From NCBI GenBank assembly GCA_013298595.1, contig JAAFIG010000009.1, forward strand, positions 83,216 to 147,215: a stretch of DNA of 64,000 nt. Reading direction: 5' to 3'. A model generated the notes under the pieces. That model saw only the letters and a program-made list of their open reading frames with translations, did no database searches and had not been told where the DNA came from. Positions 1 to 64,000 of this stretch are shown piece by piece. This DNA is from Deinococcales bacterium (GTDB lineage Bacteria; Deinococcota; Deinococci; Deinococcales; JAAFIG01). Each line of letters opens with the position of its first letter. Within the stretch, counting starts at the first letter, position 1. A program made the translations under genes and the position numbers.

Positions 1-1
1 T

Positions 2-427
2 ACTGCGCTCGAAAATGCCGATATTACCAGTGCCAATGCGATGCTCGGACGTGCCTATCATGCCAGTGGCGTGGTGGTACTCGGACAGCAATTGGGGCGA
101 ACAATTGGTACACCCACAGCCAATATCGCTGTACCAGAGGGGAAATTACTCCCCAAAGGTGTGTATGCTGTACAACTCGAGACACCCGAAGGTACTTGGC
201 ACAATGCCATTGCTAACATTGGCACACGTCCAACCATTGGTGGTATGACCGAGAGTTTTGAAGTCCATATTTTTGATTTTGCATCCGATATTTACGGACT
301 CGAAGTCAGTGTGCAATTCAAGCATTTTATACGAGCAGAACAAAAATTTGCTGGGTTGCCTGCTTTAATGGCGCAACTCGAGACGGATAAGATGCAGGCT
401 CGAGCTTTGTTAGCAAAAATAGGTTGA
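2..427 (+). CDS. ribF: RibF riboflavin kinase/FAD synthetase, C-terminal part (5' end outside window)
   Basis: This is the riboflavin kinase half of the bifunctional enzyme that phosphorylates riboflavin to FMN and adenylates FMN to FAD in the cytoplasm. The frame is open from base 2, so the N-terminal adenylyltransferase half lies outside the window. Family hallmarks are visible in order: a LGRAY segment, the GRTIGTPTANI stretch (nucleotide- and Mg-binding PTAN), GVYAV, the NIGTRPT motif, the VHIFDF strand and a final IRAEQKF helix. An ATG at 41 falls inside the conserved LGRAY region and is not the true start. CTCGAG occurs three times in this short piece. Confidence 0.93.
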   Translation, partial: TALENADITSANAMLGRAYHASGVVVLGQQLGRTIGTPTANIAVPEGKLLPKGVYAVQLETPEGTWHNAIANIGTRPTIGGMTESFEVHIFDFASDIYGLEVSVQFKHFIRAEQKFAGLPALMAQLETDKMQARALLAKIG

Positions 428-502
428 TTTGTCAGGGCGAGGCGTGACTGTTTTGATTCTAAGACTCACCTTTCGGGCAGAATCGCTCGCTGCTGCAGTT
501 TA

Positions 503-1741
503 TTATTGTGATCGCCAAGTTTTCATGTCTAGCACCGTACCACTGTGCCTTGATTGCTCGAGGGCAAAAGCCAGTATGTGACTCTCGAGGTATTCTTGTG
601 GTTCGGCTCGAGTGTTGTTTTTGACAGCTTCGATAAAGGCTTGGGTTAAACCTGCATCGCCACCACCATGTCCGTTTTGGGTAGCGAACTTAATCACCTC
701 TCCTCCACCGTGGAAACTGGTTTGGTAATCGTGTGGCTCGAGGCGAATTTCTTGTTGACTGGCTTTGAATACGCCTCGCAAGGTGGCTTTTGTGCCATCA
801 AAGCGCAAACTCCTGCCTTCTTCGCTGCTGTGTCCGTGCATAGCAAATGTACCAGTTGCTCCGTTCTCGAGTAAAAAACTTGCTACTTGATGATCTACAA
901 CCGTATTATCCATGCGGTAGACGCAACGCCCATAATCAGTTGTCTCAAGGGCAACTTTTCGCCCTGCAATGCTCGAGTCAGTGCTGATAACTGTAGCTGG
1001 GAATGCCAGTGGTTCTTGTAAATAAATTTTTGCCGCATGAAAAGCACAGGTTTCTTCGACGGGGCAACCATCTAAGCAGCATTTTGGTGCGTCTGTGGGT
1101 GCATTCTCGAGGGTGAAGTGCTGCAAACTACCAAAGCTCGAGAGCGTGGCAATTTGCGAACCTGTAATCCATGAAATTAAATCCAAATCGTGTGAGCATT
1201 TTGCGAGAATCATTGGGCTGCTGGTGTCTTCGCGTCGCCAATTGCCGCGTACATAACTATGGGCATAATGTGAACTCGAGACATTTTCACGCCAATCAAA
1301 ATTGATAATTTGCCCTAAAGCACCACTTTGCACAATCTGACGAACTTTTTGAAAAAAAGCTGTGAAACGTAATACATACCCCAGCATCACCACGCCACTC
1401 GAGGCTTGAGCTGCGGCTAAAACGCGTTTTGTTCCTGCTAGTGTACTTGCCACGGGTTTCTCGAGCATCACATGTTTATTGGCAGCTAGGACAGTTAAAG
1501 CAGCTTCTTCGTGCAGCACATCTGGCAAACAAATAAACACTACTTCAGCTTTTGCAACAGCGTCTTGCCAACTCGAGAATTGATACGCTGGCGCAATACC
1601 GTGTGCCACAGCAAAACGTTCGCGTTTCGCAACATCTATATCTGCTACAGCCACAAATTGCAATTGATCTGAATGCTCGAGAGCGTAACGCCCGTAAACA
1701 TCAAAACCTCGGTTGCCTGCCCCTAGCATCACAGCTTTCAT
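503..1741 (-). CDS. Gfo/Idh/MocA family oxidoreductase
   Basis: NAD(P)-dependent dehydrogenase of the Gfo/Idh/MocA superfamily (412 aa), cytosolic, probably acting on a sugar, inositol or related polyol. The N-terminal Rossmann fold starts with GAGNRG (residues 7-12). The EKP signature that places the catalytic lysine is at 94-96, and a conserved HDLD in the C-terminal domain is near 184. A cysteine cluster (CC...C...C, around residues 220-232) sits in the C-terminal domain, as in a subset of this family. It could bind a metal or be structural. The gene is divergent from the cupin gene at 1762 with only 20 bp between them. The substrate cannot be told from sequence. Confidence 0.9.
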   Translation of the reverse strand: MKAVMLGAGNRGFDVYGRYALEHSDQLQFVAVADIDVAKRERFAVAHGIAPAYQFSSWQDAVAKAEVVFICLPDVLHEEAALTVLAANKHVMLEKPVASTLAGTKRVLAAAQASSGVVMLGYVLRFTAFFQKVRQIVQSGALGQIINFDWRENVSSSHYAHSYVRGNWRREDTSSPMILAKCSHDLDLISWITGSQIATLSSFGSLQHFTLENAPTDAPKCCLDGCPVEETCAFHAAKIYLQEPLAFPATVISTDSSIAGRKVALETTDYGRCVYRMDNTVVDHQVASFLLENGATGTFAMHGHSSEEGRSLRFDGTKATLRGVFKASQQEIRLEPHDYQTSFHGGGEVIKFATQNGHGGGDAGLTQAFIEAVKNNTRAEPQEYLESHILAFALEQSRHSGTVLDMKTWRSQ

Positions 1742-1749
1742 AATTTCGG

Positions 1750-1761
1750 TATTATCGCACG
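1750..1761 (+). promoter_or_regulatory. TANNNT -10 box for leaderless start at 1762
   Basis: TATTAT at 1750-1755, six bases, then ATG at 1762, with no Shine-Dalgarno sequence. Transcription would start at or next to the A of the ATG. Confidence 0.55.
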
Positions 1762-2256
1762 ATGACTGCCGAAAAAATCATTGAAATTCTGGGATTACAA
1801 CCACATCCTCGAGAAGGCGGGTATTTCCTCGAGTCTTACCGCTCAAAACGCGTTTTGCCACCGCTCGAGACGCATCCCAATCCGCGTCTTGAAAGCACCG
1901 CAATTTATTATTTACTAACCCCAGAGACTTTCTCGAGATTACATAAACTTTGTGGTGATGAAGTTTTTCATCATTATGCAGGCGATGCTGTGGAAATGCT
2001 GCAATTATTCCCTGATGGCAGCAGTCAAAAATTGATAATTGGTAAGGATTTAGAGCGTGGTCAGCGCCCACAAGTTGTTGCACCAGCCCATGTCTGGCAA
2101 GGCTCGAGATTAATGGATGGTGGGCAATGGGCTTTATTGGGTTGCACAGTCGCACCGGGTTTTGAATACGAGGATTACATTGACGAAACGAGCGCTTTTT
2201 TTCTCGAGCGTTACCCTCACGAAATTGAGTTAATTACAGCACTAACCCCAGATTAA
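1762..2256 (+). CDS. Cupin superfamily DUF985 protein
   Basis: A 164-aa protein matching the DUF985 (cupin_5) family along its whole length. It has the N-terminal HPREGGYFLES segment, the STAIYYLL strand, the FHHYAGD metal-type motif and a late LGCTVAPGFEY strand, all typical of this single-domain beta-barrel family. Members are small cytosolic proteins. Some have been linked to sugar or nucleotide-sugar chemistry, but no reaction can be assigned here. The start is supported by a TATTAT box placed six bases upstream, consistent with a leaderless mRNA. Five CTCGAG copies lie in the first half of the gene. Confidence 0.88.
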   Translation: MTAEKIIEILGLQPHPREGGYFLESYRSKRVLPPLETHPNPRLESTAIYYLLTPETFSRLHKLCGDEVFHHYAGDAVEMLQLFPDGSSQKLIIGKDLERGQRPQVVAPAHVWQGSRLMDGGQWALLGCTVAPGFEYEDYIDETSAFFLERYPHEIELITALTPD

Positions 2257-2271
2257 ATGCAAACTCGAGTA

Positions 2272-2715
2272 TCAAAATTTGATTTCGTAAAATGGATGGG
2301 CTGAGTCTGAATCGGTCGTACCTGAATACCCTAAACGATTGTAAAATGCAATCGCGCTTTGACTTGCGTACCATTCAAACCAAGTCCCACCAATGCTTTT
2401 TGCCCAATCTCGAGTGGTTTCAAATAATGCTTTGCCAATTCCTAAGCGTTGATACTCTGGATGAACATATAAACTCGAGAAACGAATTTGCTTACGTCCA
2501 CTCATGATGTACTCCTGCCACACATGTGCCATCGCAATACCAACAATGCGCCCCTCAAGTTCTGCGACAAGAATACCTTGGGAATCGGATTCAAGTTGTT
2601 GTTTAAACCGAGTAAAAGCTGCCTCGAGTGAATCTACTGGGCGGTCGTACTCGAGGAACGGATAGAACATGTCCCAATCGGTTTCTAAGGCACGACGAAC
2701 ATGATAGTTAAGCAT
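2272..2715 (-). CDS. GNAT family N-acetyltransferase
   Basis: Single-domain acyltransferase of the GNAT fold (147 aa). The acetyl-CoA-binding core is visible as the LYVHPEYQRLGIGKALF segment (the R/Q-x-x-G-x-G/A pyrophosphate loop), followed by the C-terminal WYASQSAIAFYNRLGY strand and helix typical of the family. The acceptor (amine, amino acid, antibiotic or protein) cannot be predicted. It lies downstream of the PLP-enzyme gene in the same direction (47-bp gap) but has its own TAAACT box six bases before the ATG, so it can be transcribed alone as a leaderless mRNA. Confidence 0.88.
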   Translation of the reverse strand: MLNYHVRRALETDWDMFYPFLEYDRPVDSLEAAFTRFKQQLESDSQGILVAELEGRIVGIAMAHVWQEYIMSGRKQIRFSSLYVHPEYQRLGIGKALFETTRDWAKSIGGTWFEWYASQSAIAFYNRLGYSGTTDSDSAHPFYEIKF

Positions 2716-2727
2716 GGTTTGAGTTTA
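2716..2727 (-). promoter_or_regulatory. TANNNT -10 box for leaderless start at 2715
   Basis: On the minus strand TAAACT (2722-2727) is followed by six bases and the ATG ending at 2715. No Shine-Dalgarno sequence is present. Confidence 0.5.
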
Positions 2728-2762
2728 CAAAATCTTCGGTACCAGAACATCATTCAAATGAC

Positions 2763-3704
2763 TTACAACCAAGTTTGCATTTGCTGCTGGGTTAAATTCC
2801 CGCCACAAATAATTGTAGCCACTCGAGCATCTGCAAATTGCTTTGGATGCTCGAGTAATGCTGCAATACCCACCGCCCCAGATGGTTCAACTACCAAGCC
2901 AAGGTGTTGATGTAATAATTTCATTGCCTCGAGAATAGCAGCATCCGAGACTAGCAAGCCATCATCCACAATGCCATTCATATCTTCTAACGCTTCAAGA
3001 ATCGGTTCACGCACACCAATTCCATCGGCTATTGTGTTGACACTATCATGCCGAATAATTTTTCCTGCTCGCCAAGACTCGAGCATACTTGGTGCACCAG
3101 CCGCACAAATTGCAAAAACTTTAGCCCTCGAGTTAGCTTTGATATATCGTGCCACACCATTAAGAAGTGCACCATTACCTAGTGGAATCAGTACTGCATC
3201 AAAGTCTTGACCTTGCAATAACTCGAGTCCAATTGTACCAGCCCCTTCCGAGATTAGTGGCTCGAGTCCATCTTCGACCATGTACGCATTATTCTGCACT
3301 GCCCATTTTTTCGCTTCGAGTTTCGCCGCATCAAAATCCTCGCCTTGTAAAATGACTTTTGCACCCAATGCTCGCATTCGCTCAAGTTTTAATGGGTTGG
3401 CATGAACACTGGCAAAGACAGTTAAATCAATGTTTTTAGCCCGACAAGCATATGCCATAGCTTGACCGAAATTACCAGCACTACCGCAAACAAGTTTAGC
3501 TGTTTGATCTAAGCTCGAGACAAAATGCGCTGCCCCACGACCTTTGAAACTACGAATAGGGTTAAGGGTTTCGATTTTCACAGTCACTCGAGTATTCAGT
3601 ACTGCCGATAATACTTCCGATTCGTATTGTGGACTGTTGAGAAATTCAGATGGAATGGTTTGCATGGCGTTTTGAATAGATTCGAGACGAAGGCGATGAT
3701 TCAT
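2763..3704 (-). CDS. PLP-dependent threonine/serine dehydratase-like enzyme
   Basis: Fold-type II pyridoxal-phosphate enzyme (313 aa), close to threonine/serine ammonia-lyases and related racemases. The Schiff-base lysine is in the RSFKGRGA motif (K54), the phosphate- and substrate-binding loop is GSAGNFGQA (74-82), and the C-terminal ICGGNLT segment holds the glycine-rich region. It lacks the C-terminal ACT-like regulatory domain of biosynthetic IlvA, so it resembles the catabolic type. It is the third gene of an operon, its ATG overlapping the stop of the nitrilase-family gene by 4 bp. This suggests that hydrolysis products made by the two upstream hydrolases are passed on to it. The exact substrate is open. 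Confidence 0.86.
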   Translation of the reverse strand: MNHRLRLESIQNAMQTIPSEFLNSPQYESEVLSAVLNTRVTVKIETLNPIRSFKGRGAAHFVSSLDQTAKLVCGSAGNFGQAMAYACRAKNIDLTVFASVHANPLKLERMRALGAKVILQGEDFDAAKLEAKKWAVQNNAYMVEDGLEPLISEGAGTIGLELLQGQDFDAVLIPLGNGALLNGVARYIKANSRAKVFAICAAGAPSMLESWRAGKIIRHDSVNTIADGIGVREPILEALEDMNGIVDDGLLVSDAAILEAMKLLHQHLGLVVEPSGAVGIAALLEHPKQFADARVATIICGGNLTQQQMQTWL

Positions 3705-4435
3705 AGGTTCTCCTTAAAAATGCTTGCCGAAGCAACGCCAATTTCAAATTCTGAAACTGCGTTCATCAATTCACCTGTGGGACTGTAGATTTGCGTACAA
3801 CCATAACTTAGGCTCGAGTGATGATTACCAGTCACATCGGCTGAGACAATATAACAACCTGTTTCAATAGCACGAAGTCTTAGATTTTCAGGGCTTTTTT
3901 CGCGCCAATTGGCTGCAATTTCCTTAGGCAAAGCATTGTTTAATGGCATGACAATAATCTTTGCTCCTGCCACAGCGACTCGAGCCGCAGCTTCTGGAAA
4001 ATTCGCATCAGAGCAAATGTTAATACCAAAATTAGTGTTTGAAACTGTAAAAACTGGGTATTTATCTCCAGCTAAAAAGCACTTTTCATTAGGATGTGTT
4101 TTGCGGTACTTACCAAGTAATTTTCCATTGGAAATGACAACAGCCGTATTGAAAAGATTTGCACCAACAGATTCGATTAACCCAAGTACAATGGTACTTT
4201 TGAATGGCTTGAGTTGATATAAAATATCTTGAAACTTTGCGCTTTCCAAGTCCAGCGCAACGACGCTTGCTTCAGCAACATTCGTAAAATAACCAGTTAA
4301 GAAACACTCAGGAAAAACAACCAAATCTACTTTTTGAATCTCTGATAACTGCAATCTTGTAAGTATCAACTCGAGATTTTGCTTTCGGCGAGAAGTTGCA
4401 AAAGGCATTTGGAAAGCAGCAATCGTCAAGCTCAC
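3701..4435 (-). CDS. Carbon-nitrogen hydrolase (nitrilase superfamily)
   Basis: Cytosolic amidase/carbamoylase-type enzyme (244 aa) of the nitrilase superfamily. The Glu-Lys-Cys triad is intact: E43 in FPECFLTG, K112 in YRKTHPNE and C141 in NICSDANFPE. The family usually cleaves an amide, N-carbamoyl group or omega-amide. True nitrile cleavage is rarer. The gene overlaps both neighbours by 4 bp (ATGA-type junctions), so its production is coupled to that of the upstream M20 peptidase and the downstream PLP enzyme. This points to stepwise breakdown of an N-substituted amino acid. The substrate is not identifiable from sequence. Confidence 0.88.
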   Translation of the reverse strand: MSLTIAAFQMPFATSRRKQNLELILTRLQLSEIQKVDLVVFPECFLTGYFTNVAEASVVALDLESAKFQDILYQLKPFKSTIVLGLIESVGANLFNTAVVISNGKLLGKYRKTHPNEKCFLAGDKYPVFTVSNTNFGINICSDANFPEAAARVAVAGAKIIVMPLNNALPKEIAANWREKSPENLRLRAIETGCYIVSADVTGNHHSSLSYGCTQIYSPTGELMNAVSEFEIGVASASIFKENL

Positions 4436-5550
4436 GCGCAGAACTCCTTGATGGTTTCAAACAAATTATTAGTCAGTATCTCGAGACTGGCTAAATCCAC
4501 AAATTCGGTTTTTGCATGAGCACCATCACCAATTACGCCGTACATCACCGTATCAATTCCAGCAGCTTGCATTAGCGCTGCATCTGCCCAGTAACTTGCA
4601 CCAGAAAGTTTGGCACTTGTTTGCCGTTGCAAAATCTCGAGAATAGCAGCGTTTTCTGGAGTCTCGAGTGGGTGGCGCTCGAGTCCAAGGCTATAACTGG
4701 CTTTGAAAGTTGGGTCGGCTGCTTGGCATGTCTCGAGGATGGTTTCGATTTCGGCTTTGAGTGTGGCAGCATTTTGACCTGGAATGGTGCGCCGTTCAAT
4801 CTCGAGAACACATTGAGCGGGGTAACTCGAGCGTTCCTCTCCTCCGCCGATAATACTGGCATGAATGCTTCCCGTGCCTAAAATCGGATGCGGGGAACTC
4901 GAGCGCAGTCCAACATCCAACTTCTCGAGTTCGAGTAAAACCCGTCCCATTTTGGCAATCGCATCCACGCCTAAATGTGGTCTCGAACCATGCGCCGCAA
5001 TACCATGTGTGGTGATGGTCGCCCAGACGAAGCCCTTATGGGCAACTTGAATCTCGAGTTCTGTAGGTTCGGTGACAATGCCAGCATCGGCAGTAAAGTG
5101 GCGCAGGACTTCTTCAGTACCAATACTCGAGTCTTCTTCATCAGCAACACAAGCCACGATAATATCGCCACGTAAACCAAGTTTTTTAGCTCGATAAGCC
5201 GCTACCAGCATGGCAGCAACACCGCTTTTCATGTCGTAACTGCCTCGCCCGTACAGTTTACCGTTCTCAACTCGAGGCTCGAGTGCATGACCTTCGTAAC
5301 CTGCAATGGTGACGGTATCTAAATGCCCGTTCAGCATCAGGCTGCGTCCGCTGCCAGTGCCTTTGGCAATGCCAACTACGCTTGGGCGACCAGCCGTTGC
5401 CTCGAGCCAATGGGTTTGGAAACCATTTTCCTCGAGCCAGTTTTTAACAAATTGTGCAATGTTGGTTTCGCCAGCGCCACCCGCCACTAAACTTGGGTTG
5501 ACACTATCAATGGTAATCAGTTGCTCGAGTAAATTTTGGGCTTCGGTCAT
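4432..5550 (-). CDS. M20 family metallopeptidase (ArgE/DapE-type deacylase)
   Basis: Zinc-dependent amidohydrolase of the M20/ArgE/DapE/ACY1 family (372 aa). Metal ligands are readable: H76 and catalytic D78 in LNGHLDTV, the bridging D106 in GRGSYDMKSG, and the catalytic and ligand glutamates E138-E139 in ADEED. A C-terminal histidine follows in DGAHAKTEF. The central lid/dimerisation domain (around residues 175-285) contains the HGIAAHGSRPH segment. It is the first gene of a tight three-gene operon with a nitrilase-like enzyme and a PLP enzyme. No Shine-Dalgarno sequence precedes the ATG. A 6-bp-arm dyad lies right upstream of it. Likely role: deacylation of an N-acyl amino acid or dipeptide. 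Confidence 0.88.
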   Translation of the reverse strand: MTEAQNLLEQLITIDSVNPSLVAGGAGETNIAQFVKNWLEENGFQTHWLEATAGRPSVVGIAKGTGSGRSLMLNGHLDTVTIAGYEGHALEPRVENGKLYGRGSYDMKSGVAAMLVAAYRAKKLGLRGDIIVACVADEEDSSIGTEEVLRHFTADAGIVTEPTELEIQVAHKGFVWATITTHGIAAHGSRPHLGVDAIAKMGRVLLELEKLDVGLRSSSPHPILGTGSIHASIIGGGEERSSYPAQCVLEIERRTIPGQNAATLKAEIETILETCQAADPTFKASYSLGLERHPLETPENAAILEILQRQTSAKLSGASYWADAALMQAAGIDTVMYGVIGDGAHAKTEFVDLASLEILTNNLFETIKEFCA

Positions 5551-5552
5551 AT

Positions 5553-5569
5553 TAGTATGTAATATACTA
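5553..5569 (-). promoter_or_regulatory. Dyad operator candidate upstream of M20-nitrilase-PLP operon
   Basis: Perfect 6-bp arms TAGTAT and ATACTA separated by 5 bp lie 2-19 bp upstream of the ATG at 5550. On the minus strand the dyad includes TATATT, a plausible -10. The spacing and AT-rich arms resemble sites bound by GntR-type regulators, but no such regulator is encoded in the window. Confidence 0.4.
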
Positions 5570-5611
5570 CTTTGAAAGACAAAATTCTATAGAGGTATTT
5601 TGCATAGGACT

Positions 5612-7174
5612 TTACAGGTTAAGCAAACCCTCGAGCAGTTCTTTGGGTAATAGTGGTTGTAGTGTTTTCATGATCTCGTCTGCTTCGGGGATTCCCATTT
5701 CGTCTGCGGCTTTAAATGCTGCACGCAACAATTGAAGCACTTCTGAGAAATCTTCTACCTTACGCCGAGCGATAAGCATTTGTGCGAAATTGTATTGAGA
5801 CATAAGTATTGCCCGCTTATCACCTAGCCGCAAAAATACAGGCAAAACATCATGGCGATAAATTTCAATGCTTTTATTTTGATGTCCTATATGCCACAGA
5901 ATATTGGCAATTTTACTTCGAGTCAATGTGGCTTCTCGAACATCACCTAAAGACTCATAAATAGGCAATTCATGTTTTTCATGAATCTCAAGTGCTTCAT
6001 CTAACTTCCCTCGAGAAAACAGAATATCCGCAATTTTACCTCGAGCCACTGCGACTGAAAGAATATCACCTAACGCTTCAAAAACTGGTAAAGCTTGCTT
6101 TTCATGAATCTCAAGTGCTTCATCTAACTTCCCTCGAGAAAACAGAATATCCGCAATTTTACCTCGAGCCACTGCGACCGAACGAATATCACCTAACGCT
6201 TCAAAAACTGGTAAAATTTGCTTTTCAAAAATCTCAAGCGCTTCGTCAAATTTTCCTTGAATAAACAGAACATTTGCAAGCCGATCATTAGATTCTGCAA
6301 TTAATGCACTATTTTGCAGCTGGGAAGCAATTTCTTTGGCTTTTTGAAAATTGGTATTTGCTGTTTCCAACTGACCTTGGAGGTTGTAAAAATCCCCGAT
6401 CTGTAAAAACAAATGTATTTCATCCGTTTTTTGGTCAAGACTACGATACAATTCGGCAGCTTTCTCGAGCCGACCCAAACCTGTATGTGATTCACCTAAC
6501 AAAATTTCTATTTGACCAATTCGCGCTAAAGCATCTGCATGGGAACTTATTTCCACATTTGTTTCGATGGTATTTTTAAGTAGCATAACCTCGCGTTTTA
6601 GTTTTGGAATATCTTGCGCTAAAGATATATTTTGCCAATTTTGCGCGTCAAGATAATGTTGAATCATGCGTGGTGGTTCTTGGTCATCAAATTGATAAAA
6701 AGAATAAATCACGTCATAAAAATCAGTTGTATTAGTAGCTAAAGCATTACAAGCTGCTTCGGACAGCCACAATACCACTCGAGCAGGAACTGCTTTTGGA
6801 ATTTGGTCTCGAGCTAAATTTAACCCTTGAATACTTGGTGAAATCCGAGGATTTCCCATTGCATCCACTATCGCTAAGTCAAGCCGTTTAATGGACAAGG
6901 CTTTTACTTGAGTATTTTCTTGAACCAATCCCTTTTGCATTTCCTCGAGTAAATTGGCATTATGGTCTAGTTCTCCAAAATCCAAAGTTTTAATCAACAC
7001 CCCAAGTTGCTTGGCATCAAATTCGAGTTTATTCATTATTTTGTCTCGGATATTCGGGTCGCGGTACTGCACAAGACACAAAGCAAAGTCCGCCCCTTCT
7101 CGAGTTACAAACCGTACTAAACGTTCATAATCGTTGGGATTAGAAATTATGGAATTTGATTCAAGGTTTGCCAT
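5612..7174 (-). CDS. TPR-repeat protein, partner of the upstream ATPase
   Basis: A 520-aa cytosolic protein. Residues 1-180 form a domain resembling one that precedes TPR arrays in STAND-like proteins of Chloroflexi and cyanobacteria: a FALCLVQYRDP segment, and an RVVLWLSEAACNALA helix followed by the FYQF motif. Residues from about 200 to 500 are TPR helices. Three consecutive 41-residue units (GK.DEALEI.EK...P...LGD) are nearly identical, the product of a recent 123-bp duplication. The start codon lies 28 bp inside the end of the ATPase gene in another frame, so the two are translated together. An ATPase plus a TPR sensor suggests a signalling, chaperone-like or conflict-system pair. No effector domain is visible and the function is unknown. 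Confidence 0.75.
   Translation of the reverse strand: MANLESNSIISNPNDYERLVRFVTREGADFALCLVQYRDPNIRDKIMNKLEFDAKQLGVLIKTLDFGELDHNANLLEEMQKGLVQENTQVKALSIKRLDLAIVDAMGNPRISPSIQGLNLARDQIPKAVPARVVLWLSEAACNALATNTTDFYDVIYSFYQFDDQEPPRMIQHYLDAQNWQNISLAQDIPKLKREVMLLKNTIETNVEISSHADALARIGQIEILLGESHTGLGRLEKAAELYRSLDQKTDEIHLFLQIGDFYNLQGQLETANTNFQKAKEIASQLQNSALIAESNDRLANVLFIQGKFDEALEIFEKQILPVFEALGDIRSVAVARGKIADILFSRGKLDEALEIHEKQALPVFEALGDILSVAVARGKIADILFSRGKLDEALEIHEKHELPIYESLGDVREATLTRSKIANILWHIGHQNKSIEIYRHDVLPVFLRLGDKRAILMSQYNFAQMLIARRKVEDFSEVLQLLRAAFKAADEMGIPEADEIMKTLQPLLPKELLEGLLNL
5981..6226. repeat. Two tandem 123-bp units inside the TPR gene
   Basis: The stretch beginning at 5981 recurs from 6104 with very few differences (123-bp period, 41 codons). 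Both units carry the same two CTCGAG sites. Sequence similarity continues at lower identity into the flanking TPR units on both sides. This is a recent in-frame duplication of one TPR unit. Confidence 0.85.
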
Positions 7175-8493
7175 GCGGTTTGGAAGCGTTTATCTAACGT
7201 TACTAACGGGTGAACATCGAACCACATTTCACCATTGTAATTCAGCACCAAGGAATGCAAGAGTAAATGTGCATCATCTTCAGAGTTAGCTATTTGTTTA
7301 TCTCGGTGAATCTCGGCTAGGCGTTGCCACTGTTGAGGTTTTACTTTTGGCATTCGGATACTACTGAGTTTACGAGCTGCATATTGAACATTTTCGAGTT
7401 TAACTTTAGCTTCAAAAGTAGAATCACAGGCTTCTTGGGCGAGATGAAAAATATCGCGCAAACGACCACCACACATTTTTGCAATCTCGAGAATACAGGC
7501 ATCAGGATTTTCAAAGACCTGATTTGAAGATAAGCGCTTCTCGAGAAGTTCTTTAATCGCTTCTAGTACAATTGGTTCAACATGATCTATCGAGTCACTA
7601 CGATGCCGAATGTGTAACATGGGTACGAATACTGTTTCAAAAGCATTGCTGGCTTCAATACCAACTGGTGCGTACTGGTCGGCAGGGTCAAGAAAAAATA
7701 TAATGTGACAACGCAATCTCCTAAATTCCTCAGCGCGTCGCAGAACTGCTTTATCTACCAATTGCCGATCTTCTATTTTCTCGAGATTATCAAGAATGAC
7801 TGATATTGTCATTGGTTTATTACGGGCTTTACTAAAGGCTTTAGTGGCTGCATCAAGTAACTGATTAGCGCGTCGTATTAAATCGGCTGGGTCTCGTTCT
7901 GCACGACGACGAATCTCTTTGCGATACTCGTTATCCGTTTTGAAAGTAGCTGTAACTTTTGCCATTAAATTGGCAATAAACGGGATTTCAAATTTAGCAT
8001 TGGCTTCGGTTTCCACAGTAGCCAATAATTCTTTTTTATGTGTTTCACTGATCAGCACTTCACTAAACCATTGATTAACCAATTCAAGTTCATTTTTTGG
8101 AATTTGAATATTTTCTTTTTGCAGTGTTTCAGTGACTGTTTGAACTATCGTTAAAACCATATCTGCAAAAGTTAAATCTGTTTGGTCAAGTGTACTCAGT
8201 ACATCCACAAAAGCTGGTTCAATACCGAGCGGCTTCAAGTCCTCGAGCATAATTCGTCTAACCTGAGTGGTCTTTCCTGTTCCTTTATTACCAACAATGG
8301 CAATATGTTTGAATTTTATCAAATCAAAATTTGGTGGTGGGTCAAATAGTCTTTTTAAACGCCGTGCCATTGGATAGTGCTTTGGATTAAGTTTTTTCTC
8401 AAAATGATAATACCAAGGGTCTGAAGGATTTAAGACCGCAAATGGATCAAGCGTAAAATAAGCTTCTTCTGGTTTTGTTGCAAGAACTTGCAT
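7147..8493 (-). CDS. P-loop ATPase paired with TPR protein
   Basis: A 448-aa protein with an AAA+/STAND-like ATPase core. Walker A is GNKGTGKTT (68-76). Walker B-like is ISVILDNLEKI (229-240, with D235). A FFLDP sensor-1-type strand lies at 266-270, and CGGRLRDIF in the C-terminal half resembles the GxxR sensor/arginine region. The N-terminal 60 residues include an aromatic-rich segment (DPFAVLNPSDPWYYH). Its stop overlaps the TPR gene by 28 bp. The gene has its own leaderless-type promoter, since a GGAGG sequence lies upstream of the -10 box rather than in the mRNA. CTCGAG is about half as dense here as in neighbouring genes and the region is AT-richer, hinting at later acquisition. Not a family I can name. 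Confidence 0.78.
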   Translation of the reverse strand: MQVLATKPEEAYFTLDPFAVLNPSDPWYYHFEKKLNPKHYPMARRLKRLFDPPPNFDLIKFKHIAIVGNKGTGKTTQVRRIMLEDLKPLGIEPAFVDVLSTLDQTDLTFADMVLTIVQTVTETLQKENIQIPKNELELVNQWFSEVLISETHKKELLATVETEANAKFEIPFIANLMAKVTATFKTDNEYRKEIRRRAERDPADLIRRANQLLDAATKAFSKARNKPMTISVILDNLEKIEDRQLVDKAVLRRAEEFRRLRCHIIFFLDPADQYAPVGIEASNAFETVFVPMLHIRHRSDSIDHVEPIVLEAIKELLEKRLSSNQVFENPDACILEIAKMCGGRLRDIFHLAQEACDSTFEAKVKLENVQYAARKLSSIRMPKVKPQQWQRLAEIHRDKQIANSEDDAHLLLHSLVLNYNGEMWFDVHPLVTLDKRFQTAWQTLNQIP

Positions 8494-8505
8494 GTTTAGA
8501 GTCTA
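8494..8505 (-). promoter_or_regulatory. TANNNT -10 box for leaderless start at 8493
   Basis: On the minus strand TAGACT (8500-8505) precedes the ATG by exactly six bases. A GGAGG sequence just upstream would lie outside the transcript, so it does not act as a ribosome binding site. Confidence 0.5.
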
Positions 8506-8605
8506 CCACCTCCTGTAGGTTTGGCTAAAATGCAACCCAAATACTCGAGCTAACCAAAACAGCATATACTCTGCGAAATACGGAATTTGTGGACCTTTGT
8601 TGTGC

Positions 8606-9718
8606 CTATTGCACCAATTGCCCACCAATGTACACAGCCTCGAGGCTTAAATCTTCGCGTAGCACCACCAAATCGGCTCGAGCATTCTTGCTAATTTTGC
8701 CAACATCGGTTAGACCAAGGTACTGGGCTGGGTGACTCGAGGCTAGTTTTAAAGCAACCTCGAGGGCTAAACCTGCTTTGACAGCATTTTGTACAGCGCC
8801 TAGCATCGTCAAAACACTACCTGCCAATGTGCCGTCGGGTAATTTGGCTGTGCCATTCTCGAGGGTGGCTATTTGCCCGCCTAGGTCGTACTGACCATCT
8901 GGCATTCCAGCGGCTCGCATGGCATCGGTTATTAACATCAGCTTCTCGGGTTTGGCAAAAAAAGCAGCTCGGAAACTGGTTGGGTGAATATGCTCGAAGT
9001 CAAGAATAATTTCGCCATACGCGTTCGGATTTGCCAGTAATGCACCAAGCACACCGGGTTTGCGTCCCTCGAGTCCACCCATGGCATTGTACAAATGTGT
9101 TCCACTGATTTGTGAAGCGCGTTTTAAGCGACTAGCAAGTTCAAAAACCGCGTTGGCATCTTCGGCAGTAGCAATCGTGTGTCCAAGGCTAACGCGCACT
9201 CCAGCCTCGAGAAAAGCCTCGGCAGCCGCTAAACCACCCACTAACTCTGGGGCAAGTGTAACCACTTTAATCACGGCGAATGCCAGCACTTCTTGCACTC
9301 GAGCAGCTGTTGGTTCGACTGTAAAAGGCGGTTGTGCCCCTAGTTTATGTGGCGAAACAAACGGACCTTCTAAATGCGCGCCAAGAATTCTCGAGCCTAC
9401 CCAGTTTTTAGCATTCATGGCTTGTTGAATGTTTTTTAAAGCTTTTAAAACATTTTCCCACGGGTTGGTAATGGTGGTTGCCAGCAGCGAAGTTGTACCA
9501 TGAGCTGCATGGAAACTCGAGAGGGTTTTAATCCCCTCGAGTCCATCCATCGTATCGCCACCACCACCACCATGCACGTGAACATCGATAAAACCTGGGG
9601 CAATAAAACGGTTTGGCGCGGATAATCTGGATTTAATCCCAATAATACCTGTATCAAACTCGAGTTCGCCTGCGTGCCAACCGCGTGGTGTTAAAATTTG
9701 CCCAGCTAGTTTGGTCAT
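8606..9718 (-). CDS. nagA: N-acetylglucosamine-6-phosphate deacetylase
   Basis: Removes the acetyl group from GlcNAc-6-phosphate to give glucosamine-6-phosphate in amino-sugar breakdown and cell-wall recycling. Motifs of the amidohydrolase-fold family are all visible: HVHGGGGGDTMDG (residues 47-59), the metal-binding glutamate in HLEGPF, histidines in GHTIA and THLYNAMGGLEGR, the catalytic aspartate in LITDAMRAAG, and GSVLTM near the C-terminus. I place the start at the ATG at 9718 (370 aa). A longer frame to 9856 only adds cysteine-rich sequence antisense-free of homology and overlaps the upstream gene. At 9718 the ATG overlaps the TGA of the aldo/keto reductase gene (ATGA), so the two are translationally coupled. 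No nagB is present in the window. Confidence 0.93.
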   Translation of the reverse strand: MTKLAGQILTPRGWHAGELEFDTGIIGIKSRLSAPNRFIAPGFIDVHVHGGGGGDTMDGLEGIKTLSSFHAAHGTTSLLATTITNPWENVLKALKNIQQAMNAKNWVGSRILGAHLEGPFVSPHKLGAQPPFTVEPTAARVQEVLAFAVIKVVTLAPELVGGLAAAEAFLEAGVRVSLGHTIATAEDANAVFELASRLKRASQISGTHLYNAMGGLEGRKPGVLGALLANPNAYGEIILDFEHIHPTSFRAAFFAKPEKLMLITDAMRAAGMPDGQYDLGGQIATLENGTAKLPDGTLAGSVLTMLGAVQNAVKAGLALEVALKLASSHPAQYLGLTDVGKISKNARADLVVLREDLSLEAVYIGGQLVQ

Positions 9719-10656
9719 GGGGTAAAAATCGCATCCATTTGTGCAATCACACTGGCTTCTAACACCAAATCCTGAGCTTTTAGGCTCTCCTCGAGTTGTT
9801 CTGGTTTGGTTGCGCCAACAATCGCACTCGAGACAGCGTTGGTGCGTAATGCCCAACCGAGTACAAGGGCGGTGCGGGTAATACCAAGGTCATCGGCAAT
9901 GGGTTTGAGTTGTCGGACTTTTTCGACAATTTCTGGGGTGATTAAATCCCGACCAATTGTTGTGTCAGTTAATCTCGAGCCTGGAACTTCGCCAGCGTCA
10001 AATTTACCTGTTAAAACACCCATTCCTAGTGGTGACCAAATGACTAAGCCAACGCCGTGTTTGGTGGTGGTTGGCATAATTTCTTTTTCGACTCGGTGCC
10101 GAAATGCAAGGCTGTAATGTGGTTGTTCGACTACAGGGGCAACCAAACCATTGGCTTTTGCTAGCACAATTGCATCTTCGATTTGCTGACCAGTCCATTC
10201 GGAGGTACCCCAGTACAAAATTTTGCCCGAACGAACCAAATCGGTCATGGCAGAAACAGTTTCCTCGAGTGGTGTTTCGGTATCAAAACGATGACAGAAA
10301 TAAATATCCAAGTAATCTGTACCAAGGCGCTTTAAGCTGCCATCAATACTTTGCATAATGTGTTTACGCGACAAACCACGATCATTTGGGTCTTCGGTCA
10401 TGGGCCAGTAACATTTGCTCGAGATAACAAGGTTATTACGATTCTGCTCTTTTAAAATTTTACCCATTAACAACTCGGATTGTCCTTTGGCGTAAATATC
10501 AGCTTGGTCAAAGAAATTCACACCACCTGCAATGGCTTGGTCAATAATGCCCCTTGCTATTGCTTCATCGGTGACACTCCCACCAAAGGTTGTCCAGCCA
10601 CCCAAAGCAATTCTCGAGATTTTTAAGCCGCTATTCCCTAATCGTCTGTATTCCAT
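9715..10656 (-). CDS. Aldo/keto reductase
   Basis: NADPH-dependent (beta/alpha)8-barrel oxidoreductase (313 aa) of the aldo/keto reductase family, most like the potassium-channel beta-subunit/YghZ branch. The catalytic tetrad is present: aspartate and tyrosine in FDQADIYAKG, lysine in ISSKCYW, histidine in YFCHRFD. The C-terminal SSAIVGATKPEQLEE segment contacts the cofactor's phosphate. It forms a two-gene operon with nagA through a 4-bp overlap, so its natural substrate may be a sugar aldehyde, though this is inference. The region upstream is shared with divergent moaA and contains a palindromic repeat. Confidence 0.9.
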   Translation of the reverse strand: MEYRRLGNSGLKISRIALGGWTTFGGSVTDEAIARGIIDQAIAGGVNFFDQADIYAKGQSELLMGKILKEQNRNNLVISSKCYWPMTEDPNDRGLSRKHIMQSIDGSLKRLGTDYLDIYFCHRFDTETPLEETVSAMTDLVRSGKILYWGTSEWTGQQIEDAIVLAKANGLVAPVVEQPHYSLAFRHRVEKEIMPTTTKHGVGLVIWSPLGMGVLTGKFDAGEVPGSRLTDTTIGRDLITPEIVEKVRQLKPIADDLGITRTALVLGWALRTNAVSSAIVGATKPEQLEESLKAQDLVLEASVIAQMDAIFTP

Positions 10657-10733
10657 GTGAACATTAGATTACGCTAAAACAAATTAAAATCCATGCTATT
10701 TGGATGACACGAGAAATTACCTTTCTTCCAATT

Positions 10734-10763
10734 GGGCGAGGCATGCCTCGCACCCTACGGGTT
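10734..10763. repeat. Palindromic intergenic repeat, copy 1
   Basis: Arms GCGAGGC and GCCTCGC around AT, followed by CTACGGGTT. A close relative lies at 38643-38671. It sits between divergent genes, so it is not a terminator. A half copy (GGGCGAGGCGTG) is seen at 435-446 downstream of ribF. Confidence 0.7.
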
Positions 10764-10809
10764 TTTACCTTTTGCTCTTTAAAACACACGCATCGCTCGA
10801 GTTTCGGCT

Positions 10810-10821
10810 TAGAATACAACC
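10810..10821 (+). promoter_or_regulatory. TANNNT -10 box for leaderless moaA
   Basis: TAGAAT (10810-10815) is followed by exactly six bases and the moaA ATG at 10822. There is no Shine-Dalgarno sequence. Confidence 0.55.
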
Positions 10822-11814
10822 ATGCCCGAACGCCCCACAGAATTAATTGACCGTTTTGGACGGGTGATTCGTGATTTACGAATTTCAGTCACACCACGTT
10901 GCAATTATCATTGCACTTACTGCGACCCACTGACCGATTCACACCCCGAACCTCGAGGGACTTTAAGCGTTCAGGACGTGGATAACTTTGTTAAAGCATC
11001 AGCACTTTTGGGTTTAGATGCAGCCCGTTTTACAGGCGGCGAACCGTTATTGCGTAAAGAATTACCGCAAATGATGGAGAACGCTAAGAATACCCCTGGA
11101 GTTAAAGACATTGCCTTAACCACCAATGGCACAATGTTTCGGCGCAGACACAAGGAATTACTCGAGGCTGGGTTAAATCGGATTAACATTTCAATAGATG
11201 CACTCAACCCCAGTATTTTCCGTCAAGCCACTGGTGGTGGCGATGTGACCCAAGTACTCGATGCCATTGATTTAGCCCTCGAGTTAAATCTGCACCCTGT
11301 GAAGTTAAATGCCGTGGCAATTCGTGGCATTAACGATACCGAACTGGTACATTTAGCCAAATTAAGCCTCGAGCGACCACTGCATGTACGGTTTATCGAG
11401 TATATGCACCTGAACAACAGCGATTTAGAGAGTTACAACAATGCTTTTTTATCAGGTAAAGCCATTCGAGCCATGATTGAACAAGAACTTGGGGTGCTCG
11501 AGGAAGTGCCAACCGATCCTTCCAGCCCAGCTCGGGTTTTCAAAGTTCCCAATAGCCTTGGTAGTCTTGGTTTTATTAACCCAATTTCCGAACCATTTTG
11601 TGGAGCTTGCTCGAGAATGCGTTTAACGGCTGATCGCAAAGTGCGTCCGTGTTTACTGACAGACCGTGAACTCGATGCCAATGCAGCTTTTGATAGTGCG
11701 AACCCTATCGAGGCTTTGATTGATGTTTTACTCGAGGCAGCGCATCGTAAAGATCGTATGGGTGATTTGTTACCAAAAATTCGCGAGCGCACCATGGTCG
11801 CCATTGGGGGCTAA
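10822..11814 (+). CDS. moaA: GTP 3',8-cyclase MoaA (molybdenum cofactor synthesis)
   Basis: Radical-SAM enzyme that, with MoaC, converts GTP into cyclic pyranopterin monophosphate, the first step of molybdenum cofactor synthesis. The N-terminal SAM cluster is CNYHCTYC (C27, C31, C34), followed by the FTGGEPLLR glycine-rich motif. The second, GTP-binding cluster is formed by cysteines in EPFCGACSRMR and VRPCLL. The protein ends in the Gly-Gly tail (AIGG) characteristic of functional MoaA. Length (330 aa) is normal. No other moa or moe gene lies nearby. Just after the stop codon, a second copy of the last seven codons including a stop occurs in the same frame (see 11794-11841). Confidence 0.95.
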   Translation: MPERPTELIDRFGRVIRDLRISVTPRCNYHCTYCDPLTDSHPEPRGTLSVQDVDNFVKASALLGLDAARFTGGEPLLRKELPQMMENAKNTPGVKDIALTTNGTMFRRRHKELLEAGLNRINISIDALNPSIFRQATGGGDVTQVLDAIDLALELNLHPVKLNAVAIRGINDTELVHLAKLSLERPLHVRFIEYMHLNNSDLESYNNAFLSGKAIRAMIEQELGVLEEVPTDPSSPARVFKVPNSLGSLGFINPISEPFCGACSRMRLTADRKVRPCLLTDRELDANAAFDSANPIEALIDVLLEAAHRKDRMGDLLPKIRERTMVAIGG

Positions 11815-11841
11815 GGCACTATGGTCACCATTGGTGGTTAG
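11794..11841 (+). repeat. Duplicated 3' end of moaA (27-bp period)
   Basis: The final 21 bases of moaA (MVAIGG plus TAA) recur in frame 27 bp downstream as MVTIGG plus TAG with four base differences. Either the gene was shortened by a tandem duplication, or stop-codon readthrough could yield a second Gly-Gly tail. Confidence 0.75.
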
Positions 11842-11861
11842 TTTCACTCATAAGTTTTTGT

Positions 11862-11873
11862 TATTGTCCTACA
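11862..11873 (+). promoter_or_regulatory. TANNNT -10 box for leaderless GTG start at 11874
   Basis: TATTGT (11862-11867), six bases, then GTG at 11874. It supports the GTG start. Confidence 0.5.
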
Positions 11874-12821
11874 GTGCGTAAATTTCTTGTCATAAGTTCG
11901 GTTATTCTTGGGTCTTTGGCATTGTCTCAGACGGCGAATCCTCGTCCGATTGGGCAACCGACATCACCTAAACCCATTACGCCAACACCCACCAAACCGA
12001 CAACACCAGCACCCACTAAACCGCCAGCGCCAGCTCAGCCAACCACACCCGTAAAACCAACCACCCCAGACCCAGCCAAACCAACCACACCACCTGTGGT
12101 ACTACCACCACTTGCGCCTTCAGCGGCAATAGCCAAAATTAAAACTCGAGGCAGACTGATTGTGGCAGTCGACCCGCAATTTGCCCCATTTGCCCTGCGA
12201 GACATCAAAGGTAAAACTGTTGGGTTTGATGTTGACTTAGCTCGAGCGATTGCCGAAAAAATGGGTGTGCCACTCGAGGCGCAAAATATTACGTTTTCGG
12301 GTTTAGTGGATGCTGTTAAAAATAAACGCGCTGACTTAGCCGCCAGTGGTATTCAACCTGTCACTCGGGCTGGGATTAGTTACTCGGATGTGTATTTTGA
12401 TAATGCCCAAGTCTTCGCGGTTCGCAGTGGTAATCCAACCAAGTTTGTTTTTGATACCAAGCAAATTGTGGGAAAAATTGTTGGCGTGCGAGCCAATACC
12501 ATTGGGTTTTTAGCGGCTTTTCAAAAACTTGTGCCATTAGGTGTGAAAATTAAAGTCTTTGATACCAATCAAAAAGCCCTCGAGGAATTACAAGCCAAAA
12601 AAGTCGAAGCTTTGATTATGGATTTACCAAGTCTCGAGGCATTACAGGCTAAAAAAGCTGCTGTTGAACGCAGCGATAAAGCTGTTCTAACCGAAGAACG
12701 GTATGCTTTTGCAGTTCCAAGCAATTCGGATATGTTACCTTTTTTAAATCGGGCTATTGCTGAGTGGAAAGAAAAAGGTGGGTACAGCAAAGCCCTCGAG
12801 AAGTGGTTATTAGACCGGTAA
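11874..12821 (+). CDS. Exported amino-acid-type solute-binding protein (SBP_bac_3)
   Basis: A 315-aa periplasmic binding protein of the polar amino acid family, starting at GTG. A signal peptide (residues 1-20, cut near LALSQ) is followed by a proline/threonine/lysine-rich linker (about 21-80) opening with IGQP. The SBP_bac_3 domain then runs from about 88 to 315: the VAVDPQFAPF strand, GFDVDLARAIAEKMG, DLAASGIQPVT and GVRANTIGF. No transporter permease or ATPase gene is adjacent, so it either serves a distant transporter or has a sensory or other role. The linker closely resembles that of the 2695-aa surface protein at 14439. It ends in a 12-bp convergent overlap with the next gene. Confidence 0.85.
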   Translation: MRKFLVISSVILGSLALSQTANPRPIGQPTSPKPITPTPTKPTTPAPTKPPAPAQPTTPVKPTTPDPAKPTTPPVVLPPLAPSAAIAKIKTRGRLIVAVDPQFAPFALRDIKGKTVGFDVDLARAIAEKMGVPLEAQNITFSGLVDAVKNKRADLAASGIQPVTRAGISYSDVYFDNAQVFAVRSGNPTKFVFDTKQIVGKIVGVRANTIGFLAAFQKLVPLGVKIKVFDTNQKALEELQAKKVEALIMDLPSLEALQAKKAAVERSDKAVLTEERYAFAVPSNSDMLPFLNRAIAEWKEKGGYSKALEKWLLDR

Positions 12822-14090
12822 TTGCCCTGTTGCACCCCATTGCTCGAGCGCTTTAATTGGTAAGTGCTCGGCGGCATTTGCACCGTACAAAGCAGCTTCG
12901 ATGCGTAAATCTGTGCCAATTAAAAAATCAGCAGGCATTCGGGTCGCTTCACCATCGGTACTGCCATGCGGGATACCAAGTTTTATACCCTCGAGATAGG
13001 CTGGGAAAGCCCGAAAATCCAATAAGCCCAATAAACTGTGTGATGTACCGTATAAAGCATGAATGGCATCGTCTGGATCGGCTACCAATGGAAATGGTGG
13101 CTTTTGCTTACCAACCCGTTCACGTAAACCTTGGACACTCGAGCCAAAAACACCCACGACCCGAATACCCAGTCTCTCGAGCCGAGGATAAGCTTCTATT
13201 AACTGATGCACTCGCAAATTGCAAAAAGGGCAACCTGCATGACGAAAAAAAGCCAATAATGTCCGCTGACCACGCAGACTTCCTAGGGAAACACTAGAGC
13301 CATCCAAAGCAGGTAAGGTAAAAGCGGGTGCGAAATCACCACGTTTTAATCTGGCGTAACGCCGATGCACACCACGCTGAGCAATTTTAGGTTCGATCAA
13401 ACCACTTTGCTCGAGATGCACAACACGAGGCACGAATTCATCCCAAAGTTGCAAAGCATTACTTGCTACCATCGCTAAGCTCGAGTTACCATCCAAGGCA
13501 TTCAGTAATGCCCAATCGGCAGGCATGAGGCTACGCAGCACACTCGAGAAATCACCAACTCGTTCAGCAATATTAAAAATCGCTTCTGGTTGAATCGCTG
13601 GTAATACCCATTTTTGTACTTCATCGGTACGCCGCGCCACTTCAAGCATCACCGCTTCAACCGATAAACCCAGTTCCAGTAACGCTGGAGAGTCACCATT
13701 TTCAAATTCAAAACCACCTTCGGCACACGACCAAAGCATCAGTAACGCTGATTCTAAACGCCAACGCAACGCCTCGAGCAACTTCTCACGTCCGAGGGTT
13801 GCCAGCACCTGAGTACTTTTGTGCTGCGATAATTCCGCGCCCAAAGAACCAACCACATGCGGTGCAACCCCTAATTTTAGTAAAACATCTGCCAATTTAG
13901 GAACACAACGCCCCGAAACCCCAACCACTCGACCATCCCGAAAAGCAATTTTGCATTGCAAATCTGGGTTTGGCACAGCAAAACGCAGCACCCCTGTTTT
14001 TCCACTACTCGAGATCAGTTGCAGCACCTCAGGAACGGTGAGTAAATCAAAAGTGCCACTTAATTGTTTAGAGCTAATTACAGCAGTCAT
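12810..14090 (-). CDS. DUF4388-peroxiredoxin-like fusion protein
   Basis: A 426-aa protein joining two domains. Residues 1-120 are a DUF4388 domain (LSGTFDLLTVPEVLQLI... TGVLRF), a PATAN-like module common in Deinococcus and other bacteria and tied to two-component and gliding regulation. The middle (about 120-240) is helical. Residues from about 250 form a thioredoxin-fold AhpC/TSA-like domain with FFRHAGCPFCNLRV (C287, C290), then a FPLVADPD..HALYG segment typical of peroxiredoxin-like proteins. The CxxC spacing suggests a redox-active pair. I choose the ATG at 14090. A TTG at 14105 would add five residues. A sensor-type domain fused to a thiol-redox domain suggests peroxide or thiol-state signalling (inference). 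Confidence 0.8.
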   Translation of the reverse strand: MTAVISSKQLSGTFDLLTVPEVLQLISSSGKTGVLRFAVPNPDLQCKIAFRDGRVVGVSGRCVPKLADVLLKLGVAPHVVGSLGAELSQHKSTQVLATLGREKLLEALRWRLESALLMLWSCAEGGFEFENGDSPALLELGLSVEAVMLEVARRTDEVQKWVLPAIQPEAIFNIAERVGDFSSVLRSLMPADWALLNALDGNSSLAMVASNALQLWDEFVPRVVHLEQSGLIEPKIAQRGVHRRYARLKRGDFAPAFTLPALDGSSVSLGSLRGQRTLLAFFRHAGCPFCNLRVHQLIEAYPRLERLGIRVVGVFGSSVQGLRERVGKQKPPFPLVADPDDAIHALYGTSHSLLGLLDFRAFPAYLEGIKLGIPHGSTDGEATRMPADFLIGTDLRIEAALYGANAAEHLPIKALEQWGATGQLPV

Positions 14091-14132
14091 ACTAGGTATA
14101 CGCAAACAAACAACTTTTTAGATGAAACCCAC

Positions 14133-14163
14133 TTGACCTCGAGTGAACTCGAGGTTGTAAGGT
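14133..14163 (+). promoter_or_regulatory. MerR/SoxR-type promoter with 19-bp spacer and dyad operator
   Basis: -35 TTGACC (14133-14138) and -10 TAAGGT (14158-14163) are separated by 19 bp. The spacer region is a perfect dyad: ACCTCGAG (14136-14143), TGAA, CTCGAGGT (14148-14155). An over-long 19-bp spacer filled by a dyad is the classic layout of MerR-family regulated promoters, and the arms resemble the SoxR box (CCTCAAG...CTTGAGG). In this genome, though, CTCGAG itself is very common. No merR-type gene is in the window. Read in the opposite direction no good -10 is seen. Confidence 0.65.
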
Positions 14164-14422
14164 CATTGGCATACGCGTCAGTCATCAAATGCAATTTCAG
14201 CACGGGAGGGAAAAGCCCTACCCCTAGGAAAAACATCGTTGTTGTAGTGGTCGCCTGCTCCGAAAACGGGAGGTCTACTCAAGAAAAAATTGTTTTGTGT
14301 GTTAAGTTGTTTGATGGTCTGCTCGATTTTCAAAGCTACGGTAGTATTCACTTTTGGTGCGTATCATGGTTATCACCAGAATTTTGATAGTAACAATCCC
14401 CTCAAGACTCGAGGGGATTGTT
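14164..14422 (+). ncRNA. Possible structured small RNA from the MerR-type promoter
   Basis: Inferred transcript running from about 14170 to the terminator at 14392-14422. It can form a 7-bp stem GGGAGGG/CCC(A)TCCC-type hairpin (14204-14210 with 14216-14223) and a longer stem with outer GTAG/CTAC pairs and an inner CCTGCTCCG/CGGGAGG stem around AAAA (14244-14278). It matches no RNA family I recognise. It could equally be a decayed gene or the 5' part of a regulatory leader. Confidence 0.35.
14392..14422. terminator. Strong hairpin between convergent transcripts
   Basis: A perfect 12-bp stem, AACAATCCCCTC with GAGGGGATTGTT, around a 7-nt loop. It lies 17 bp past the stop of the giant operon (minus strand) and at the end of the putative plus-strand RNA. 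It is likely bidirectional. T-runs are short on both sides. Confidence 0.8.
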
Positions 14423-14438
14423 ATTGCTTTACTAGAGA

Positions 14439-17400
14439 TTAGCGCCAGCCGAAGGTGCGTTCATCTATTTTCCAGTCTATGCGGAAGTAGATACCTGGTC
14501 GGAAGGCTCCGCCGAGTGCTCCGTTAAATCCGAGAACGTTGTAACCCACGGTAAACAGTAAGCGGTCTACAACTTTCAGGCTGGCTTCTACACCAAAGCC
14601 AATTGCCGAGAAGTTTGTGGCTGGTTGGAAGTAGTAACCAGCTTGTGCTCCTACGCCAATAACATCGGTGATGAAGTAGGTAAAGCCACCACTGACTAAG
14701 CCTGTGAAAACGCTGCTGTCTAAGCCGTAACGGTATTGGAAACCAAGGCGTGGGAAGAAGCGTTCGTTAGCAACGTAGCCAAATTGGATTTCGCCTTCGA
14801 TGAAGTCGTCGGTTAAGGAATAGAAACCTGTTTTAGCACGATGATTGGTCAGGATGCTGAGGTCATCACCTCGGTAGGCAGCAGCAACACTGAAATCAAT
14901 ACCGCTTTGTTCGCCTGCTTTGCTTGGGTCTGTGGCATATTCGACTTTTGGTGAGAGCACAAATTCGTCGCTGAGTTGCGCGATAAAACCAACGGTGTAA
15001 ACTTGACGAATACCACTTGGTTGGAAGCCCAGTTGTGCTCGAGCTAAGCCTTTGAAGCCTGCGTCGGTAAATAATAAACCTAGGCTGGCGCTGCCCGTGG
15101 TGCTGCCTGTTGGGTCAAATACAGCTTCGCCGCCGAGTTGAGCGGCAAAGTTTGTACCGAGTGGAATGGTGGTGTCTACGCCTAATCTGGCACGTCCAGC
15201 ATTGCCATCGGTGGTGGTTAAATCATAGGTTGCAGAGACATTGGTGCTACCAAAGGCATCTGGCACAATGGCGCTGTTACCTGCTATAGCTCGGATCAAT
15301 TCGCTGTTACTGAATGAACCTTTAACACCAAAGGCAAGTTGTTGGTTAATGCCATTCCAAGCGTAAGTTAATTTGTCTTTGAGTAAGACACTAAATCCTG
15401 CACCCAGTGGTACCTCGAGGCTGGCTTCGGTTGTGCCGTAAGACAGTGGAATACCCAGCAGTGGTACGCGTTGGAGTAAACCAAGTTTAATAAAGCCTAG
15501 ATTTGCCTCGAGTCCGACTGTGCCAAATAATTCGTTGAGGTTGCTGGGGAAGCTGTACAAGTATTGCAAGCCAAGTCCGACACTCCAACCGTTACCTAAG
15601 CCAAGTCTGCCTTCACCACTGACGTTGGTACTGCCGCTGTTGGTCAGGTAGCTTTGGTTATGGTCGAGGTTGGCGTTGAAGCGCAAACCATTCGGATCGC
15701 CTAGGGTTAAACCTGCGGTTAGGCTACGACCTGCGCCGACTGGTGTGTTGGTTTCTGGGTTGACGTAACCCAGTTGTAAGTCTTGGTAACGGGCACGCAA
15801 TTGGAAGCTACTACCAACAGTCCAGTTGAGTTGTGCGCCAACACCTAATCCGCTGTTGGCTGGATCTTGGAAGATACCGCTGTAACCAAGTTCTGCGCCA
15901 AGTTGGAAGCCACCACTGGCGATATTAAAGCCACCTGCCAGTAAGAAGCTCGAGTTAGCACCAAGGGTACCGTTGCGGAATTGCACGGCTGTGGCGGTGA
16001 CATTGAATTCTGGTGAACCAAGGGCGGCTTGGGCACCAAAACGGAAGTCGCGTCCAACGCTGGCTGTACCGTAACTGGCTTCAATAAATTGTGGGTTGAG
16101 GTTGGCATCAAAGCTGGTAACAGCTTTGGTTAAACGAACAATGCCTGTTTCATAATCAATGCTGTAATCGGTATTGCGTTGCAAGAGTTGTCTCGAGACC
16201 CGCACACTGAGGTTATTTTTGCTGTAGACGCTGACATAAATGCTTTCGGAGTTGCGATTGATGCTGTTATCTGGCAAGAAGTAGAGGTCTGTGCCATTGG
16301 CAACTAAGCGCACACTCTTATTGCTGTTTGGCGCATCTGTGGCAAAGGCATTAAGGCTGAACCCATCGCCGCGAATTGCACCTTGGAAACCGTTGTACGT
16401 ACTGCTGTAATTGCTGAGCACACCTCTGAATTGTGGATTGAACTGCCCGAACATGATGAAACTGTTGGCTGTCTCGAGGCGAGCATAAATACCTTCGCTG
16501 CTGCGGACATCTGCGCCAAGGATGCTCGAGTCGCCAAGTAATGGCAGGTATTCGTATGGGTTGGCTGGTGGTAATAATTCGCCCGATAAACGCAATGGGT
16601 CTACGGCTCGGCTTGGGTCGTAATCGGCTTGCCAGTTAATACCAATGGTAAAGGTAGAACCTGGGAAAACCGCGCCACGCAAGAAGAAACGTAAACCACC
16701 ATCGGCAGTGAAATTACCTGTACCAAAATCGTAGCGAATTTGGGCGCTGGCTAAACCAACTGCCACCACTGGGCGTTCAGTTGCTGCCACTGGCACATTA
16801 TTGCCTTGGATTGGGCTGGCTGCATCCACCGAGAAATCATTGGTTTTAAATCGGTTACTCGAGGAAATCACGCCATTGGCATTAACCACTCGAGCTTCGA
16901 CTTGAATATCTTGTAATGGCAATGTGCCTAAGGCGTTGCTGGTCAGGCTTTGTAATCGCAAGTAAGCAACACCATTCTCGAGTTTGACTTGGAATCCAGG
17001 GATGCTTGGTGCAGCGTCAGCATCGGCTGGGTCGGCGTTGGTTTTGATTGTCACGTATTCGTCTGAGGCTGGTAAACCATTTTGGTCAAAAGCTTCGACT
17101 TTGATGGTTGGTTGGTCTGCACCATCGGTGGTTGGGCGTAAAGCTGTTAAGCGCAAACTAGTGGCAGCAGCACCCACTGGGCGTGCTGTCGTGGCAGCAG
17201 TTGTGCCAGCAAATGGAATGGCTCTCGCCAGTAATCCAAGGATGCTTGGGTCGCCTTGGAGAACACGCAACTCGCCTTGTCCCAGCAATTTACCAAGTGG
17301 CGAATTAGGATCAATTCGCACGTCGCCAGTGCGTGGTGTACCTGCACTGCGGCTACTTGGGATTGCCAGCACAGCAGCCACACGGTCTTGAGGCATATTC

Positions 17401-20400
17401 AGTGCACCTGTATGTGCCAAGCGGTAAGTAATGCCATAAACACTGGTGTTTGTCACAGGCACAACCCAGAACAAACGATCTCCTGCTGTGAACGGATCGG
17501 CAATTGCCCGACCAGGAGCCGTGGTTGGTGTATTGGTTGCAAAGCTTGGATTTTCGACTTGGCTACTCGAGCCTGCAATATAACTCGAGCCTGCTGGAAT
17601 CCGATCCGAGAGAATTAAGTTGCTGCCAGCAAATGGAATTTCGGCTAAACGAGCCAGCAAGACCACTTGGGTTTCACGGCGTTGATCTGGTAATGGTGCA
17701 GCTCGAACCTCGAGTGGGGTTGTATCGGTAACATTACAATTTGGTTCGAGGGTGGCACTGATGTTGCTGTTGGTTGGACGCAATGCCCGAACCGAAACAT
17801 TATAGGTAAATGCTTGTCCAGCGGCGATGGTGCCATTGCTCGAGACAATGCCATTGGGGGTTAATTCGTTTGGAATACGAATTTGAATGCTGACTGGCAC
17901 ACTGTATGGGAAGTCTGTACTGGCAACTGCTCGGATATTACCGCTTTGTCCAGCGGTCAGGATTAAGGGTTTAGGACTTAACTCGAGACGAGTAATCACA
18001 TTGTAAGCAATATCGGCTGTGGTGGCTTGCGTACCAACCACCACTGGCAAGGCTGAGCTACTCGAGCCTGGCAGTGCTTCTGGTTGGATGATGTAATTAC
18101 CCACAGGCAATTCGACACGGGCTGGGGTAATGTAACGGGTGCCATTAATGGTGAAAGCAGTACCGTTTAATGGGCTGCGAACACTACAGGCTAAACTCGA
18201 GGCTGTGACATTCAAAATACCTGTTGGCACAAGCACTTGTAATTCAGCAGTGGCACTGTTGTTATCCACTCGAGTTTCGGTTTCTAAACCTGTGGTGGTA
18301 GCAGTGTTACGGAATGTTCCAGCGCGGGTAGTGTTGGCACGAACAATAATGGTAGCGCTGTTACCAACTGGTAATGTGCCGATGCTGGCACTGACAATGC
18401 CGTTAGCAAAGCTAACATTGCCTTGGGTGCTGGTAGCACTGACATATTCAATCCCTGCTGGCATTGGGTCGGACATAGTTACTTGGGTTGCGGTTTGAGG
18501 TCCGTTATTGCGAACAACAATGGTGTAAAGCACTGCGTTACCAACATTAGTACGGGTTGGTGCAACCGTTTTTGTGATCTCGAGGTCGGTACGAATAATA
18601 GGCTCGAGCACAACCACTTGGGCACTGGCAACATTGTTATCAGTACGAGTTTCGGCTTCGGCAGCTTTGACAGTGGCAGTGTTGCGGAATGTGCCTGCAC
18701 GGGTAGTTGTGCCTTGAACTTTGACAGTCACACTCGAGCCGACTGCCAGACTGCCAACATTGGCAGTGAGGATGCCATTGGCAAAACTGACGGAGCCTTT
18801 GCTGCTGCTGGCACCAACGTAGTTAATACCTTCTGGCATTGGGTCTGTGAGCACAACTTCGTTGGCATCGGCAGGTCCGTCGTTGCGAATCACCAAGGTG
18901 TACTCGACTGGTTTGTTAACATCGGTTTGGGTTGGGGTAACCGATTTGGTTAAGTTCAAATCAATCAGTGCTGTGACAACCACTGTGGCAGCCGCACGGT
19001 TATTCTCGAGGGTGGTTTCGGTTTGGTCACCACTAACATTGGCAATATTGGTAAATGAACCCACTTGGGTAGCTGTGGCGCGAACTTGAATGGTGACGCT
19101 ACGTCCTTTGCCAAGGTCGCCAATACTGGCAGTAATTACACCATTAGCGTATGTGGCTTCGCCTTGGCTGCTGGTCACACTTTCGTACTCGAGTCCGTCT
19201 GGTAATGGGTCGCTAACAACCACACCAGTGGCATCAGTTGGTCCGTTATTGGTGACAGTAATAATAAATGTGGTGCGTTCACCAATGCGTAAACTGGTTG
19301 GCACAGCGCGTTTGGTAATGACTAAATCAAGTGGTACGGCTTGTGGTGTGACCACTGGTGGTTCGACCCGTACCTGAGCAGAAGCTTCAAGTGGTGCACC
19401 ACTCCAGTCAACTCGAGCTGTGTTGGTAATTGTGCCACTGGCATCAGCAGCCACCGTGGTTGGCACGCGGATGGTGCGGCTTTGACCTGCGGCAAGGTTA
19501 AAGGTTTGGTCTATGTTAGCACCTGTTAAACCAGCAGGAATGACATCGGTTAAGCGCAGGTTATTGACTGTGGTTGTGCCAGTGTTGGTCACCACAAGAG
19601 TAAAGTTTGCACGATCACCTGGTTTAACCAAATCTTTGTCTACGGTTTTGGTTAAGGTCAGTTGGGCTGGTGCAACTTCGACTCGCACTTGTGCCGATGC
19701 CTCGAGTGGGTCGCCTGCCCATGTCACTTGGGCTGTGTTGACAATGGTACCAGCAAGGTCTCGAGTGACTGTGGTTGGCACGCGAACTGTACGGCTTTGA
19801 CCTGCTTGTAAGGTAAAGGTTTGGTCTATGTTAGCACCCGTTAAACCAGCTGGGATCAGGTCAATCAGGCGAATATCTCGAGCCACCACTTTGCTGGTGT
19901 TGGTCACCACAATCGTGAATGTTGCACGGTCGCCTGGTTTAACCAAATCTTTGTCCACAGTTTTGGTCAGGGTCAGGGTTGGTTGGTCTGGTGTTGCCAC
20001 TCGTACCTGCGCTGAAGCCTCGAGTGGTTCGCCGCTCCAAGTGACTCTGGCAGTATTAACAATTGTGCTTGTGGCATCACTGGTGACTGTGGTTGATACG
20101 GTCACAGTGCGGCTTTGCCCTGCAGCAAGGTTAAAGGTTTGTCCGATATTGGTGCCAACCAAACCATCTGGGATGATATCGGTTAAGCGGACATTTTCGG
20201 CAGTGCTCCCACCTGTGTTGGTCACTACAATGGTGAAATTAACTTTTTCGTTGGGTTGTACCAAGTCTTTATCCACGGTTTTGGTTAAAGTCAGTTGTGG
20301 TGGGCTTTGTACCCGCACTCGAGCGGTAGCTTCGAGTGGTTCGCCGCTCCAAGTGACTCTGGCTGTATTAACAATTTCGCCGTTGGCTTCTGGGGCAACA

Positions 20401-22526
20401 ATGGTTGGAATTTGTACTGTACGGCTTTCGTTGGGTGCTAAGTCAAAGGTCTGATTGAGGTCCTCGCCATTTAAGCCAAGTGGCAATAAATCGGTCAGAT
20501 TGACATCTCGAGCCACACTTGCACCTGTGTTTTTGACAACCACAGTGAAGTTGACTTTCTCGCCTGGTTGTACCAAATCTTTGTCTACGGTTTTGGTTAA
20601 GGTTAGTTGTGGTGGCGGAGCAACCACACGTACATTACTAACCGCAGCCACACCACAGTTTGGCTCGAGGGTAGCGCGAATGGTTGCAGCCTCTATTGGT
20701 TTGCTGGCTTTAACCCGTACATTCAGCACCAATGGGGTACTGGCACTGCTAACACCATTCAAAGTGGTCGCACCAATTGCCTCGAGTCCATCTGGCAACT
20801 GCATATTGATACTGGTTGGGATTGGTGTAACAAATTGGGTACTAGCCGTGGCGGTCAGTGTGGCTGTTTCACCAAGCGCTAAATCTAAGCTAGCAGGACT
20901 TAGGGTTAATGTTTGGGCAACACTGTACTCGAGGGTAACATTAACTGTTTTGCCACGTTCGGCATTGATGGTCACAGCTTGGGTGGTTGCCCCAGCAAGG
21001 TTTGCACCTGTGATAGTGGTCGCACCAGGATTGACCACAACTGTGGCTGGTGTTTTACCTTGCACATTTTGTCCTGCAACACTGAAATTCGTACCTGTAA
21101 TTGGTGTGCGTTGACCACAAACCAGTGCTACAGCATTGACTTGTACGTTGGCTTTTGGACAATCTGCCACAAAGCGAATATATCCACTGTTACTGGTAAT
21201 GGTCACTCGAGTGCTGCTGTTGACCGTACCAGTGCCCTCAAGAATACGCGCTGTCACAGGAGTCCAGCAGGTTGGTAAAACAGGTTGGGCAACGCGGTTT
21301 CCTGCTACACCTGTCACTGTGTAACTCGAGCCTGGAATTGGCTTACCTTGGGTATCTACAACATCTACTTTCAGTGGCACAATAGCTGGGCGGGTGCTTT
21401 GGAAACCTGGTAAGAAGGCATAGAGTGGTTTATCTTCGATGCGGACTCGGAAAGCAAAGGAATTACTGAATTGACGGGTGGTTGGTAACAACCGTGCCAA
21501 GATTTTCCAGTTACCAAGTAAGCTCGAGTCTACTTTGAATTTGTTACTTGCCCACTTGGTATCTTCGGAGGCTGTTAATGGGAAACGGCGACCATCTGGC
21601 GAAACCAGCGTTAAAACAATTTCTTGGTTACCATCAGCATCGTAGTTAGCTAATTCGATACTTTTACCGATATAACTTTTATCCACTTGCACAAATGCCA
21701 CAAGTTGATCTTTGTTAAATTGTCCTCGAGCATTGACCGTAAATTGGCTGGCTTCGATGCGTAAACCACTGGTGGCACGCAAGGCAAAACTGTTTTTACC
21801 ATTGCCATCGGAAGCCACTCGGAATGGGTAAATACCGGCTGGTAATGAACCTTGAAAAAACGATTCATAACTGTGTTGTGTACCAAGGCTGTAACTACGA
21901 TTAAAAACAATTTGATCTGTCGCATTGGTTAATTTAAAGCCCGTGGTTAAAGTGGCAGTTTTACCGTATAACTCGTCGCCGTAGTAGGTTACACGGTCTC
22001 GAGCGTTAGCGTAATCGTTGCGATTAATTTCTGGACTAAATACTTCGATACTGGTTTCGCGTCCACCAGCTGCTGCTGGCACATTAATTCGGTAATCATC
22101 GGCAGGGATTTTCCAACCTACAGCTTTACCTATCGAAACCAATGGTAACGCAATACTTTGCCCATCACCTTTAGCCGCATTCAGGGTTGTGCCATCTTGC
22201 ACTACTGGATTGGTTCTCGAGGTTGGAACTGGCACACCACCTGTTGGTTTAGGGGCAGCGGGTTGAGTACCACTCGAGGCTGGCTTAGTTGGTGTTGTGG
22301 TTGGTTTGGTAGGCGTAGTGGCTGCTGGCTTAGCTGGTGTCGTGGTTGGTTTAGCAGGTTGTGTTGCTGCTGGTTTAGGCGCAGGTTGACCAATCTGTTT
22401 TGCTGCTGGCTTAGTTTGCGCCAGTGCCAACGGCAATGCCGCTGACACCAACACTGAAAGAAGGAAGGCTTTAGTAATCGTTTTTGCACGTGATGTTGCC
22501 GCTTGGCGGCGAGTAAAGAAATTCAT
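14439..22526 (-). CDS. Giant DUF11-repeat surface protein with outer-membrane-barrel-like C-terminus
   Basis: A 2695-aa exported protein. A signal peptide (cut near ALPLALA, about residue 36) is followed by a Pro/Thr/Lys/Ala linker to about residue 100. Seven DUF11 (CARDB/Ig-like) repeats lie at about 637-1433. Four are near-identical (LTLTKTVDKDLV...) and three are of a second type (..TK..VAPT.TNVG...YTIVVRNNGP). The C-terminal ~780 residues are rich in alternating-pattern beta strands with the SVYSKNNLSVRVSRQLL / TDYSIDYETGIVRL segment and end in aromatic-rich strands (IYFRIDWKIDERTFGW), as in outer-membrane barrels. Its ATG overlaps the stop of the 4179-aa gene (ATGA), so both are made together. 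It probably anchors or exports the larger partner at the cell surface (inference). Confidence 0.82.
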   Translation of the reverse strand: MNFFTRRQAATSRAKTITKAFLLSVLVSAALPLALAQTKPAAKQIGQPAPKPAATQPAKPTTTPAKPAATTPTKPTTTPTKPASSGTQPAAPKPTGGVPVPTSRTNPVVQDGTTLNAAKGDGQSIALPLVSIGKAVGWKIPADDYRINVPAAAGGRETSIEVFSPEINRNDYANARDRVTYYGDELYGKTATLTTGFKLTNATDQIVFNRSYSLGTQHSYESFFQGSLPAGIYPFRVASDGNGKNSFALRATSGLRIEASQFTVNARGQFNKDQLVAFVQVDKSYIGKSIELANYDADGNQEIVLTLVSPDGRRFPLTASEDTKWASNKFKVDSSLLGNWKILARLLPTTRQFSNSFAFRVRIEDKPLYAFLPGFQSTRPAIVPLKVDVVDTQGKPIPGSSYTVTGVAGNRVAQPVLPTCWTPVTARILEGTGTVNSSTRVTITSNSGYIRFVADCPKANVQVNAVALVCGQRTPITGTNFSVAGQNVQGKTPATVVVNPGATTITGANLAGATTQAVTINAERGKTVNVTLEYSVAQTLTLSPASLDLALGETATLTATASTQFVTPIPTSINMQLPDGLEAIGATTLNGVSSASTPLVLNVRVKASKPIEAATIRATLEPNCGVAAVSNVRVVAPPPQLTLTKTVDKDLVQPGEKVNFTVVVKNTGASVARDVNLTDLLPLGLNGEDLNQTFDLAPNESRTVQIPTIVAPEANGEIVNTARVTWSGEPLEATARVRVQSPPQLTLTKTVDKDLVQPNEKVNFTIVVTNTGGSTAENVRLTDIIPDGLVGTNIGQTFNLAAGQSRTVTVSTTVTSDATSTIVNTARVTWSGEPLEASAQVRVATPDQPTLTLTKTVDKDLVKPGDRATFTIVVTNTSKVVARDIRLIDLIPAGLTGANIDQTFTLQAGQSRTVRVPTTVTRDLAGTIVNTAQVTWAGDPLEASAQVRVEVAPAQLTLTKTVDKDLVKPGDRANFTLVVTNTGTTTVNNLRLTDVIPAGLTGANIDQTFNLAAGQSRTIRVPTTVAADASGTITNTARVDWSGAPLEASAQVRVEPPVVTPQAVPLDLVITKRAVPTSLRIGERTTFIITVTNNGPTDATGVVVSDPLPDGLEYESVTSSQGEATYANGVITASIGDLGKGRSVTIQVRATATQVGSFTNIANVSGDQTETTLENNRAAATVVVTALIDLNLTKSVTPTQTDVNKPVEYTLVIRNDGPADANEVVLTDPMPEGINYVGASSSKGSVSFANGILTANVGSLAVGSSVTVKVQGTTTRAGTFRNTATVKAAEAETRTDNNVASAQVVVLEPIIRTDLEITKTVAPTRTNVGNAVLYTIVVRNNGPQTATQVTMSDPMPAGIEYVSATSTQGNVSFANGIVSASIGTLPVGNSATIIVRANTTRAGTFRNTATTTGLETETRVDNNSATAELQVLVPTGILNVTASSLACSVRSPLNGTAFTINGTRYITPARVELPVGNYIIQPEALPGSSSSALPVVVGTQATTADIAYNVITRLELSPKPLILTAGQSGNIRAVASTDFPYSVPVSIQIRIPNELTPNGIVSSNGTIAAGQAFTYNVSVRALRPTNSNISATLEPNCNVTDTTPLEVRAAPLPDQRRETQVVLLARLAEIPFAGSNLILSDRIPAGSSYIAGSSSQVENPSFATNTPTTAPGRAIADPFTAGDRLFWVVPVTNTSVYGITYRLAHTGALNMPQDRVAAVLAIPSSRSAGTPRTGDVRIDPNSPLGKLLGQGELRVLQGDPSILGLLARAIPFAGTTAATTARPVGAAATSLRLTALRPTTDGADQPTIKVEAFDQNGLPASDEYVTIKTNADPADADAAPSIPGFQVKLENGVAYLRLQSLTSNALGTLPLQDIQVEARVVNANGVISSSNRFKTNDFSVDAASPIQGNNVPVAATERPVVAVGLASAQIRYDFGTGNFTADGGLRFFLRGAVFPGSTFTIGINWQADYDPSRAVDPLRLSGELLPPANPYEYLPLLGDSSILGADVRSSEGIYARLETANSFIMFGQFNPQFRGVLSNYSSTYNGFQGAIRGDGFSLNAFATDAPNSNKSVRLVANGTDLYFLPDNSINRNSESIYVSVYSKNNLSVRVSRQLLQRNTDYSIDYETGIVRLTKAVTSFDANLNPQFIEASYGTASVGRDFRFGAQAALGSPEFNVTATAVQFRNGTLGANSSFLLAGGFNIASGGFQLGAELGYSGIFQDPANSGLGVGAQLNWTVGSSFQLRARYQDLQLGYVNPETNTPVGAGRSLTAGLTLGDPNGLRFNANLDHNQSYLTNSGSTNVSGEGRLGLGNGWSVGLGLQYLYSFPSNLNELFGTVGLEANLGFIKLGLLQRVPLLGIPLSYGTTEASLEVPLGAGFSVLLKDKLTYAWNGINQQLAFGVKGSFSNSELIRAIAGNSAIVPDAFGSTNVSATYDLTTTDGNAGRARLGVDTTIPLGTNFAAQLGGEAVFDPTGSTTGSASLGLLFTDAGFKGLARAQLGFQPSGIRQVYTVGFIAQLSDEFVLSPKVEYATDPSKAGEQSGIDFSVAAAYRGDDLSILTNHRAKTGFYSLTDDFIEGEIQFGYVANERFFPRLGFQYRYGLDSSVFTGLVSGGFTYFITDVIGVGAQAGYYFQPATNFSAIGFGVEASLKVVDRLLFTVGYNVLGFNGALGGAFRPGIYFRIDWKIDERTFGWR

Positions 22527-25500
22527 CGAATCACCTCGTCGCTGTTTGGTACTGGCAGTTGAATCAGCGTAAAAATTTCTTCATAAGAAATATCTGGGTC
22601 TGTCAGCACCAAATCGGGCGGTAGCGGCGTAAATAACGGATACGTAATGGTGTACGTGCCAGCAGGGACAACGCCAGTCAAACGCAGTGTTGTGCCATCA
22701 AAAGTAAATGGTTGCTTATTACTGATTTGCGGCACACCACGTTCAACCGTGCCAGTTGGCAATGGGTCGGTAATCACAAGATTTTGCACTGCTTTCTCGA
22801 GCGTAATCGTGATGGTGACTGCATAACCAGCCCCACCTTGAGCAATGGCTTTGGTTAAAGTAACAGGTCCGCGTTGGACTAAAGTGCTGCGGCTCTTGAC
22901 AGCGGCACCTGTTGGTGGATTCAGTAAGAAGTCTTCGATGGTGATACCACCTGTTTCTGGCGCAACCACAAAGCGGGTGCAAGGCGCATCATCTGGGACG
23001 TACTTACAAGTGAATGGCGCTGTGAACGGATCTAAACGCACAGCATGACGACCTGGTTCAACATCTGGGATGCTGTAACGACCAAGGGTGTCGGTCACAG
23101 CCCAACGTCCATCCGAGAGGTAGACTCGAGCACCTTGGACGGCTTCATCGGTGTCGCGTTCAAAGCTATCGTTGTTGTTGTTATCGAAGTAGACACGTCC
23201 AACGATGGTGGTGCGTGGATTAAAGACACCTAAGGAAACTTTGACCGCTGCAATCGAAGCGTTGGATTGCACACCGACTGTGGTTGTGCCATTAGCCGCT
23301 GTTGCAGTGGCACTAGCAACATTGAGCAAATTACCGTTATTGGCTGCGGGTGTGACAATGGTTTTGAAGCGAATCGAACGACTGGCATTGGCTGCAATAC
23401 TACCTGGCAACGTCCAAACCAGCACTTGCTTACCTTCGGCATTGGTCGAAAGTGTTGGATCTGCAATAACTGCTCCAGCAGCGGTACTCGAGCCAGCTTG
23501 GTATTGTAAACCAATCGGCAGTGTATCGGTAATAACAACATTGCTCACAACCACAACACCGTTATTGATCACACTGAGTTGATACGCCAGTGTGCCACCA
23601 ACCAGTACAGTGGGTTGTTGATCTCGAGGAATCACTTGATCGCCAACGACCACATTTTTCTCGAGTCGGATACTTGGGCGGACATAACCAACATTTGGTA
23701 CACGTCCGATAGCTCCTGCTGGTACTTGCACAACTTGTGGGTTGTTGTTGGTGGTTAGCACATGACCTGTTGGGTCTATGACTTTCACTGTGGCTGAACC
23801 AAAGGCAAGATCGCGGTCGCCTGTGGCGTAATCGCCGTTTGCATCGGTGGTGACCACTTTCAGATTGCCTTTAGCATCGGTAATTTCGACGCGTACTCCT
23901 GCAATACCTGGTTCGCCTGGGTCTTGAACACCGTTGTTGTTGGTGTCGTAGAAGACTCGACCTGTTAAGCCACCAAATAATGGTTGGTAGCCAACATCGG
24001 CTGCTTTGGCATTACCTGCTGGTGGAACATTGACGGTTTGTGTGCTGTTCGCCGTGGTTAAACGGTGGTTATCTGGGGTGGTGTACACCACATTCACAGG
24101 ACCCGCTGCAACATCGGCAGTGTAATTACCATTGGCATCGGTACGAACTTGCACTGGTGTACCACCAAGATCGGTGATGGTAACAAGTACATTTGGGAAG
24201 TTAGGTTCGGTTGGTTGTTGAATACCATCGTTGTTATCGTCGCGCCAGACATGACCCGTTAAAGTACCACGTTGTTGATAACCATCTTTACCTGCATCGT
24301 TGGCAATATTTGGTAAGACATTGACCACATTTGGATCTGAACCAGTGGTGGTTAAGACCACACCAACAGGCAAGGTGCTATCAATTACTTTGACAGTAGC
24401 ATTGCCACTGAGTACACCCAGTACACTCCAATCGCCACTGGCATTGGTGGTGGTGGTGACAACTTTACCCGCCGAATCGGTGATTTGGACTGTCACATTG
24501 TTAATACCTGGTTCGCCAAGGTCTTGGATTTTATTGCCGTTAGGATCAAGGAAAACCCGTCCAAAGACACTTCCTTGTGGGCGGTAACCATCAAAACCAG
24601 CATCGTTGGTGGTGTTTGCCACAACATTGACAGGACTCGAGTCAAGACCAGCGGTTTGCGTTAAGTTTGGTGGCAACGTTGCATCGACAACATTGACTAT
24701 CGCTGTTCCCTCGAGCACACCAGGAGCGGTGTATTTACCATCTGAACCTGTTGTGACTGTAGTGACTTTGCCACCAGCATCGGTGATTTGCACATCCACA
24801 TTTGGAATACCTGGTTCGCCTGGGTTTTGAATGCCATCGCCGTTAGTATCTGTAAAGACCACACCAGTAACCGTACCTTGGCGGCGGTAGCCATCTATGC
24901 CTGCATCGTTTGGATTGGCATTTGCCACGGTTTTACCAACTTGTACAACCACTGGGCTTGGGTCTGTACCAGCGGTTTGGCTAACACCAGCTGGTAATGT
25001 TGATTCAACAACATCCACTGTGGCTGGGGTTGCACTGGCTGGAACACTAAGGGCAGTGTACTCACCTGAAGCGTTGGTTGTGACAGTACGAATACCACCA
25101 AAAGCATCGGTAATTTTGACATCCACACCGCCTAAACGTGGTTCGCCAGAATCGAGTGCTCCGTTGCCGTTGGTATCGTAGAAGATAATGCCAACAACAT
25201 CACCTCGAGGTTGGTAACCATCAAAGCCTGCGTTGTTATTTTGTCCGAAAACCACAGTTACTGGGCTTGGGTCGGTACCAGCGGTTTGCACATGGTTGGC
25301 TGGGAAATCTGGGTCGGTGGTATCCACATCTACAGTGCTGATACCTGCTGGTACACCAGTGAAGCTATACGTACCGTTGGCTCCTGTTGTTGTGGTCTTG
25401 GTGCCACCAAATGGGTCTGTCAGGGTAACAGTGATATTTGGAATGCCCACCTCGCCTGGGTCTTGGCTGCCGTTGCCGTTAGTGTCAATAAAGACCACGC

Positions 25501-28500
25501 CATTGACATCACCTCGAGGTTGATACCCATCAAAGCCAGCATCGGCTGGGTTAGCGCCAGCTACAGTGCCACCAGAAACCACATTGACTGGGCTTGGATC
25601 AGTACCAGCGGTTTGCACATGTTGGGCTGGGAAATCTGGGTCGGTGGTAATCACATCTACTGTAGCAGCCCCAGCAGGGATATTTAGGAAGGTGTAATTA
25701 CCTGTTGCATTTGTCTGCACAGTACGGGTAACGCCGTTCACATCGGTCAAAACAACATCGATGTTTGGAATACCTAATTCGCCTGGATCTTGACTGCCGT
25801 TACCATTGGTATCCACAAAGACCACGCCAATTACATCGCCTGGAGCAATTGGTGTTGTATCCGTGGCATCGTTATTGCTTGGAGTTGGGTCTACAACACC
25901 AGCTGGCACTGCCACAGTGGCTGTGTTACTGATCGTGCCATTGATTGGGTTGAGCAAAGTACCACGAACTTCAAAAGTCAGGCTCGAGTTGGCTGCAAGG
26001 TCTGCATTGGTTGCCAGATCGCCTGTTTGGAAACCAGTTGTTCCTGCTGGGCAGGTCGCGCCACCTGCAGCAGCGGCTTGCACACAACGCCATTGACGAC
26101 CAGTTGCTGCATAGAAAGCATTTGGTAGTGTATCGGTCACACCTGCGCCGATCACATTGCTTGGACCTGCGTTTGTCACTACGATGGTATAGGTGTTAAC
26201 CGCACCAGCGTTGATGGTGGCTGGGGCTGTAATACCGTCTGTTTTGGTAATTTGTAAATCTGCCACTGGGATTGGTGTGGTGACCACCGAGCTTGTGTCG
26301 TCTTGACCATTGGTGGTGCCGTTATTGGGTTGGCTATCTGGGTCGAGAACATCCGAAGCTGTGATTTGTGCGGCATTAGTGTACTCAGCAACGGTTTTGT
26401 TTGCTTCGACTTGAGCAACAATATCCACACTCGAGGCAGCACCAGCATTGAGCGCTCCGACATTCCAAGTGATGGTTCCAGCTGCATTGGTGGCACTGGC
26501 GTTACTACTGGAAACAAAGCTGTAACCAGCAGGGAGCACATCTTGAACCACAATACCTGTGGCTCGAGTTTCGCCACTGTTTTGCACCGCTAAGCGGAAG
26601 GTCACATTGCTACCAACCAGTGGTTGAATTGGTGGCAATGGATTAATGATTGTTTTGCTTAAACTTAGGTCGGCACGAAGTTCACCGAAGTTAATTTCGG
26701 TGCGGTTAATACTGACGGTGTCTATCAGTTGAATATTGGTGACTTGACCACCAACACTGGTGCCTGGCGGTACTGTCAATAAAGCGGGATTACCTGTACT
26801 CGAGGCTGTACCAGCACTGTCGCCAACGGTGGTACTGCGGTTAGTGGTGGCTGGTTGTAATTGGGTCACGGTGTAACCCGTGCTGGTTGGCGAACCAACT
26901 GTGCCTGGGGTATCGAGCAAGTTGGTAAAGACATACTCGCCTGTGCCGCTGGTAAATGCCGATTGTTGCGTAACTGCGCCATTGATGTCTGTACCTGTCA
27001 GGATAACCTGTACACCTGAAAGTGGTAAGTCTGTACCAGCATCAAAAACACCGCTATCGTTGACATCAAGGTAACTACGACCAGCTAAGGTATTTAAGCC
27101 TGAGATGGTTGGGCTACTTTCAGAATCATCGTCGGCAGCAGTATCTATGTTAGTGGTGTTATCACCTGGAGTGCTATCTGGGTCAAGCATATTTGAAGCT
27201 TGGATTTGCACAAAGTTACGGGTGGTGGCTGGTGTGACATTGGCAGAATTAGCATCCACATTGACCGTCACAATAATCAGGTTCGATTGATTATTATTTA
27301 AGGTACCAACATTCCACTCGAGCTGTGTACCACCAGCAACAGCTGTGATGGTTGGTGTAGCCGCACCGCCACCGATGGTGCTCGAGACATAGCTGTAGCC
27401 ACTGGGTAAGAAGTCGCGGACAACGACCCCTGTGGCTTGGGTGGGTCCATTATTGACAGTGATAATTTGGAATTGCACGCCCAGTTGACCAGCTTGAATG
27501 GTTGTGCCACCAACTTGGGCTTTGGCAATGGTTAAGTCGGCGAGGAGTTCACCAAAGTTAAAGTTGATACCGTTTTCGTTGCCTTGCAAGTCAATTCGGG
27601 TGATGGTATTGGTTGCGCTGTTAGCTGTACCGTTAACTGTTGCACCTGTACCAACATTGGTGCTGCCATTGCTGTAATTGGTTGGTTGGTCTTGGGTTAG
27701 TGTGTACGTTGTACCCGTAGCTGGTGGCAATAAATCTGTGATACTCCAAGCACCTGTGCTCGAGTCAGGTGTGGCAGTACGATTGACTGGGTTTCCGTTA
27801 ATATCTGTACCTGTGAGGGTAATGGTTGGTACTGGGGTTGGAGCAGGGTTCGTATTTGGATTACCCAAACCATTTTCACCAATACCTCGAGTGGTGTTGT
27901 TATTAACATCTAAGTAAACAAACCCAGAAATACTCGGAGCAGCTTTAATCTGCGTTGGTACTGCATTGGCATCATCGTCAGCGGCTGTATTTGTATTGGT
28001 GGTGTTATCACCTGGGGTGCTGTCTGGATCGGCAACAGCCGCATTTTGCACTTGTACAAAGTTATTGGTATTTGCCAAAGTTGCTGTGGCATTGACTGTC
28101 GCACGAACCAATAATGTGGCTGTGCTACTTGCTCCACTAGCCGTCAAATTACCAACAGTCCAATCGAGTTGGTCACCACCTGTTACAGCGGTTCGCGTTA
28201 CACCACTACCAACAGCTGGGGTGCTCGAGATAAAAGTGTACCCACTTGGTAAGAAATCACGGACACTGATACCTGTATTGTTGGAAAAACCATTATTGGT
28301 GACAGTAATCGTGAAGACCACATTCTGACCAATGGTTGGTGTGGCAACATCTAAGGATTTAGTGATACTTAAATCCGATTGCAATTCGCCAAAATCGTAA
28401 TTAACAAGGTTATCACCAAAATTAGCAATCACGCTCGAGGTCGCATCATTGGCTGGTGTGCCATTGGTTGGATTACCTGCTCGAGTATTCGTAACAGTGC

Positions 28501-31500
28501 TCGAGTGCAAAGTTGGTTGAGTCGTTTCGGTAACGGTATACCCCGCTAAGCTACTCTTGGGTAATTGCCCAAAGAAGTAACCACCAACTGGTACACCACC
28601 TGCTGGAACGGTAATGGTTACTGGTACGGCTGGTGCACCATTAATTGAAACATTATTGGTGACTGTGCCACCACCTGCGACAGCAGCACTGGCAGTTGTT
28701 GTTGTAATAACAATATCGCGGTTGAGATCGTCTCTACCAGCTAAGGTGATGGTTTGACCACCCAAGCCAACATCGCCAGCATCGAAGGTGTTGTCATCTA
28801 CAACTGTACGGAAAACTCGTCCTGCCAGTGTGGCTGGTGGTAATTCAGCGAAATTATTGGCAATACTGTTTTGATTGCTACCAAGTACCACAGCACTAAT
28901 CACATTGTTGGCAGCCGTACCAGTTGGCGTACCACCAATGGTACCAACAGCGGTGTTGGTGACTGTACTAATGAAATTAGCTGGTTGTGTTTCTGTGATG
29001 GTGTACGTTGCTGGACGCAAAGCCCCAAAGTAATAGCCACCAACTGGTAAACCAGCAGGTACAGTTACACTGACTGGTGTAGCAGCTCCACCATTGATGG
29101 AAACATTATTGGTAACTGTGCCACCTGCTGCTACAACCGCACTGGCTGTGGTGGTGGTAATTGTGACAACTTGCCCAAGATCGTTAGTACCCGTCAATGT
29201 GACAGTCACACCTGCAATACCAGGTTCACCAGCTTGTTGAATATTATCGTTGTTACTGGTTTGGAAAACCACACCCGCGATACTTGAGAGCACAACTTCG
29301 GCAAAGTTATTGCCACTCGAGGTTTGACCTGCACCAAGTACCAAGTTGTTAATGATATCTGGAGTCGTACCCAAAGGTGTAGTAGTTCCTGCTGTTCCGC
29401 CTGTTGTGGCAGCACCTGATGTAGTAATACCATCGGCTGTACCTGTTGGTTGGATGCGTTCCTCAACACTGTATGAACCGCGTTTCAAACCAGCAAAAGC
29501 GGTGATGGCTGTACCTGTGCAATCCACGCTCGGGAATACATTGGTTGCACCTGAGGCAAAGCTGTAATTACCGTTCACATCTGTGCGAGTCGAGAAGGTA
29601 ACGGCTGTATCAGCATTTAAGCCTGTGCCACCAGCAACACCATCTAAACCAAAGTCTGTGCCAGTTAAAGTAATGCACTGATTTGCCAATGGTGTATCTG
29701 TTCCTACAAGGAAAACACCGTTGCTAAGCCCGTTATCTTGGAAAACCTGACCACTAATTGCACCTGTGCGCTCACCAAAGTCTTGCAATGTTTGATTGGT
29801 GGTGACATTGGTTAAATTAATAACATTGCTTGGATTCTGTGCTGCATTGCCATAAGCACCCGGTTGGGTCTCGGTGATTTGTACACTCGAGCCACTTGGA
29901 ATAATCGCGCTGTAATCACCATTGGTATCGGTGATTAAGTTACGTGTAAATGGTGCTCCTGTTGGTGGTGTGACCAAAATTGTAATTGCTACACCTTGAA
30001 TACCAGGATTAGTTCCACGCACACCACTCGAGGCAACATCGTTATAGACCCGACCACTAACAGTCACTGGAACAATCACAGATACTTGGGTTGGGTCTAA
30101 TCCACCTGTGGTATTTGGTTGATTAATAGCGGCTGTTGGTGGGGTGACACCTGTTGGTGCTGGTCCTGTGATGCTGTTATCTGTTTTGACACCAGCTATT
30201 GGTAAGTTACCTGCTGTTAATGTGGCTTGATTATCTAAAGTCACTGGTGGTGTTGCCGTGACAAGGGTTGGCACGGTCACACGAATCACTTCGCCAGGAG
30301 CAATCGAAGCAATGGCTGTGGTTGGTAAATTCGTATTGGTAGCAGCAGGGAAAGCAGTTGGCGGTATGGCTCGAGTAATTTGGGCTTGTCCCACTGTTAA
30401 CCCAGCTGGGAATGTATCGGCGATTACCACATTGGTTAAAGCCACTGTACCCGTATTTTTGTAAAAAATTGTCCAGAGAATCGTATCGTTCTGAGTCACG
30501 CTTTGGCTGAGGTCGGCATCATTGGAAATCTCGACAAATTTCCAACCAGCCGCTGTTGGTGTCGCCACCACAGGTGCCAGTGTTAGATTTTGTCCAGCCA
30601 ACGCTGTTTGAGGAATGGTTGTACCTGTTGGTAAACCAACACCAATATTGGCTGGCACAGTGGTTGTGGTGTCAGCATTATCGGTCAGCGTTGTTAAGCT
30701 CGAGTACGCAGCAACTGTGGCTGTTGCTTGGTTTGTTAAGTTTGTGCCAACCCCACCAGTTATGGTTACTGGAATAACAATCCGAATCACTTCATTGGGC
30801 ACAACTGTGGCTAATGGACTCGAGAGCACCGAACCAGTACCTGCAAAGCCTGCATTCATACCTGTGGTGGTAGCAGTTGTAAAGGTTGTGGCAGGTGGTA
30901 CTAATCTCGAGATGGTTGGTGTACCAGCCACGGTCATGTTACTGCTAAGCGTATCGGTGATGTCCACACCAGTGATATTGGCTGTACCTTCGTGCTTGTA
31001 GTAAATCACCCAGTTGAGGGTATCGCCAACTGTGGTGGTTTGGCTGTTATCAGCATCAACTGTGCGAACCACATACTTATAACCCACCAATGGCGGTGTG
31101 ATATTGAGGGTAGCGTTGGCTGGAGCTGGGTTTGAGCCACGGTCTGTTTTAAGAGCATCAGCTGGAATGGTGTTTGGGAAACTACCCACAGTCGTTGTTG
31201 TTGCACCTCTGACATTTAAAACAATGGTACAAGTTCCAGGGGTTGCACCAACAGCCGCAGGAATTGTACCTCCTGTCGCATAAGTAAATGAGGTGGCTGT
31301 GGTGCTAAGCGATGCCGCATTGCAACCAACGCTCGAGGCAACGCCTGTAATTTGTAAACTCGAGCTGACCGAATCGGTGAATGGTGCGCTAAGTGTGGCA
31401 ATACCAGCCGTGGCATAATTGCTAAGCGTAATGGTCAGTTGACTGGTTGCATTGGGTTCAATACGGGTTGGGTTGTAACTCTTAGCAACAGTCGGTGGAA

Positions 31501-34500
31501 TAAAATTGGTATTAAGCGTTGCTTGTGTCCCATTGCGCGGGTTAATGACTGTTCCACCCGAATCGGCTTCGGCATTGGTGCGTGGAATTTGGTTAAGGAA
31601 AGTTGGCGCAGTACTTGTACCAACTCGGTTTGCGACAACATCCACTTCGATGGTACAAAATCCACCAGAAGCTAAATTGCCGCCTGATAAACTCCAACTG
31701 GTTGCATTAGCAAAAGCAGCTATTGAACCACCGCAGGTATTGGTTGGTGTGGTTGGTACTGGCGCAATTTTCATACCTGTCGGCGTTCCAGTAGCTGTAC
31801 CGTCGGATGTGAAATTATCGGTGATATTTAAAGCCGTCAAAGCACTCGGGTAGGCGTTACGCAATACCAACCGCAATCTCGAGACTCCTGTACCTGCAAC
31901 CACTGTGGTTGGTGTGAAGCTTTTTTCCATGCGAAAAGTTGTGAAAATAACCACTGAACTTTGCGTGGAAATACCAGCAGCCCCGACAGTATTGGTAGCG
32001 CGTTGGTCGGTGGTTACAACATTGATTGGGATTTTATTGACATTAGCACCAGCAATGTAACCTGTTACATCCACTTCGACTACACAAGTACTATTGGCGG
32101 CAATAGCTCCACCTGTTAAACCAAATTGGCGATTGGCATTGGTGGCTAAACCCTGAGATACACCAACCGCATTTACGACAGGCGTAGCAGCTGTGTTTGT
32201 TACAGTACCATCTGCATTAAAGGTTGGCACATTGGCACTGCAAGTTGTTGTCGCATTGGGCGGGTTAGCAATTTCAACACGCAATGGGCATTCAGGCGCA
32301 CTCGAGCTACCCAGAGTTGTACAAGCACCAAATGGCACACCATCTCGAGTGAAGAAATCGGTAAAGGACACACCGCTTAAAACATACGCATTGTTATTGG
32401 TCAGTGTTACGCGTAAACGTGTGGTTTGCCCAGGGTCAATATCAGAAGTCAGGAAAATCTTATCAATACCAATCGCTGCTGGAGAAACAGTTAGTGTGGC
32501 TGCGGCAGGGGTATTATTTGTCACACCTTGTGTTGTTGTGACATTGCTGGTTGGAATCGTATTGGTTTGGTCAACTTGTCCGTTGGCTACTGGTGATTCA
32601 ACACTTAACGAAACAGAACATGTAAATGGCGCTGGTGTTGAACCCGCACCAGCCGCTGGCAAACGAATACCACTGATACTAACAATATTGCCTGTTGTAT
32701 CAATATTCTGCCCTGCGCCAATTGTAGGCACAGCAGAAGTGGCTGTCCGACAAGTTGTACTGACTTGTGCAGGACTCGAGACAACCAAATTACCTGGGGC
32801 AACAAAAGCTGCCAGATCATCGGTTAAACCTGTGATGTCTATGGCTCGAGTGGGGTCATTGTTGGTAAGATCAATGCTTAAACGGGTTCGTCCGCCAGGT
32901 CCAACTTGGCTTGGTGCGAAACTCTTAGCAATTTGAATACCATCACGCACTGTTAATGTTGCACCATCCCCAATTAAATTAGCTGTACCTGAACTCGAGC
33001 GTACTTGGTAAGAAGCAATAGTATTTGGGTAAACGCCAGCAGTACTTGAACGTGCTCTGAAGGTGATAACACAATCTGTTCCTGCGTTTAATGTTGCGCC
33101 ACTCAATTGTAATGCAGCATTGCCGCTACCTGCTGCATTGACCAAATTAGTTGTGGCAGCACCGCAACCCGTATTGGTTAATTGATCGTAAATAACACCG
33201 TCTGGTAAATCATCATCTGGTGTGAAAGAAACACCTGTTTCGGTTGGCGCACCTGCTGGTAAACTCAGTGTAATGCGGAAAAAACCCGAACGGGTTGGCA
33301 CTAAATTCTGAGCGATATCACGTAGAATAGCGGCATTGCTTGGGTCAAATACTGGCGCAGCAGCTAAATTGCCAGTAGCATCGGCGCTGCTCGAGACTCG
33401 CTTATCGAGATTGATAATTGTGCCTGTCACACCTGTTGGTACAACAAAAACACTAGCACTTTGGTCTTGGAAAACAGCTTGGTTTCCACCAGCAGTAATG
33501 TTAGCACCCAGTAATGTGTTGGTTTTTGTACCCGTAGTAATACCTGTAGCACCACGCACTGGAACCAGAATGGTACAACTGGCAGAAGCTGCTAGTGTCA
33601 AACCTGTCACTTGGATACCACGTTGTCCAGCTGCCACAGCCGCAAAAGCAGGAGCAGCATTGGGAATATTTGTTGCACCTTGGCTTGTGCCACCACATGA
33701 AGGCGGCGTAACTGTTACTGCTGCGCCTGTTAGCTCGAGATCAAGTGGTGTTCCCGTGGGTGCTCCACCAACTGTGAAGTAATCGGTAACATTGACACTT
33801 GATACTGGGGTGGTCAAACGATTTGTCACTGTTAAACGCATGACTGTTGCAATGGTTTGTGAGTTGCTGGTCGAAACACGGGTTAATGTGGTTGGCGCAT
33901 CAAACGACTTAGCTGAATCAAGCGATTGATAGGTTAATGATCTCGAGACTCCCGAAGCATTTGTCACACCTTCACGGGTGGTAACAGCATTTGCAGGGAT
34001 GGTGTTGGTAAACACACCCGAGCTAGTACCAACAACTGTGAAACTCACATCACAAAATGAATTGGGTGCAATCCGTGGCACTGTGATTTGCACATTATTT
34101 GGTGTACCAACTGGTGTGAAAACAGTATCAGGTGTTGCTGCACCAACCGCTAAACACCCACTCGAGAAAGTACGAGTGGTGTTGGCAAATATCAGTGGTG
34201 TTGGCAATTGATCTGAAATCACAACATTATTGATGTTTTGGGCAGTGTCGTTATTGCGAACGCGTACAGTTAAGGCAACATTGGTGCTGGTGTTTTCGGT
34301 TAAGTTATTGCCCACTGCTGCACTACCAGAACCAACTGTACCAAAGCCTTTATTGATACTCGGAGCATCCACTGTTGGAATGACCACATTTTCTTGAATA
34401 TTCTCGTTTTGGTAACGTCCGCCGCCTGGCTTTGGTAAATCCAGCACAGGTTGTGGATCAGTTGCCACAGGCGGACTCGAGCGACCAGGTAAGATATTTG

Positions 34501-35062
34501 GATTGCTGCCCAGTATCGCACTACGCACTTCGACTTCGACGAAACAAGTACCACGGTCGCCATTACTGGCTGGTATTGTTAGATTTTGCAATGTCACAGA
34601 TGTTCCAGCAGCATTGGTAGAAACAACACTGGCATTGGTAATAAATGTAGACCCAACGGCTGGAGCAATGGCACCACAATTAGAAACACCCGTTGCTCCT
34701 GGTGTCGGATTGGCAATCACCCGAAAACGAGGCGGATTGGTGGTGGTGACTAAACCCGTGTTTACCCTTGGACCACCTGCAAAACCAGTATCTGTAAATT
34801 GATCGGTAATCGGAAATCCTAGTGCTACACTACCAGGAGCAACGGGAACAATGACTGCTGCTGGTGTATCATTAAATAACTGAAACCGCAAAATAAATGG
34901 TTCATTCGGATTTGGTGTTGGATTGATACTTCCCGCCAGATCAAAAAATTTTTTATTGATCTGAACCGAAACCGTATCTATTTGTGCATTCGCACTCGAG
35001 AGCAGCCCCACTGCTCCTGCCAAAATAATTGCGCCTAAACGCGTTGCCCATAATCGTCTCAT
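22523..35062 (-). CDS. Giant 4179-aa surface protein with DUF11/DUF7933-like and SdrD_B repeats
   Basis: First gene of the operon. A signal peptide is cut near SSANA (residue 26). Residues ~30-1660 hold many Ig-like repeats of the KSF.P..V..G..SRL.I.L.N type (DUF7933/DUF11-like). From ~1665 on I count fourteen SdrD_B-type repeats (G.VF.DTNGNG..DPGE.GI..V.V.LTD), seven of them consecutive at ~3070-3790, with Ca-binding-like DxNxDG loops, interspersed with DUF11 domains. There is no LPXTG sorting signal or transmembrane anchor at the C-terminus, which ends in plain beta-strand sequence, so it must be held by another protein, probably the coupled 2695-aa product. Likely an adhesin or surface-layer filament. 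A GGAAGGGG Shine-Dalgarno sequence precedes the ATG. Confidence 0.82.
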   Translation of the reverse strand: MRRLWATRLGAIILAGAVGLLSSANAQIDTVSVQINKKFFDLAGSINPTPNPNEPFILRFQLFNDTPAAVIVPVAPGSVALGFPITDQFTDTGFAGGPRVNTGLVTTTNPPRFRVIANPTPGATGVSNCGAIAPAVGSTFITNASVVSTNAAGTSVTLQNLTIPASNGDRGTCFVEVEVRSAILGSNPNILPGRSSPPVATDPQPVLDLPKPGGGRYQNENIQENVVIPTVDAPSINKGFGTVGSGSAAVGNNLTENTSTNVALTVRVRNNDTAQNINNVVISDQLPTPLIFANTTRTFSSGCLAVGAATPDTVFTPVGTPNNVQITVPRIAPNSFCDVSFTVVGTSSGVFTNTIPANAVTTREGVTNASGVSRSLTYQSLDSAKSFDAPTTLTRVSTSNSQTIATVMRLTVTNRLTTPVSSVNVTDYFTVGGAPTGTPLDLELTGAAVTVTPPSCGGTSQGATNIPNAAPAFAAVAAGQRGIQVTGLTLAASASCTILVPVRGATGITTGTKTNTLLGANITAGGNQAVFQDQSASVFVVPTGVTGTIINLDKRVSSSADATGNLAAAPVFDPSNAAILRDIAQNLVPTRSGFFRITLSLPAGAPTETGVSFTPDDDLPDGVIYDQLTNTGCGAATTNLVNAAGSGNAALQLSGATLNAGTDCVITFRARSSTAGVYPNTIASYQVRSSSGTANLIGDGATLTVRDGIQIAKSFAPSQVGPGGRTRLSIDLTNNDPTRAIDITGLTDDLAAFVAPGNLVVSSPAQVSTTCRTATSAVPTIGAGQNIDTTGNIVSISGIRLPAAGAGSTPAPFTCSVSLSVESPVANGQVDQTNTIPTSNVTTTQGVTNNTPAAATLTVSPAAIGIDKIFLTSDIDPGQTTRLRVTLTNNNAYVLSGVSFTDFFTRDGVPFGACTTLGSSSAPECPLRVEIANPPNATTTCSANVPTFNADGTVTNTAATPVVNAVGVSQGLATNANRQFGLTGGAIAANSTCVVEVDVTGYIAGANVNKIPINVVTTDQRATNTVGAAGISTQSSVVIFTTFRMEKSFTPTTVVAGTGVSRLRLVLRNAYPSALTALNITDNFTSDGTATGTPTGMKIAPVPTTPTNTCGGSIAAFANATSWSLSGGNLASGGFCTIEVDVVANRVGTSTAPTFLNQIPRTNAEADSGGTVINPRNGTQATLNTNFIPPTVAKSYNPTRIEPNATSQLTITLSNYATAGIATLSAPFTDSVSSSLQITGVASSVGCNAASLSTTATSFTYATGGTIPAAVGATPGTCTIVLNVRGATTTTVGSFPNTIPADALKTDRGSNPAPANATLNITPPLVGYKYVVRTVDADNSQTTTVGDTLNWVIYYKHEGTANITGVDITDTLSSNMTVAGTPTISRLVPPATTFTTATTTGMNAGFAGTGSVLSSPLATVVPNEVIRIVIPVTITGGVGTNLTNQATATVAAYSSLTTLTDNADTTTTVPANIGVGLPTGTTIPQTALAGQNLTLAPVVATPTAAGWKFVEISNDADLSQSVTQNDTILWTIFYKNTGTVALTNVVIADTFPAGLTVGQAQITRAIPPTAFPAATNTNLPTTAIASIAPGEVIRVTVPTLVTATPPVTLDNQATLTAGNLPIAGVKTDNSITGPAPTGVTPPTAAINQPNTTGGLDPTQVSVIVPVTVSGRVYNDVASSGVRGTNPGIQGVAITILVTPPTGAPFTRNLITDTNGDYSAIIPSGSSVQITETQPGAYGNAAQNPSNVINLTNVTTNQTLQDFGERTGAISGQVFQDNGLSNGVFLVGTDTPLANQCITLTGTDFGLDGVAGGTGLNADTAVTFSTRTDVNGNYSFASGATNVFPSVDCTGTAITAFAGLKRGSYSVEERIQPTGTADGITTSGAATTGGTAGTTTPLGTTPDIINNLVLGAGQTSSGNNFAEVVLSSIAGVVFQTSNNDNIQQAGEPGIAGVTVTLTGTNDLGQVVTITTTTASAVVAAGGTVTNNVSINGGAATPVSVTVPAGLPVGGYYFGALRPATYTITETQPANFISTVTNTAVGTIGGTPTGTAANNVISAVVLGSNQNSIANNFAELPPATLAGRVFRTVVDDNTFDAGDVGLGGQTITLAGRDDLNRDIVITTTTASAAVAGGGTVTNNVSINGAPAVPVTITVPAGGVPVGGYFFGQLPKSSLAGYTVTETTQPTLHSSTVTNTRAGNPTNGTPANDATSSVIANFGDNLVNYDFGELQSDLSITKSLDVATPTIGQNVVFTITVTNNGFSNNTGISVRDFLPSGYTFISSTPAVGSGVTRTAVTGGDQLDWTVGNLTASGASSTATLLVRATVNATATLANTNNFVQVQNAAVADPDSTPGDNTTNTNTAADDDANAVPTQIKAAPSISGFVYLDVNNNTTRGIGENGLGNPNTNPAPTPVPTITLTGTDINGNPVNRTATPDSSTGAWSITDLLPPATGTTYTLTQDQPTNYSNGSTNVGTGATVNGTANSATNTITRIDLQGNENGINFNFGELLADLTIAKAQVGGTTIQAGQLGVQFQIITVNNGPTQATGVVVRDFLPSGYSYVSSTIGGGAATPTITAVAGGTQLEWNVGTLNNNQSNLIIVTVNVDANSANVTPATTRNFVQIQASNMLDPDSTPGDNTTNIDTAADDDSESSPTISGLNTLAGRSYLDVNDSGVFDAGTDLPLSGVQVILTGTDINGAVTQQSAFTSGTGEYVFTNLLDTPGTVGSPTSTGYTVTQLQPATTNRSTTVGDSAGTASSTGNPALLTVPPGTSVGGQVTNIQLIDTVSINRTEINFGELRADLSLSKTIINPLPPIQPLVGSNVTFRLAVQNSGETRATGIVVQDVLPAGYSFVSSSNASATNAAGTITWNVGALNAGAASSVDIVAQVEANKTVAEYTNAAQITASDVLDPDSQPNNGTTNGQDDTSSVVTTPIPVADLQITKTDGITAPATINAGAVNTYTIVVTNAGPSNVIGAGVTDTLPNAFYAATGRQWRCVQAAAAGGATCPAGTTGFQTGDLATNADLAANSSLTFEVRGTLLNPINGTISNTATVAVPAGVVDPTPSNNDATDTTPIAPGDVIGVVFVDTNGNGSQDPGELGIPNIDVVLTDVNGVTRTVQTNATGNYTFLNIPAGAATVDVITTDPDFPAQHVQTAGTDPSPVNVVSGGTVAGANPADAGFDGYQPRGDVNGVVFIDTNGNGSQDPGEVGIPNITVTLTDPFGGTKTTTTGANGTYSFTGVPAGISTVDVDTTDPDFPANHVQTAGTDPSPVTVVFGQNNNAGFDGYQPRGDVVGIIFYDTNGNGALDSGEPRLGGVDVKITDAFGGIRTVTTNASGEYTALSVPASATPATVDVVESTLPAGVSQTAGTDPSPVVVQVGKTVANANPNDAGIDGYRRQGTVTGVVFTDTNGDGIQNPGEPGIPNVDVQITDAGGKVTTVTTGSDGKYTAPGVLEGTAIVNVVDATLPPNLTQTAGLDSSPVNVVANTTNDAGFDGYRPQGSVFGRVFLDPNGNKIQDLGEPGINNVTVQITDSAGKVVTTTTNASGDWSVLGVLSGNATVKVIDSTLPVGVVLTTTGSDPNVVNVLPNIANDAGKDGYQQRGTLTGHVWRDDNNDGIQQPTEPNFPNVLVTITDLGGTPVQVRTDANGNYTADVAAGPVNVVYTTPDNHRLTTANSTQTVNVPPAGNAKAADVGYQPLFGGLTGRVFYDTNNNGVQDPGEPGIAGVRVEITDAKGNLKVVTTDANGDYATGDRDLAFGSATVKVIDPTGHVLTTNNNPQVVQVPAGAIGRVPNVGYVRPSIRLEKNVVVGDQVIPRDQQPTVLVGGTLAYQLSVINNGVVVVSNVVITDTLPIGLQYQAGSSTAAGAVIADPTLSTNAEGKQVLVWTLPGSIAANASRSIRFKTIVTPAANNGNLLNVASATATAANGTTTVGVQSNASIAAVKVSLGVFNPRTTIVGRVYFDNNNNDSFERDTDEAVQGARVYLSDGRWAVTDTLGRYSIPDVEPGRHAVRLDPFTAPFTCKYVPDDAPCTRFVVAPETGGITIEDFLLNPPTGAAVKSRSTLVQRGPVTLTKAIAQGGAGYAVTITITLEKAVQNLVITDPLPTGTVERGVPQISNKQPFTFDGTTLRLTGVVPAGTYTITYPLFTPLPPDLVLTDPDISYEEIFTLIQLPVPNSDEVIR

Positions 35063-35136
35063 ACCGTTCCCCTTCCAATGCGGAATTGCCGACCCGTTTC
35101 ATTCATATTTTCAACTCTCCCAGAGTTATACTTCTT

Positions 35137-35154
35137 AGTTTAGCCAATTGCTAA
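35137..35154 (-). promoter_or_regulatory. Promoter/dyad candidate for the giant operon
   Basis: On the minus strand a TAAACT box (35137-35142) overlaps the dyad TTAGC-AATTG-GCTAA (35140-35154), about 75 bp upstream of the ATG. A TATAAC box lies slightly further downstream. The -35 is unclear, so this is tentative. The remaining sequence up to 35300 shows nothing else. Confidence 0.3.
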
Positions 35155-35300
35155 GCCGTCCAAATGCAATCTATCCCTCAATAGAACGTGCAAAAACACC
35201 TTATTTGACGCATCGGTTCTCATCTTGACGAAATGTGGAAAATTCAAGAGTACAGAATAAACCCTTTCAAATTCCTTACAACCATTTTTCAGTCTATTTT

Positions 35301-36077
35301 TTATAGCAACTCGAGACGATAAAAAGTTTGTTCACCTGTGTCATGTAAATCTGTAACAACATAACCACACTGAAAATAATGAGCAAACACCACCCGATGC
35401 GCTTCCCGCCACGTCCGAGCCGCCTCGAGATTCTGTGCTTTTAGCACATTGATATCTCGAGGGCTTTGAATTAACAAAACCCCTTCTGCTTGTAAATTTG
35501 GCATGGTTGCACAAGCTTTGGAGTCTGCCTCGAGCACCAAAGTTCCCGAAGGTGCAGTTTTTGCTTTCTCGAGCATTATTTTGGTTAAATCCCATTCAAC
35601 AAAAAACCGATCTGCGGGCAAACCAGCGTAAATTCCACCACGCAACGCATACCAATCTGGGTGATACGAAACCGCTCTGGCATTTAATTTACCCAAATTC
35701 AAACGCGCATTTTTGGTTAAAAGCGGATCAAACGTCCAAGTCATTAAGCTGTACCCCATCGCCACAGCTCGAGATCGTTGATGCAATTTTAAGCGAGTGG
35801 CTAAACCACTGGCTTGATGCTCTGGGCGAATTGCCAGCATATGCGAATGCTGCACCAAAACACCTTTGTACATGGCAGGGAAACTATACGCAAAACCCAC
35901 AGGCACACTCGAGCCAACCACAAACGCCGCACAAACCACTCCACCCATATGGGCATGAACCGTGAACAAACTAGCAGGGGTTAAATCCCGATCTGGATAC
36001 CCCCACGCACTTTGTTGAACATCCTCGAGTCCTTCCATGTCAAAAGCATTCTCGAGGTCTTTAATGATGTACTCCAT
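35301..36077 (-). CDS. GNAT-superfamily acetyltransferase-like protein (COG3375 type)
   Basis: A 258-aa protein matching the predicted-acetyltransferase group COG3375. It has an N-terminal LEDVQQSAWGYPDRDLTPASL segment, then a GNAT core with VGFAYSFPA, the SHMLAIRPEHQASGLATRLKL acetyl-CoA loop and WTFDPLLTKNARLNLGKLNA, the hallmark of this group. Residues past 170 are a less conserved C-terminal extension. Substrate unknown. Some relatives sit with N-acylamino-acid racemases, but none is nearby. The gene is followed by the giant operon in the same direction, with a 238-bp gap. Leaderless-type TACACT box upstream. Confidence 0.85.
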   Translation of the reverse strand: MEYIIKDLENAFDMEGLEDVQQSAWGYPDRDLTPASLFTVHAHMGGVVCAAFVVGSSVPVGFAYSFPAMYKGVLVQHSHMLAIRPEHQASGLATRLKLHQRSRAVAMGYSLMTWTFDPLLTKNARLNLGKLNARAVSYHPDWYALRGGIYAGLPADRFFVEWDLTKIMLEKAKTAPSGTLVLEADSKACATMPNLQAEGVLLIQSPRDINVLKAQNLEAARTWREAHRVVFAHYFQCGYVVTDLHDTGEQTFYRLELL

Positions 36078-36089
36078 ATGCTTAGTGTA
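36078..36089 (-). promoter_or_regulatory. TANNNT -10 box for leaderless start at 36077
   Basis: On the minus strand TACACT (36084-36089), six bases, then the ATG ending at 36077. No Shine-Dalgarno sequence. Confidence 0.5.
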
Positions 36090-36096
36090 TCAGTGT

Positions 36097-37257
36097 CTAT
36101 CCATCCGAGGTTGGTGCAGGTTGCAACAACGCAATCAATGCACCTAAAAACAACACAACTGCCGACCATGCCAAACCAATTTGTAAACCACCCGCAGTAT
36201 CGCTCAGCCAGCCAGAAATCAGTGGACCGACACTTTGCCCAGCCGCAAAAACAATGGTGAATAAGGTAATCCCAGCACTCCATGCACTCGAGGGTAAGTA
36301 CCGCCGAGCTAACGCCGTAGTAGCGCTAACCACCGATAGAAACGAACCAAAACACAGCGCCGATAACAACATCACCATAAACTGGCTCGAGAAAAGTGGT
36401 AAAACTGCACCAACTGCCACCACTGCTAATGCCGCCGCTAAACCTCGAGCACCATGCCAAACAACTATTGGTGTGCTCCAAACTCGAGCCACAAACATGG
36501 TGCTGAGACCAAGCATAGCCCAGAACAAAGCAATCTCGAGGGTTGTTGCCCCACGGCTTTTCATAAATGCCACCGAGAATGTCATATACGCAATGTATCC
36601 AAGGGCAAAGCAGGCATATGCTAGTAACGAAAATTTGAGCTGCCATGCCGACCACTTGTGGCTACTCAAGGTTGTGGTTTTGAAATCAGGTAAATGCCAC
36701 GCAGCCAAACTCGAGAAAATCGCAAAAATCAGCGCAACAAAACCAAGAGCAACCCATAAAACACGCCAATTAAATTGCAACTCGAGCGCAAATGGTAAAG
36801 AAATTCCTGAGAGTAAAATCCCAAAACCAGCCCCTGCATAATACGTGCTCAGCATGGTAGCAGCTTGTTTTGGGTAACTCGAGGCAGCATGGGCGATCAG
36901 TACACCGCCTGCGATAAATACCACCGCACCACTGATCCCAGCGAGGCAACGCAACACCAATAACCACAGATAATTATCGGAGAAGCCACTGCCAATTAAT
37001 GCCAAACTAGTCAGTACTAAACCACCCATAAAAGCCTGACGTGTACCAAGTGCTGGCATGAAAATACTTGCCAATAATGCACCGAATAAATACCCTAGCG
37101 CATTCGCTGTGTTCATACCACCCGCTAAAGCATATGTCCAACTCAATTCTGCTTGCATCGGCGGTAATAACAACGCATAGGCAAACCGTGCCAAACCAAG
37201 TGCCACCGTTGCACCTAATGCCAAACCAATGGCTGTTTGTATGGCTCGAGAGAGCAC
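36097..37257 (-). CDS. MFS transporter, YbfB/YjiJ family
   Basis: An inner-membrane major facilitator protein with twelve predicted hydrophobic segments (386 aa from the start chosen here). The first helices carry the signature LGLARFAYALLLPPM and the NTANALGYLFGALLA motif of the YbfB/YjiJ family, uncharacterised transporters probably exporting small molecules. I place the start at the GTG at 37257, because CGGAGGT lies six bases before it and the frame begins right at the stop of the flavin-reductase gene. A longer reading to 37344 would run 85 bp into that gene. The two form an operon, divergent from an ArsR-type regulator that may control them. Confidence 0.86.
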   Translation of the reverse strand: MLSRAIQTAIGLALGATVALGLARFAYALLLPPMQAELSWTYALAGGMNTANALGYLFGALLASIFMPALGTRQAFMGGLVLTSLALIGSGFSDNYLWLLVLRCLAGISGAVVFIAGGVLIAHAASSYPKQAATMLSTYYAGAGFGILLSGISLPFALELQFNWRVLWVALGFVALIFAIFSSLAAWHLPDFKTTTLSSHKWSAWQLKFSLLAYACFALGYIAYMTFSVAFMKSRGATTLEIALFWAMLGLSTMFVARVWSTPIVVWHGARGLAAALAVVAVGAVLPLFSSQFMVMLLSALCFGSFLSVVSATTALARRYLPSSAWSAGITLFTIVFAAGQSVGPLISGWLSDTAGGLQIGLAWSAVVLFLGALIALLQPAPTSDG

Positions 37258-37259
37258 GG

Positions 37260-37877
37260 TTATACCTCCGCTCGGAAATTCGAGCCAAGTTTTTGGGCAT
37301 GTCCAAAATAATGCCGAAACACGTACAGCAATGGCGACCAACAACTGGTGTCAATATGGTTTGTGTTTGACAAAACCATATTTTCATGAGCATGCACTTT
37401 TAACACCTGCATTTCCACAATACGGCACTCATCGGCAAGTCCAGCCGCATCTGTTGTACAGGCATGAATAGCCAAAACTTTTGCCTCGAGTTGCAACGGA
37501 CACTCGAGAATCCGACTTGGTTGCACCAGCTCACTTGGGCTTTGAGACCAACTTGCCATTGCAAATTTATTCGCCACAAACTGGTACCCCATTGTCACTT
37601 TAGACGATGGTACTGGGTTGCGCCCCGTTGTGGCAGCAATGCTTTCCACAGCCGCGTGCATATCGCTCGAGGGCAAGTTAATCACCGCTTCGCCGCACCG
37701 TTCAAGATTATAAAAACCCTGTCCATGAGCACTTAAACCCAGAATCACCCGATCCGCTAAAGCCCAAGCACTACTCATCACTGAAATATTACTCGAGCCA
37801 TCAGGGTTCAAGGTTGTTATCAGGGCAACAGGAGTACCAAAATACAAAATACTGGGCTTTATCGAAATTGTTTTCAC
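37260..37877 (-). CDS. Flavin reductase / FMN-binding split-barrel protein
   Basis: A 205-aa protein of the flavin reductase domain family. It shows the PVALITTLNPDGSSNISVMSS strand (FMN-phosphate contacts), LGLSAHGQGFYNLE, and a late HIDTSCWSPLLYVF segment. Such proteins bind FMN and pass reducing equivalents to monooxygenases or directly to metals and quinones. The start is a GTG preceded at six bases by TAGATT, a leaderless-type promoter. The MFS gene begins 2 bp before this gene's stop region, so the two are co-transcribed. An 83-bp divergent region separates it from the ArsR-type gene and contains a dyad (37909-37928). Confidence 0.85.
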   Translation of the reverse strand: MKTISIKPSILYFGTPVALITTLNPDGSSNISVMSSAWALADRVILGLSAHGQGFYNLERCGEAVINLPSSDMHAAVESIAATTGRNPVPSSKVTMGYQFVANKFAMASWSQSPSELVQPSRILECPLQLEAKVLAIHACTTDAAGLADECRIVEMQVLKVHAHENMVLSNTNHIDTSCWSPLLYVFRHYFGHAQKLGSNFRAEV

Positions 37878-37889
37878 CAGTGCAATCTA
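37878..37889 (-). promoter_or_regulatory. TANNNT -10 box for leaderless GTG start at 37877
   Basis: On the minus strand TAGATT (37884-37889), six bases, then GTG. It decides the GTG start. Confidence 0.5.
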
Positions 37890-37908
37890 AAGTACAGCAA
37901 CAAAAAAC

Positions 37909-37928
37909 GTTTCAAGTTTGATCGAAAC
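37909..37928. promoter_or_regulatory. Possible operator between flavin-reductase and ArsR genes
   Basis: Arms GTTTC (37909-37913) and GAAAC (37924-37928) separated by 10 bp, lying between the two divergent -10 boxes and covering the -35 position of the flavin-reductase promoter. A site for the adjacent ArsR-type regulator is plausible. Confidence 0.35.
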
Positions 37929-37948
37929 AAAATAACTGCGTAAACCCG

Positions 37949-37960
37949 TACACTCGAGCC
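37949..37960 (+). promoter_or_regulatory. TANNNT -10 box for leaderless start at 37961
   Basis: TACACT (37949-37954), six bases, then ATG at 37961. The box overlaps a CTCGAG site. Confidence 0.5.
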
Positions 37961-38638
37961 ATGAAAGTGACCCAACAAGAAATTGCCCAACACGAACCGG
38001 ACCTTTCGAGCGCTGCTGCACTGATTGGCGAACCAACTCGAGCTACCATACTGACAGCCCTGATGACAGGCTTGGCATTACCTGCAGGTGAACTGGCTGA
38101 ACTGGCAGGAGTCAGCCCACAAACTGCCAGTATGCACCTGCAAAAACTGCTCGAGAACAATATGGTCAGTGTTGAAACACAAGGCAGACACCGCTACTAC
38201 CGACTCGAAAACAGCGATGTTGCCGTTGCCCTCGAAGCCCTGATGGTGATTGCACCAACCCAACCCAAAAAACGGCAATTACCTAACCAAGACATGTGTT
38301 ACGCCCGCACTTGTTACGACCACCTCGCGGGCTGGCTCGGTGTACTCCTTTGCCAAACCATGCTCGAGAACAACTGGATAACCCAACAACACCTCGAGTT
38401 CACTCCCACCGAACTCGGCAAAAATAAACTTGCATCACTGGGCATTCAACCCAGTCAAGCTCGAGCTTGCTTAGATTGGACAGAACGAAGACACCACATC
38501 GGTGGCGAACTCGGACGCAACATCACCACCTACTTACTCGAGCAAAAATGGGTTGTGCGCCACACCTCGAGCCGAGCCTTGCGGGTAACCGAAAAAGGCA
38601 TACTGGGATTACGAGACGTGTTTGGTATGCGATTGTAA
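37961..38638 (+). CDS. ArsR-family winged-helix transcriptional regulator
   Basis: A 225-aa regulator. The winged helix-turn-helix is at about residues 18-85: LIGEPTRATILTALM, GELAELAGVSPQTASMHLQKLLENNMV and the wing RHRYYRLE. The C-terminal half (90-225) has cysteines at MCYARTCYDH, typical of a longer ArsR subgroup that may sense metals or oxidants. Divergent from the flavin reductase-MFS operon and probably its regulator. Relatives often repress export or redox functions that they sit beside. The ligand is unknown. Confidence 0.87.
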   Translation: MKVTQQEIAQHEPDLSSAAALIGEPTRATILTALMTGLALPAGELAELAGVSPQTASMHLQKLLENNMVSVETQGRHRYYRLENSDVAVALEALMVIAPTQPKKRQLPNQDMCYARTCYDHLAGWLGVLLCQTMLENNWITQQHLEFTPTELGKNKLASLGIQPSQARACLDWTERRHHIGGELGRNITTYLLEQKWVVRHTSSRALRVTEKGILGLRDVFGMRL

Positions 38639-38642
38639 AGCA

Positions 38643-38671
38643 GGGTGAGGCACGCCTCACCGCTACGGGTT
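38643..38671. repeat. Palindromic intergenic repeat, copy 2
   Basis: Arms GGTGAGGC and GCCTCACC around AC, then GCTACGGGTT. It matches the copy at 10734 with compensating base changes in both arms, so the hairpin has been kept. It lies 4 bp past the ArsR-type gene and is followed by a T-rich run, so here it may also end transcription. Confidence 0.7.
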
Positions 38672-38745
38672 AATTGTTATTTTATTGTCTTTCTGCGCTT
38701 TCTGGCTTAGGTCGTTATCCGCATGTGTTACGCTTTGGCTTACCG

Positions 38746-38757
38746 TACAATGCTTGA
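38746..38757 (+). promoter_or_regulatory. TANNNT -10 box for leaderless GTG start at 38758
   Basis: TACAAT (38746-38751), six bases, then GTG. It selects this GTG over an out-of-frame ATG at 38750. Confidence 0.55.
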
Positions 38758-41205
38758 GTGTTGTTACGTGCTTTGGATTTACGTCTGGCTTTTGCTGATC
38801 GAGTGATTCTCGAGGGGGCTTCGTTGTTGCTTGAGGCTGGTCAGCGGGTGGCGTTAACAGGACGTAATGGGAGCGGTAAGACTTCGTTATTACGTATTTT
38901 GATGGGTGTGCAGGTTGCTGATGCTGGTTCGCTCGAGGTACTTGGGCGTTTGGGTTGGCTGATGCAAGACCCAAGTTTTTTGGGTTTGACAGTGCGTGAT
39001 GTAATGCTTGGTGCATTGGCACATTTGCGTGAATTAGAAGCAAAATTACGTTTACTCGAGCAAGAATTTGCAGCAGGTTCGGATGCGTGGGCGGCAACCC
39101 TCGAGGCATTTGAAATGGCGGGCGGTTATACAGCTGAAGCTCGAGCGGCAGCCACCTTAGAAGCCCTTGGTTTGGTGGGGATGCTGGATCGTGATGCCGA
39201 TACTTTGTCGGGTGGTGAGCGGACTCGTTTGGCTTTGGCAGTGGTGTTAATTGCACAACCCGAAGTGCTACTGCTGGATGAACCAACCAATCATTTGGAT
39301 ATTGCCATGCGTGAATGGTTAGAAAAACGCTTGCTCGAGTACCCTGGGGCGCTTTTGATTGTTTCGCATGATCGCCGTTTATTGGATGTGGTTTGTAAAG
39401 AAACATTGCATCTCGAGCGTGGGGTTTTAACGTTGTACGCTGGTGGGTACTCTAAATCCAGAGCTGCTCGGCTCGAAGCGCGGCGAATTCAGGCGAAATC
39501 AGCGCGGGTGGGTGGTTTTGAATTGCGACGTTTGCAACGAGCTGCTCAGACAGTCAGTGCTTGGGGGGTGAACAACACAAAATTGGCGCGTCGGGCTAAA
39601 GCACTGGCAACTCGAGCCGAACGCACCAAAGCCAGTTTGGTGGAAATGCCACCGCGTGAACGGGTACTGCGAATGAAACTCGAAAGTGGTGATGCTCGAG
39701 CCAAATTGGTTTTACGGGCAGAACGCATTGCAAAAACGTATGGTCAACGTTTGATTCTCGAGAAAGCCGATTTGCGTTTACGGGTTGGTGATCGGGTGGC
39801 GTTACTGGCAAAAAATGGGGCTGGTAAAACCACGTTACTCAAAATTTTACTAGGTGAAACGCCACCCGATGTGCCTAATCCGCTCGAGCCTCCCGAAGTG
39901 CGCTATGCCGATGGTGTGACAGTGGCGTATTTTGATCAAACGTTTCATGGTTTAGATGCTAAAAAACCTGTGCTCGAGCAATTAGAAGCCCGAGTTGGTA
40001 ATCGTAGTGCAGTAGCGTTGCTTGGGCGTTATGGTTTTCCTGCCGAAGCCCAAACCAGAGCACCAAACACACTTTCTGGTGGTGAACGTGCTCGGGCTGG
40101 GTTAGCACTGATTGCTGCCACTCGAGCTGATGTGCTGATTCTCGATGAACCGACCAATCATTTGGATGTTGAAACGCTTGAAGCTCTCGAGGAAGCCATT
40201 CTTGGCTATCCGGGCAGTGTTTTATTTGTCACCCATGATCGCAGTTTTGCTAAAGCCGTGGCAACTCGAGTGCTGACGATTGAAAATGCAAATTTACTCG
40301 AGTTCGCTGATGGCTTTGCTGGTTACGAGCGATTTCGTCGCGGTGAGCGCCGCACACTTGACCCTGCTCGTTTGCTTGAGGGTGAAAACCCGCCACCACC
40401 GCCTCGGCAGTACACGCCCGATCAGCAGATGCAGTTACTCGAGGAACGCAATGTTGAACTCGAAGATTTATTTTTGCATCGTGGTTTGACCGAACGCGAA
40501 TGGCAACGTTTTCGTATCGAGGCTCGAGCCATTGTGCTGCGTTTAGCTGAGTTATACGCTGATAAATTCTGTGCGCCACTTGAATTCGATCATGCCATAC
40601 ATATCCGCAAACTCGAGATTCGAGCCATTTGTGATGAAACCAGTACCACATGGCAATTCTGGATGAGAAACTCGAGTGGTTGCCCCAGTTTACGTGGAAA
40701 TCTTGATGGAACAACACTGGTACTTGAATGGTTAGGCGATACCACACACGCTCTGCCGTGGTTCAAAAAAACATTGTTACAAGGCGCTGTCAGTCTCGCT
40801 TTTGAACGAATCGGTTGCCAAGTAATCCAGCTTCCAGAAAATCTCGAGCCATTTGGTCAAAGTATACAGAGCCTCGAGTACGCACAAAAAATGGGTTTAA
40901 CTCGAGCCGTGCAACAACCTAAACGAAAACGTCGTAAAAAACGCAAAACCTCGAGCCAACTTATTTTTGCTACACCACAAAATCAGAATCCAAAATTGCA
41001 GAATCCACCTATGTCCAATACCCCAAATCCCCAAATCATAGCGGCGGGGCTTGCTTCGCCCAACCCTCGAGTCGGACGTTTACAGGCTTTACAGGCAAAA
41101 AAACAAATCGCTGTCCTGACTCAGGATGCGGTAGTCTCCTCTCCCCTACCGCTCCGACGGCGACGTAAACGCCGCAAAGCACCTCGGCTCGAGAATCCCG
41201 TATGA
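38758..41205 (+). CDS. ABC-F family ATPase with long basic C-terminal extension
   Basis: A cytosolic ABC-F protein (815 aa, GTG start). It has two nucleotide-binding domains: Walker A GRNGSGKTS (~35) and AKNGAGKTT (~351), signatures TLSGGERTR (~150) and TLSGGERAR (~438), and two DEPTNHLD Walker B motifs. ABC-F proteins bind the ribosomal E site and act in translation or antibiotic resistance. Usual length is 500-650 aa. Here residues ~540-815 are an unusual extension: a PPPPPR stretch, a folded-looking segment (~570-700), then basic clusters (KRKRRKKRK; RRRRKRRK). A palindrome of intergenic type (41046-41061) is embedded in the tail. The extension may bind rRNA (inference). TACAAT six bases upstream sets the GTG start. 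Confidence 0.85.
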   Translation: MLLRALDLRLAFADRVILEGASLLLEAGQRVALTGRNGSGKTSLLRILMGVQVADAGSLEVLGRLGWLMQDPSFLGLTVRDVMLGALAHLRELEAKLRLLEQEFAAGSDAWAATLEAFEMAGGYTAEARAAATLEALGLVGMLDRDADTLSGGERTRLALAVVLIAQPEVLLLDEPTNHLDIAMREWLEKRLLEYPGALLIVSHDRRLLDVVCKETLHLERGVLTLYAGGYSKSRAARLEARRIQAKSARVGGFELRRLQRAAQTVSAWGVNNTKLARRAKALATRAERTKASLVEMPPRERVLRMKLESGDARAKLVLRAERIAKTYGQRLILEKADLRLRVGDRVALLAKNGAGKTTLLKILLGETPPDVPNPLEPPEVRYADGVTVAYFDQTFHGLDAKKPVLEQLEARVGNRSAVALLGRYGFPAEAQTRAPNTLSGGERARAGLALIAATRADVLILDEPTNHLDVETLEALEEAILGYPGSVLFVTHDRSFAKAVATRVLTIENANLLEFADGFAGYERFRRGERRTLDPARLLEGENPPPPPRQYTPDQQMQLLEERNVELEDLFLHRGLTEREWQRFRIEARAIVLRLAELYADKFCAPLEFDHAIHIRKLEIRAICDETSTTWQFWMRNSSGCPSLRGNLDGTTLVLEWLGDTTHALPWFKKTLLQGAVSLAFERIGCQVIQLPENLEPFGQSIQSLEYAQKMGLTRAVQQPKRKRRKKRKTSSQLIFATPQNQNPKLQNPPMSNTPNPQIIAAGLASPNPRVGRLQALQAKKQIAVLTQDAVVSSPLPLRRRRKRRKAPRLENPV
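41046..41061. repeat. GGGGC...GCCC palindrome inside the ABC-F tail
   Basis: GGGGCTTGCTTCGCCC, a hairpin of the kind usually found between genes, is read through in frame in the C-terminal tail (AAGLASP). Confidence 0.5.
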
Positions 41206-41212
41206 TGTTTAT
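41201..41212 (+). promoter_or_regulatory. TANNNT -10 box for leaderless GTG start at 41213
   Basis: TATGAT (41201-41206), six bases, then GTG at 41213. The box overlaps the stop of the ABC-F gene. Confidence 0.5.
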
Positions 41213-43045
41213 GTGAAATCAGCTTTGAGGTTCTTGTTTTTGCTTGCGGCATTGTTTTTGAATGTGGCATCAGCGAAGTCATTTTCGTTTTCGAGTATCG
41301 AGCAAGATATCTATTTTCAACCCAATGGTTCGGTGCGGGTGGTTGATACCCGTTCATATGACTTTAATGGGTCGTTTAGTAAAGCTTTTTTGACGGTTGA
41401 TACTCGAGGCAGTGTGGTTTTTTCTGGGGTCGAAGCCTTGGATGGGAAAGCTTTTTATGGTTTTTCAGTGGATGACAATACAGTGCGTTGGTCTTATGAT
41501 GCTGAGTCTGAAGCACGGACGTTTCGTATTACGTATGTTTTAAATAACGAAGTGGATGTGGCATCAGATGCAGCGAAGTTTGATCGTCAGGTACTCGAGC
41601 CTGTGCATCAGGCAGTTGGGCGGTATGTGGTGCGTTTACATGCACCTGCGGGAAATCCCGATTTGTTTAAGGTTTTTGTTTTTTCTCGGGATTCACGACT
41701 GGGAACTTTGGAGTTTGACACTGCCACTGGGGTGGCAACCATCAATCTCGAGGATGTGGCTGAAGATGAGTGGGTGCGGACATTTGTGTTGCTTCCTGCA
41801 AAACAATTTCTGATTCCAACTTTGACAGGTAAACAGTTGACTGCGTGGCTCGAGGGGTTAAAAGTGGAAACTAAGGCGTTTCGCAATGCCTCGAGTGCTG
41901 CTTTAGCGCAGGGTGGTTTTGCACCCCCACCCCCACCACCGCCTGCGTGGTTGTTGGCTTTGCCATTACTTGGCGCATTATTTTTTGGTAGCAATATTTG
42001 GAATGCGTATCAAAAATATGGTCGTGAACCAAGTATTCCCGAGGTTGGTAAGTATTATCGTGAACCTGCTCAGCCAATTCCGCCTGGTGTTGTGCCCTAT
42101 GTTTTATCGGCAATGAATCCTGGATCTGGTGCACTTGGTATGGCGATCAGTGCTACGCTAATTGATTTTACACGACGAGGTTTTCTCGAGTTGCAACGTG
42201 GCAAAACCAGTGGTTTTCTTGGTTTGGGCGCAAAAGAAGAAGTACAGTTTGCTTTGGTTAAAAACCCTCAAGCTGGTGAATTAACCACTTTTGAAGAGGA
42301 AATTTGGCGAATTACTAATCGTGCTCGAGGTTTTGATAATGTTGTTACCCAAACTGAATTACAGCATTATTTTACCTCTAATCCGAGTGCTGTTAATGCA
42401 CTGGTGACTATTCCCAGAGATTGGTACGAACAAACGCATGGAGCATTAATGGATACTGCTGATAGCGGTAAAACACTGCCTTGGACGATTGCGGCTTTTG
42501 TGGCGGGTGTAGCAGGTTTTGCTGGCGGTATTTTCTTACTTGCAAACAACGCTGAAGCTATTGGTATTGCTGTCATGGTAGCAGGTCTGATTACGATTCT
42601 GGGCGGTATTCTTGCTGGTATTGCTCTCTCGAGATGGCATGCTGATAAGTTACTTAATGCTAAGCGTTGGTTAGCCTATAAGCATTTCTTAACCGATTTT
42701 TCGCAAATGGAAACCGCTCCTGCCGAACACTTAAAACTCTGGGATTATCATTTTGTTTTTGCTACAGCACTTGGTGTTTCGCAAACTTATTTAAAAAACA
42801 TTAAAACCCTTGCAGAGCGTTACCCACAGTACTATCATGCTCCTTATTGGTTACCAAGTTCGTATTATCACAATAATTCAACAGCCCTGAATGACCTTGG
42901 TGCAATTGGTAGTTTAGCGGGTTTAGCCAGTAATTTATCAAGTTTAGAAAGTGCTCTCTCGAGCAGTTCTGGTAGTGGTGGTGGCTTTGGTGGTGGTAGT
43001 TCAGGAGGCTCGAGTGGTGGTGGTGGCTCTAGTGGCGCAAGTTAA
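41213..43045 (+). CDS. DUF2207 membrane protein
   Basis: A 610-aa membrane protein of the DUF2207 (YciQ-like) family, starting at GTG. It has a signal peptide (1-21), an extracytoplasmic beta-rich domain (~22-235; IEQDIYFQPNGSVRVVDTRSYDF), a poly-proline run, a transmembrane helix (~245-265), a cytosolic domain, a helical membrane hairpin (~425-475), and a Gly/Ser-rich C-terminal tail typical of this family. The function is unknown. DUF2207 and LemA genes are commonly adjacent, as here (LemA follows 31 bp downstream), suggesting a joint envelope role. Confidence 0.88.
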   Translation: MKSALRFLFLLAALFLNVASAKSFSFSSIEQDIYFQPNGSVRVVDTRSYDFNGSFSKAFLTVDTRGSVVFSGVEALDGKAFYGFSVDDNTVRWSYDAESEARTFRITYVLNNEVDVASDAAKFDRQVLEPVHQAVGRYVVRLHAPAGNPDLFKVFVFSRDSRLGTLEFDTATGVATINLEDVAEDEWVRTFVLLPAKQFLIPTLTGKQLTAWLEGLKVETKAFRNASSAALAQGGFAPPPPPPPAWLLALPLLGALFFGSNIWNAYQKYGREPSIPEVGKYYREPAQPIPPGVVPYVLSAMNPGSGALGMAISATLIDFTRRGFLELQRGKTSGFLGLGAKEEVQFALVKNPQAGELTTFEEEIWRITNRARGFDNVVTQTELQHYFTSNPSAVNALVTIPRDWYEQTHGALMDTADSGKTLPWTIAAFVAGVAGFAGGIFLLANNAEAIGIAVMVAGLITILGGILAGIALSRWHADKLLNAKRWLAYKHFLTDFSQMETAPAEHLKLWDYHFVFATALGVSQTYLKNIKTLAERYPQYYHAPYWLPSSYYHNNSTALNDLGAIGSLAGLASNLSSLESALSSSSGSGGGFGGGSSGGSSGGGGSSGAS

Positions 43046-43076
43046 GTCCTCTCAAAGCAGTTTTTAAGGAGTCATT

Positions 43077-43625
43077 ATGGGTGTCATTATTGTACTGATC
43101 GTTTTGGGTTTACTGGCTATTTTTGCGATTGCAACATTTAATAACATTGTTTCACTCGAGAATCGAGTAGCGAATTCGCTTGGGCAAATAGATGTACAAC
43201 TCAAAAAACGTTCAGATCTTGTTCCTAATTTGGTCAGTACAGTCAAAGGCTACGCCGCTCATGAGAGCAGTTTATTTGAAAAAGTGACGGCTGCCAGAAG
43301 CCGTTTAGATACTGCCAGTGGTGTTGAAGAAAAAGCGGCTGCCTCGAGTGCGTTAAGTGGTGCGCTGCGAACTGTCTTTGCTGTTGCCGAGAATTACCCT
43401 GATTTAAAAGCCAATACCAGTTTTATTCAATTGCAATCCGAACTTGCCGATCTCGAGGATAAAATTGCGTATAGTCGCCAATTTTATAACGACACAGTGC
43501 TTGAATATAATAATTCGATTACAACCATTCCTGGGGTTTTCTTTGCTGGTCCAATGAGTAAAACCAAGAAAATCATGTTTGAAGCTTCTGAGGGTGATAA
43601 AGCCGTGCCAAGCGTTAGTTTTTAA
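43077..43625 (+). CDS. lemA: LemA family protein
   Basis: A 182-aa protein with one N-terminal membrane helix (residues 2-20), then the LemA helical domain: VSLENRVANSLGQIDVQLKKRSDLVPNLV-type start (residues ~25-55), VTAARSRL, the ENYPDLKANTSFIQLQSEL segment and a C-terminal YNNSITTIPGVFFAG motif. LemA proteins expose a small helical bundle outside the cytoplasmic membrane. Their role is not settled. AAGGAG lies eight bases before the ATG. Probable operon with the DUF2207 gene, and a clear terminator follows at 43639-43672. Confidence 0.93.
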   Translation: MGVIIVLIVLGLLAIFAIATFNNIVSLENRVANSLGQIDVQLKKRSDLVPNLVSTVKGYAAHESSLFEKVTAARSRLDTASGVEEKAAASSALSGALRTVFAVAENYPDLKANTSFIQLQSELADLEDKIAYSRQFYNDTVLEYNNSITTIPGVFFAGPMSKTKKIMFEASEGDKAVPSVSF

Positions 43626-43638
43626 TAAGAAAAATCTT

Positions 43639-43672
43639 AAAACGGATTCCAACATTGTATGGAATCCGTTTT
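43639..43672 (+). terminator. Rho-independent terminator after lemA
   Basis: Stem AAAACGGATTCCA / TGGAATCCGTTTT (13 bp) with an 8-nt loop, ending in T-rich TTTTGCTTTT. Confidence 0.85.
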
Positions 43673-43761
43673 GCTTTTGGTTTACCGTTACCAACTCAGC
43701 TCAAGAATAGACTTCCTACGAAAGTTTTCGGCACAGGGGGGATTACAAAAAACCGTGTTCT

Positions 43762-43788
43762 GCAGGGCGAACCTTGTGTTCGCCCTGC
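43762..43788. repeat. GCAGGGCGAA...TTCGCCCTGC palindrome
   Basis: Perfect 10-bp arms around CCTTGTG, between lemA and the MBL gene (convergent ends). It resembles mobile palindromic repeats seen between genes in other phyla. It could double as the minus-strand MBL gene's terminator, although no T-run follows. Confidence 0.6.
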
Positions 43789-43824
43789 CCATATTGTTAT
43801 CATAAAATGATTTTCGCAGGAGGT

Positions 43825-44718
43825 CTAATGTATTTGCCAAATCAGTTTATTGCGAATAATTTGGTGCGTGATCAAACCCTGCTCCTCGAGATACGTTAAA
43901 TGTGCCAGTACCGCTGTTTGATTCAGCACATAACGGGTCAAATCAGGCATTTCAATTTCGAGCATTGCACAAACCCGCTCAAGGATTTCTGGGGTTGTGC
44001 CAACGTCCGAGCAGGCACTGAGTACCGCTTGGCTGGCACGCTCGAGCGCGGCTTGGTTAGCATCGCATAAGGCATTGATATTTGTGGTGGGTTGACCGTG
44101 CCCTGGTACAACCACGTTGGCTTTGCTATGACGAATGGTTTCGATGGCATCTTTGGCATTTTGAATATCCACCATAAAAGCCAGTGGGTGTTTCTCGAGA
44201 ATTGCTTCTCCGAACACTGCATCGGCAGCAAAAAGAACATCTTCGACTTGCACTGCAAATTGCATATGGGCATGCCCTGCTACCTCGAGTAGTATTAGTT
44301 CTAAACCTGCGATTTTACGCTTACCTGGTTCATTGAGCACTTTGGCTGGACTGGCACTAGCGAGTAAAAATTTATTATGTAATTCCCGATGTGCTCGTGC
44401 ACCACTCCATAAATACATTGGCTCGAGCAGTGGGTAATGCAAAATGCTCTCCTCAAAAATGGGCGCGTACACAGGAATCTCGAGGTGTTCCACCAAATAA
44501 GCATTGCCACCATAATGATCGGCATGAGAATGCGTATTGATAATAGCTCGAGGTTCGAGATTCAGTTCCTTGCAGCCTTTCAGCAGTTTTTTGCCACTAT
44601 CCTCGGAGTTACCTGTGTCAATAATCAAACAGCCAAGGTCAGGTGTTTGTACCACACCACAGTTGACCCCTCCTGCTAAGTAATAAATGCCATGTTGTAT
44701 TTTGGTTAAACCAGCCAT
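43825..44718 (-). CDS. Metallo-beta-lactamase fold hydrolase
   Basis: A 297-aa MBL-fold enzyme. The binuclear zinc site is formed by NTHSHADHYGG (H63, H65, D67, H68), the histidine in VAGHAHMQ, the aspartate in FAADAVFGE and the histidine in VPGHGQP. A C-terminal helical region (~215-297) looks like a winged-helix dimer domain found in several MBL proteins. It is probably a thioesterase, lactonase or glyoxalase II-like hydrolase. True beta-lactamase activity is not implied. Divergent from the SDR gene, each with its own TANNNT box (TAATCT five bases before this start). Confidence 0.86.
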   Translation of the reverse strand: MAGLTKIQHGIYYLAGGVNCGVVQTPDLGCLIIDTGNSEDSGKKLLKGCKELNLEPRAIINTHSHADHYGGNAYLVEHLEIPVYAPIFEESILHYPLLEPMYLWSGARAHRELHNKFLLASASPAKVLNEPGKRKIAGLELILLEVAGHAHMQFAVQVEDVLFAADAVFGEAILEKHPLAFMVDIQNAKDAIETIRHSKANVVVPGHGQPTTNINALCDANQAALERASQAVLSACSDVGTTPEILERVCAMLEIEMPDLTRYVLNQTAVLAHLTYLEEQGLITHQIIRNKLIWQIH

Positions 44719-44737
44719 ACCTTAGATTATCCCATGC

Positions 44738-44749
44738 TAGGCTAGTGCT
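44738..44749 (+). promoter_or_regulatory. TANNNT -10 box for leaderless start at 44750
   Basis: TAGGCT (44738-44743), six bases, then ATG at 44750. Confidence 0.45.
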
Positions 44750-45520
44750 ATGAGTATCGAAGGTTCTGGTGGGCTTCACATCATTTTAACAGGGGCTTCT
44801 AGTGGTATTGGCGAAGCCACCGCACGCACTTTAGCCGCCGCAGGGCATCGTTTGGTGCTGGCTGCCCGACGGGTTGAAACCCTCGAGAAATTGGTTGCCG
44901 AAATTAATCCTAGTGGTAAAAGAGTGATTGCAGTGCAATGCGATGTGCGTCAGAAATCCGATCTTGAGGGCTTAGTCACTCGAGCCAGAGCTACTTTTGG
45001 CGCTGTCCAAGTACTGATTAACAATGCTGGTATGGATTCAGGTAAGCAGTCGTGGTGGACTCGTTCTGCTGATGAAGTAACAGGTTTATTTGAAACCAAT
45101 ACCCTCGCACCGTACTGGTTATCACAATTGGTACTGCCCGAGATGCTAGCCGAAAAAAACGGACATATCATCAATATGGGCAGCGTTTCTGGCATTATTG
45201 CTGTCTCGAGTTTATATGGTGCCAGCAAGTACGCAATTCGCGGTATGACGCTTGCATTGCGCCGTGAACTCCTTGGCACTGGAGTGAACGTTTCGTTGGT
45301 TTCGCCAGGATTTATTAGAACTGCGATGACTGCCAAAGGTGGGAAACGTCCATTGCCGATGCCAGAACCAGAAGTGATTGCCCATGCAATTCTACGTTTA
45401 CTCGAGCACCCCAAAGCCGAAGTGGTTGTACCTGGTTGGTACAGACCTTTAATTTGGCTCGAGCAATTAATTCCAGCCATTGGTGATGCTGTCGTAAAGA
45501 ATTCTTGGAAAAAAGAATGA
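44750..45520 (+). CDS. Short-chain dehydrogenase/reductase (SDR)
   Basis: A 256-aa classical SDR oxidoreductase. Cofactor motif TGASSGIG (14-21), the NNAG stabilising motif, serine in MGSVSG and the catalytic YGASK (Tyr/Lys ~156-160) are all intact. The early AARR after strand 2 suggests NADP preference. The C-terminal ~25 residues are hydrophobic-aromatic (YRPLIWLEQLIPAIGD) and may dock to a membrane or partner. Substrate unknown. Preceded by TAGGCT at six bases. Confidence 0.88.
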   Translation: MSIEGSGGLHIILTGASSGIGEATARTLAAAGHRLVLAARRVETLEKLVAEINPSGKRVIAVQCDVRQKSDLEGLVTRARATFGAVQVLINNAGMDSGKQSWWTRSADEVTGLFETNTLAPYWLSQLVLPEMLAEKNGHIINMGSVSGIIAVSSLYGASKYAIRGMTLALRRELLGTGVNVSLVSPGFIRTAMTAKGGKRPLPMPEPEVIAHAILRLLEHPKAEVVVPGWYRPLIWLEQLIPAIGDAVVKNSWKKE

Positions 45521-45732
45521 GTTTTCTCGAGACCTTATCTCAAACCAAGAAACAATGTTCTATCTCGAACTATAAGGTAGTGTCCAGTCACAACAAAATA
45601 TGAAGGTTAAACTTTGTAATCCACAAAACCATTTTTTAGGCTCCCAGACAACATTTTTAATCAAAATTTAACTTCTATCTTCTGCGTCACGTTGACACCA
45701 GCGTAGAGAATCGAAAAAGGCTTTGATAGACG

Positions 45733-45761
45733 TTGCACGAAGTACAAAAGTATGATATTCT
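45733..45761 (+). promoter_or_regulatory. hup promoter, extended -10
   Basis: TTGCAC (45733-45738), 17-bp spacer, TATTCT (45756-45761) with an upstream TG (extended -10). Transcription would start near 45768, giving a leader of about 78 nt, unlike the leaderless genes nearby. Confidence 0.5.
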
Positions 45762-45773
45762 ACGTGATGAGCG

Positions 45774-45841
45774 CAGGGAGTGGCGTTAAACGTGAGTTTT
45801 ATCACGTCCAGATGCCATAATTAAAAAAACGCTCAGGGAGT
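45774..45841 (+). promoter_or_regulatory. Structured hup 5' leader with repeated CAGGGAGT
   Basis: CAGGGAGT occurs at 45774-45781 and again at 45834-45841, the second being the Shine-Dalgarno region of hup. Between them are nested inverted repeats: ACGTGA/TCACGT, and outer GAGCG (45768)/CGCTC. The leader could hide or mimic the ribosome binding site. Confidence 0.4.
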
Positions 45842-45845
45842 TCAA

Positions 45846-46145
45846 ATGGCAAAGAAAGCAGTCAAAAAAACCCTCACCAAGTCCGACCTCATTGATGTCC
45901 TCGCCGAGAAGACACAGAGCAAAAAAAAGGACGTAAAAGCCCTTGTTGACCACCTTATCAGCGAAGTCAGTGGCACACTTGATAAAGGCGGAAAAGTCCA
46001 AATCACAGGTTTCGGTACATTTGAAGTGCGTAACCGTAAAGCCCGTACTGGTGTAAAACCAGGTACCAAAACCAAGATCAAAATCCCAGCCAGCAAATAC
46101 CCAGCTTTCAAGCCAGGTAAAGCACTCAAAGACAGCGTTAAGTAA
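45846..46145 (+). CDS. hup: DNA-binding protein HU
   Basis: A nucleoid protein of the HU/IHF family (99 aa) that bends and compacts DNA as a dimer. Motifs: LTKSDLIDVLAEKT (helix 1), ITGFGTFEVRNRKART (beta saddle) and the DNA-contacting arm region, with SKYPAFKPGKALKDSV at the C-terminus. The N-terminus adds a short Lys-rich tail (KKAVKKT). The gene contains no CTCGAG and uses a different codon mix (GTC, AAA/AAG) from its neighbours, consistent with selection for high expression. A terminator follows directly. Confidence 0.95.
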   Translation: MAKKAVKKTLTKSDLIDVLAEKTQSKKKDVKALVDHLISEVSGTLDKGGKVQITGFGTFEVRNRKARTGVKPGTKTKIKIPASKYPAFKPGKALKDSVK

Positions 46146-46160
46146 TTTAACTGCTACTAT

Positions 46161-46190
46161 GGGAATGGTATAACACCATTCCCCATTTTT
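46161..46190 (+). terminator. Terminator after hup
   Basis: Stem GGGAATGGT (46161-46169) / ACCATTCCC (46175-46183) followed by CATTTTT. The next gene's ATG is only 7 bp past the stem. Confidence 0.85.
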
Positions 46191-47021
46191 ATGCCAACAT
46201 TGCACCTCAAACCAAACCTCAATCTTGAGTTTGCTTCTTACCCAGAAATGCTTGGGGTTGCTTGGCGCAGCCTTCCTTGGCTCTGGCAACTCGAGCAAAG
46301 TAAACACGCACCACAGCCACAAAAAGCCAAACTTTTGCGCCAAGTAAGCCAAGGAATCGCTCGAGCAGTTGATGCAGATATACAAATTCAAGGTCTCGAG
46401 TTTTTACCAAACCAACCATGTATTTTGGCACCATTACATGAAGGTTTATTCGATATTATTGCATTGCTACACTTACCAATAGCCATGACTTTTGCAGCAC
46501 GTAGCGAATTACTAGAATGGCAGTGGCTTGGCAGTATTTTTCAGGCAACCAATGTTATTGAAGTCAACCCTGAACAAGGAATCTCGAGTTATCGCCGTTT
46601 ATTATGCCAAGCTAAATACGTGCTACGCGATCAACATTTGGTGATTTTTCCACAAGGCAGCGTTTGTGGTTTGGAAATTGCTTTTCAACGAGGTGCCTTT
46701 GGTATTGCTAAGGCTTTGCAAGTTCCAATTGTGCCAATTGTTCTAACAGGTTCACACACGATTTGGGATCATCCATTTAACAGTCAAATACATCAGCATC
46801 AACGCATTATTTTACAAATTCTCGAGCCAGTACAAAACCCAGACATTCGCAACCTCGAGCGGCAAATGAAACACCTTGCCCTCGAGCACCAGCCACGGCG
46901 CTTTGACCCCGAAAAAGATGGTTTTTGGGACAGTTACAAACTCGAAATAGACCCCGATTACCCCGATTTAGTTACTCGAATGCAGTCGCACCGATCACGA
47001 TTCGCCAAGCACAACAAATAA
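46191..47021 (+). CDS. PlsC-like acyltransferase
   Basis: A 276-aa member of the lysophospholipid acyltransferase family. The catalytic HX4D motif is HEGLFD (H83-D88). The usual FPEGTRS block is changed to FPQGSVCG, and FQRGAFGIAKALQVPIVPIVL is present as the third motif. It probably acylates a glycerolipid or related polar head at the inner membrane, but the altered second block makes the acceptor uncertain. Its 3' end overlaps the convergent M16 gene by 27 bp. There is no good Shine-Dalgarno sequence, and the terminator stem of hup ends 7 bp before the ATG. Confidence 0.8.
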   Translation: MPTLHLKPNLNLEFASYPEMLGVAWRSLPWLWQLEQSKHAPQPQKAKLLRQVSQGIARAVDADIQIQGLEFLPNQPCILAPLHEGLFDIIALLHLPIAMTFAARSELLEWQWLGSIFQATNVIEVNPEQGISSYRRLLCQAKYVLRDQHLVIFPQGSVCGLEIAFQRGAFGIAKALQVPIVPIVLTGSHTIWDHPFNSQIHQHQRIILQILEPVQNPDIRNLERQMKHLALEHQPRRFDPEKDGFWDSYKLEIDPDYPDLVTRMQSHRSRFAKHNK

Positions 47022-48206
47022 CGGATTCTCGAGTCCACTCATCTCTAAGGCAGCGTTAACTTGTTCTAAGCTGACAGCGCGTAATTCCTCGAGTACTACT
47101 GCTGGTGGACGCAAATCATTTTGCATTAAGTAGTCTTCGGCAAAAGCACCCAGCCACGCGCTTGGTGTCTCGAGACGTAAAGCAATGCCTACTTCGAGTT
47201 TGCGTTTCATGCGTTCGAGTTCAGCGGCACTGATACCCTTGGTTTTTACTTGTTGTAATGCTGCTTGAACTCGCTCGAGACTGGTCTGAGCGTGTTCGTT
47301 AGGGCATTCAATCGAACCATAAAAAGCGCCGATATCGCTGTGCCCTTCGTGTTCTAAACCAGCTGCTAAAGCTGTGCCATCATTGACCAATGCCCAAGCG
47401 AATCTCGAGTTTTCTGAATCTCCAATAATTCTGGCTGCAATGGCAGCAGGTAATTCGAGGGGATGTCCAGCAGCAAAACCACTGGCAATAAAGCTGATTT
47501 GGGTGTGGGCACTATCGTGATGAATGATTTGCAAACCACTCTTGGGTGTAAAACTTGGGAAACTTGGTTGGGTTCGAGCACCACGGACAATATTTTCACT
47601 GAATTGCGCTACATCCTCGAGTAAGCGTTGCCAATCAAAAATACCGCAGACTGCCATCACCATATTGGCTGTGCCGTACTGAGTTGTTAAAAAAGTTTGT
47701 AAATCTGCTTGGCTAATACTCGAGACGGTTTGTTTTGTACCAATCACAGGTCTGCCTAGTGGATGATGTTGAAAGTAATGCGCGGCACTGCTTTCCAATG
47801 CAATACTCATAGGGTCGTCGCGGTACAATTCGATTTCCTCGAGAATCACATTGCGTTCAAGTTCGATGTCGGTGGGGTTTAACTTGGGTTGCATCATGCC
47901 AAGCAGTAATTCGGTTAAGCGACTTTGTTGTTTTGGTAAAGCTGCTGCGGTGTACGTGGTGTTTTCATGGGATGTAAAAGCATTGGCATGAGCGCCAATA
48001 GCATCAAACGCTTGGGATAACTCGAGTGCCGAGAAGTTGGCTGCACCCTTAAAAAGCATATGTTCGAGAAAATGGGCTGTGCCCAGTTGCACATCAGCTC
48101 GAGCGCCAGAGCGCAATAGCACAGCCACAGCTGTACTCCGAGCCGCCGGCATAGGCTGCGCAATAATCTCGAGACCATTAGGCAGCACAGCTTGTAAAGG
48201 CTTCAT
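46995..48206 (-). CDS. M16 family zinc peptidase (active subunit)
   Basis: A 403-aa processing-peptidase-type enzyme with the inverted zinc motif HFLEH (H45, E48, H49) followed by the conserved NAFTSHENTTY strand. The third ligand glutamate is in ILEEIELYRDDP, and the C-terminal domain has an R/Y-type pair region (SRFAWALVNDGTA). It forms, with the adjacent inactive paralogue (4-bp overlap), the usual bacterial M16 two-gene pair that acts as a heterodimer on peptides in the cytoplasm or periplasm. No signal peptide is seen. Confidence 0.9.
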   Translation of the reverse strand: MKPLQAVLPNGLEIIAQPMPAARSTAVAVLLRSGARADVQLGTAHFLEHMLFKGAANFSALELSQAFDAIGAHANAFTSHENTTYTAAALPKQQSRLTELLLGMMQPKLNPTDIELERNVILEEIELYRDDPMSIALESSAAHYFQHHPLGRPVIGTKQTVSSISQADLQTFLTTQYGTANMVMAVCGIFDWQRLLEDVAQFSENIVRGARTQPSFPSFTPKSGLQIIHHDSAHTQISFIASGFAAGHPLELPAAIAARIIGDSENSRFAWALVNDGTALAAGLEHEGHSDIGAFYGSIECPNEHAQTSLERVQAALQQVKTKGISAAELERMKRKLEVGIALRLETPSAWLGAFAEDYLMQNDLRPPAVVLEELRAVSLEQVNAALEMSGLENPLFVVLGES

Positions 48207-49414
48207 GCGCTCACATCCGCACCCAGTGAGTACGTCCGCAATTGCGAAAAATCAAGGGTTTGTAACCACGCATTGATACCCTCGAGTGTAACGACCGCTA
48301 AGCCTGTTTCGACTTCTTCAAGTGAACGGAGTCTACCAATCAGCTGCATATCTCGTAAACCCGAAGCAGCCCTAGCACCAACACTTTCTGAACTCATGGC
48401 TAAACCAGTTTCAATACCAACTTTGGCTCGAGCCAATTCATCTGCGTTAATACCTTGTTGCCAGATCTCGAGTTCGGCTTGAATAACAGCTATTGTCTGG
48501 GCTGCTTTGGCAGGTGTACAACTAGCAAAAACCTCGAGTGTACCAGCATTTTTTACAAAACTACTGCCAGCATGAATACCATAAACCAAGCCGCGTTGTT
48601 CACGGACTTCGTTAAATAACCGATTTGAATTACCACCTCCCAGTACCTCGAGTGCGAACCGCGATTCGTAATAACCTTTTCCAGTAAATGGCATCAATGG
48701 CATCATCATACCAATCTGGGTTTGAGCAGTTTCTCGAGCTTCAAATTGGGTAAAAGGGGCGTTCCAAATCACTTCTGGATTAGGTAAAATTTCGCCTTGC
48801 CACATTGCAAAATGCTGCTTTACAAACTCGAGCAATGCCGACCACTCAATAGCACCACTGACTGCTAAAATGGCACCATGAGGCGTGCAGCGCTGAGCAT
48901 AATCGGCACGCAATAAATCTGGTGTGAGCCTTGAGAAACCCTCTGCATGTCCATACGGGCTACGCCCGTGCGGACTGGCAAAAGCAGCTTTCCACAAACG
49001 TGCATATAACAATTCGTCGGGGGCATCCTCTAAGCCCTGCAAGGCTGATATCGCCAACTCGAGACTTGGAGCAAACTCGGTTTGGGCAAAATGTGGACGC
49101 AATACCAAATCTGCTAGTAAAGCCAAGGCTGCTGCCGCATCTCGAGCTAAACAAGTCACACTAAATTCCATGCCTTCTAAACCAACTTCTGTACCGCGAA
49201 TGGCACCAAGATCATCCCAGGCATCCTCGAGTGCTCGGGCATCTCGTGTGCCTGCACCACGCCGCAGCCATTCCTCGAGCACACTCGAAGCACCCAGTAT
49301 AGGTTCGGTCAGCGCACCATTTGGGATAAATAATTCAAAAGCGATTAATGAAGACGTAAGCACTGGCTCGAGCACAATTGTTAGCCCATTCTCGAGCTTG
49401 GTTTGGAAAATCAC
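48203..49414 (-). CDS. M16-family peptidase homologue lacking the zinc motif
   Basis: A 403-aa paralogue of the next gene, start GTG. At the place of HxxEH it reads SVLEEWLRRG, so zinc binding is lost. The C-terminal half keeps the FALEVLGGGNSNRLFNEVREQ segment with the R/Y substrate-binding pair (the GLVYGIHA strand). In M16 heterodimers one subunit carries zinc and the other supplies the R/Y pair, which fits this gene pair exactly. Upstream is TAAACT five bases before the GTG. Confidence 0.87.
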   Translation of the reverse strand: MIFQTKLENGLTIVLEPVLTSSLIAFELFIPNGALTEPILGASSVLEEWLRRGAGTRDARALEDAWDDLGAIRGTEVGLEGMEFSVTCLARDAAAALALLADLVLRPHFAQTEFAPSLELAISALQGLEDAPDELLYARLWKAAFASPHGRSPYGHAEGFSRLTPDLLRADYAQRCTPHGAILAVSGAIEWSALLEFVKQHFAMWQGEILPNPEVIWNAPFTQFEARETAQTQIGMMMPLMPFTGKGYYESRFALEVLGGGNSNRLFNEVREQRGLVYGIHAGSSFVKNAGTLEVFASCTPAKAAQTIAVIQAELEIWQQGINADELARAKVGIETGLAMSSESVGARAASGLRDMQLIGRLRSLEEVETGLAVVTLEGINAWLQTLDFSQLRTYSLGADVSA

Positions 49415-49422
49415 GGGATAGT

Positions 49423-50592
49423 TTACCGTAATCGTTTAGCAAAATCCCAGAAAACCCCATTTGTCCAGCCAAAACCTTGGAGTGCACCGTATAAGCCACC
49501 TTCGCTGGCTGCACCAATTTGTTCGACATTATATTTTTCCCAAAGCGCAGCTGTTTTGCTAAATACAACTGCGTTGTTATCACACCAAGCCCGCATGATT
49601 CGTTGAGCCTCAAGATCAAAACCATAGCGCTCGAGTCCTGCAACCACCAGCCATTGCAGTGGTGCCCAGCCATTTGGCGCTGCCCATTGATGCCCTTGCC
49701 TTACTTCTAAGGTGGTTAACAACCCCCCTACGCGTTCAAACTGTGGCAACCAATCTTGTACAACTCGCGCTGCTTGTTCTTGGCTGGCTAGACCCGCCCA
49801 GAGTGGATAAAAACCCGCCAAACTTGGATGCAAATTTCTTTGCTCGAGTTTGTAATTATAATCAAAGTAAAATCCTTGGTTTTCGTCCCACATGATGTTG
49901 TTGATGGTTTTGGCTCGAGTTGTAGCTGCTTGTCGCCAGTGCATCGCTTGTTCGGTATGACCAAGTAAGCTGTGATAATTGGCAAGGTCTTGTTCTCGAG
50001 CGTATAAAATAGCGTTTAAGTCCACAGGTAAATGCTCGAGCCATTTATCGGAACAACGCGTACTATGATCCCAACCGCTTTCGCAACTGGCAAGGGCATC
50101 GAGGTAATTGATGTCAAAGTAACGCGATAACCCTTGGTAGACATTGCGGTGATGTGGATGCTGATTAGCTAACCAAACGGTCTTGTGTTCCGTTTCGGCA
50201 ATGCTAAGCATCTGCTCGAGCCAAGTGTTGGTATCTGGGTCTTGGCGTTGTTGTTTGATTTCTAATCCAAGTTTGATCAGCTCGAGCAAAAAAGGTGGTT
50301 GACTACGGGATAAAAAGTAGAATCGGCTGCCGTTTGGTATCACACCAAAACGGTTAAATATATACGCAAAGTTCTCGAGCATATCAAAGATACGTGGTTC
50401 GTCAGGTGTGCCAATTAAACCAAGGGCTATAAAGTAGCTATCCCAGTAAAACATTTCGATGAAAATAGGGTCTTGGCTAGGTACAAGGTATGGTTTAGGC
50501 AATCCGATGAGTGTGCCATGATCTTCTGGGGTTTGGCGAATAATTTTTGACCAGTAGGCACTGATGTACTCGAGGGTTGGTTGGTAATTCAC
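49423..50592 (-). CDS. Alpha,alpha-trehalase (GH37)
   Basis: A 389-aa cytosolic glycoside hydrolase family 37 enzyme that splits trehalose into two glucose molecules. Family marks: IEMFYWDSYFIALGL (signature 1), ESGWDHSTRC (general acid region) and HQWAAPNGWAPLQW (signature 2). It is shorter than TreA/TreF (about 550 aa) and has no signal peptide. I choose the GTG at 50592, because AAGGAG precedes it. A longer start at 50667 would lie upstream of the promoter seen at 50620-50648. A LacI-type operator covers the transcription start, identical to one upstream of the sugar-binding protein at 55627, linking trehalose uptake and cleavage. Confidence 0.87.
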   Translation of the reverse strand: MNYQPTLEYISAYWSKIIRQTPEDHGTLIGLPKPYLVPSQDPIFIEMFYWDSYFIALGLIGTPDEPRIFDMLENFAYIFNRFGVIPNGSRFYFLSRSQPPFLLELIKLGLEIKQQRQDPDTNTWLEQMLSIAETEHKTVWLANQHPHHRNVYQGLSRYFDINYLDALASCESGWDHSTRCSDKWLEHLPVDLNAILYAREQDLANYHSLLGHTEQAMHWRQAATTRAKTINNIMWDENQGFYFDYNYKLEQRNLHPSLAGFYPLWAGLASQEQAARVVQDWLPQFERVGGLLTTLEVRQGHQWAAPNGWAPLQWLVVAGLERYGFDLEAQRIMRAWCDNNAVVFSKTAALWEKYNVEQIGAASEGGLYGALQGFGWTNGVFWDFAKRLR

Positions 50593-50606
50593 TGTGCTCC
50601 TTTTTT

Positions 50607-50648
50607 GTAAACGCTTACGAGCGTAGTGGAGTGGCTCTGAGCCTGCAA
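50607..50648 (-). promoter_or_regulatory. Trehalase promoter with LacI-type operator
   Basis: On the minus strand TTGCAG (50643-50648), a 17-bp spacer, then TACGCT (50620-50625), followed by the operator GTAAGCGTTTAC (50607-50618) over the transcription start. The 14 bases GTAAACGCTTACGA recur exactly at 55470-55483. Confidence 0.7.
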
Positions 50649-50723
50649 GGGATACTTTGATATTCACAGCTTTTTATGTTCTATAAGAGGTTTATCGAAC
50701 TTTTTACCAACTCAGGGTGGGGC

Positions 50724-50752
50724 TTGACAATTATCCAGCTCGAGGTTATTTT
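50724..50752 (+). promoter_or_regulatory. Promoter of the ROK regulator gene
   Basis: TTGACA (50724-50729), 17-bp spacer containing CTCGAG, TATTTT (50747-50752). It lies 45 bp before the ATG. Confidence 0.55.
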
Positions 50753-50796
50753 ATTTAATAAAGAAACCAAAAGCAAACGTTGTTAAAATCCTTTCT

Positions 50797-52020
50797 ATGA
50801 ATCAACACCGCCAAGCGGGCAGGTATTCTATGTCGCAAAAAAGTGATCAATCCACAACTCGAGCCGCCAACCGCAAACAAGTGCTGAATAGCCTGCGGCA
50901 ACTTGGTCCGCTCAGTCGAAGCCAATTGGTCGAAGTGACTGGACTGAGCGGCGCAGCTATCACTTTTGTCACCACCGACTTACTCGAGGAAAAACTGTTA
51001 ATCGAACACGAAATAGGCGACACCACTGCCAAAGGCGGACGCAAACCCGTACTGCTTGATGTCAATTACAAAGGGCATTACTCATTTGGTATTAACCTCA
51101 CAGAAAATCAAATTGAAGTCGTACTCACCGACTTACAAGCCGTTATTCAAGACCATCAAAGTTATCAACTCGAGCAAAAAACCCCAACCTATGTACTACA
51201 AGCCATGACCCAGATTATCCAAAATCTACTCGAGCGCAACAACATCAAACGACAACACATCAATGGTTTAGGTTTAGCCATGGGTGGCGTACTCGACAAC
51301 GAAAATGGTATTTGCCTCAACTCAACCATTCTGGGTTGGAAAAACATAACTATTGCCCAACAACTCGAGCAACGCAGCCAAATCAAAGTATGGTTAGACA
51401 ACGACATCAATGCCTTTGCCAATGCCGAACGTTTATTTGGTGCAGGTAGGCTCTGCAATACTTTTTTAGCGGTCACAGTTGGGCGTGGTATCGGAGCGGC
51501 TTTGGTGCTCGAAGGAAAAGTGCATCAAGGCAGACACAGCGGCATTGGCAGTTTTGGACACACCATTGTCGAAACCAATGGCAGACGCTGCGAATGTGGC
51601 AGAGACGGTTGTCTCGAGGCATATGCTTCTGAACCATCTTTGTTAACCCGATTTAATCAACAAAGCCCAAAGCAGGTTAACAGCATTACAGAATTACTCG
51701 AGCAACAAGACAATCCTATGGTTCAGGCTTTACTGACCGATGCAGCAACTCGTATTGGGCGCAGTATTGCTGCTGTTGTTAATTTGCTCGACCCAGAATT
51801 GGTGGTGCTTGGTGGTGAAGGTTTACGTTTAGGTACAACTTTTATTGAAACCATTACTCATTCTATAAAGCATTATGCGTATGCCAATCTTGCCGATCAA
51901 ATGCCAATCGAACTTGCCCTTGAAACCGCTAATTCACGCACACTTTGGGCGCGAGGTGCTGCCAGCTTAGCCATTCAGCACGCTTTTGATTATGGAGCAT
52001 TACCTGTTGTCACTGTGTAG
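50797..52020 (+). CDS. ROK-family transcriptional regulator
   Basis: A 407-aa sugar-responsive repressor of the NagC/XylR (ROK) type. It has an N-terminal winged helix (~residues 25-75; RQLGPLSRSQLVEVTGLS), then a two-lobed ROK sugar-binding domain: the GLAMGGVLDNENG segment, DNDINAFANAE, TVGRGIGAALV, and the zinc site CECGRDGCLEAYA (near residue 265). The start is the ATG at 50797, and a second in-frame ATG at 50830 is possible. It sits between trehalase (divergent) and the ABC importer (same direction), so it probably controls one or both in response to a sugar. Its own site may be the TGGTTT-TTC-AAACCA dyad at 52071. Confidence 0.88.
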   Translation: MNQHRQAGRYSMSQKSDQSTTRAANRKQVLNSLRQLGPLSRSQLVEVTGLSGAAITFVTTDLLEEKLLIEHEIGDTTAKGGRKPVLLDVNYKGHYSFGINLTENQIEVVLTDLQAVIQDHQSYQLEQKTPTYVLQAMTQIIQNLLERNNIKRQHINGLGLAMGGVLDNENGICLNSTILGWKNITIAQQLEQRSQIKVWLDNDINAFANAERLFGAGRLCNTFLAVTVGRGIGAALVLEGKVHQGRHSGIGSFGHTIVETNGRRCECGRDGCLEAYASEPSLLTRFNQQSPKQVNSITELLEQQDNPMVQALLTDAATRIGRSIAAVVNLLDPELVVLGGEGLRLGTTFIETITHSIKHYAYANLADQMPIELALETANSRTLWARGAASLAIQHAFDYGALPVVTV

Positions 52021-52029
52021 AACTTTTAC

Positions 52030-52085
52030 TTGACTGCTTTTCAGCATCAGATTTTAAACATATCTCGTTTTGGTTTTTCAAACCA
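52030..52085 (+). promoter_or_regulatory. Promoter and dyad upstream of the sugar ABC operon
   Basis: TTGACT (52030-52035), 17-bp spacer, TTTAAA (52053-52058). Just past the expected start is the perfect dyad TGGTTT (52071-52076), TTC, AAACCA (52080-52085), a candidate operator, possibly for the adjacent ROK repressor. Confidence 0.5.
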
Positions 52086-52146
52086 GAAAGGACTTTTTTT
52101 GCTCTAAAATCGGCTTTCAACCTTTCATTCAATCACGGAGGAAATC

Positions 52147-53472
52147 ATGAAACAAAAGTTACTTATTGCCTTGCCTGTACTTGGTGCTTTAGTAGTGTAT
52201 GGCGCAGGACAAGCTGCAACTCGAGATACTTTAACAGCAGCTAAAAGCGCAGCTTTACAAGCCGCTCAAGGACAAAAAATCGGTGGTACAGTCAATGTTA
52301 TGGCAGTCTGGGGTGGTGAAGAAAAAGATAAATTCTTAGCCACCTTAAAACCCTTTGAAGAAGCCACAGGCATTAAAGTTGAATACGAAGGCACTCGAGA
52401 CATCAATGCTGTACTAGCAACGCGTTTAAGTGGTGGTAATCCGCCAGAAATTGCAGGTATTCCTAGCTTGAGTTTACTCGAGGATTGGAGTGCAAAAGGG
52501 CAATTGGTTGATTTAGATACTATTGTTGGTAGTGCCACATTAAAAAGCAATTACTCGAGTGGTTGGCTTAATTTAGGTGCTTATAAAGATAAAACCTTTG
52601 GTGTTTTCTTTACAGCTGCTTTAAAAGGCTTAATTTGGTACAACACCAAAACCTACACAGGTCCTAAAGCACCAGCCACTTGGACTGAACTTTCGGCTTG
52701 GACTCGAGCTGTCGCTGCCAAAGGTACAACGCCGTGGTGTGTTGGTGTGGAAAGTGGTGCGGCTAGTGGCTGGGCTGGTACAGATTGGGTTGAGAACATT
52801 TTGTTACGGCAATCTGGGGCTAAAAAATACGATGAATGGTACAACGGTAAACTGGCTTGGACTTCAAGCGAAGTCAAACGGGCTTTTCAAACCTTTGGCA
52901 GCGTTGTCACTGATCCTAAGATGGTTTTTGGCGGACCAACCACAGTATTAACAACCAATTTTGGCGATGCTGCCACACCAATGTTTGCCACTAAACCAGG
53001 GTGCTTTTTACATCATCAAGCCACCTTTATTAGTTCATTTTTTGAGAAAAACACACCAGGTATCAAAGCAGGCACCGATTATAGTTTCTTTGGTTTTCCT
53101 GACATCAGCGCTCAGTACAAAGGCTCCGTTGAGGCTGCTGGCGATATGTTTGGCATGTTCAAAGATACCCCACAATCCCGAGCTTTAATTAAGTACCTTG
53201 TCTCGAGTGAAGCCCAAGCCATGCGTGCCAAACTTGGTGGTGTACTGGCTGCCAATAAAACTGTGCCCCAAAGCGCCTACCCCGATATTGTTTCGCAAGG
53301 TGCTGCCAAAATTCTTGCCAATGCCAAAACCGTGCGTTTTGATGCTTCGGATTTAATGCCAGGTAAAATGAACGATGCCTTTTGGAAAGCTATTCTCGAG
53401 TACATCCAAAACCCTCGTAACTTGGATGCTATTTTGACAAAGCTCGATTCGGTACGTAAAGAAAGTTACTAA
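52147..53472 (+). CDS. Sugar ABC transporter substrate-binding protein (SBP_bac_1)
   Basis: A 441-aa periplasmic binding protein of family 1 (maltose/alpha-glucoside type). It has a signal peptide (~1-23, no lipobox cysteine) and a lobe 1 start at TVNVMAVWGGEEKDKFLATL. The hinge and sugar-site region GGNPPEIAGIPS and the SGWAGTDWVENILLRQSG segment resemble AglE-type alpha-glucoside binding proteins. GGAGGAAATC precedes the ATG. It leads the operon with two permeases. Two intercistronic hairpins after it (53485-53548) would keep its mRNA level above that of the permeases. Confidence 0.9.
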   Translation: MKQKLLIALPVLGALVVYGAGQAATRDTLTAAKSAALQAAQGQKIGGTVNVMAVWGGEEKDKFLATLKPFEEATGIKVEYEGTRDINAVLATRLSGGNPPEIAGIPSLSLLEDWSAKGQLVDLDTIVGSATLKSNYSSGWLNLGAYKDKTFGVFFTAALKGLIWYNTKTYTGPKAPATWTELSAWTRAVAAKGTTPWCVGVESGAASGWAGTDWVENILLRQSGAKKYDEWYNGKLAWTSSEVKRAFQTFGSVVTDPKMVFGGPTTVLTTNFGDAATPMFATKPGCFLHHQATFISSFFEKNTPGIKAGTDYSFFGFPDISAQYKGSVEAAGDMFGMFKDTPQSRALIKYLVSSEAQAMRAKLGGVLAANKTVPQSAYPDIVSQGAAKILANAKTVRFDASDLMPGKMNDAFWKAILEYIQNPRNLDAILTKLDSVRKESY

Positions 53473-53484
53473 AACCGTCGTTTT

Positions 53485-53548
53485 GGCACAGCCCTCCTCC
53501 TTGTGCCGACTTCCTTCTTTTGAGTGGTGAGGCTAAACCTCATCACTC
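53485..53548 (+). terminator. Two intercistronic hairpins (partial termination / mRNA stabilisation)
   Basis: First, GGCACA (53485-53490) / TGTGCC (53502-53507) followed by a T-rich run. Second, an 11-bp stem GAGTGGTGAGG (53522-53532) / CCTCATCACTC (53538-53548) with one G-U pair and no T-run. Such elements after a binding-protein gene favour its higher expression. Confidence 0.6.
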
Positions 53549-53554
53549 GAGTGT

Positions 53555-54538
53555 ATGACGAGGTTTTGCTTGAATACTACGATTTTGCTGGCTGGCATTG
53601 TGACTATTGCTGTACCATTGGCATTGGTACTTTATATTGTTGCTGTTGAAGCCCTCACCAATACATTGCCCATCAAAACCCAACCGCTGATTCGTCCTTG
53701 GTTATGGTTGATGCCAGCCTTATTATTACTTGGTATATTTTTGGTTTACCCTGTAGTTCGCACCATCATTGATAGTTTTTATAATGCCACCTCGAGTCAG
53801 TTTGTGGGTTTAAGCAATTACAGTTACATTTTTTCAGATACCAGCACCCAAGGCTCAATGCTGAATAATTTGTACTGGATTATTTTTTTTACTGGGTTAA
53901 GTGTTGCTATTGGTTTGATGATGGCAATTTTATCCGACAAAGTTCGTTATGGCGGTTTCTCAAAAACACTGATGTTTATGCCAATGGTCATTTCGTATGT
54001 TGCCGCTGGTGTAATTTGGCGTTTTGTCTATGCTTTTCGTCCGCCTGGAAGTCCTCAAACAGGCACACTCAATGCCATTGGCTCGGCATTTGGGGCTTCA
54101 CCTATTGCTTGGTTGATCGACCCATTAACCAATAATGCCTCACTAATTTTTGTTGGTGTTTGGACAGCCGCTGGTTTTTGTATGGTCATTTTGTCAGCTG
54201 GGTTACGTGGTTTACCCGAAGAAGTACTCGAGGCGGCTCGGGTTGATGGTGCAACAGAATGGCAAGTTTTTGCTCGAGTTACTATGCCTTTGTTACTACC
54301 GACCATTGCCGTTGTAGCAACCACCATGATTATCAATGCTCTAAAAGTTTTTGACATTGTTTATGTCATGACCAGTGGCAACTTTAATACCGATGTGATT
54401 GCTAATCAAATGTACAAACAATTGTTTATCTCCAGAGATATTGGTCGTGCCAGTGCAATTGCCGTTGTTTTACTGATCGCTGTTTTACCTGTGATGTTAC
54501 TCAACATTCAACGTTTCAAAGCACAAGAAAACCGATAA
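53555..54538 (+). CDS. Sugar ABC transporter permease 1 (MalF/AglF type)
   Basis: A 327-aa inner-membrane subunit with a short N-terminal membrane region, then the typical six-helix permease domain. The ATPase-contacting EAA loop is EAARVDGATEWQVFARVTMP (around residues 227-246). The sequence resembles AglF of alpha-glucoside importers. It partners with the permease at 54557 (18 bp downstream) and the binding protein at 52147. No ATPase gene is in the cluster, so a shared MsmK/MalK-like ATPase encoded elsewhere is expected. Confidence 0.9.
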   Translation: MTRFCLNTTILLAGIVTIAVPLALVLYIVAVEALTNTLPIKTQPLIRPWLWLMPALLLLGIFLVYPVVRTIIDSFYNATSSQFVGLSNYSYIFSDTSTQGSMLNNLYWIIFFTGLSVAIGLMMAILSDKVRYGGFSKTLMFMPMVISYVAAGVIWRFVYAFRPPGSPQTGTLNAIGSAFGASPIAWLIDPLTNNASLIFVGVWTAAGFCMVILSAGLRGLPEEVLEAARVDGATEWQVFARVTMPLLLPTIAVVATTMIINALKVFDIVYVMTSGNFNTDVIANQMYKQLFISRDIGRASAIAVVLLIAVLPVMLLNIQRFKAQENR

Positions 54539-54556
54539 ACCAATTATGGAGAACTC

Positions 54557-55402
54557 ATGACTCGAGCCAAAAATACGTGGTGGTCTGCTATACCAACCCA
54601 TCTTGTGCTTTTATCAATGACTGCACTATGGGTTTTACCAACCCTGGGTTTACTGATTAGTTCTTTTCGACCTGCTGATAAAATTGCCAACACAGGTTGG
54701 TGGACTGCAACGCCACTTGAATTTACTTTAGCCAATTACCAACAAGTTTTGGCTGCTCCAGATTTAGCCCAAAGTTTTGTCAATAGTTTGATTATTGCCA
54801 TTCCTGCTACAGTCATGCCAATTCTGATTGCTGCTTTTGCAGCTTATGCTTTTTCTTGGATGAATTTTCCAGCTCGAGATGCGATCTTTTTTATCATTGT
54901 TGGTTTGCTGGTTGTGCCAATTCAAATGACATTGGGTCCAGTGTTAAAACTCTTAACGGATGTGGGATTAACTGGCACATTTCCTGCCATTTGGTTAGCT
55001 CATACTGCTTATGGTTTACCGTTTGCTATTTATTTATTACGCAATTTCTTTGGGGCATTACCAAAAGAAATGTTTGAATCGGCATACTTAGATGGTGCTT
55101 CGCCTGGCACAGCTTTTTTTCGCTTGGCTTTACCGACCTCTGTTCCCGCTTTAGCTTCTTTGGCAATTTTCCAATTTATGTGGGTCTGGAATGATCTTTT
55201 GGTAGCACTAATTTATCTTGGTGGTCGTCCGGCTGTTGCACCAATGACTGTGGCAATCAGTAATTTAGTTGGGCAATACGGTGATGGTTGGCAATTGTTA
55301 ACGGCGGCGGCTTTTATTTCGATGTTGTTACCATTGCTGGTGTTTTTTTCGATGCAGCGCTATTTTGTGCGTGGCATTTTGGCAGGCTCAGTCAAAGGCT
55401 AA
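54557..55402 (+). CDS. Sugar ABC transporter permease 2 (MalG/AglG type)
   Basis: A 281-aa inner-membrane permease with six hydrophobic segments. The first carries LPTLGLLISSFRPADKI, a hallmark of the MalG/AglG group. The EAA motif is ESAYLDGASPGTAFFRLALP (~residues 174-193). GGAGA lies about nine bases before the ATG. Last of the three-gene operon. The next gene, another binding protein, has a separate promoter. Confidence 0.9.
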   Translation: MTRAKNTWWSAIPTHLVLLSMTALWVLPTLGLLISSFRPADKIANTGWWTATPLEFTLANYQQVLAAPDLAQSFVNSLIIAIPATVMPILIAAFAAYAFSWMNFPARDAIFFIIVGLLVVPIQMTLGPVLKLLTDVGLTGTFPAIWLAHTAYGLPFAIYLLRNFFGALPKEMFESAYLDGASPGTAFFRLALPTSVPALASLAIFQFMWVWNDLLVALIYLGGRPAVAPMTVAISNLVGQYGDGWQLLTAAAFISMLLPLLVFFSMQRYFVRGILAGSVKG

Positions 55403-55460
55403 TTTTAATTGTAGTATCTAAAATTATGCAGTCTCGAACACCGAAAAACCCGTAAACCAC

Positions 55461-55489
55461 TTGACAACCGTAAACGCTTACGATACCAT
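55461..55489 (+). promoter_or_regulatory. Promoter with LacI-type operator in the spacer (second binding protein)
   Basis: TTGACA (55461-55466), 17-bp spacer, TACCAT (55484-55489). The spacer contains CGTAAACGCTTACG (arms CGTAA/TTACG), sharing 14 identical bases with the trehalase operator. The leader to 55626 shows no other feature and has no CTCGAG. Confidence 0.7.
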
Positions 55490-55626
55490 ATGTATCCACA
55501 ATAGACACTCTCGCAGAGATAACCTTCGGAAATTTGGGCTTTTCGGCACTCAGCTTGATATTGATAGACCTGTATTACTTTTGCATACTCAAACCAACCT
55601 TTTGAGAGCAGATGAAGGAAGTCTTT

Positions 55627-56898
55627 ATGAACACAAAACTATTGCTTCTTGGTGCATTATCCATTCTTGGCACAAGTGCTGCCCAAAGCACAACCCCCAT
55701 ATCCATTTCATTGTGGGTTCACTCGAGCCGCGATAACAACGTTGAAGGCAATACTTTTAAAACCATTGTCAAAAAATTTAATGCCACTAACAAAGATATT
55801 CAAATTGACTTAATTGGATTACCACAAGGTGGTTATAACGAACAAGTTGATGCCGCTGCACTTGGCAACACCTTGCCCTGCATTTTAGATTTTGATGGAC
55901 CCAATTTATACAATTACGTTTACACCAATAAATTACTGCCAATAGACCAATATATCAGTGCTGCTGATAAAGCCGATTTTTTACCCAGCATTATTCGCCA
56001 AGGTACGTATAACAAAAAACTTTATAGCCTCGGGCAATTTGAAAGCGGTTTAGCCTTATGGGGAAATCGTAAAATTTTGCGCCAAGCAGGTATTAACATT
56101 CCAAACTCGTTGAAAACAGCTTGGACTGGCAGCAAATTCATCGCTATTCTCGAGTATTTACAAAAACGCGGTCGTAAATACCCACTGGATATGAAATTTA
56201 ATTACGGTAAAGGTGAATGGTTTACGTATGGTTTTGCACCAATTATGCAATCCTTTGGCGGTGATCTAATTAATCGTCAAACATACTCAAGTGCTGTTGG
56301 AACGCTTGATGGTGCGCTCGCTATCAAAGGAATGACGTATTTTCAGAAGATGGTACAAAAATACGTCAATATAAAAGCAAAAACCGATTCGGATTTTGTT
56401 AACGGTAAAGCTGCTATTTCTTACACAGGTAGCTGGGCGTATGTGGATTACAAAAAAGCCTTAAAAAATGATTTAGTCCTGATTCCAATGCCTCGTTTCG
56501 GACAAAAAGCCGTCACAGCCAGTGGTAGTTGGAATTTTGGTATCTCGAGCAATTGCCCAACTCCAGACGCAGCTGGCAAAGTCCTCAATTATTTAGTCAA
56601 TTCACAAAGTGTTCTGACCATGAGTGACCTGAGTGGCACAGTGCCGAGCCGTAAAAGCAGCATTGCTAAATCAAAAAATTACCAACCAAATGGCGAACTT
56701 GGTTTGTACATTCAACAACTGGCAACAGGCGTTTCGCTCGAGCGTCCTGTGACACCCGCTTACCCTGTTATCAGCAAAGCCTTTGCCGATGCAGTAGAAG
56801 CCATCAGTGAGGGTTCACCTGTACAAAGAATACTGACTAAAGCTGCCAAACTGATCGATGAAGACCTGAACAAGAATAATGGGTATAAGCCTCGTTAA
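55627..56898 (+). CDS. Second sugar-binding protein (SBP_bac_1)
   Basis: A 423-aa exported solute-binding protein. It has a signal peptide (MNTKLLLLGALSILGTSAAQ), then ISISLWVHSSRDNN and FKTIVKKFNATNKDIQI, as in family-1 sugar-binding proteins. The ATG at 55627 is chosen because GAAGGAAG stands seven bases before it. An ATG at 55612 would place charged residues before the signal peptide. It follows the permease genes but has its own promoter with the operator shared with trehalase, so it is probably the trehalose-induced (or alpha-glucoside) receptor for the same permease pair. It overlaps the convergent oxidase gene by 4 bp. Confidence 0.87.
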   Translation: MNTKLLLLGALSILGTSAAQSTTPISISLWVHSSRDNNVEGNTFKTIVKKFNATNKDIQIDLIGLPQGGYNEQVDAAALGNTLPCILDFDGPNLYNYVYTNKLLPIDQYISAADKADFLPSIIRQGTYNKKLYSLGQFESGLALWGNRKILRQAGINIPNSLKTAWTGSKFIAILEYLQKRGRKYPLDMKFNYGKGEWFTYGFAPIMQSFGGDLINRQTYSSAVGTLDGALAIKGMTYFQKMVQKYVNIKAKTDSDFVNGKAAISYTGSWAYVDYKKALKNDLVLIPMPRFGQKAVTASGSWNFGISSNCPTPDAAGKVLNYLVNSQSVLTMSDLSGTVPSRKSSIAKSKNYQPNGELGLYIQQLATGVSLERPVTPAYPVISKAFADAVEAISEGSPVQRILTKAAKLIDEDLNKNNGYKPR

Positions 56899-57959
56899 CC
56901 AACTAAATCTCGGGGAACCTGTAAATCCGAATAACCACATAAACCAAGAGCAGCATCTATTTCGGCTCGAAGCAACTCGAGGGTGTTTGTGACCCCTGCT
57001 TCGCCATCAATTGCTAAAGACCACAAAATGGGTCTGCCAATGGCAACTGCATTCGCACCAAGTGCAAGGGCTTTAACCACGTCTGTACCGCGCCGAACGC
57101 CACCGTCAAGAATAATTGGAGCTGCTCCTGCCACAGCATCAGCCACTCGAGGTAAAACGTTAATTGTCGCTGGTGAAGTATCGAGTTGCCGCCCGCCATG
57201 ATTCGACACCCAAATACCATTGGCACCATGCTCGAGAGATTGAATAGCATCTTGCGGATGACAAATACCTTTGACTAAGATTGGTAAATTCGTATGGTTG
57301 CGTAACCACTCGAGGTCAGTAAAAGCTAAATTGAGTTTGAACATCTCTTTGACGTAGGCACTCAGTCCTGAACCTGCACTGGTGGGTAAGGTGTTCAAAC
57401 CTCGCATCAGATTGCCCAAGACAATGTTGTCTGGTAAAGAAAAACGATTGCGGATATCGCGTTCGCGCCGTCCCAAAAAAGGTGTATCCACTGTTAAAGC
57501 CAGTGCTTTAACCCCAACTGCTTCGGCTCGGCGCAACAACTCGAGGGTTAAGCCTTGATCTTTGTACATATAGACTTGAAACCATAAATCTAAATCTGGG
57601 CTACTGGCACGCACTTCCTCGAGTGAAGTACTGGCGATAGTAGAAAGCGTCATGATGGTACCAGCTTTTTGGGTTGCTACGGCCGTGGCTAATTCGCCTT
57701 TCTCATGAGCAAGGCGTTGAAATGCTGTAGGAGCAGCAATCACTGGCATACTGATTTTTTGCCCGAATAATGTGGTCTCGAGTTTGCGATCTGTTAAACC
57801 CGTTAACACTCGGTAATGCAAAGCTAATCGGGTGAATGCCTCGCGGTTTTCGCGCAGCGTAATTTCATCATCGGCACCACTGACATAATAATCAAATGCC
57901 ATACTGGTCATTTTGCTTTGTGCGGCTGCCTCGAGTTCTAATAAATTCAGGATTTCCAC
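56895..57959 (-). CDS. FMN-dependent alpha-hydroxy-acid oxidase
   Basis: A 354-aa TIM-barrel flavoprotein of the glycolate/lactate oxidase family, oxidising an alpha-hydroxy acid to the keto acid. Conserved: YYVSGADDEITLREN (N-terminal FMN contact), APTAFQRLAHEKGE, WFQVYMYKD, ALTVDTPFLGRRERDIRN, LVKGI (lysine), and VSNHGGRQLD with the catalytic histidine. Arginine follows in the DGGVRRGTDV and GANAVAIGRP blocks. The start is GTG with TAGACT seven bases upstream. Whether it uses O2 or another acceptor is not clear from sequence. Confidence 0.92.
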   Translation of the reverse strand: MEILNLLELEAAAQSKMTSMAFDYYVSGADDEITLRENREAFTRLALHYRVLTGLTDRKLETTLFGQKISMPVIAAPTAFQRLAHEKGELATAVATQKAGTIMTLSTIASTSLEEVRASSPDLDLWFQVYMYKDQGLTLELLRRAEAVGVKALALTVDTPFLGRRERDIRNRFSLPDNIVLGNLMRGLNTLPTSAGSGLSAYVKEMFKLNLAFTDLEWLRNHTNLPILVKGICHPQDAIQSLEHGANGIWVSNHGGRQLDTSPATINVLPRVADAVAGAAPIILDGGVRRGTDVVKALALGANAVAIGRPILWSLAIDGEAGVTNTLELLRAEIDAALGLCGYSDLQVPRDLVG

Positions 57960-57964
57960 AAGCT

Positions 57965-59464
57965 TTAGTCTAACTGAACCGAAAAGCGAATGCTCTCCCC
58001 TGTTCGCAATTGAGCTAATCGCCAGATATCTTTAGGATGCACCACGGCTGGTTTGGCATAGCCACCAATGCGTCCTCGGTCGTGCAGCAAAATAATTGGT
58101 TGACCAGCCGAAGTGATCTGCAATGCCCCAAGTGGTGTGGCTTCACTCGAGACATCACCACCTTGTAAAGTTGCGCCTGCAAATTGCAAACCCATACGGT
58201 CACCACGTTCGAGGGTGTATTTAGCATGATGTAAAGCTTGTAAAGTATCGGGATGAGGTTGGGTACCTGCCAATAAACGAATGGTTGGCATTAGCTCGAG
58301 GTTCGGTTGACTGAGGGTAAAGCCTGCTCGAGTTCGGTGTACTTTTTCTACACCAAGCACATCGTTGGTTTTTAATGCCCTGCCAAGACCTGCTCGAGTA
58401 TCCGTACTGGCACTTCCCCAGGCTGGTAAGGTGGCAAAACCACCTGCCACACTGAGATATCCACGCACACCAAATTGATTACTGAGAAAACGCAGGGTTT
58501 GCCCTTGGCGCAACAAAAAACTCGAGGCTGCTACAATTTTTTCATCATTGACCATTGGAGTCATACCAAAACCCGCAAAACCCAAAATCACATCTTGTAA
58601 AGCCGTATAAGCCCCACCAAGCAGCGTCAGTTCAAGGACAGGCAGACTCGCCGCATTCCCCACCACAGCATTGGCTCGAGCAGCACTACGGGCATCCAAA
58701 ACCCCTGATTGCGCTAAGCCAAGATGTCCGACCAAACACCGTCCAGCATCCATAACTTGTGAAAGCAAACCGGGTTCTTCGACCTTTAACACAGGAAAAC
58801 GCGGCTCGGGTGGTAACAACGACAAGACCTCGAGCGGTGCAGGAACACGCACCTCATCTCGAGGCACAAAACGCACCACATCGCCTGGTTGTACCCAAAA
58901 AGCTGGGTCGCGTTGCGGATCAAACATTGCCACACCCGCTGACCCCAGCAAATGCCAACCACCAGGACTCGAGAACGGATACACCCCGCATTGATTGATT
59001 GCCATTGCTACACTGTGAGCTGGCACACTGGCTCGAGGCGTGGCTCGACGTGGTAAGCGCAATGCCTCGGGTAAGACACCCAGAAATGGAAACCCAGGCG
59101 TAAAACCAACCGCAAATGTATGATACGTCTGGCTCGAGTGCAACCGAATAATCTCTGCCACACTTAACCCAGTGGTACTAGCAATCCACTCGAGATCAAT
59201 ACCGTTATATTGCACAGGAATTTCTACCACTCGAGTTGGCAGTGAAGGCATTTGGCGTTGCAAAAACCCATTTGCCCATTGTTGCACCAGCACCCGAGTT
59301 GTAACTTGAGCATCGAATTCAAAAAAAATATTCAAATAGCTCGGAATAATATCTGTCACACCCTCGAGCAAAGATTGCCGCATGGCTGCCACAGCCGCTA
59401 ATGCTCGAGCAGACGCAACCACATCGGGTTGCGTGGCGAAAGGCAGATAAAATCCTAAACGCAT
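57965..59464 (-). CDS. pxpB-pxpC fusion: Fused 5-oxoprolinase subunits B and C (KipI-KipA)
   Basis: A 499-aa natural fusion. The N-terminal ~215 residues are the PxpB/KipI (allophanate-hydrolase-1) domain with TYHTFAVGFTPGFPFLG and PAHSVAMAINQCGVYP. Residues ~225-499 are PxpC/KipA (AHS2) with HLGLAQSGVLDARSAARAN and GYLSVAGG. With PxpA (next gene, 4 bp away) it forms the ATP-dependent 5-oxoprolinase that opens 5-oxoproline to glutamate, clearing a damage product of glutamine. In Bacillus the same proteins were first named for effects on sporulation kinase. Genes B and C are more often separate. Confidence 0.9.
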   Translation of the reverse strand: MRLGFYLPFATQPDVVASARALAAVAAMRQSLLEGVTDIIPSYLNIFFEFDAQVTTRVLVQQWANGFLQRQMPSLPTRVVEIPVQYNGIDLEWIASTTGLSVAEIIRLHSSQTYHTFAVGFTPGFPFLGVLPEALRLPRRATPRASVPAHSVAMAINQCGVYPFSSPGGWHLLGSAGVAMFDPQRDPAFWVQPGDVVRFVPRDEVRVPAPLEVLSLLPPEPRFPVLKVEEPGLLSQVMDAGRCLVGHLGLAQSGVLDARSAARANAVVGNAASLPVLELTLLGGAYTALQDVILGFAGFGMTPMVNDEKIVAASSFLLRQGQTLRFLSNQFGVRGYLSVAGGFATLPAWGSASTDTRAGLGRALKTNDVLGVEKVHRTRAGFTLSQPNLELMPTIRLLAGTQPHPDTLQALHHAKYTLERGDRMGLQFAGATLQGGDVSSEATPLGALQITSAGQPIILLHDRGRIGGYAKPAVVHPKDIWRLAQLRTGESIRFSVQLD

Positions 59465-59468
59465 AGCA

Positions 59469-60218
59469 TCAGATTAGCGCTTTTATTTGAAAACCAGCTT
59501 GCTCGAGAGCAAACCGCACAGCTTTTGCAATTGCTACAGCATTGGGGTTATCCCCATGAATACATAAGGTTTGCACATCAATCTCAAGGGTTTGCTTTTC
59601 AAGGGTTTCAATACGCCCTTGTGCCATTTGTACGGCTCGAGTGGCTGCTATGCTTGGGTCGTCAATACTGGCGGCTGGATGGGTGCGAGGTGCGAGGTGT
59701 TGCCCTTGGTAATTGCGCTCGGGGAAGGCTTCTGCTATAAAACGTAAGCCCATTTCTTGGGCAGCTTGTTCAAGCATCGAATTGGGTAAACCAACAAAGC
59801 ACAAATGAGCATCAAAATCCTTGACAGCTTGGGCAGTGGCTCGGGCTGTGCTGATTTCTCGAGCTGCTTGGTTATATAACGCCCCATGTGCTTTGACATG
59901 ATGCAGTGGTAATCCTTGGGTTTTTGCCATACCTGCTAATGCTGCAATTTGGTACAAAACATCGGCATATATTTGCGCTGGCTCGAGTTTGATGTCTCGC
60001 CGACCAAATCCAATCAAATCAGGAAATCCTGGATGAGCACCAATGGCAATATCTGCTTTTGCAGCTAACTCGAGGGTGCGTAAGATTGTGCTTGGGTCAC
60101 CTGCATGAAAACCACAAGCGATATTGACACTGGATAAAAATGGCATTAACTCGGCATCTGCACCAAGTGTCCACGCGCCAAAAGATTCGCCAACATCTGC
60201 ATTTAAATCAATCGTCAT
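59469..60218 (-). CDS. pxpA: 5-oxoprolinase subunit A (LamB/YcsF)
   Basis: A 249-aa LamB/YcsF protein. Marks are LNADVGESFGAW at the N-terminus, SVNIACGFHAGDP, GAHPGFPD, VKAHGALYNQA and CIHGDNPNAVAIA at the C-terminus. It is the subunit that handles 5-oxoproline in the PxpABC enzyme. It is the first gene of the two-gene operon with the pxpBC fusion and divergent from the hypothetical gene at 60231, 12 bp away. Confidence 0.93.
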   Translation of the reverse strand: MTIDLNADVGESFGAWTLGADAELMPFLSSVNIACGFHAGDPSTILRTLELAAKADIAIGAHPGFPDLIGFGRRDIKLEPAQIYADVLYQIAALAGMAKTQGLPLHHVKAHGALYNQAAREISTARATAQAVKDFDAHLCFVGLPNSMLEQAAQEMGLRFIAEAFPERNYQGQHLAPRTHPAASIDDPSIAATRAVQMAQGRIETLEKQTLEIDVQTLCIHGDNPNAVAIAKAVRFALEQAGFQIKALI

Positions 60219-60230
60219 ATAATAACCATC
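60218..60230 (+). promoter_or_regulatory. Consensus -10 for leaderless start at 60231
   Basis: TATAAT (60218-60223), seven bases, ATG at 60231. A perfect -10 on the plus strand, overlapping the pxpA start. Confidence 0.5.
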
Positions 60231-60671
60231 ATGGCACGTTCAAAGAAAAAACCAAGCCTCCTAACCACCGATGCTTTCCTTGAAGCGGTATTAGATGCTG
60301 GCGGACTCGAGGATGCAGTGCTGGTTGCTTTGGAACTCAAACCCAAAGTCTTACATGCTTGGCTTGAAAAAAACCTTGAGGTACGCGAAGCGGCTTTACA
60401 AGAACTCGAGGAACGCGAAATAGACACTTCTGAAGCCATGTTTGGTTGGTTACGCCCAAGTACCAAAAGCAAACCGCTCGAGGAAGAAGATAGCAATTGG
60501 GCGCAATACAAGGCATTACTCGAAGAAGAACCTAAACTCGAGGCGTTGGAAAGTTTAGAAAATGCCAAAGCAAGAACTACCGATTTAGTGGCGCAATTAC
60601 AAGCAGCTAAACGCGCTCAACTCGAGCAGAAAAAATTAGCAAAACGCCCATTTGAAACTTCGGAATGGTAA
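60231..60671 (+). CDS. Charged, helical hypothetical protein
   Basis: A 146-aa soluble protein with no family I recognise. It begins MARSKKK, then a predicted helical, Glu/Leu/Lys-rich chain (LEAVLDAGGLEDAVLVALELK; ALQELEEREID; AKRAQLEQKKLAK) that could form a coiled coil. The only aromatic-rich part is MFGWLRP near residue 70. It has a good -10 box at the leaderless distance and eight or so CTCGAG or near-CTCGAG sites, so it looks like a long-resident real gene. Its 3' end is duplicated in tandem (60662-60707). The function is unknown. Confidence 0.7.
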   Translation: MARSKKKPSLLTTDAFLEAVLDAGGLEDAVLVALELKPKVLHAWLEKNLEVREAALQELEEREIDTSEAMFGWLRPSTKSKPLEEEDSNWAQYKALLEEEPKLEALESLENAKARTTDLVAQLQAAKRAQLEQKKLAKRPFETSEW

Positions 60672-60707
60672 TGCTACTCATTATAGTTGGAATGGTAATG
60701 CTACTCA
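60662..60707 (+). repeat. Duplicated 3' end of the hypothetical gene (27-bp period)
   Basis: A 19-base run ending the gene (including its TAA) recurs exactly 27 bp downstream in the same frame, again ending in TAA. It runs into the galK 3' end. Confidence 0.75.
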
Positions 60708-61813
60708 CTCGGACTGAGTAAACGCGGTGTGTTACCTGTTCGTTTGCTGTACTCGGCTGCAATTGCTTCGCCTGCCGCTCGTCCCATACCAACATCAGCA
60801 ATCATCACGACACTGCCACCAAAGCCGCCACCTGTTAAACGAGCACCATAAATGCCTTTGGTTTCTCGAGCCAGATCAACAATTAAATCTATTTCGGGTT
60901 CGGAAACATCGTAATCGTCGCGCATCGAAGCGTGCGAAGCATAAAACAATGCACCAAGTGTCTCGAGGTCACCTGTCTCGAGGGCAGTGATGGCTTTTAA
61001 AACTCTGGCATTTTCGGAAATCACATGTTTAGCACGTTGAGCAAAGGGGGCTGGCAAGGCTGCAACCCGTTCAAAGTCGTGGGGTAAAAGGTCGCGCAAA
61101 CTATGAATCCTCAGCAAAGCACAGGCTTGTTCGCATTCTGCCCGACGGGTTTTATAATTACGGCTGCCATGTTCACCTGCTGAAAGACTATGCGTCAGAC
61201 CACTGTGCAAAATTACCAGCTCGAGGTTTTTAGGTAAAACCACTGTTTTGGTTTCTAAGGTTTTAAAATCAATAAATAAAGCCTCGCCATTGCGTCCAAG
61301 GCTGCATGCCATTTGGTCAAGTAAACCAACTCGAGCACCAACTAAACCATTTTCGGCACGTTGGGCTATTTGAGCAGCTTCTAAATCGGAAATCTCGAGA
61401 TGAAAAGCTTGCCGAATGGCTTTAACCGTTGTCACCAGCAACGCTGCGCTTGAGGATAAACCACTGCCTAGTGGTACATCACTCGAGAACACCAGATCAA
61501 AACCAGTAAACACAAAACCATCTTGGTTCAGCACTTGGGTCACACCTTGAATGTAATCCAGCCAATCGCGCCCCGCAACTTCAGAGCCAAGGGTATACTC
61601 GAGTAACTGATTTTTTTGCAAACTAAAAACTTGTACCAATGAATCCGCTCGAGTTTCCAGCAACATGGTACAACGTTGCACAATTGGTGTTGGTAAGACC
61701 AAGCCCTCATTATAATCGGTGTGTTCACCAATTAAGTTGACCCGTCCAGCACTTGAAACAGTAACGCTGGCTGCTTTTTGAAAGTGCTGCTGAAAAACTT
61801 CACTCAGATTCAT
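60701..61813 (-). CDS. galK: Galactokinase
   Basis: A 370-aa GHMP kinase that phosphorylates galactose to galactose-1-phosphate (Leloir pathway). GRVNLIGEHTDYNEG (residues 23-37) is the galactokinase signature, PLGSGLSSSAAL is the ATP-binding GHMP motif, and ARLTGGGFGGSV is the third motif. Length is standard. No galT, galE or galactose transporter is next to it. The start has TAAACT six bases upstream and no Shine-Dalgarno sequence. Confidence 0.95.
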   Translation of the reverse strand: MNLSEVFQQHFQKAASVTVSSAGRVNLIGEHTDYNEGLVLPTPIVQRCTMLLETRADSLVQVFSLQKNQLLEYTLGSEVAGRDWLDYIQGVTQVLNQDGFVFTGFDLVFSSDVPLGSGLSSSAALLVTTVKAIRQAFHLEISDLEAAQIAQRAENGLVGARVGLLDQMACSLGRNGEALFIDFKTLETKTVVLPKNLELVILHSGLTHSLSAGEHGSRNYKTRRAECEQACALLRIHSLRDLLPHDFERVAALPAPFAQRAKHVISENARVLKAITALETGDLETLGALFYASHASMRDDYDVSEPEIDLIVDLARETKGIYGARLTGGGFGGSVVMIADVGMGRAAGEAIAAEYSKRTGNTPRLLSPSE

Positions 61814-61825
61814 AGCCGTAGTTTA
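61814..61825 (-). promoter_or_regulatory. TANNNT -10 box for leaderless galK
   Basis: On the minus strand TAAACT (61820-61825), six bases, then the galK ATG. Confidence 0.5.
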
Positions 61826-61915
61826 ACAGGACAAGCAACTGTCAAACACTGCTTGCTGCTGAATCTATGAAACCTTCACCATTCGTTTATGCTCGAGTCA
61901 ATGTCGGTTTACCGC

Positions 61916-61944
61916 TTGCAAAGTACAGGCTTGCACTTTAGGAT
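61916..61944 (+). promoter_or_regulatory. Promoter of the branched-chain amino acid importer operon
   Basis: TTGCAA (61916-61921), 17-bp spacer, TAGGAT (61939-61944). It lies inside the longest possible reading of livM and so argues for the downstream ATG at 61964. Confidence 0.45.
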
Positions 61945-61963
61945 ACATAGCACACCAATTCTT

Positions 61964-62941
61964 ATGATACTTAAAGAGCGCTACGACCAAGACCTGCGTC
62001 TAGTCTCATCCCCTCAGGGCTGGGCAGTCTTCGCTTTAACCATACTCGGACTGGTTTTACTGCCAGTGCTATTTCCTGCATATTCGTACCCATTGGCATT
62101 ATTTATGGTCTATAGCTTAGTGGCGATTGGTTTAAATATTGTGGTGGGTTTTACTGGACAAATTTCGCTAGGGCATGCGGGTTTCTTTGCCATTGGAGCC
62201 TATATCGTCGCAAAATTCGCACCACTGATTAGTTTCCCAGTGGCATTGGTGTTGGCTGTCATTATTTGTGCCTTAGTTGGTTACGCTGTGGGTGTACCAG
62301 CCTTAAAACTCGAGGGTCCGTATTTAGCTATTGCAACCAGCGGCTTTGGATTAGCGATTCAACAATTTTTTGCCAATACCCCAACCGAATGGTTTGGTGG
62401 ACACAGTGGATTAATTGTTGAGAAAACCCAATTATTTGGCGATACCTTTGCTAAAGATAGCGCTTATTATTACATTGTACTGTTGGTAGCGGCACTACTG
62501 GTTTTTATGGCATTCAACTTAGCCCGTTCGCACATTGGCAGAGCCTTTGTGGCAGTCCGAGATGCCGAACTTGCTGCTCAGACCAGCGGGGTTAATGTGG
62601 CTCGAGCTAAAACCCTAGCGTTTGCTATTTCGGCAGTCTATGCAGGTGTAGCAGGTGCTTTATTCGCACCACTCTTAGGCATTGTTTCACCAGAAAGTTT
62701 TAGTTTACTACTCAGCATACAGTTTCTGAGCATGATCGTGATTGGTGGTATTGGCACAATTGCAGGTGGCATTCTTGGCGCTGGCTTAGTGACTGTCTTA
62801 CAAGACCAACTTGCCCAAGCCCCAGATTGGTCTGGTTTGTTGTATGGCTTAGTGGTATTGGTCGTGATGATTATCGAACCACTGGGTTTATACGGACGCT
62901 GGCTGAAAATCAAAATCTATTGGAAGACGTGGCCATTTTGA
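61964..62941 (+). CDS. livM: Branched-chain amino acid ABC transporter permease LivM
   Basis: A 325-aa inner-membrane permease of the LivM type with about nine hydrophobic segments. Recognised by YSLVAIGLNIVVGFTGQISLGHAGFFAIGAY near the N-terminus, LKLEGPYLAIATSGFGLAIQ, FVAVRDAELAAQTSGVNVARAK (ATPase-contact region) and the C-terminal VIGGIGTIAGGILGAG. I choose the ATG at 61964. A longer reading from 61889 or 61901 cannot be excluded, since none of these has a clear Shine-Dalgarno sequence. The operon continues with livH and a binding protein. ATPase genes livG/livF must lie outside the window. Confidence 0.9.
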   Translation: MILKERYDQDLRLVSSPQGWAVFALTILGLVLLPVLFPAYSYPLALFMVYSLVAIGLNIVVGFTGQISLGHAGFFAIGAYIVAKFAPLISFPVALVLAVIICALVGYAVGVPALKLEGPYLAIATSGFGLAIQQFFANTPTEWFGGHSGLIVEKTQLFGDTFAKDSAYYYIVLLVAALLVFMAFNLARSHIGRAFVAVRDAELAAQTSGVNVARAKTLAFAISAVYAGVAGALFAPLLGIVSPESFSLLLSIQFLSMIVIGGIGTIAGGILGAGLVTVLQDQLAQAPDWSGLLYGLVVLVVMIIEPLGLYGRWLKIKIYWKTWPF

Positions 62942-62966
62942 AAGACCTTATGAACGGAGTTTATTT

Positions 62967-63848
62967 ATGAGCCTCGAGACTGCCATTCGCTTACTGATTA
63001 TTGGTATCGAAGTCGGAAGCATTTACGCTTTAGTTGCCCTTAGCGTGGTGGTCTTATATCGCACATCTCGAGTACTCAATTTTGCCCAAGGCGAATTTTC
63101 TTTACTGGCTTGTTTTCTGGCTTTTACATTAGCCACTCAAATGGGTGTGCCATTATGGATTGCCTTTTTATTAGGCTTAGCCTCGAGCGCTGTGGTTGCA
63201 GGTGTATTCTATTTTTTCTTGTTGCGTCGAGCTAAAGCCCAAGACCCAATGAGTTTACTAATTTTAACACTGGGTTTTAGTTTATTTGCCAATGGTGCCT
63301 TAGCCCTGATTTTTAAAGTGGATAACAAACAAATGCCTGGTTTTGTGGATGTAATTGACACTTGGACAATTGCTGGTTTTACAATTGCAAAAAATTCGGT
63401 GCTAATTGCCATCAGTGGTTTTATCATGATGTTACTGCTGTATTTTTTTGTACAAAAAAGCAAAATTGGGCTTGCCATGCGAGCCGTATCACAAAACCCA
63501 GAAGTAGCTAAAGCTCTTGGAATACCAGTCAATGTGGTTTTAATCTCGAGTTGGGCTGTCGCTGCTATTCTTGGTAGTGTTGCTGCATTACTATTAACAC
63601 CTGCTGTGACTTTAAACCCAAATGCCATGCTTGACCCATTAAATAAAGCCTTTGCTGCTGCTGTTATTGGTGGTATGACCAGTTTGCCTGGCGCAGTGGT
63701 TGGTGGGTATTTACTTGGCATTATCGAATCGTATGTTGGAAATTTTGTTCCACAATTTAAATTAGCCCTCGCATTTATCTTGGTGATTGTCGTGTTGGTG
63801 TTTCGTCCTCATGGTTTGCTAGGCGAGAAAGAAACTCGTCGAGCCTAA
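62967..63848 (+). CDS. livH: Branched-chain amino acid ABC transporter permease LivH
   Basis: A 293-aa LivH-type permease. It has IGSIYALVALSVVVLYRTSRVLNFAQGEF-like beginning, MRAVSQNPEVAKALGIPVN (ATPase contact) and AVIGGMTSLPGAVVGGYLLGIIESY. CGGAGT lies eight bases before the ATG. It pairs with LivM and the following binding protein to import branched-chain or related amino acids. Confidence 0.93.
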   Translation: MSLETAIRLLIIGIEVGSIYALVALSVVVLYRTSRVLNFAQGEFSLLACFLAFTLATQMGVPLWIAFLLGLASSAVVAGVFYFFLLRRAKAQDPMSLLILTLGFSLFANGALALIFKVDNKQMPGFVDVIDTWTIAGFTIAKNSVLIAISGFIMMLLLYFFVQKSKIGLAMRAVSQNPEVAKALGIPVNVVLISSWAVAAILGSVAALLLTPAVTLNPNAMLDPLNKAFAAAVIGGMTSLPGAVVGGYLLGIIESYVGNFVPQFKLALAFILVIVVLVFRPHGLLGEKETRRA

Positions 63849-63878
63849 CGTGCTTAGCACAAAAAAGGAGTGGGAATT

Positions 63879-64000
63879 ATGCGTAACAAAGTAAAAATCG
63901 CCTTCGGTATAGCAGTGGGAGCAGTGGCAGCTATTGCACTTGCTCAAGATTTAGGAGTCACCAAAACCAAAATTAAAATTGGTACATGGGGACCCACCAG
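63879..64000 (+). CDS. Branched-chain amino acid-binding protein, N-terminal part (3' end outside window)
   Basis: The first 40 codons of a LivK-like periplasmic binding protein. AAGGAG lies eight bases before the ATG at 63879. It has a signal peptide (KVKIAFGIAVGAVAAIALAQ) and then TKIKIGTWGPT, the usual first strand of this family (IKIG...GP.TG). The gene runs off the window, so the length and fold cannot be checked. Confidence 0.8.
   Translation, partial: MRNKVKIAFGIAVGAVAAIALAQDLGVTKTKIKIGTWGPT

Follow-up and report, generated by a model that had tools for sequence, protein, structure and literature searches.

A densely repeated CTCGAG palindrome in Deinococcota whose copies exclude one another at short range

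Chi, KOPS and matS are over-represented short motifs that act in chromosome maintenance. They are much less frequent than the palindrome described here, CTCGAG, and are oriented or confined to regions, whereas CTCGAG is symmetric and found everywhere. The DNA uptake sequences of Neisseria (DUS) and Haemophilus (USS) are non-palindromic words of 9–12 bp that occur about once per kilobase. Like CTCGAG, they are family-wide, leave an imprint on proteins and are at genome-wide equilibrium, but CTCGAG is not an oriented, non-palindromic word of 9–12 bases found about once per kb. XhoI/PaeR7I restriction-modification systems recognize CTCGAG itself, but an XhoI-family enzyme is absent from f1, the family of the bacterium studied here, and the presence of such an enzyme elsewhere in the phylum goes with rarer CTCGAG.

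The closest described system is HIP1 (GCGATCGC) of cyanobacteria, together with the alternate HIP sequences (Robinson 1995; Elhai 2015, PMC4390886): there too, a single palindrome is hugely enriched in genes and spacers. HIP and CTCGAG are alike in phylum-wide inheritance with loss in some genera, and in the avoidance of most other palindromes. They differ in phylum (cyanobacteria versus Deinococcota), in the word itself (CTCGAG has six bases and is 67% GC), in density (0.3–2.7 per kb for HIP, about 6 per kb for CTCGAG) and in their relation to methylation, a methylase being predicted for each HIP genome whereas no shared f1 methylase was found in five Pfam families. To the comparison we add a 20-bp exclusion and a dipeptide imprint, both measured here for CTCGAG. 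CTCGAG has two traits of the HIP class, strong genome-wide excess in genes and spacers and clade inheritance with losses, and the likeness in kind proposed by the initial annotation holds. It is not HIP1 itself, whose core CGATCG occurs twice where 33 copies are expected (163 kb of the source genome, G000), and the phylum is Deinococcota. We found no published CTCGAG HIP, nor any HIP in Deinococcota, in the open-access literature.

A DNA-level signal in every reading frame

The window is the whole stretch of DNA that we analysed, 64,000 nucleotides. It contains 392 copies of CTCGAG against 13.4 expected from base composition (29-fold; GC 46.6%), or one per 163 bp, with 12–38 copies in each 4 kb. 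The next hexamer palindrome reaches about 2.5–2.6-fold at most. Genes are taken here as long open frames, uncurated, and the genomes are drafts of 91–94% completeness. The following features are referred to below.

1 to 64,000, no strand assigned: 392 copies of CTCGAG, spread across the full window
1 to 4,000, no strand assigned: the 4-kb stretch richest in CTCGAG by window count, 38 copies
2,264 to 2,655, no strand assigned: five successive sites between genes (2264, 2409, 2474, 2623, 2650), enrichment beyond genes
14,393 to 14,425, minus strand: terminator-like hairpin (−24.8 kcal/mol, z −5.1) with CTCGAG (14408–14413) in one stem arm
22,523 to 35,062, minus strand: gene for a giant DUF11-type repeat protein, low CTCGAG density (3.35 per kb)
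60,306 to 60,626, no strand assigned: five successive sites between genes (60306, 60405, 60477, 60537, 60621)

The longest CTCGAG-free stretch of the window, about 23660–24635, lies inside the giant gene at 22,523 to 35,062. That gene is one of two that adjoin at 14439–35062 (2,695 and 4,179 aa); both encode DUF11/SdrD-like repeat proteins and have reduced CTCGAG density. In the hairpin, a CTTGAG arm seems to stand opposite the CTCGAG arm, so that one pair is G-U; it looks as though only one side had kept the site.

The same density is found across the whole genome (4,582,226 bases in 68 contigs), which has 27,159 copies, one per 169 bp. In the source bacterium and its relatives the excess over chance is about 28-fold, with a copy about every 170 bases. 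The reversed word, GAGCTC, occurs 15 times in 4.58 Mb, where about 960 copies would be expected, and other GC-rich palindromes are nearly all strongly depleted (GGCC 0.02-fold and CCGG 0.08-fold in the window and in samples of G000–G003).

The enrichment does not depend on reading frame. Coding sites in the window number 186, 87 and 97 in the three frames, which is 12.5, 11.6 and 23 times the count after shuffling synonymous codons, and spacers contain a further 22 complete sites (4.9 per kb). CTCGAG spells 186 of the 271 Leu-Glu pairs in the window. Across 163 kb of G000 it is used at 67% of Leu-Glu, 62% of [SPTA]-R-[VADEG] and 42% of X-S-[SR] positions, where 1–4% is expected, and the noncoding DNA of that sample is 29-fold enriched. 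Odds ratios against codon usage or composition are 20–112 for all frames and noncoding DNA in f1 and in genus g11 (family f2). Since all frames and noncoding DNA alike are enriched, a force acting on the DNA itself is the sole explanation left. A preference for the codons or codon pair Leu CTC and Glu GAG would account for the half of coding sites that are in-frame CTC GAG, but enrichment is strong in both remaining frames and outside coding DNA as well; this explanation is already refuted and its probability is close to nil.

Most of what the initial annotation had claimed of this stretch stands: a recount of bases 1–4000 again gives 38, the enrichment extends genome-wide, sites fall in all three frames and in spacers, the copy in the terminator is real, and codon choice is ruled out as the cause. 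Its six-base unit also survives, the flanks being nearly free once reading frame is allowed for; an extended motif such as GCTCGAGC was rejected, the preference for C at +1 being mostly reading-frame composition. Its statement that CTC and CGA codons lie mostly within sites is right for CTC (56%) but overstated for CGA (41%).

The signal has also reached the proteins. Leu-Glu is the most over-represented dipeptide in all four f1 genomes (2.2–2.8-fold), with Glu-Leu near 1; Leu-Glu stands at 1.3-fold in four further genomes of the same order. The Leu-Glu excess means that CTCGAG has shifted amino-acid sequence beyond codon choice.

Inheritance, turnover and acquired DNA

Four species of f1 are available (G000–G003, of which we sampled 1.6 Mb). 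The initial annotation had pointed to related genomes for comparison, and all four prove equally enriched, with 26,619–28,178 copies of CTCGAG and at most 15 of GAGCTC each, at about 6 per kb throughout even though sampled GC ranges from 46 to 59%. The two genomes of genus g11 are as rich as f1 (6–8 per kb). Avoidance of GAGCTC is likewise common to all f1 genomes and g11.

Farther away the enrichment is graded. Within f2, genus g8 is intermediate and g4 has none. By-frame odds ratios against codon usage, which beyond f1 rest on small samples, are 12–34 in G104 (family f3), 5–17 in G068 (genus g13, which we infer to be Meiothermus-like), 5–8 in G061 and 2–18 in family f4. In Thermus-like genomes the frame-0 value is about 1, and in f2 g4 the ratios lie below 1. 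CTCGAG is the top palindrome in G061, presumably Allomeiothermus silvanus (6.7-fold), and in an A. silvanus plasmid (3.7-fold). On a Deinococcus radiodurans plasmid it is at 0.5-fold and is not the top palindrome; no chromosome of Deinococcaceae was identified among the genomes compared. The source genome is placed in Deinococcota by a G007 locus, a short part of which matches Thermus thermophilus DNA, and by G014, of the same order as the source genome, which the evidence suggests corresponds to Oceanithermus profundus (PMC3111992). On the basis of this survey, CTCGAG enrichment characterizes much of the phylum and reaches its extreme in f1 and g11; in Thermus it was lost or was never strong.

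Individual sites turn over while occupancy stays the same. G000 and G001 share 50% codon identity at identical residues. Among conserved Leu-Glu pairs, 53 of 61 G000 sites are also sites in G001; where G000 has no site, G001 has one in 15 of 21. Turnover at the same occupancy indicates that equilibrium has been reached everywhere, rather than the upkeep of particular functional sites: the pressure toward CTCGAG is genome-wide and not confined to a few functional sites.

CTCGAG is scarce in recently acquired genes. Many site-free gaps of at least 0.9 kb coincide with low-GC surface-gene and restriction/defence cassettes, although the loci examined were partly picked around methylase genes and are so biased toward such cassettes. 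These gaps suggest that CTCGAG builds up after DNA is acquired. One example, L056:6589-10147 (around the methylase C66 of G000), is a 3.6-kb island of 33% GC without CTCGAG. Beside a divergent methylase it encodes a HEPN protein and a protein with a GmrSD N-terminal domain, and it is probably a recently acquired defence cassette.

Viral contigs dense in CTCGAG mostly have a GC-rich background, and there was no clear phage of the clade among the matches listed. A 9.7-kb, 64% GC piece of the 110-kb viral contig L231 has 57 CTCGAG and zero GAGCTC; it is possibly from a virus of an enriched host.

Methylases and XhoI-type enzymes

In the model for HIP1, a solitary methyltransferase would mark CTCGAG and methyl-directed repair would make and keep the sites (Elhai 2015). 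In every cyanobacterial HIP genome a methylase is predicted for part of its HIP sequence (PMC4390886), and we therefore searched for a methylase of CTCGAG. Across five Pfam families (PF01555, PF00145, PF07669, PF02384 and PF02086) there is none common to all f1 genomes: G000 has six methylases, none with an ortholog in every f1 member. The best shared, C15 (C5-type), occurs in G001 and G012 only and adjoins other restriction-type genes. Several other G000 methylases also adjoin restriction-type genes such as a NotI-family nuclease or GmrSD; at L054:9650-11496, for instance, the methylase C34 adjoins a NotI-family restriction enzyme.

XhoI-type methylases are a family that we defined by the methylase beside a broken XhoI-family gene in G009 (which we take to be Truepera radiovictrix). 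They occur without an XhoI enzyme in several g13 and g24 genomes (G015, G025, G037, G073, G063 and G064), as at L032:991-2871 of G015 and L381–L385 of Meiothermus-like genomes, which may encode solitary CTCGAG methylases. However, the family is absent from G000, G001 and G003, has a weak match in G002 and is sporadic elsewhere. Nor does CTCGAG density in g13 track it (2.31 with the methylase, 2.06 without, p 0.08, the two highest values lying without). Furthermore, a repair mark, with a reach of about 1 kb, would neither need a site every 169 bp nor produce a 20-bp exclusion. Unrelated methylases of CTCGAG specificity in different genomes are possible, but we regard the methylation model as doubtful.

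None of the f1 or f2 genomes has a match to the XhoI-family endonucleases. They are found in three f4 genomes only, apart from the broken gene of G009, and those three have about half the CTCGAG density of their sisters. That halving, and the depletion of nearly all other GC-rich palindromes, TTCGAA, ATCGAT and GTCGAC included, would fit restriction avoidance leaving CTCGAG as the sole tolerated TCGA palindrome. Avoidance only depletes, however, and cannot yield 29-fold over composition or 20–110-fold over codon usage; it is refuted as the sole cause and is very improbable as an explanation. XhoI restriction and a solitary XhoI-type methylase both fail to follow density. Vsr-type very-short-patch repair was also rejected, as it predicts depletion of CTTGAG, which is not depleted.

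Short-range exclusion and a putative bound protein

Copies of CTCGAG less than about 20 bp apart are depleted two- to four-fold, in coding and noncoding DNA. This exclusion is new here. We computed the pair function from 9,987 sites in 1.6 Mb of the four f1 genomes and took the expectation from permuting the occupancy of possible sites within frame class. Observed pair counts are 0.27–0.30 of expectation at 6–14 bp, 0.53 at 15–17 bp and 0.66 at 18–20 bp, then stay at about 0.8–0.9 as far as 70 bp and are 1.00 past 120 bp. In each genome, gaps of 6–20 bp are too few (14, 56, 41 and 25 seen against 48, 97, 68 and 70 predicted), and permutation within genes gives the same result. In noncoding DNA, 22 pairs are seen for 60 expected at 6–11 bp and 37 for 59 at 12–17 bp, with no deficit from 18 bp. 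In the small samples from lineages outside f1, 46 pairs are seen against about 100 expected at 6–20 bp, and the deficit likewise ends near 20 bp.

Ten control codons show no repulsion of this kind. Other inverted 6-mers with four G/C give 0.86–1.10 at 9–17 bp and 0.67 at 6–8 bp, and direct-repeat 6-mers of equal GC give 1.10–1.23; these controls rule out hairpin avoidance and repeat instability as the cause of the spacing. There is no significant helical periodicity in the spacing (1.6 Mb, four f1 genomes).

Because neighbours matter, the hexamers are not each driven alone. This bears on biased repair or conversion without function, in which a sequence-specific enzyme would convert near-sites into CTCGAG. 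Sites have been gained nearly everywhere that sequence allows and transition neighbours of CTCGAG are in excess, as such a process predicts, but one that acts per hexamer has no reason to heed neighbours within 20 bp. One-step neighbours of CTCGAG stand at 0.3–3 times Markov expectation, which is compatible with selection and biased conversion alike. We consider conversion alone unlikely.

Independence beyond about 60–120 bp means that the value of a site is unaffected by another 120 bp away, so that functions exercised per kilobase (uptake, Chi, strand marks for mismatch repair) would saturate well before one site per 169 bp. This weighs against a DNA-uptake or self-recognition signal of the kind that molecular drive has built up in Neisseria and Haemophilus: CTCGAG is palindromic, has six bases and recurs every 169 bp, a signal read per kilobase fragment would have saturated, and the enrichment is missing from Thermus-like genomes. 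Deinococcota do include naturally competent members, and f1-wide inheritance, the proteome imprint and scarcity in new DNA do resemble uptake sequences; even so, such a signal is quite improbable.

A loss of value within about 20 bp would be predicted if a protein covered the site, or if CTCGAG had a structural role on a very local scale. Exclusion together with long-range independence best supports a widely bound symmetric DNA-binding factor. We infer that a footprint underlies the exclusion, that selection is the force at work, and what kind of protein may be involved. The same exclusion could come from redundant benefits or from some structural property of the DNA. In the mechanism that we propose, a putative symmetric DNA-binding protein, for example a nucleoid-organizing one, would occupy the copies of CTCGAG; its footprint of about 20 bp would exclude a second site nearby; and selection would retain CTCGAG wherever sequence permits, in a genome at equilibrium. 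That each CTCGAG is a binding site of a conserved, abundant, two-fold symmetric protein covering about 20 bp has, in our judgement, a little under an even chance of being right. Tens of thousands of selected sites imply a large effective population. The initial annotation had offered three causes: of these, a shared methylase was not found, uptake, like any mark of kilobase range, fits poorly with the long-range independence and the 20-bp exclusion, and a nucleoid-type or bound-protein role is favoured.

Our tentative proposal is that Deinococcota have an undescribed, symmetric and abundant CTCGAG-binding protein with about 27,000 sites in f1 genomes, covering about a tenth of the genome (27,159 × 20 bp) with a 20-bp exclusion, and that selection for its sites may have rewritten codons and proteins. 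HIP1 has been described in cyanobacteria and has gone unexplained for three decades; a second phylum with an independent, several-fold denser word provides an independent test. The exclusion distance points toward a local function. Moreover, the enrichment is shared by cultured relatives (Allomeiothermus, Oceanithermus and probably Meiothermus), so that the question can be tested at the bench.

Follow-up and report, generated by a model that had tools for sequence, protein, structure and literature searches.

The segment at 14133-14163 of the window, the whole 64,000-nucleotide stretch of DNA analysed here, is well supported, to judge from its sequence, as an authentic promoter of the MerR family, and the likeliest reading of the locus that follows it is that of a stranded promoter and not of a small-RNA gene. 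With a probability of roughly 0.7, a MerR-family operator has been orphaned from its gene by rearrangement, by the insertion of a repeat or by both, and any transcript that leaves it would be a non-coding by-product. An earlier note on this DNA had recognized the promoter layout by eye and had outlined a regulated small RNA of about 250 nt, or the remains of a gene, downstream of it. The features discussed below are collected in Table 1.

Table 1. Features of the promoter locus and its two neighbours, in window coordinates.
Feature	Position	Strand	Basis or remark
Start ATG (14090-14088) of the DUF4388-AhpC/TSA (peroxiredoxin) gene and putative -10 TATACC (reverse complement of 14095-14100)	14088-14100	-	sequence; G001 orthologue
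-35 box TTGACC	14133-14138	+	read from the sequence; counterpart of TTGAC/TTGTC in the five MerR-adjacent promoters
Operator dyad ACCTCGAGT-GA-ACTCGAGGT	14136-14155	+	9-bp arms, 2-nt gap; weight-matrix score 40.7 bits
-10 box TAAGGT	14158-14163	+	same hexamer upstream of the C14 MerR gene
Decayed GTAG-tagged REP dimer in a MITE-like element	14166-14277		BLAST matches; alignment with other genomic copies
Left REP hairpin GGGAGGG-AAAA-GCCCTACCC, then CTAG (consensus CTAC)	14204-14223	+	fold, alignment
Right REP, still with its GTAG tag, hairpin lacking its left half by deletion	14244-14277	+	alignment with C16, C18 and C32 copies
16-bp hairpin, 94% paired	14391-14423		probably ends the giant minus-strand gene, as a bidirectional terminator
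Giant surface-protein gene, 2695 aa	14439-22526	-	stop codon 15 bp from the hairpin

The promoter and its relatives in the genome

Activator promoters of the MerR family have a 19-20 bp spacer with the operator inside it (PMC9909328, PMC5045206), and the family's sites are defined by a dyad centre that lies 7 or 8 bp from the -35 box (PMC5045206). Between TTGACC and TAAGGT the spacer is 19 bp long, the dyad is placed within it, and the centre of the dyad comes 7 bp past the -35 box, so that spacer length and operator position are both those of the family. The MerR-type layout that had been claimed is confirmed in the sequence, and five promoters like it stand beside MerR-family genes of the same genome. 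The dyad had been described with arms of 8 bp; it is present, but the arms are one base pair longer.

The similarity to promoters beside MerR-family genes is most direct in a BLAST search of 14088-14182 against its own genome (G000), in which the best non-self match is exactly the promoter segment, upstream of a MerR gene on contig C14. It is the only match at E < 0.01, the rest having E values of at least 0.2 and being mostly chance matches at CTCGAG. The C14 promoter (TTGACTTCGAGTGAACTCTAAGGTTTAAGGT, G000:C14:50439-50470) is identical to that of the window at 26 of 31 positions and ends 5 nt before the ATG of its MerR gene, which occupies C14:50476-50853. A scan of the genome with a relaxed pattern derived from the window site itself (TTGACCTCRAGTNNACTYGAGGTNNTANNNT, up to three mismatches) returned four further sites at three places, all of them beside MerR-family genes by Pfam, and the reversed pattern, used as a control over the same genome, returned none. 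Across 20 related genomes no site was found at two or fewer mismatches; conservation of the operator across species is consequently not traceable.

Each arm of the dyad contains CTCGAG, and the caution that this hexamer is common here was right, since the 64 kb window holds 392 copies (about one per 163 bp) where equal base frequencies would predict about 16. CTCGAG is an over-represented palindrome of the HIP1-like kind and is also frequent in the loci read from the genomes G001 and G002; no literature was found that names CTCGAG together with the term "highly iterated palindrome". An order-5 Markov model preserving the frequency of CTCGAG served as the null, and its six simulated genomes gave on average 0.17 sites per genome at up to two mismatches and none at zero mismatches, against four observed, the window site included. 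Because the window site itself had supplied the pattern, the pattern scan and the Markov null bear on the promoter class, and the C14 BLAST match and a scan with a weight matrix bear on the window site; the independent tests are the other sites and the matrix scan.

That matrix was built from the five MerR-adjacent promoters only, with the window site left out. The window site scored above all five of them (29.5-38.8 bits, leave-one-out). The next-best score besides those of the training five was 16.0 bits, directly upstream of a MerR gene (L059), and the best unrelated score was 11.8 bits, in a background of about 825,000 positions made up of the window and the other loci examined and not of the whole genome. 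On the Markov null and the matrix scan together, chance arising from CTCGAG abundance alone was rejected as the origin of the promoter.

Several observations on the related promoters may be recorded here. One operator type, with half-sites resembling CTCRAGT/ACTYGAG, is common to the five MerR-adjacent promoters despite their differing regulators (L035-L038, L115). On C28, an aldo/keto reductase gene and a MerR gene have two divergent operators with 4 bp between them. An NmlR-like gene at C12:191537 (L059 1303-1731) is apparently frameshifted or truncated past its HTH domain, and the perfect dyad AAACCTTAGAGTGCACTCTAAGGTTT lies immediately upstream of it.

A dispersed repeat and a neighbour's probable terminator downstream

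The earlier note had placed two stem-loops after the promoter and, about 230 bp on, a strong terminator. The stem-loops exist, but they consist of the arms of a repeat that is dispersed in the genome, together with the terminator hairpin. Copies of the repeat aligned from elsewhere form an element of about 145 bp with terminal inverted repeats (TAGACCTCGGGCGAAAGTC ... GACTTTCGCCCGAGGTCTA) and TA at its ends, the interior of which consists of a pair of inverted hairpins with GTAG tags that face each other (CTAC-spacer-GTAG). At E ≤ 1 the element has at least 57 matches in the own genome and at least 44 in G001, and full, partial and single-hairpin copies are numerous across four genomes of the family. 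The GTAG tag, the hairpin, its inverted partner and the terminal repeats are all present in several copies elsewhere; the window copy keeps the tag and one hairpin, the other partner and the terminal repeats having decayed. Its left end is uncertain (it is recognizable from 14180) and its left terminal repeat is hard to make out, while the right end is GAGGTCTA at 14270-14277, with much of the right terminal repeat deleted. A second GTAG REP/MITE copy lies at 43708-43827 of the window, in the gap between genes ending at 43625 and 43825.

A resemblance to the element speaks against a stranded promoter. The promoter opens with the 15 bases TTGACCTCGAGTGAA, which agree with TAGACCTCGGGCGAA, the terminal repeat of the element, in 12 positions; given this resemblance and the collinearity that would result if 14148-14179 were an insert, the left half of the promoter could be transposon-derived. 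In its strongest form this becomes a coincidence without any MerR site, the left arm being a REP/MITE terminal inverted repeat (14133-14147) separated from the remainder of the element, which resumes with AGTCATCAAATGC at 14180, by a 32-nt insert that happens to carry a second CTCGAG and a -10-like hexamer. The abundance of CTCGAG counts in favour of this reading. It would, however, leave the right arm, the -10 box and the exact 19-bp spacing all to chance, a combination absent at zero mismatches from the six simulated genomes. The C14 promoter, moreover, shares TCGAGTGAACTC and TAAGGT with the window and similarly resembles the terminal repeat, although no element is recognized there, which indicates that the resemblance is inherent in the operator type. 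We therefore regard coincidence as unlikely. It is conceivable, too, that the history was mixed and that one half of a now usable operator came from a transposon end.

The hairpin at the far end is real, but to call it a strong terminator was an overstatement, as its U-tracts are poor on both flanks and a terminator consensus scan did not return it. It lies 15 bp from the stop codon of the giant gene, the 3' end of which is about 270 bp from the promoter. Homologues of the giant gene in G001 and G002 have a hairpin with CTCGAG in the same place, and for this reason the hairpin is best assigned to the giant gene, possibly as a bidirectional terminator. The stems of the three CTCGAG-containing terminator hairpins (L040, L041 and the window) differ in sequence.

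Gene neighbourhood and the fate of the promoter

That no credible protein gene follows the promoter had been stated before and holds: the frames between 14064 and 14442 gave nothing in Pfam (best E 0.2) and lack a credible start, and a hidden protein gene in this interval was rejected on these grounds. In three comparison promoters the start codon comes 5-7 nt after the -10 box; in the window, the repeat starts there. The suggestion that the locus is the remains of a gene comes nearest to these findings, although downstream of the promoter no coding trace of such a target gene was recognized.

On the other side of the dyad, the DUF4388-peroxiredoxin gene reads away from the promoter. Its orthologue in G001 (L014, 65% identity), the only genome of the same genus that was compared, has TATAAC-4 nt-ATG at the same place, but a Zn-metallopeptidase gene lies 50 bp upstream of it instead, and in G000 that metallopeptidase sits on another contig (C4). 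Because the upstream neighbour of the peroxiredoxin gene differs, the locus is, by this comparison of gene order, rearranged in one of the two lineages, and for the same reason the ancestral target gene is not identifiable. The segment 14110-14425 has no match in G001. With another neighbour upstream of the peroxiredoxin gene and no counterpart of the segment, the conservation of the transcribed unit that a trans-acting small RNA would show in relatives is lacking in that genome.

It could be argued that the operator serves the divergent peroxiredoxin gene, a MerR protein at 14136-14155 modulating a promoter about 35 bp away. The operator is 46 bp from the start of that gene, and MerR operators are often found in divergent intergenic regions. 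Against this, the -35/-10 polarity points away from the gene, the gene's own -10 box is kept in G001 without any dyad, and the divergent pair at C28 has one operator for each direction; control of the peroxiredoxin gene is thus highly improbable.

A small regulatory RNA under MerR control, about 250 nt long (14170-14423) and with the REP hairpins co-opted as functional structure, would have a credible promoter, a hairpin terminator behind it and no open reading frame, and the plus-strand RNA fold is more stable than its shuffles (z -4.15). A stable fold is, however, what a palindromic repeat and a terminator hairpin lead one to expect, and the structured part is explained by a dispersed repeat that is here decayed by deletions. 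The hairpin at its end stands at the 3' end of the giant gene and is assigned to that gene, neither the window nor the locus gave an Rfam hit above threshold, and no such region exists upstream of the peroxiredoxin orthologue in G001. The dedicated regulated RNA that had been proposed is not borne out by these findings, and we consider it very unlikely. A ligand-inducible non-coding RNA that is driven by a MerR protein, takes its body from a captured REP/MITE copy and is ended by the neighbour's terminator is likewise very unlikely.

For the promoter as such, the family mechanism is one in which an unliganded MerR dimer keeps the promoter shut and the liganded dimer realigns the -35 and -10 boxes (PMC7722741, PMC9909328). 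If the promoter is stranded, a MerR-type dimer on the dyad would still hold it closed and, with ligand, would twist it open, but the gene that it formerly served would have been lost as the locus was rearranged. A REP/MITE element, by now decayed, would have come to lie about 3 nt after the -10 box, where the sister promoters place the start codon. From a live promoter, transcription would be predicted to start near 14170, to run through the repeat remnant and to stop at the giant gene's hairpin near 14420, yielding a non-coding RNA of about 250 nt. Such an RNA would probably have no dedicated function, and would overlap only with the 3' untranslated end of the giant gene's transcript.

Although CTCGAG abounds in this genome, the MerR-type layout picked out by eye is thus real, and an operator class with candidate regulators is now defined in a little-studied lineage of the Deinococcales. 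A dispersed repeat and the terminator of a neighbouring gene account for the RNA part of the proposal, and only a demonstrated transcript would justify pursuing it as a new small RNA.

Candidate regulators and comparison with known systems

The dyad matches the E. coli SoxR box CCTCAAGTTAACTTGAGG, as quoted in PMC4411124, at 15 of 18 positions by our count, and the two also agree in lying between -35 and -10 boxes with a 19-bp spacer. The likeness ends there, for no SoxR protein was recognized in this genome. The search for MerR-type genes that had been called for gave 13 MerR_1 matches in the 4.58 Mb draft (94% complete), but none of the 13 has the SoxR motif C-x2-C-x-C-x5-C, and the NCBIfam SoxR profile TIGR01950, run on ten MerR proteins, reached at best 68.3 against a cut-off of 116.9. 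For lack of a SoxR protein among these, SoxR is rejected as the regulator, and the idea of a SoxR-like, redox-induced RNA is left without support.

The repeat is akin to the tail-tail GTAG-tagged REP dimers, some of which are nested in longer palindromes, as in GTAG-15 of A. variabilis (PMC3733652). Common to both are a GTAG beside a G+C-rich hairpin, inverted units that face each other, a longer inverted repeat and TA at the ends; the window copy differs in being decayed, and it was not matched to any named family. The sole Y1 transposase found in the genome looks, on our reading, IS200-like rather than like a RAYT.

Closest to the window promoter is the NmlR/AdhR type represented by C14. For regulators of this type, a response to aldehyde and oxidative stress has been described (PMC9909328). 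NmlR is the best NCBIfam profile for the MerR proteins at C14, C28 and C12, with scores below its cut-off, and the C14 protein contains no cysteine. From promoter similarity, the C14 MerR (NmlR/AdhR-like) or a close relative is the most likely binder of the window operator. No MerR gene was found on the window's own contig (C68), and the window promoter has neither a regulator nor a target gene adjacent to it; since orphan sites are allowed for members of a regulon, the missing neighbour weakens the claim of a working unit and not that of an operator. The two promoters differ in what comes after them, which in the window is repeat debris from about 3 nt past the -10 box in place of a regulator or target gene, and they have in common the TTGAC of the -35 box, the 19-bp spacer, the dyad centre and the -10 box TAAGGT.
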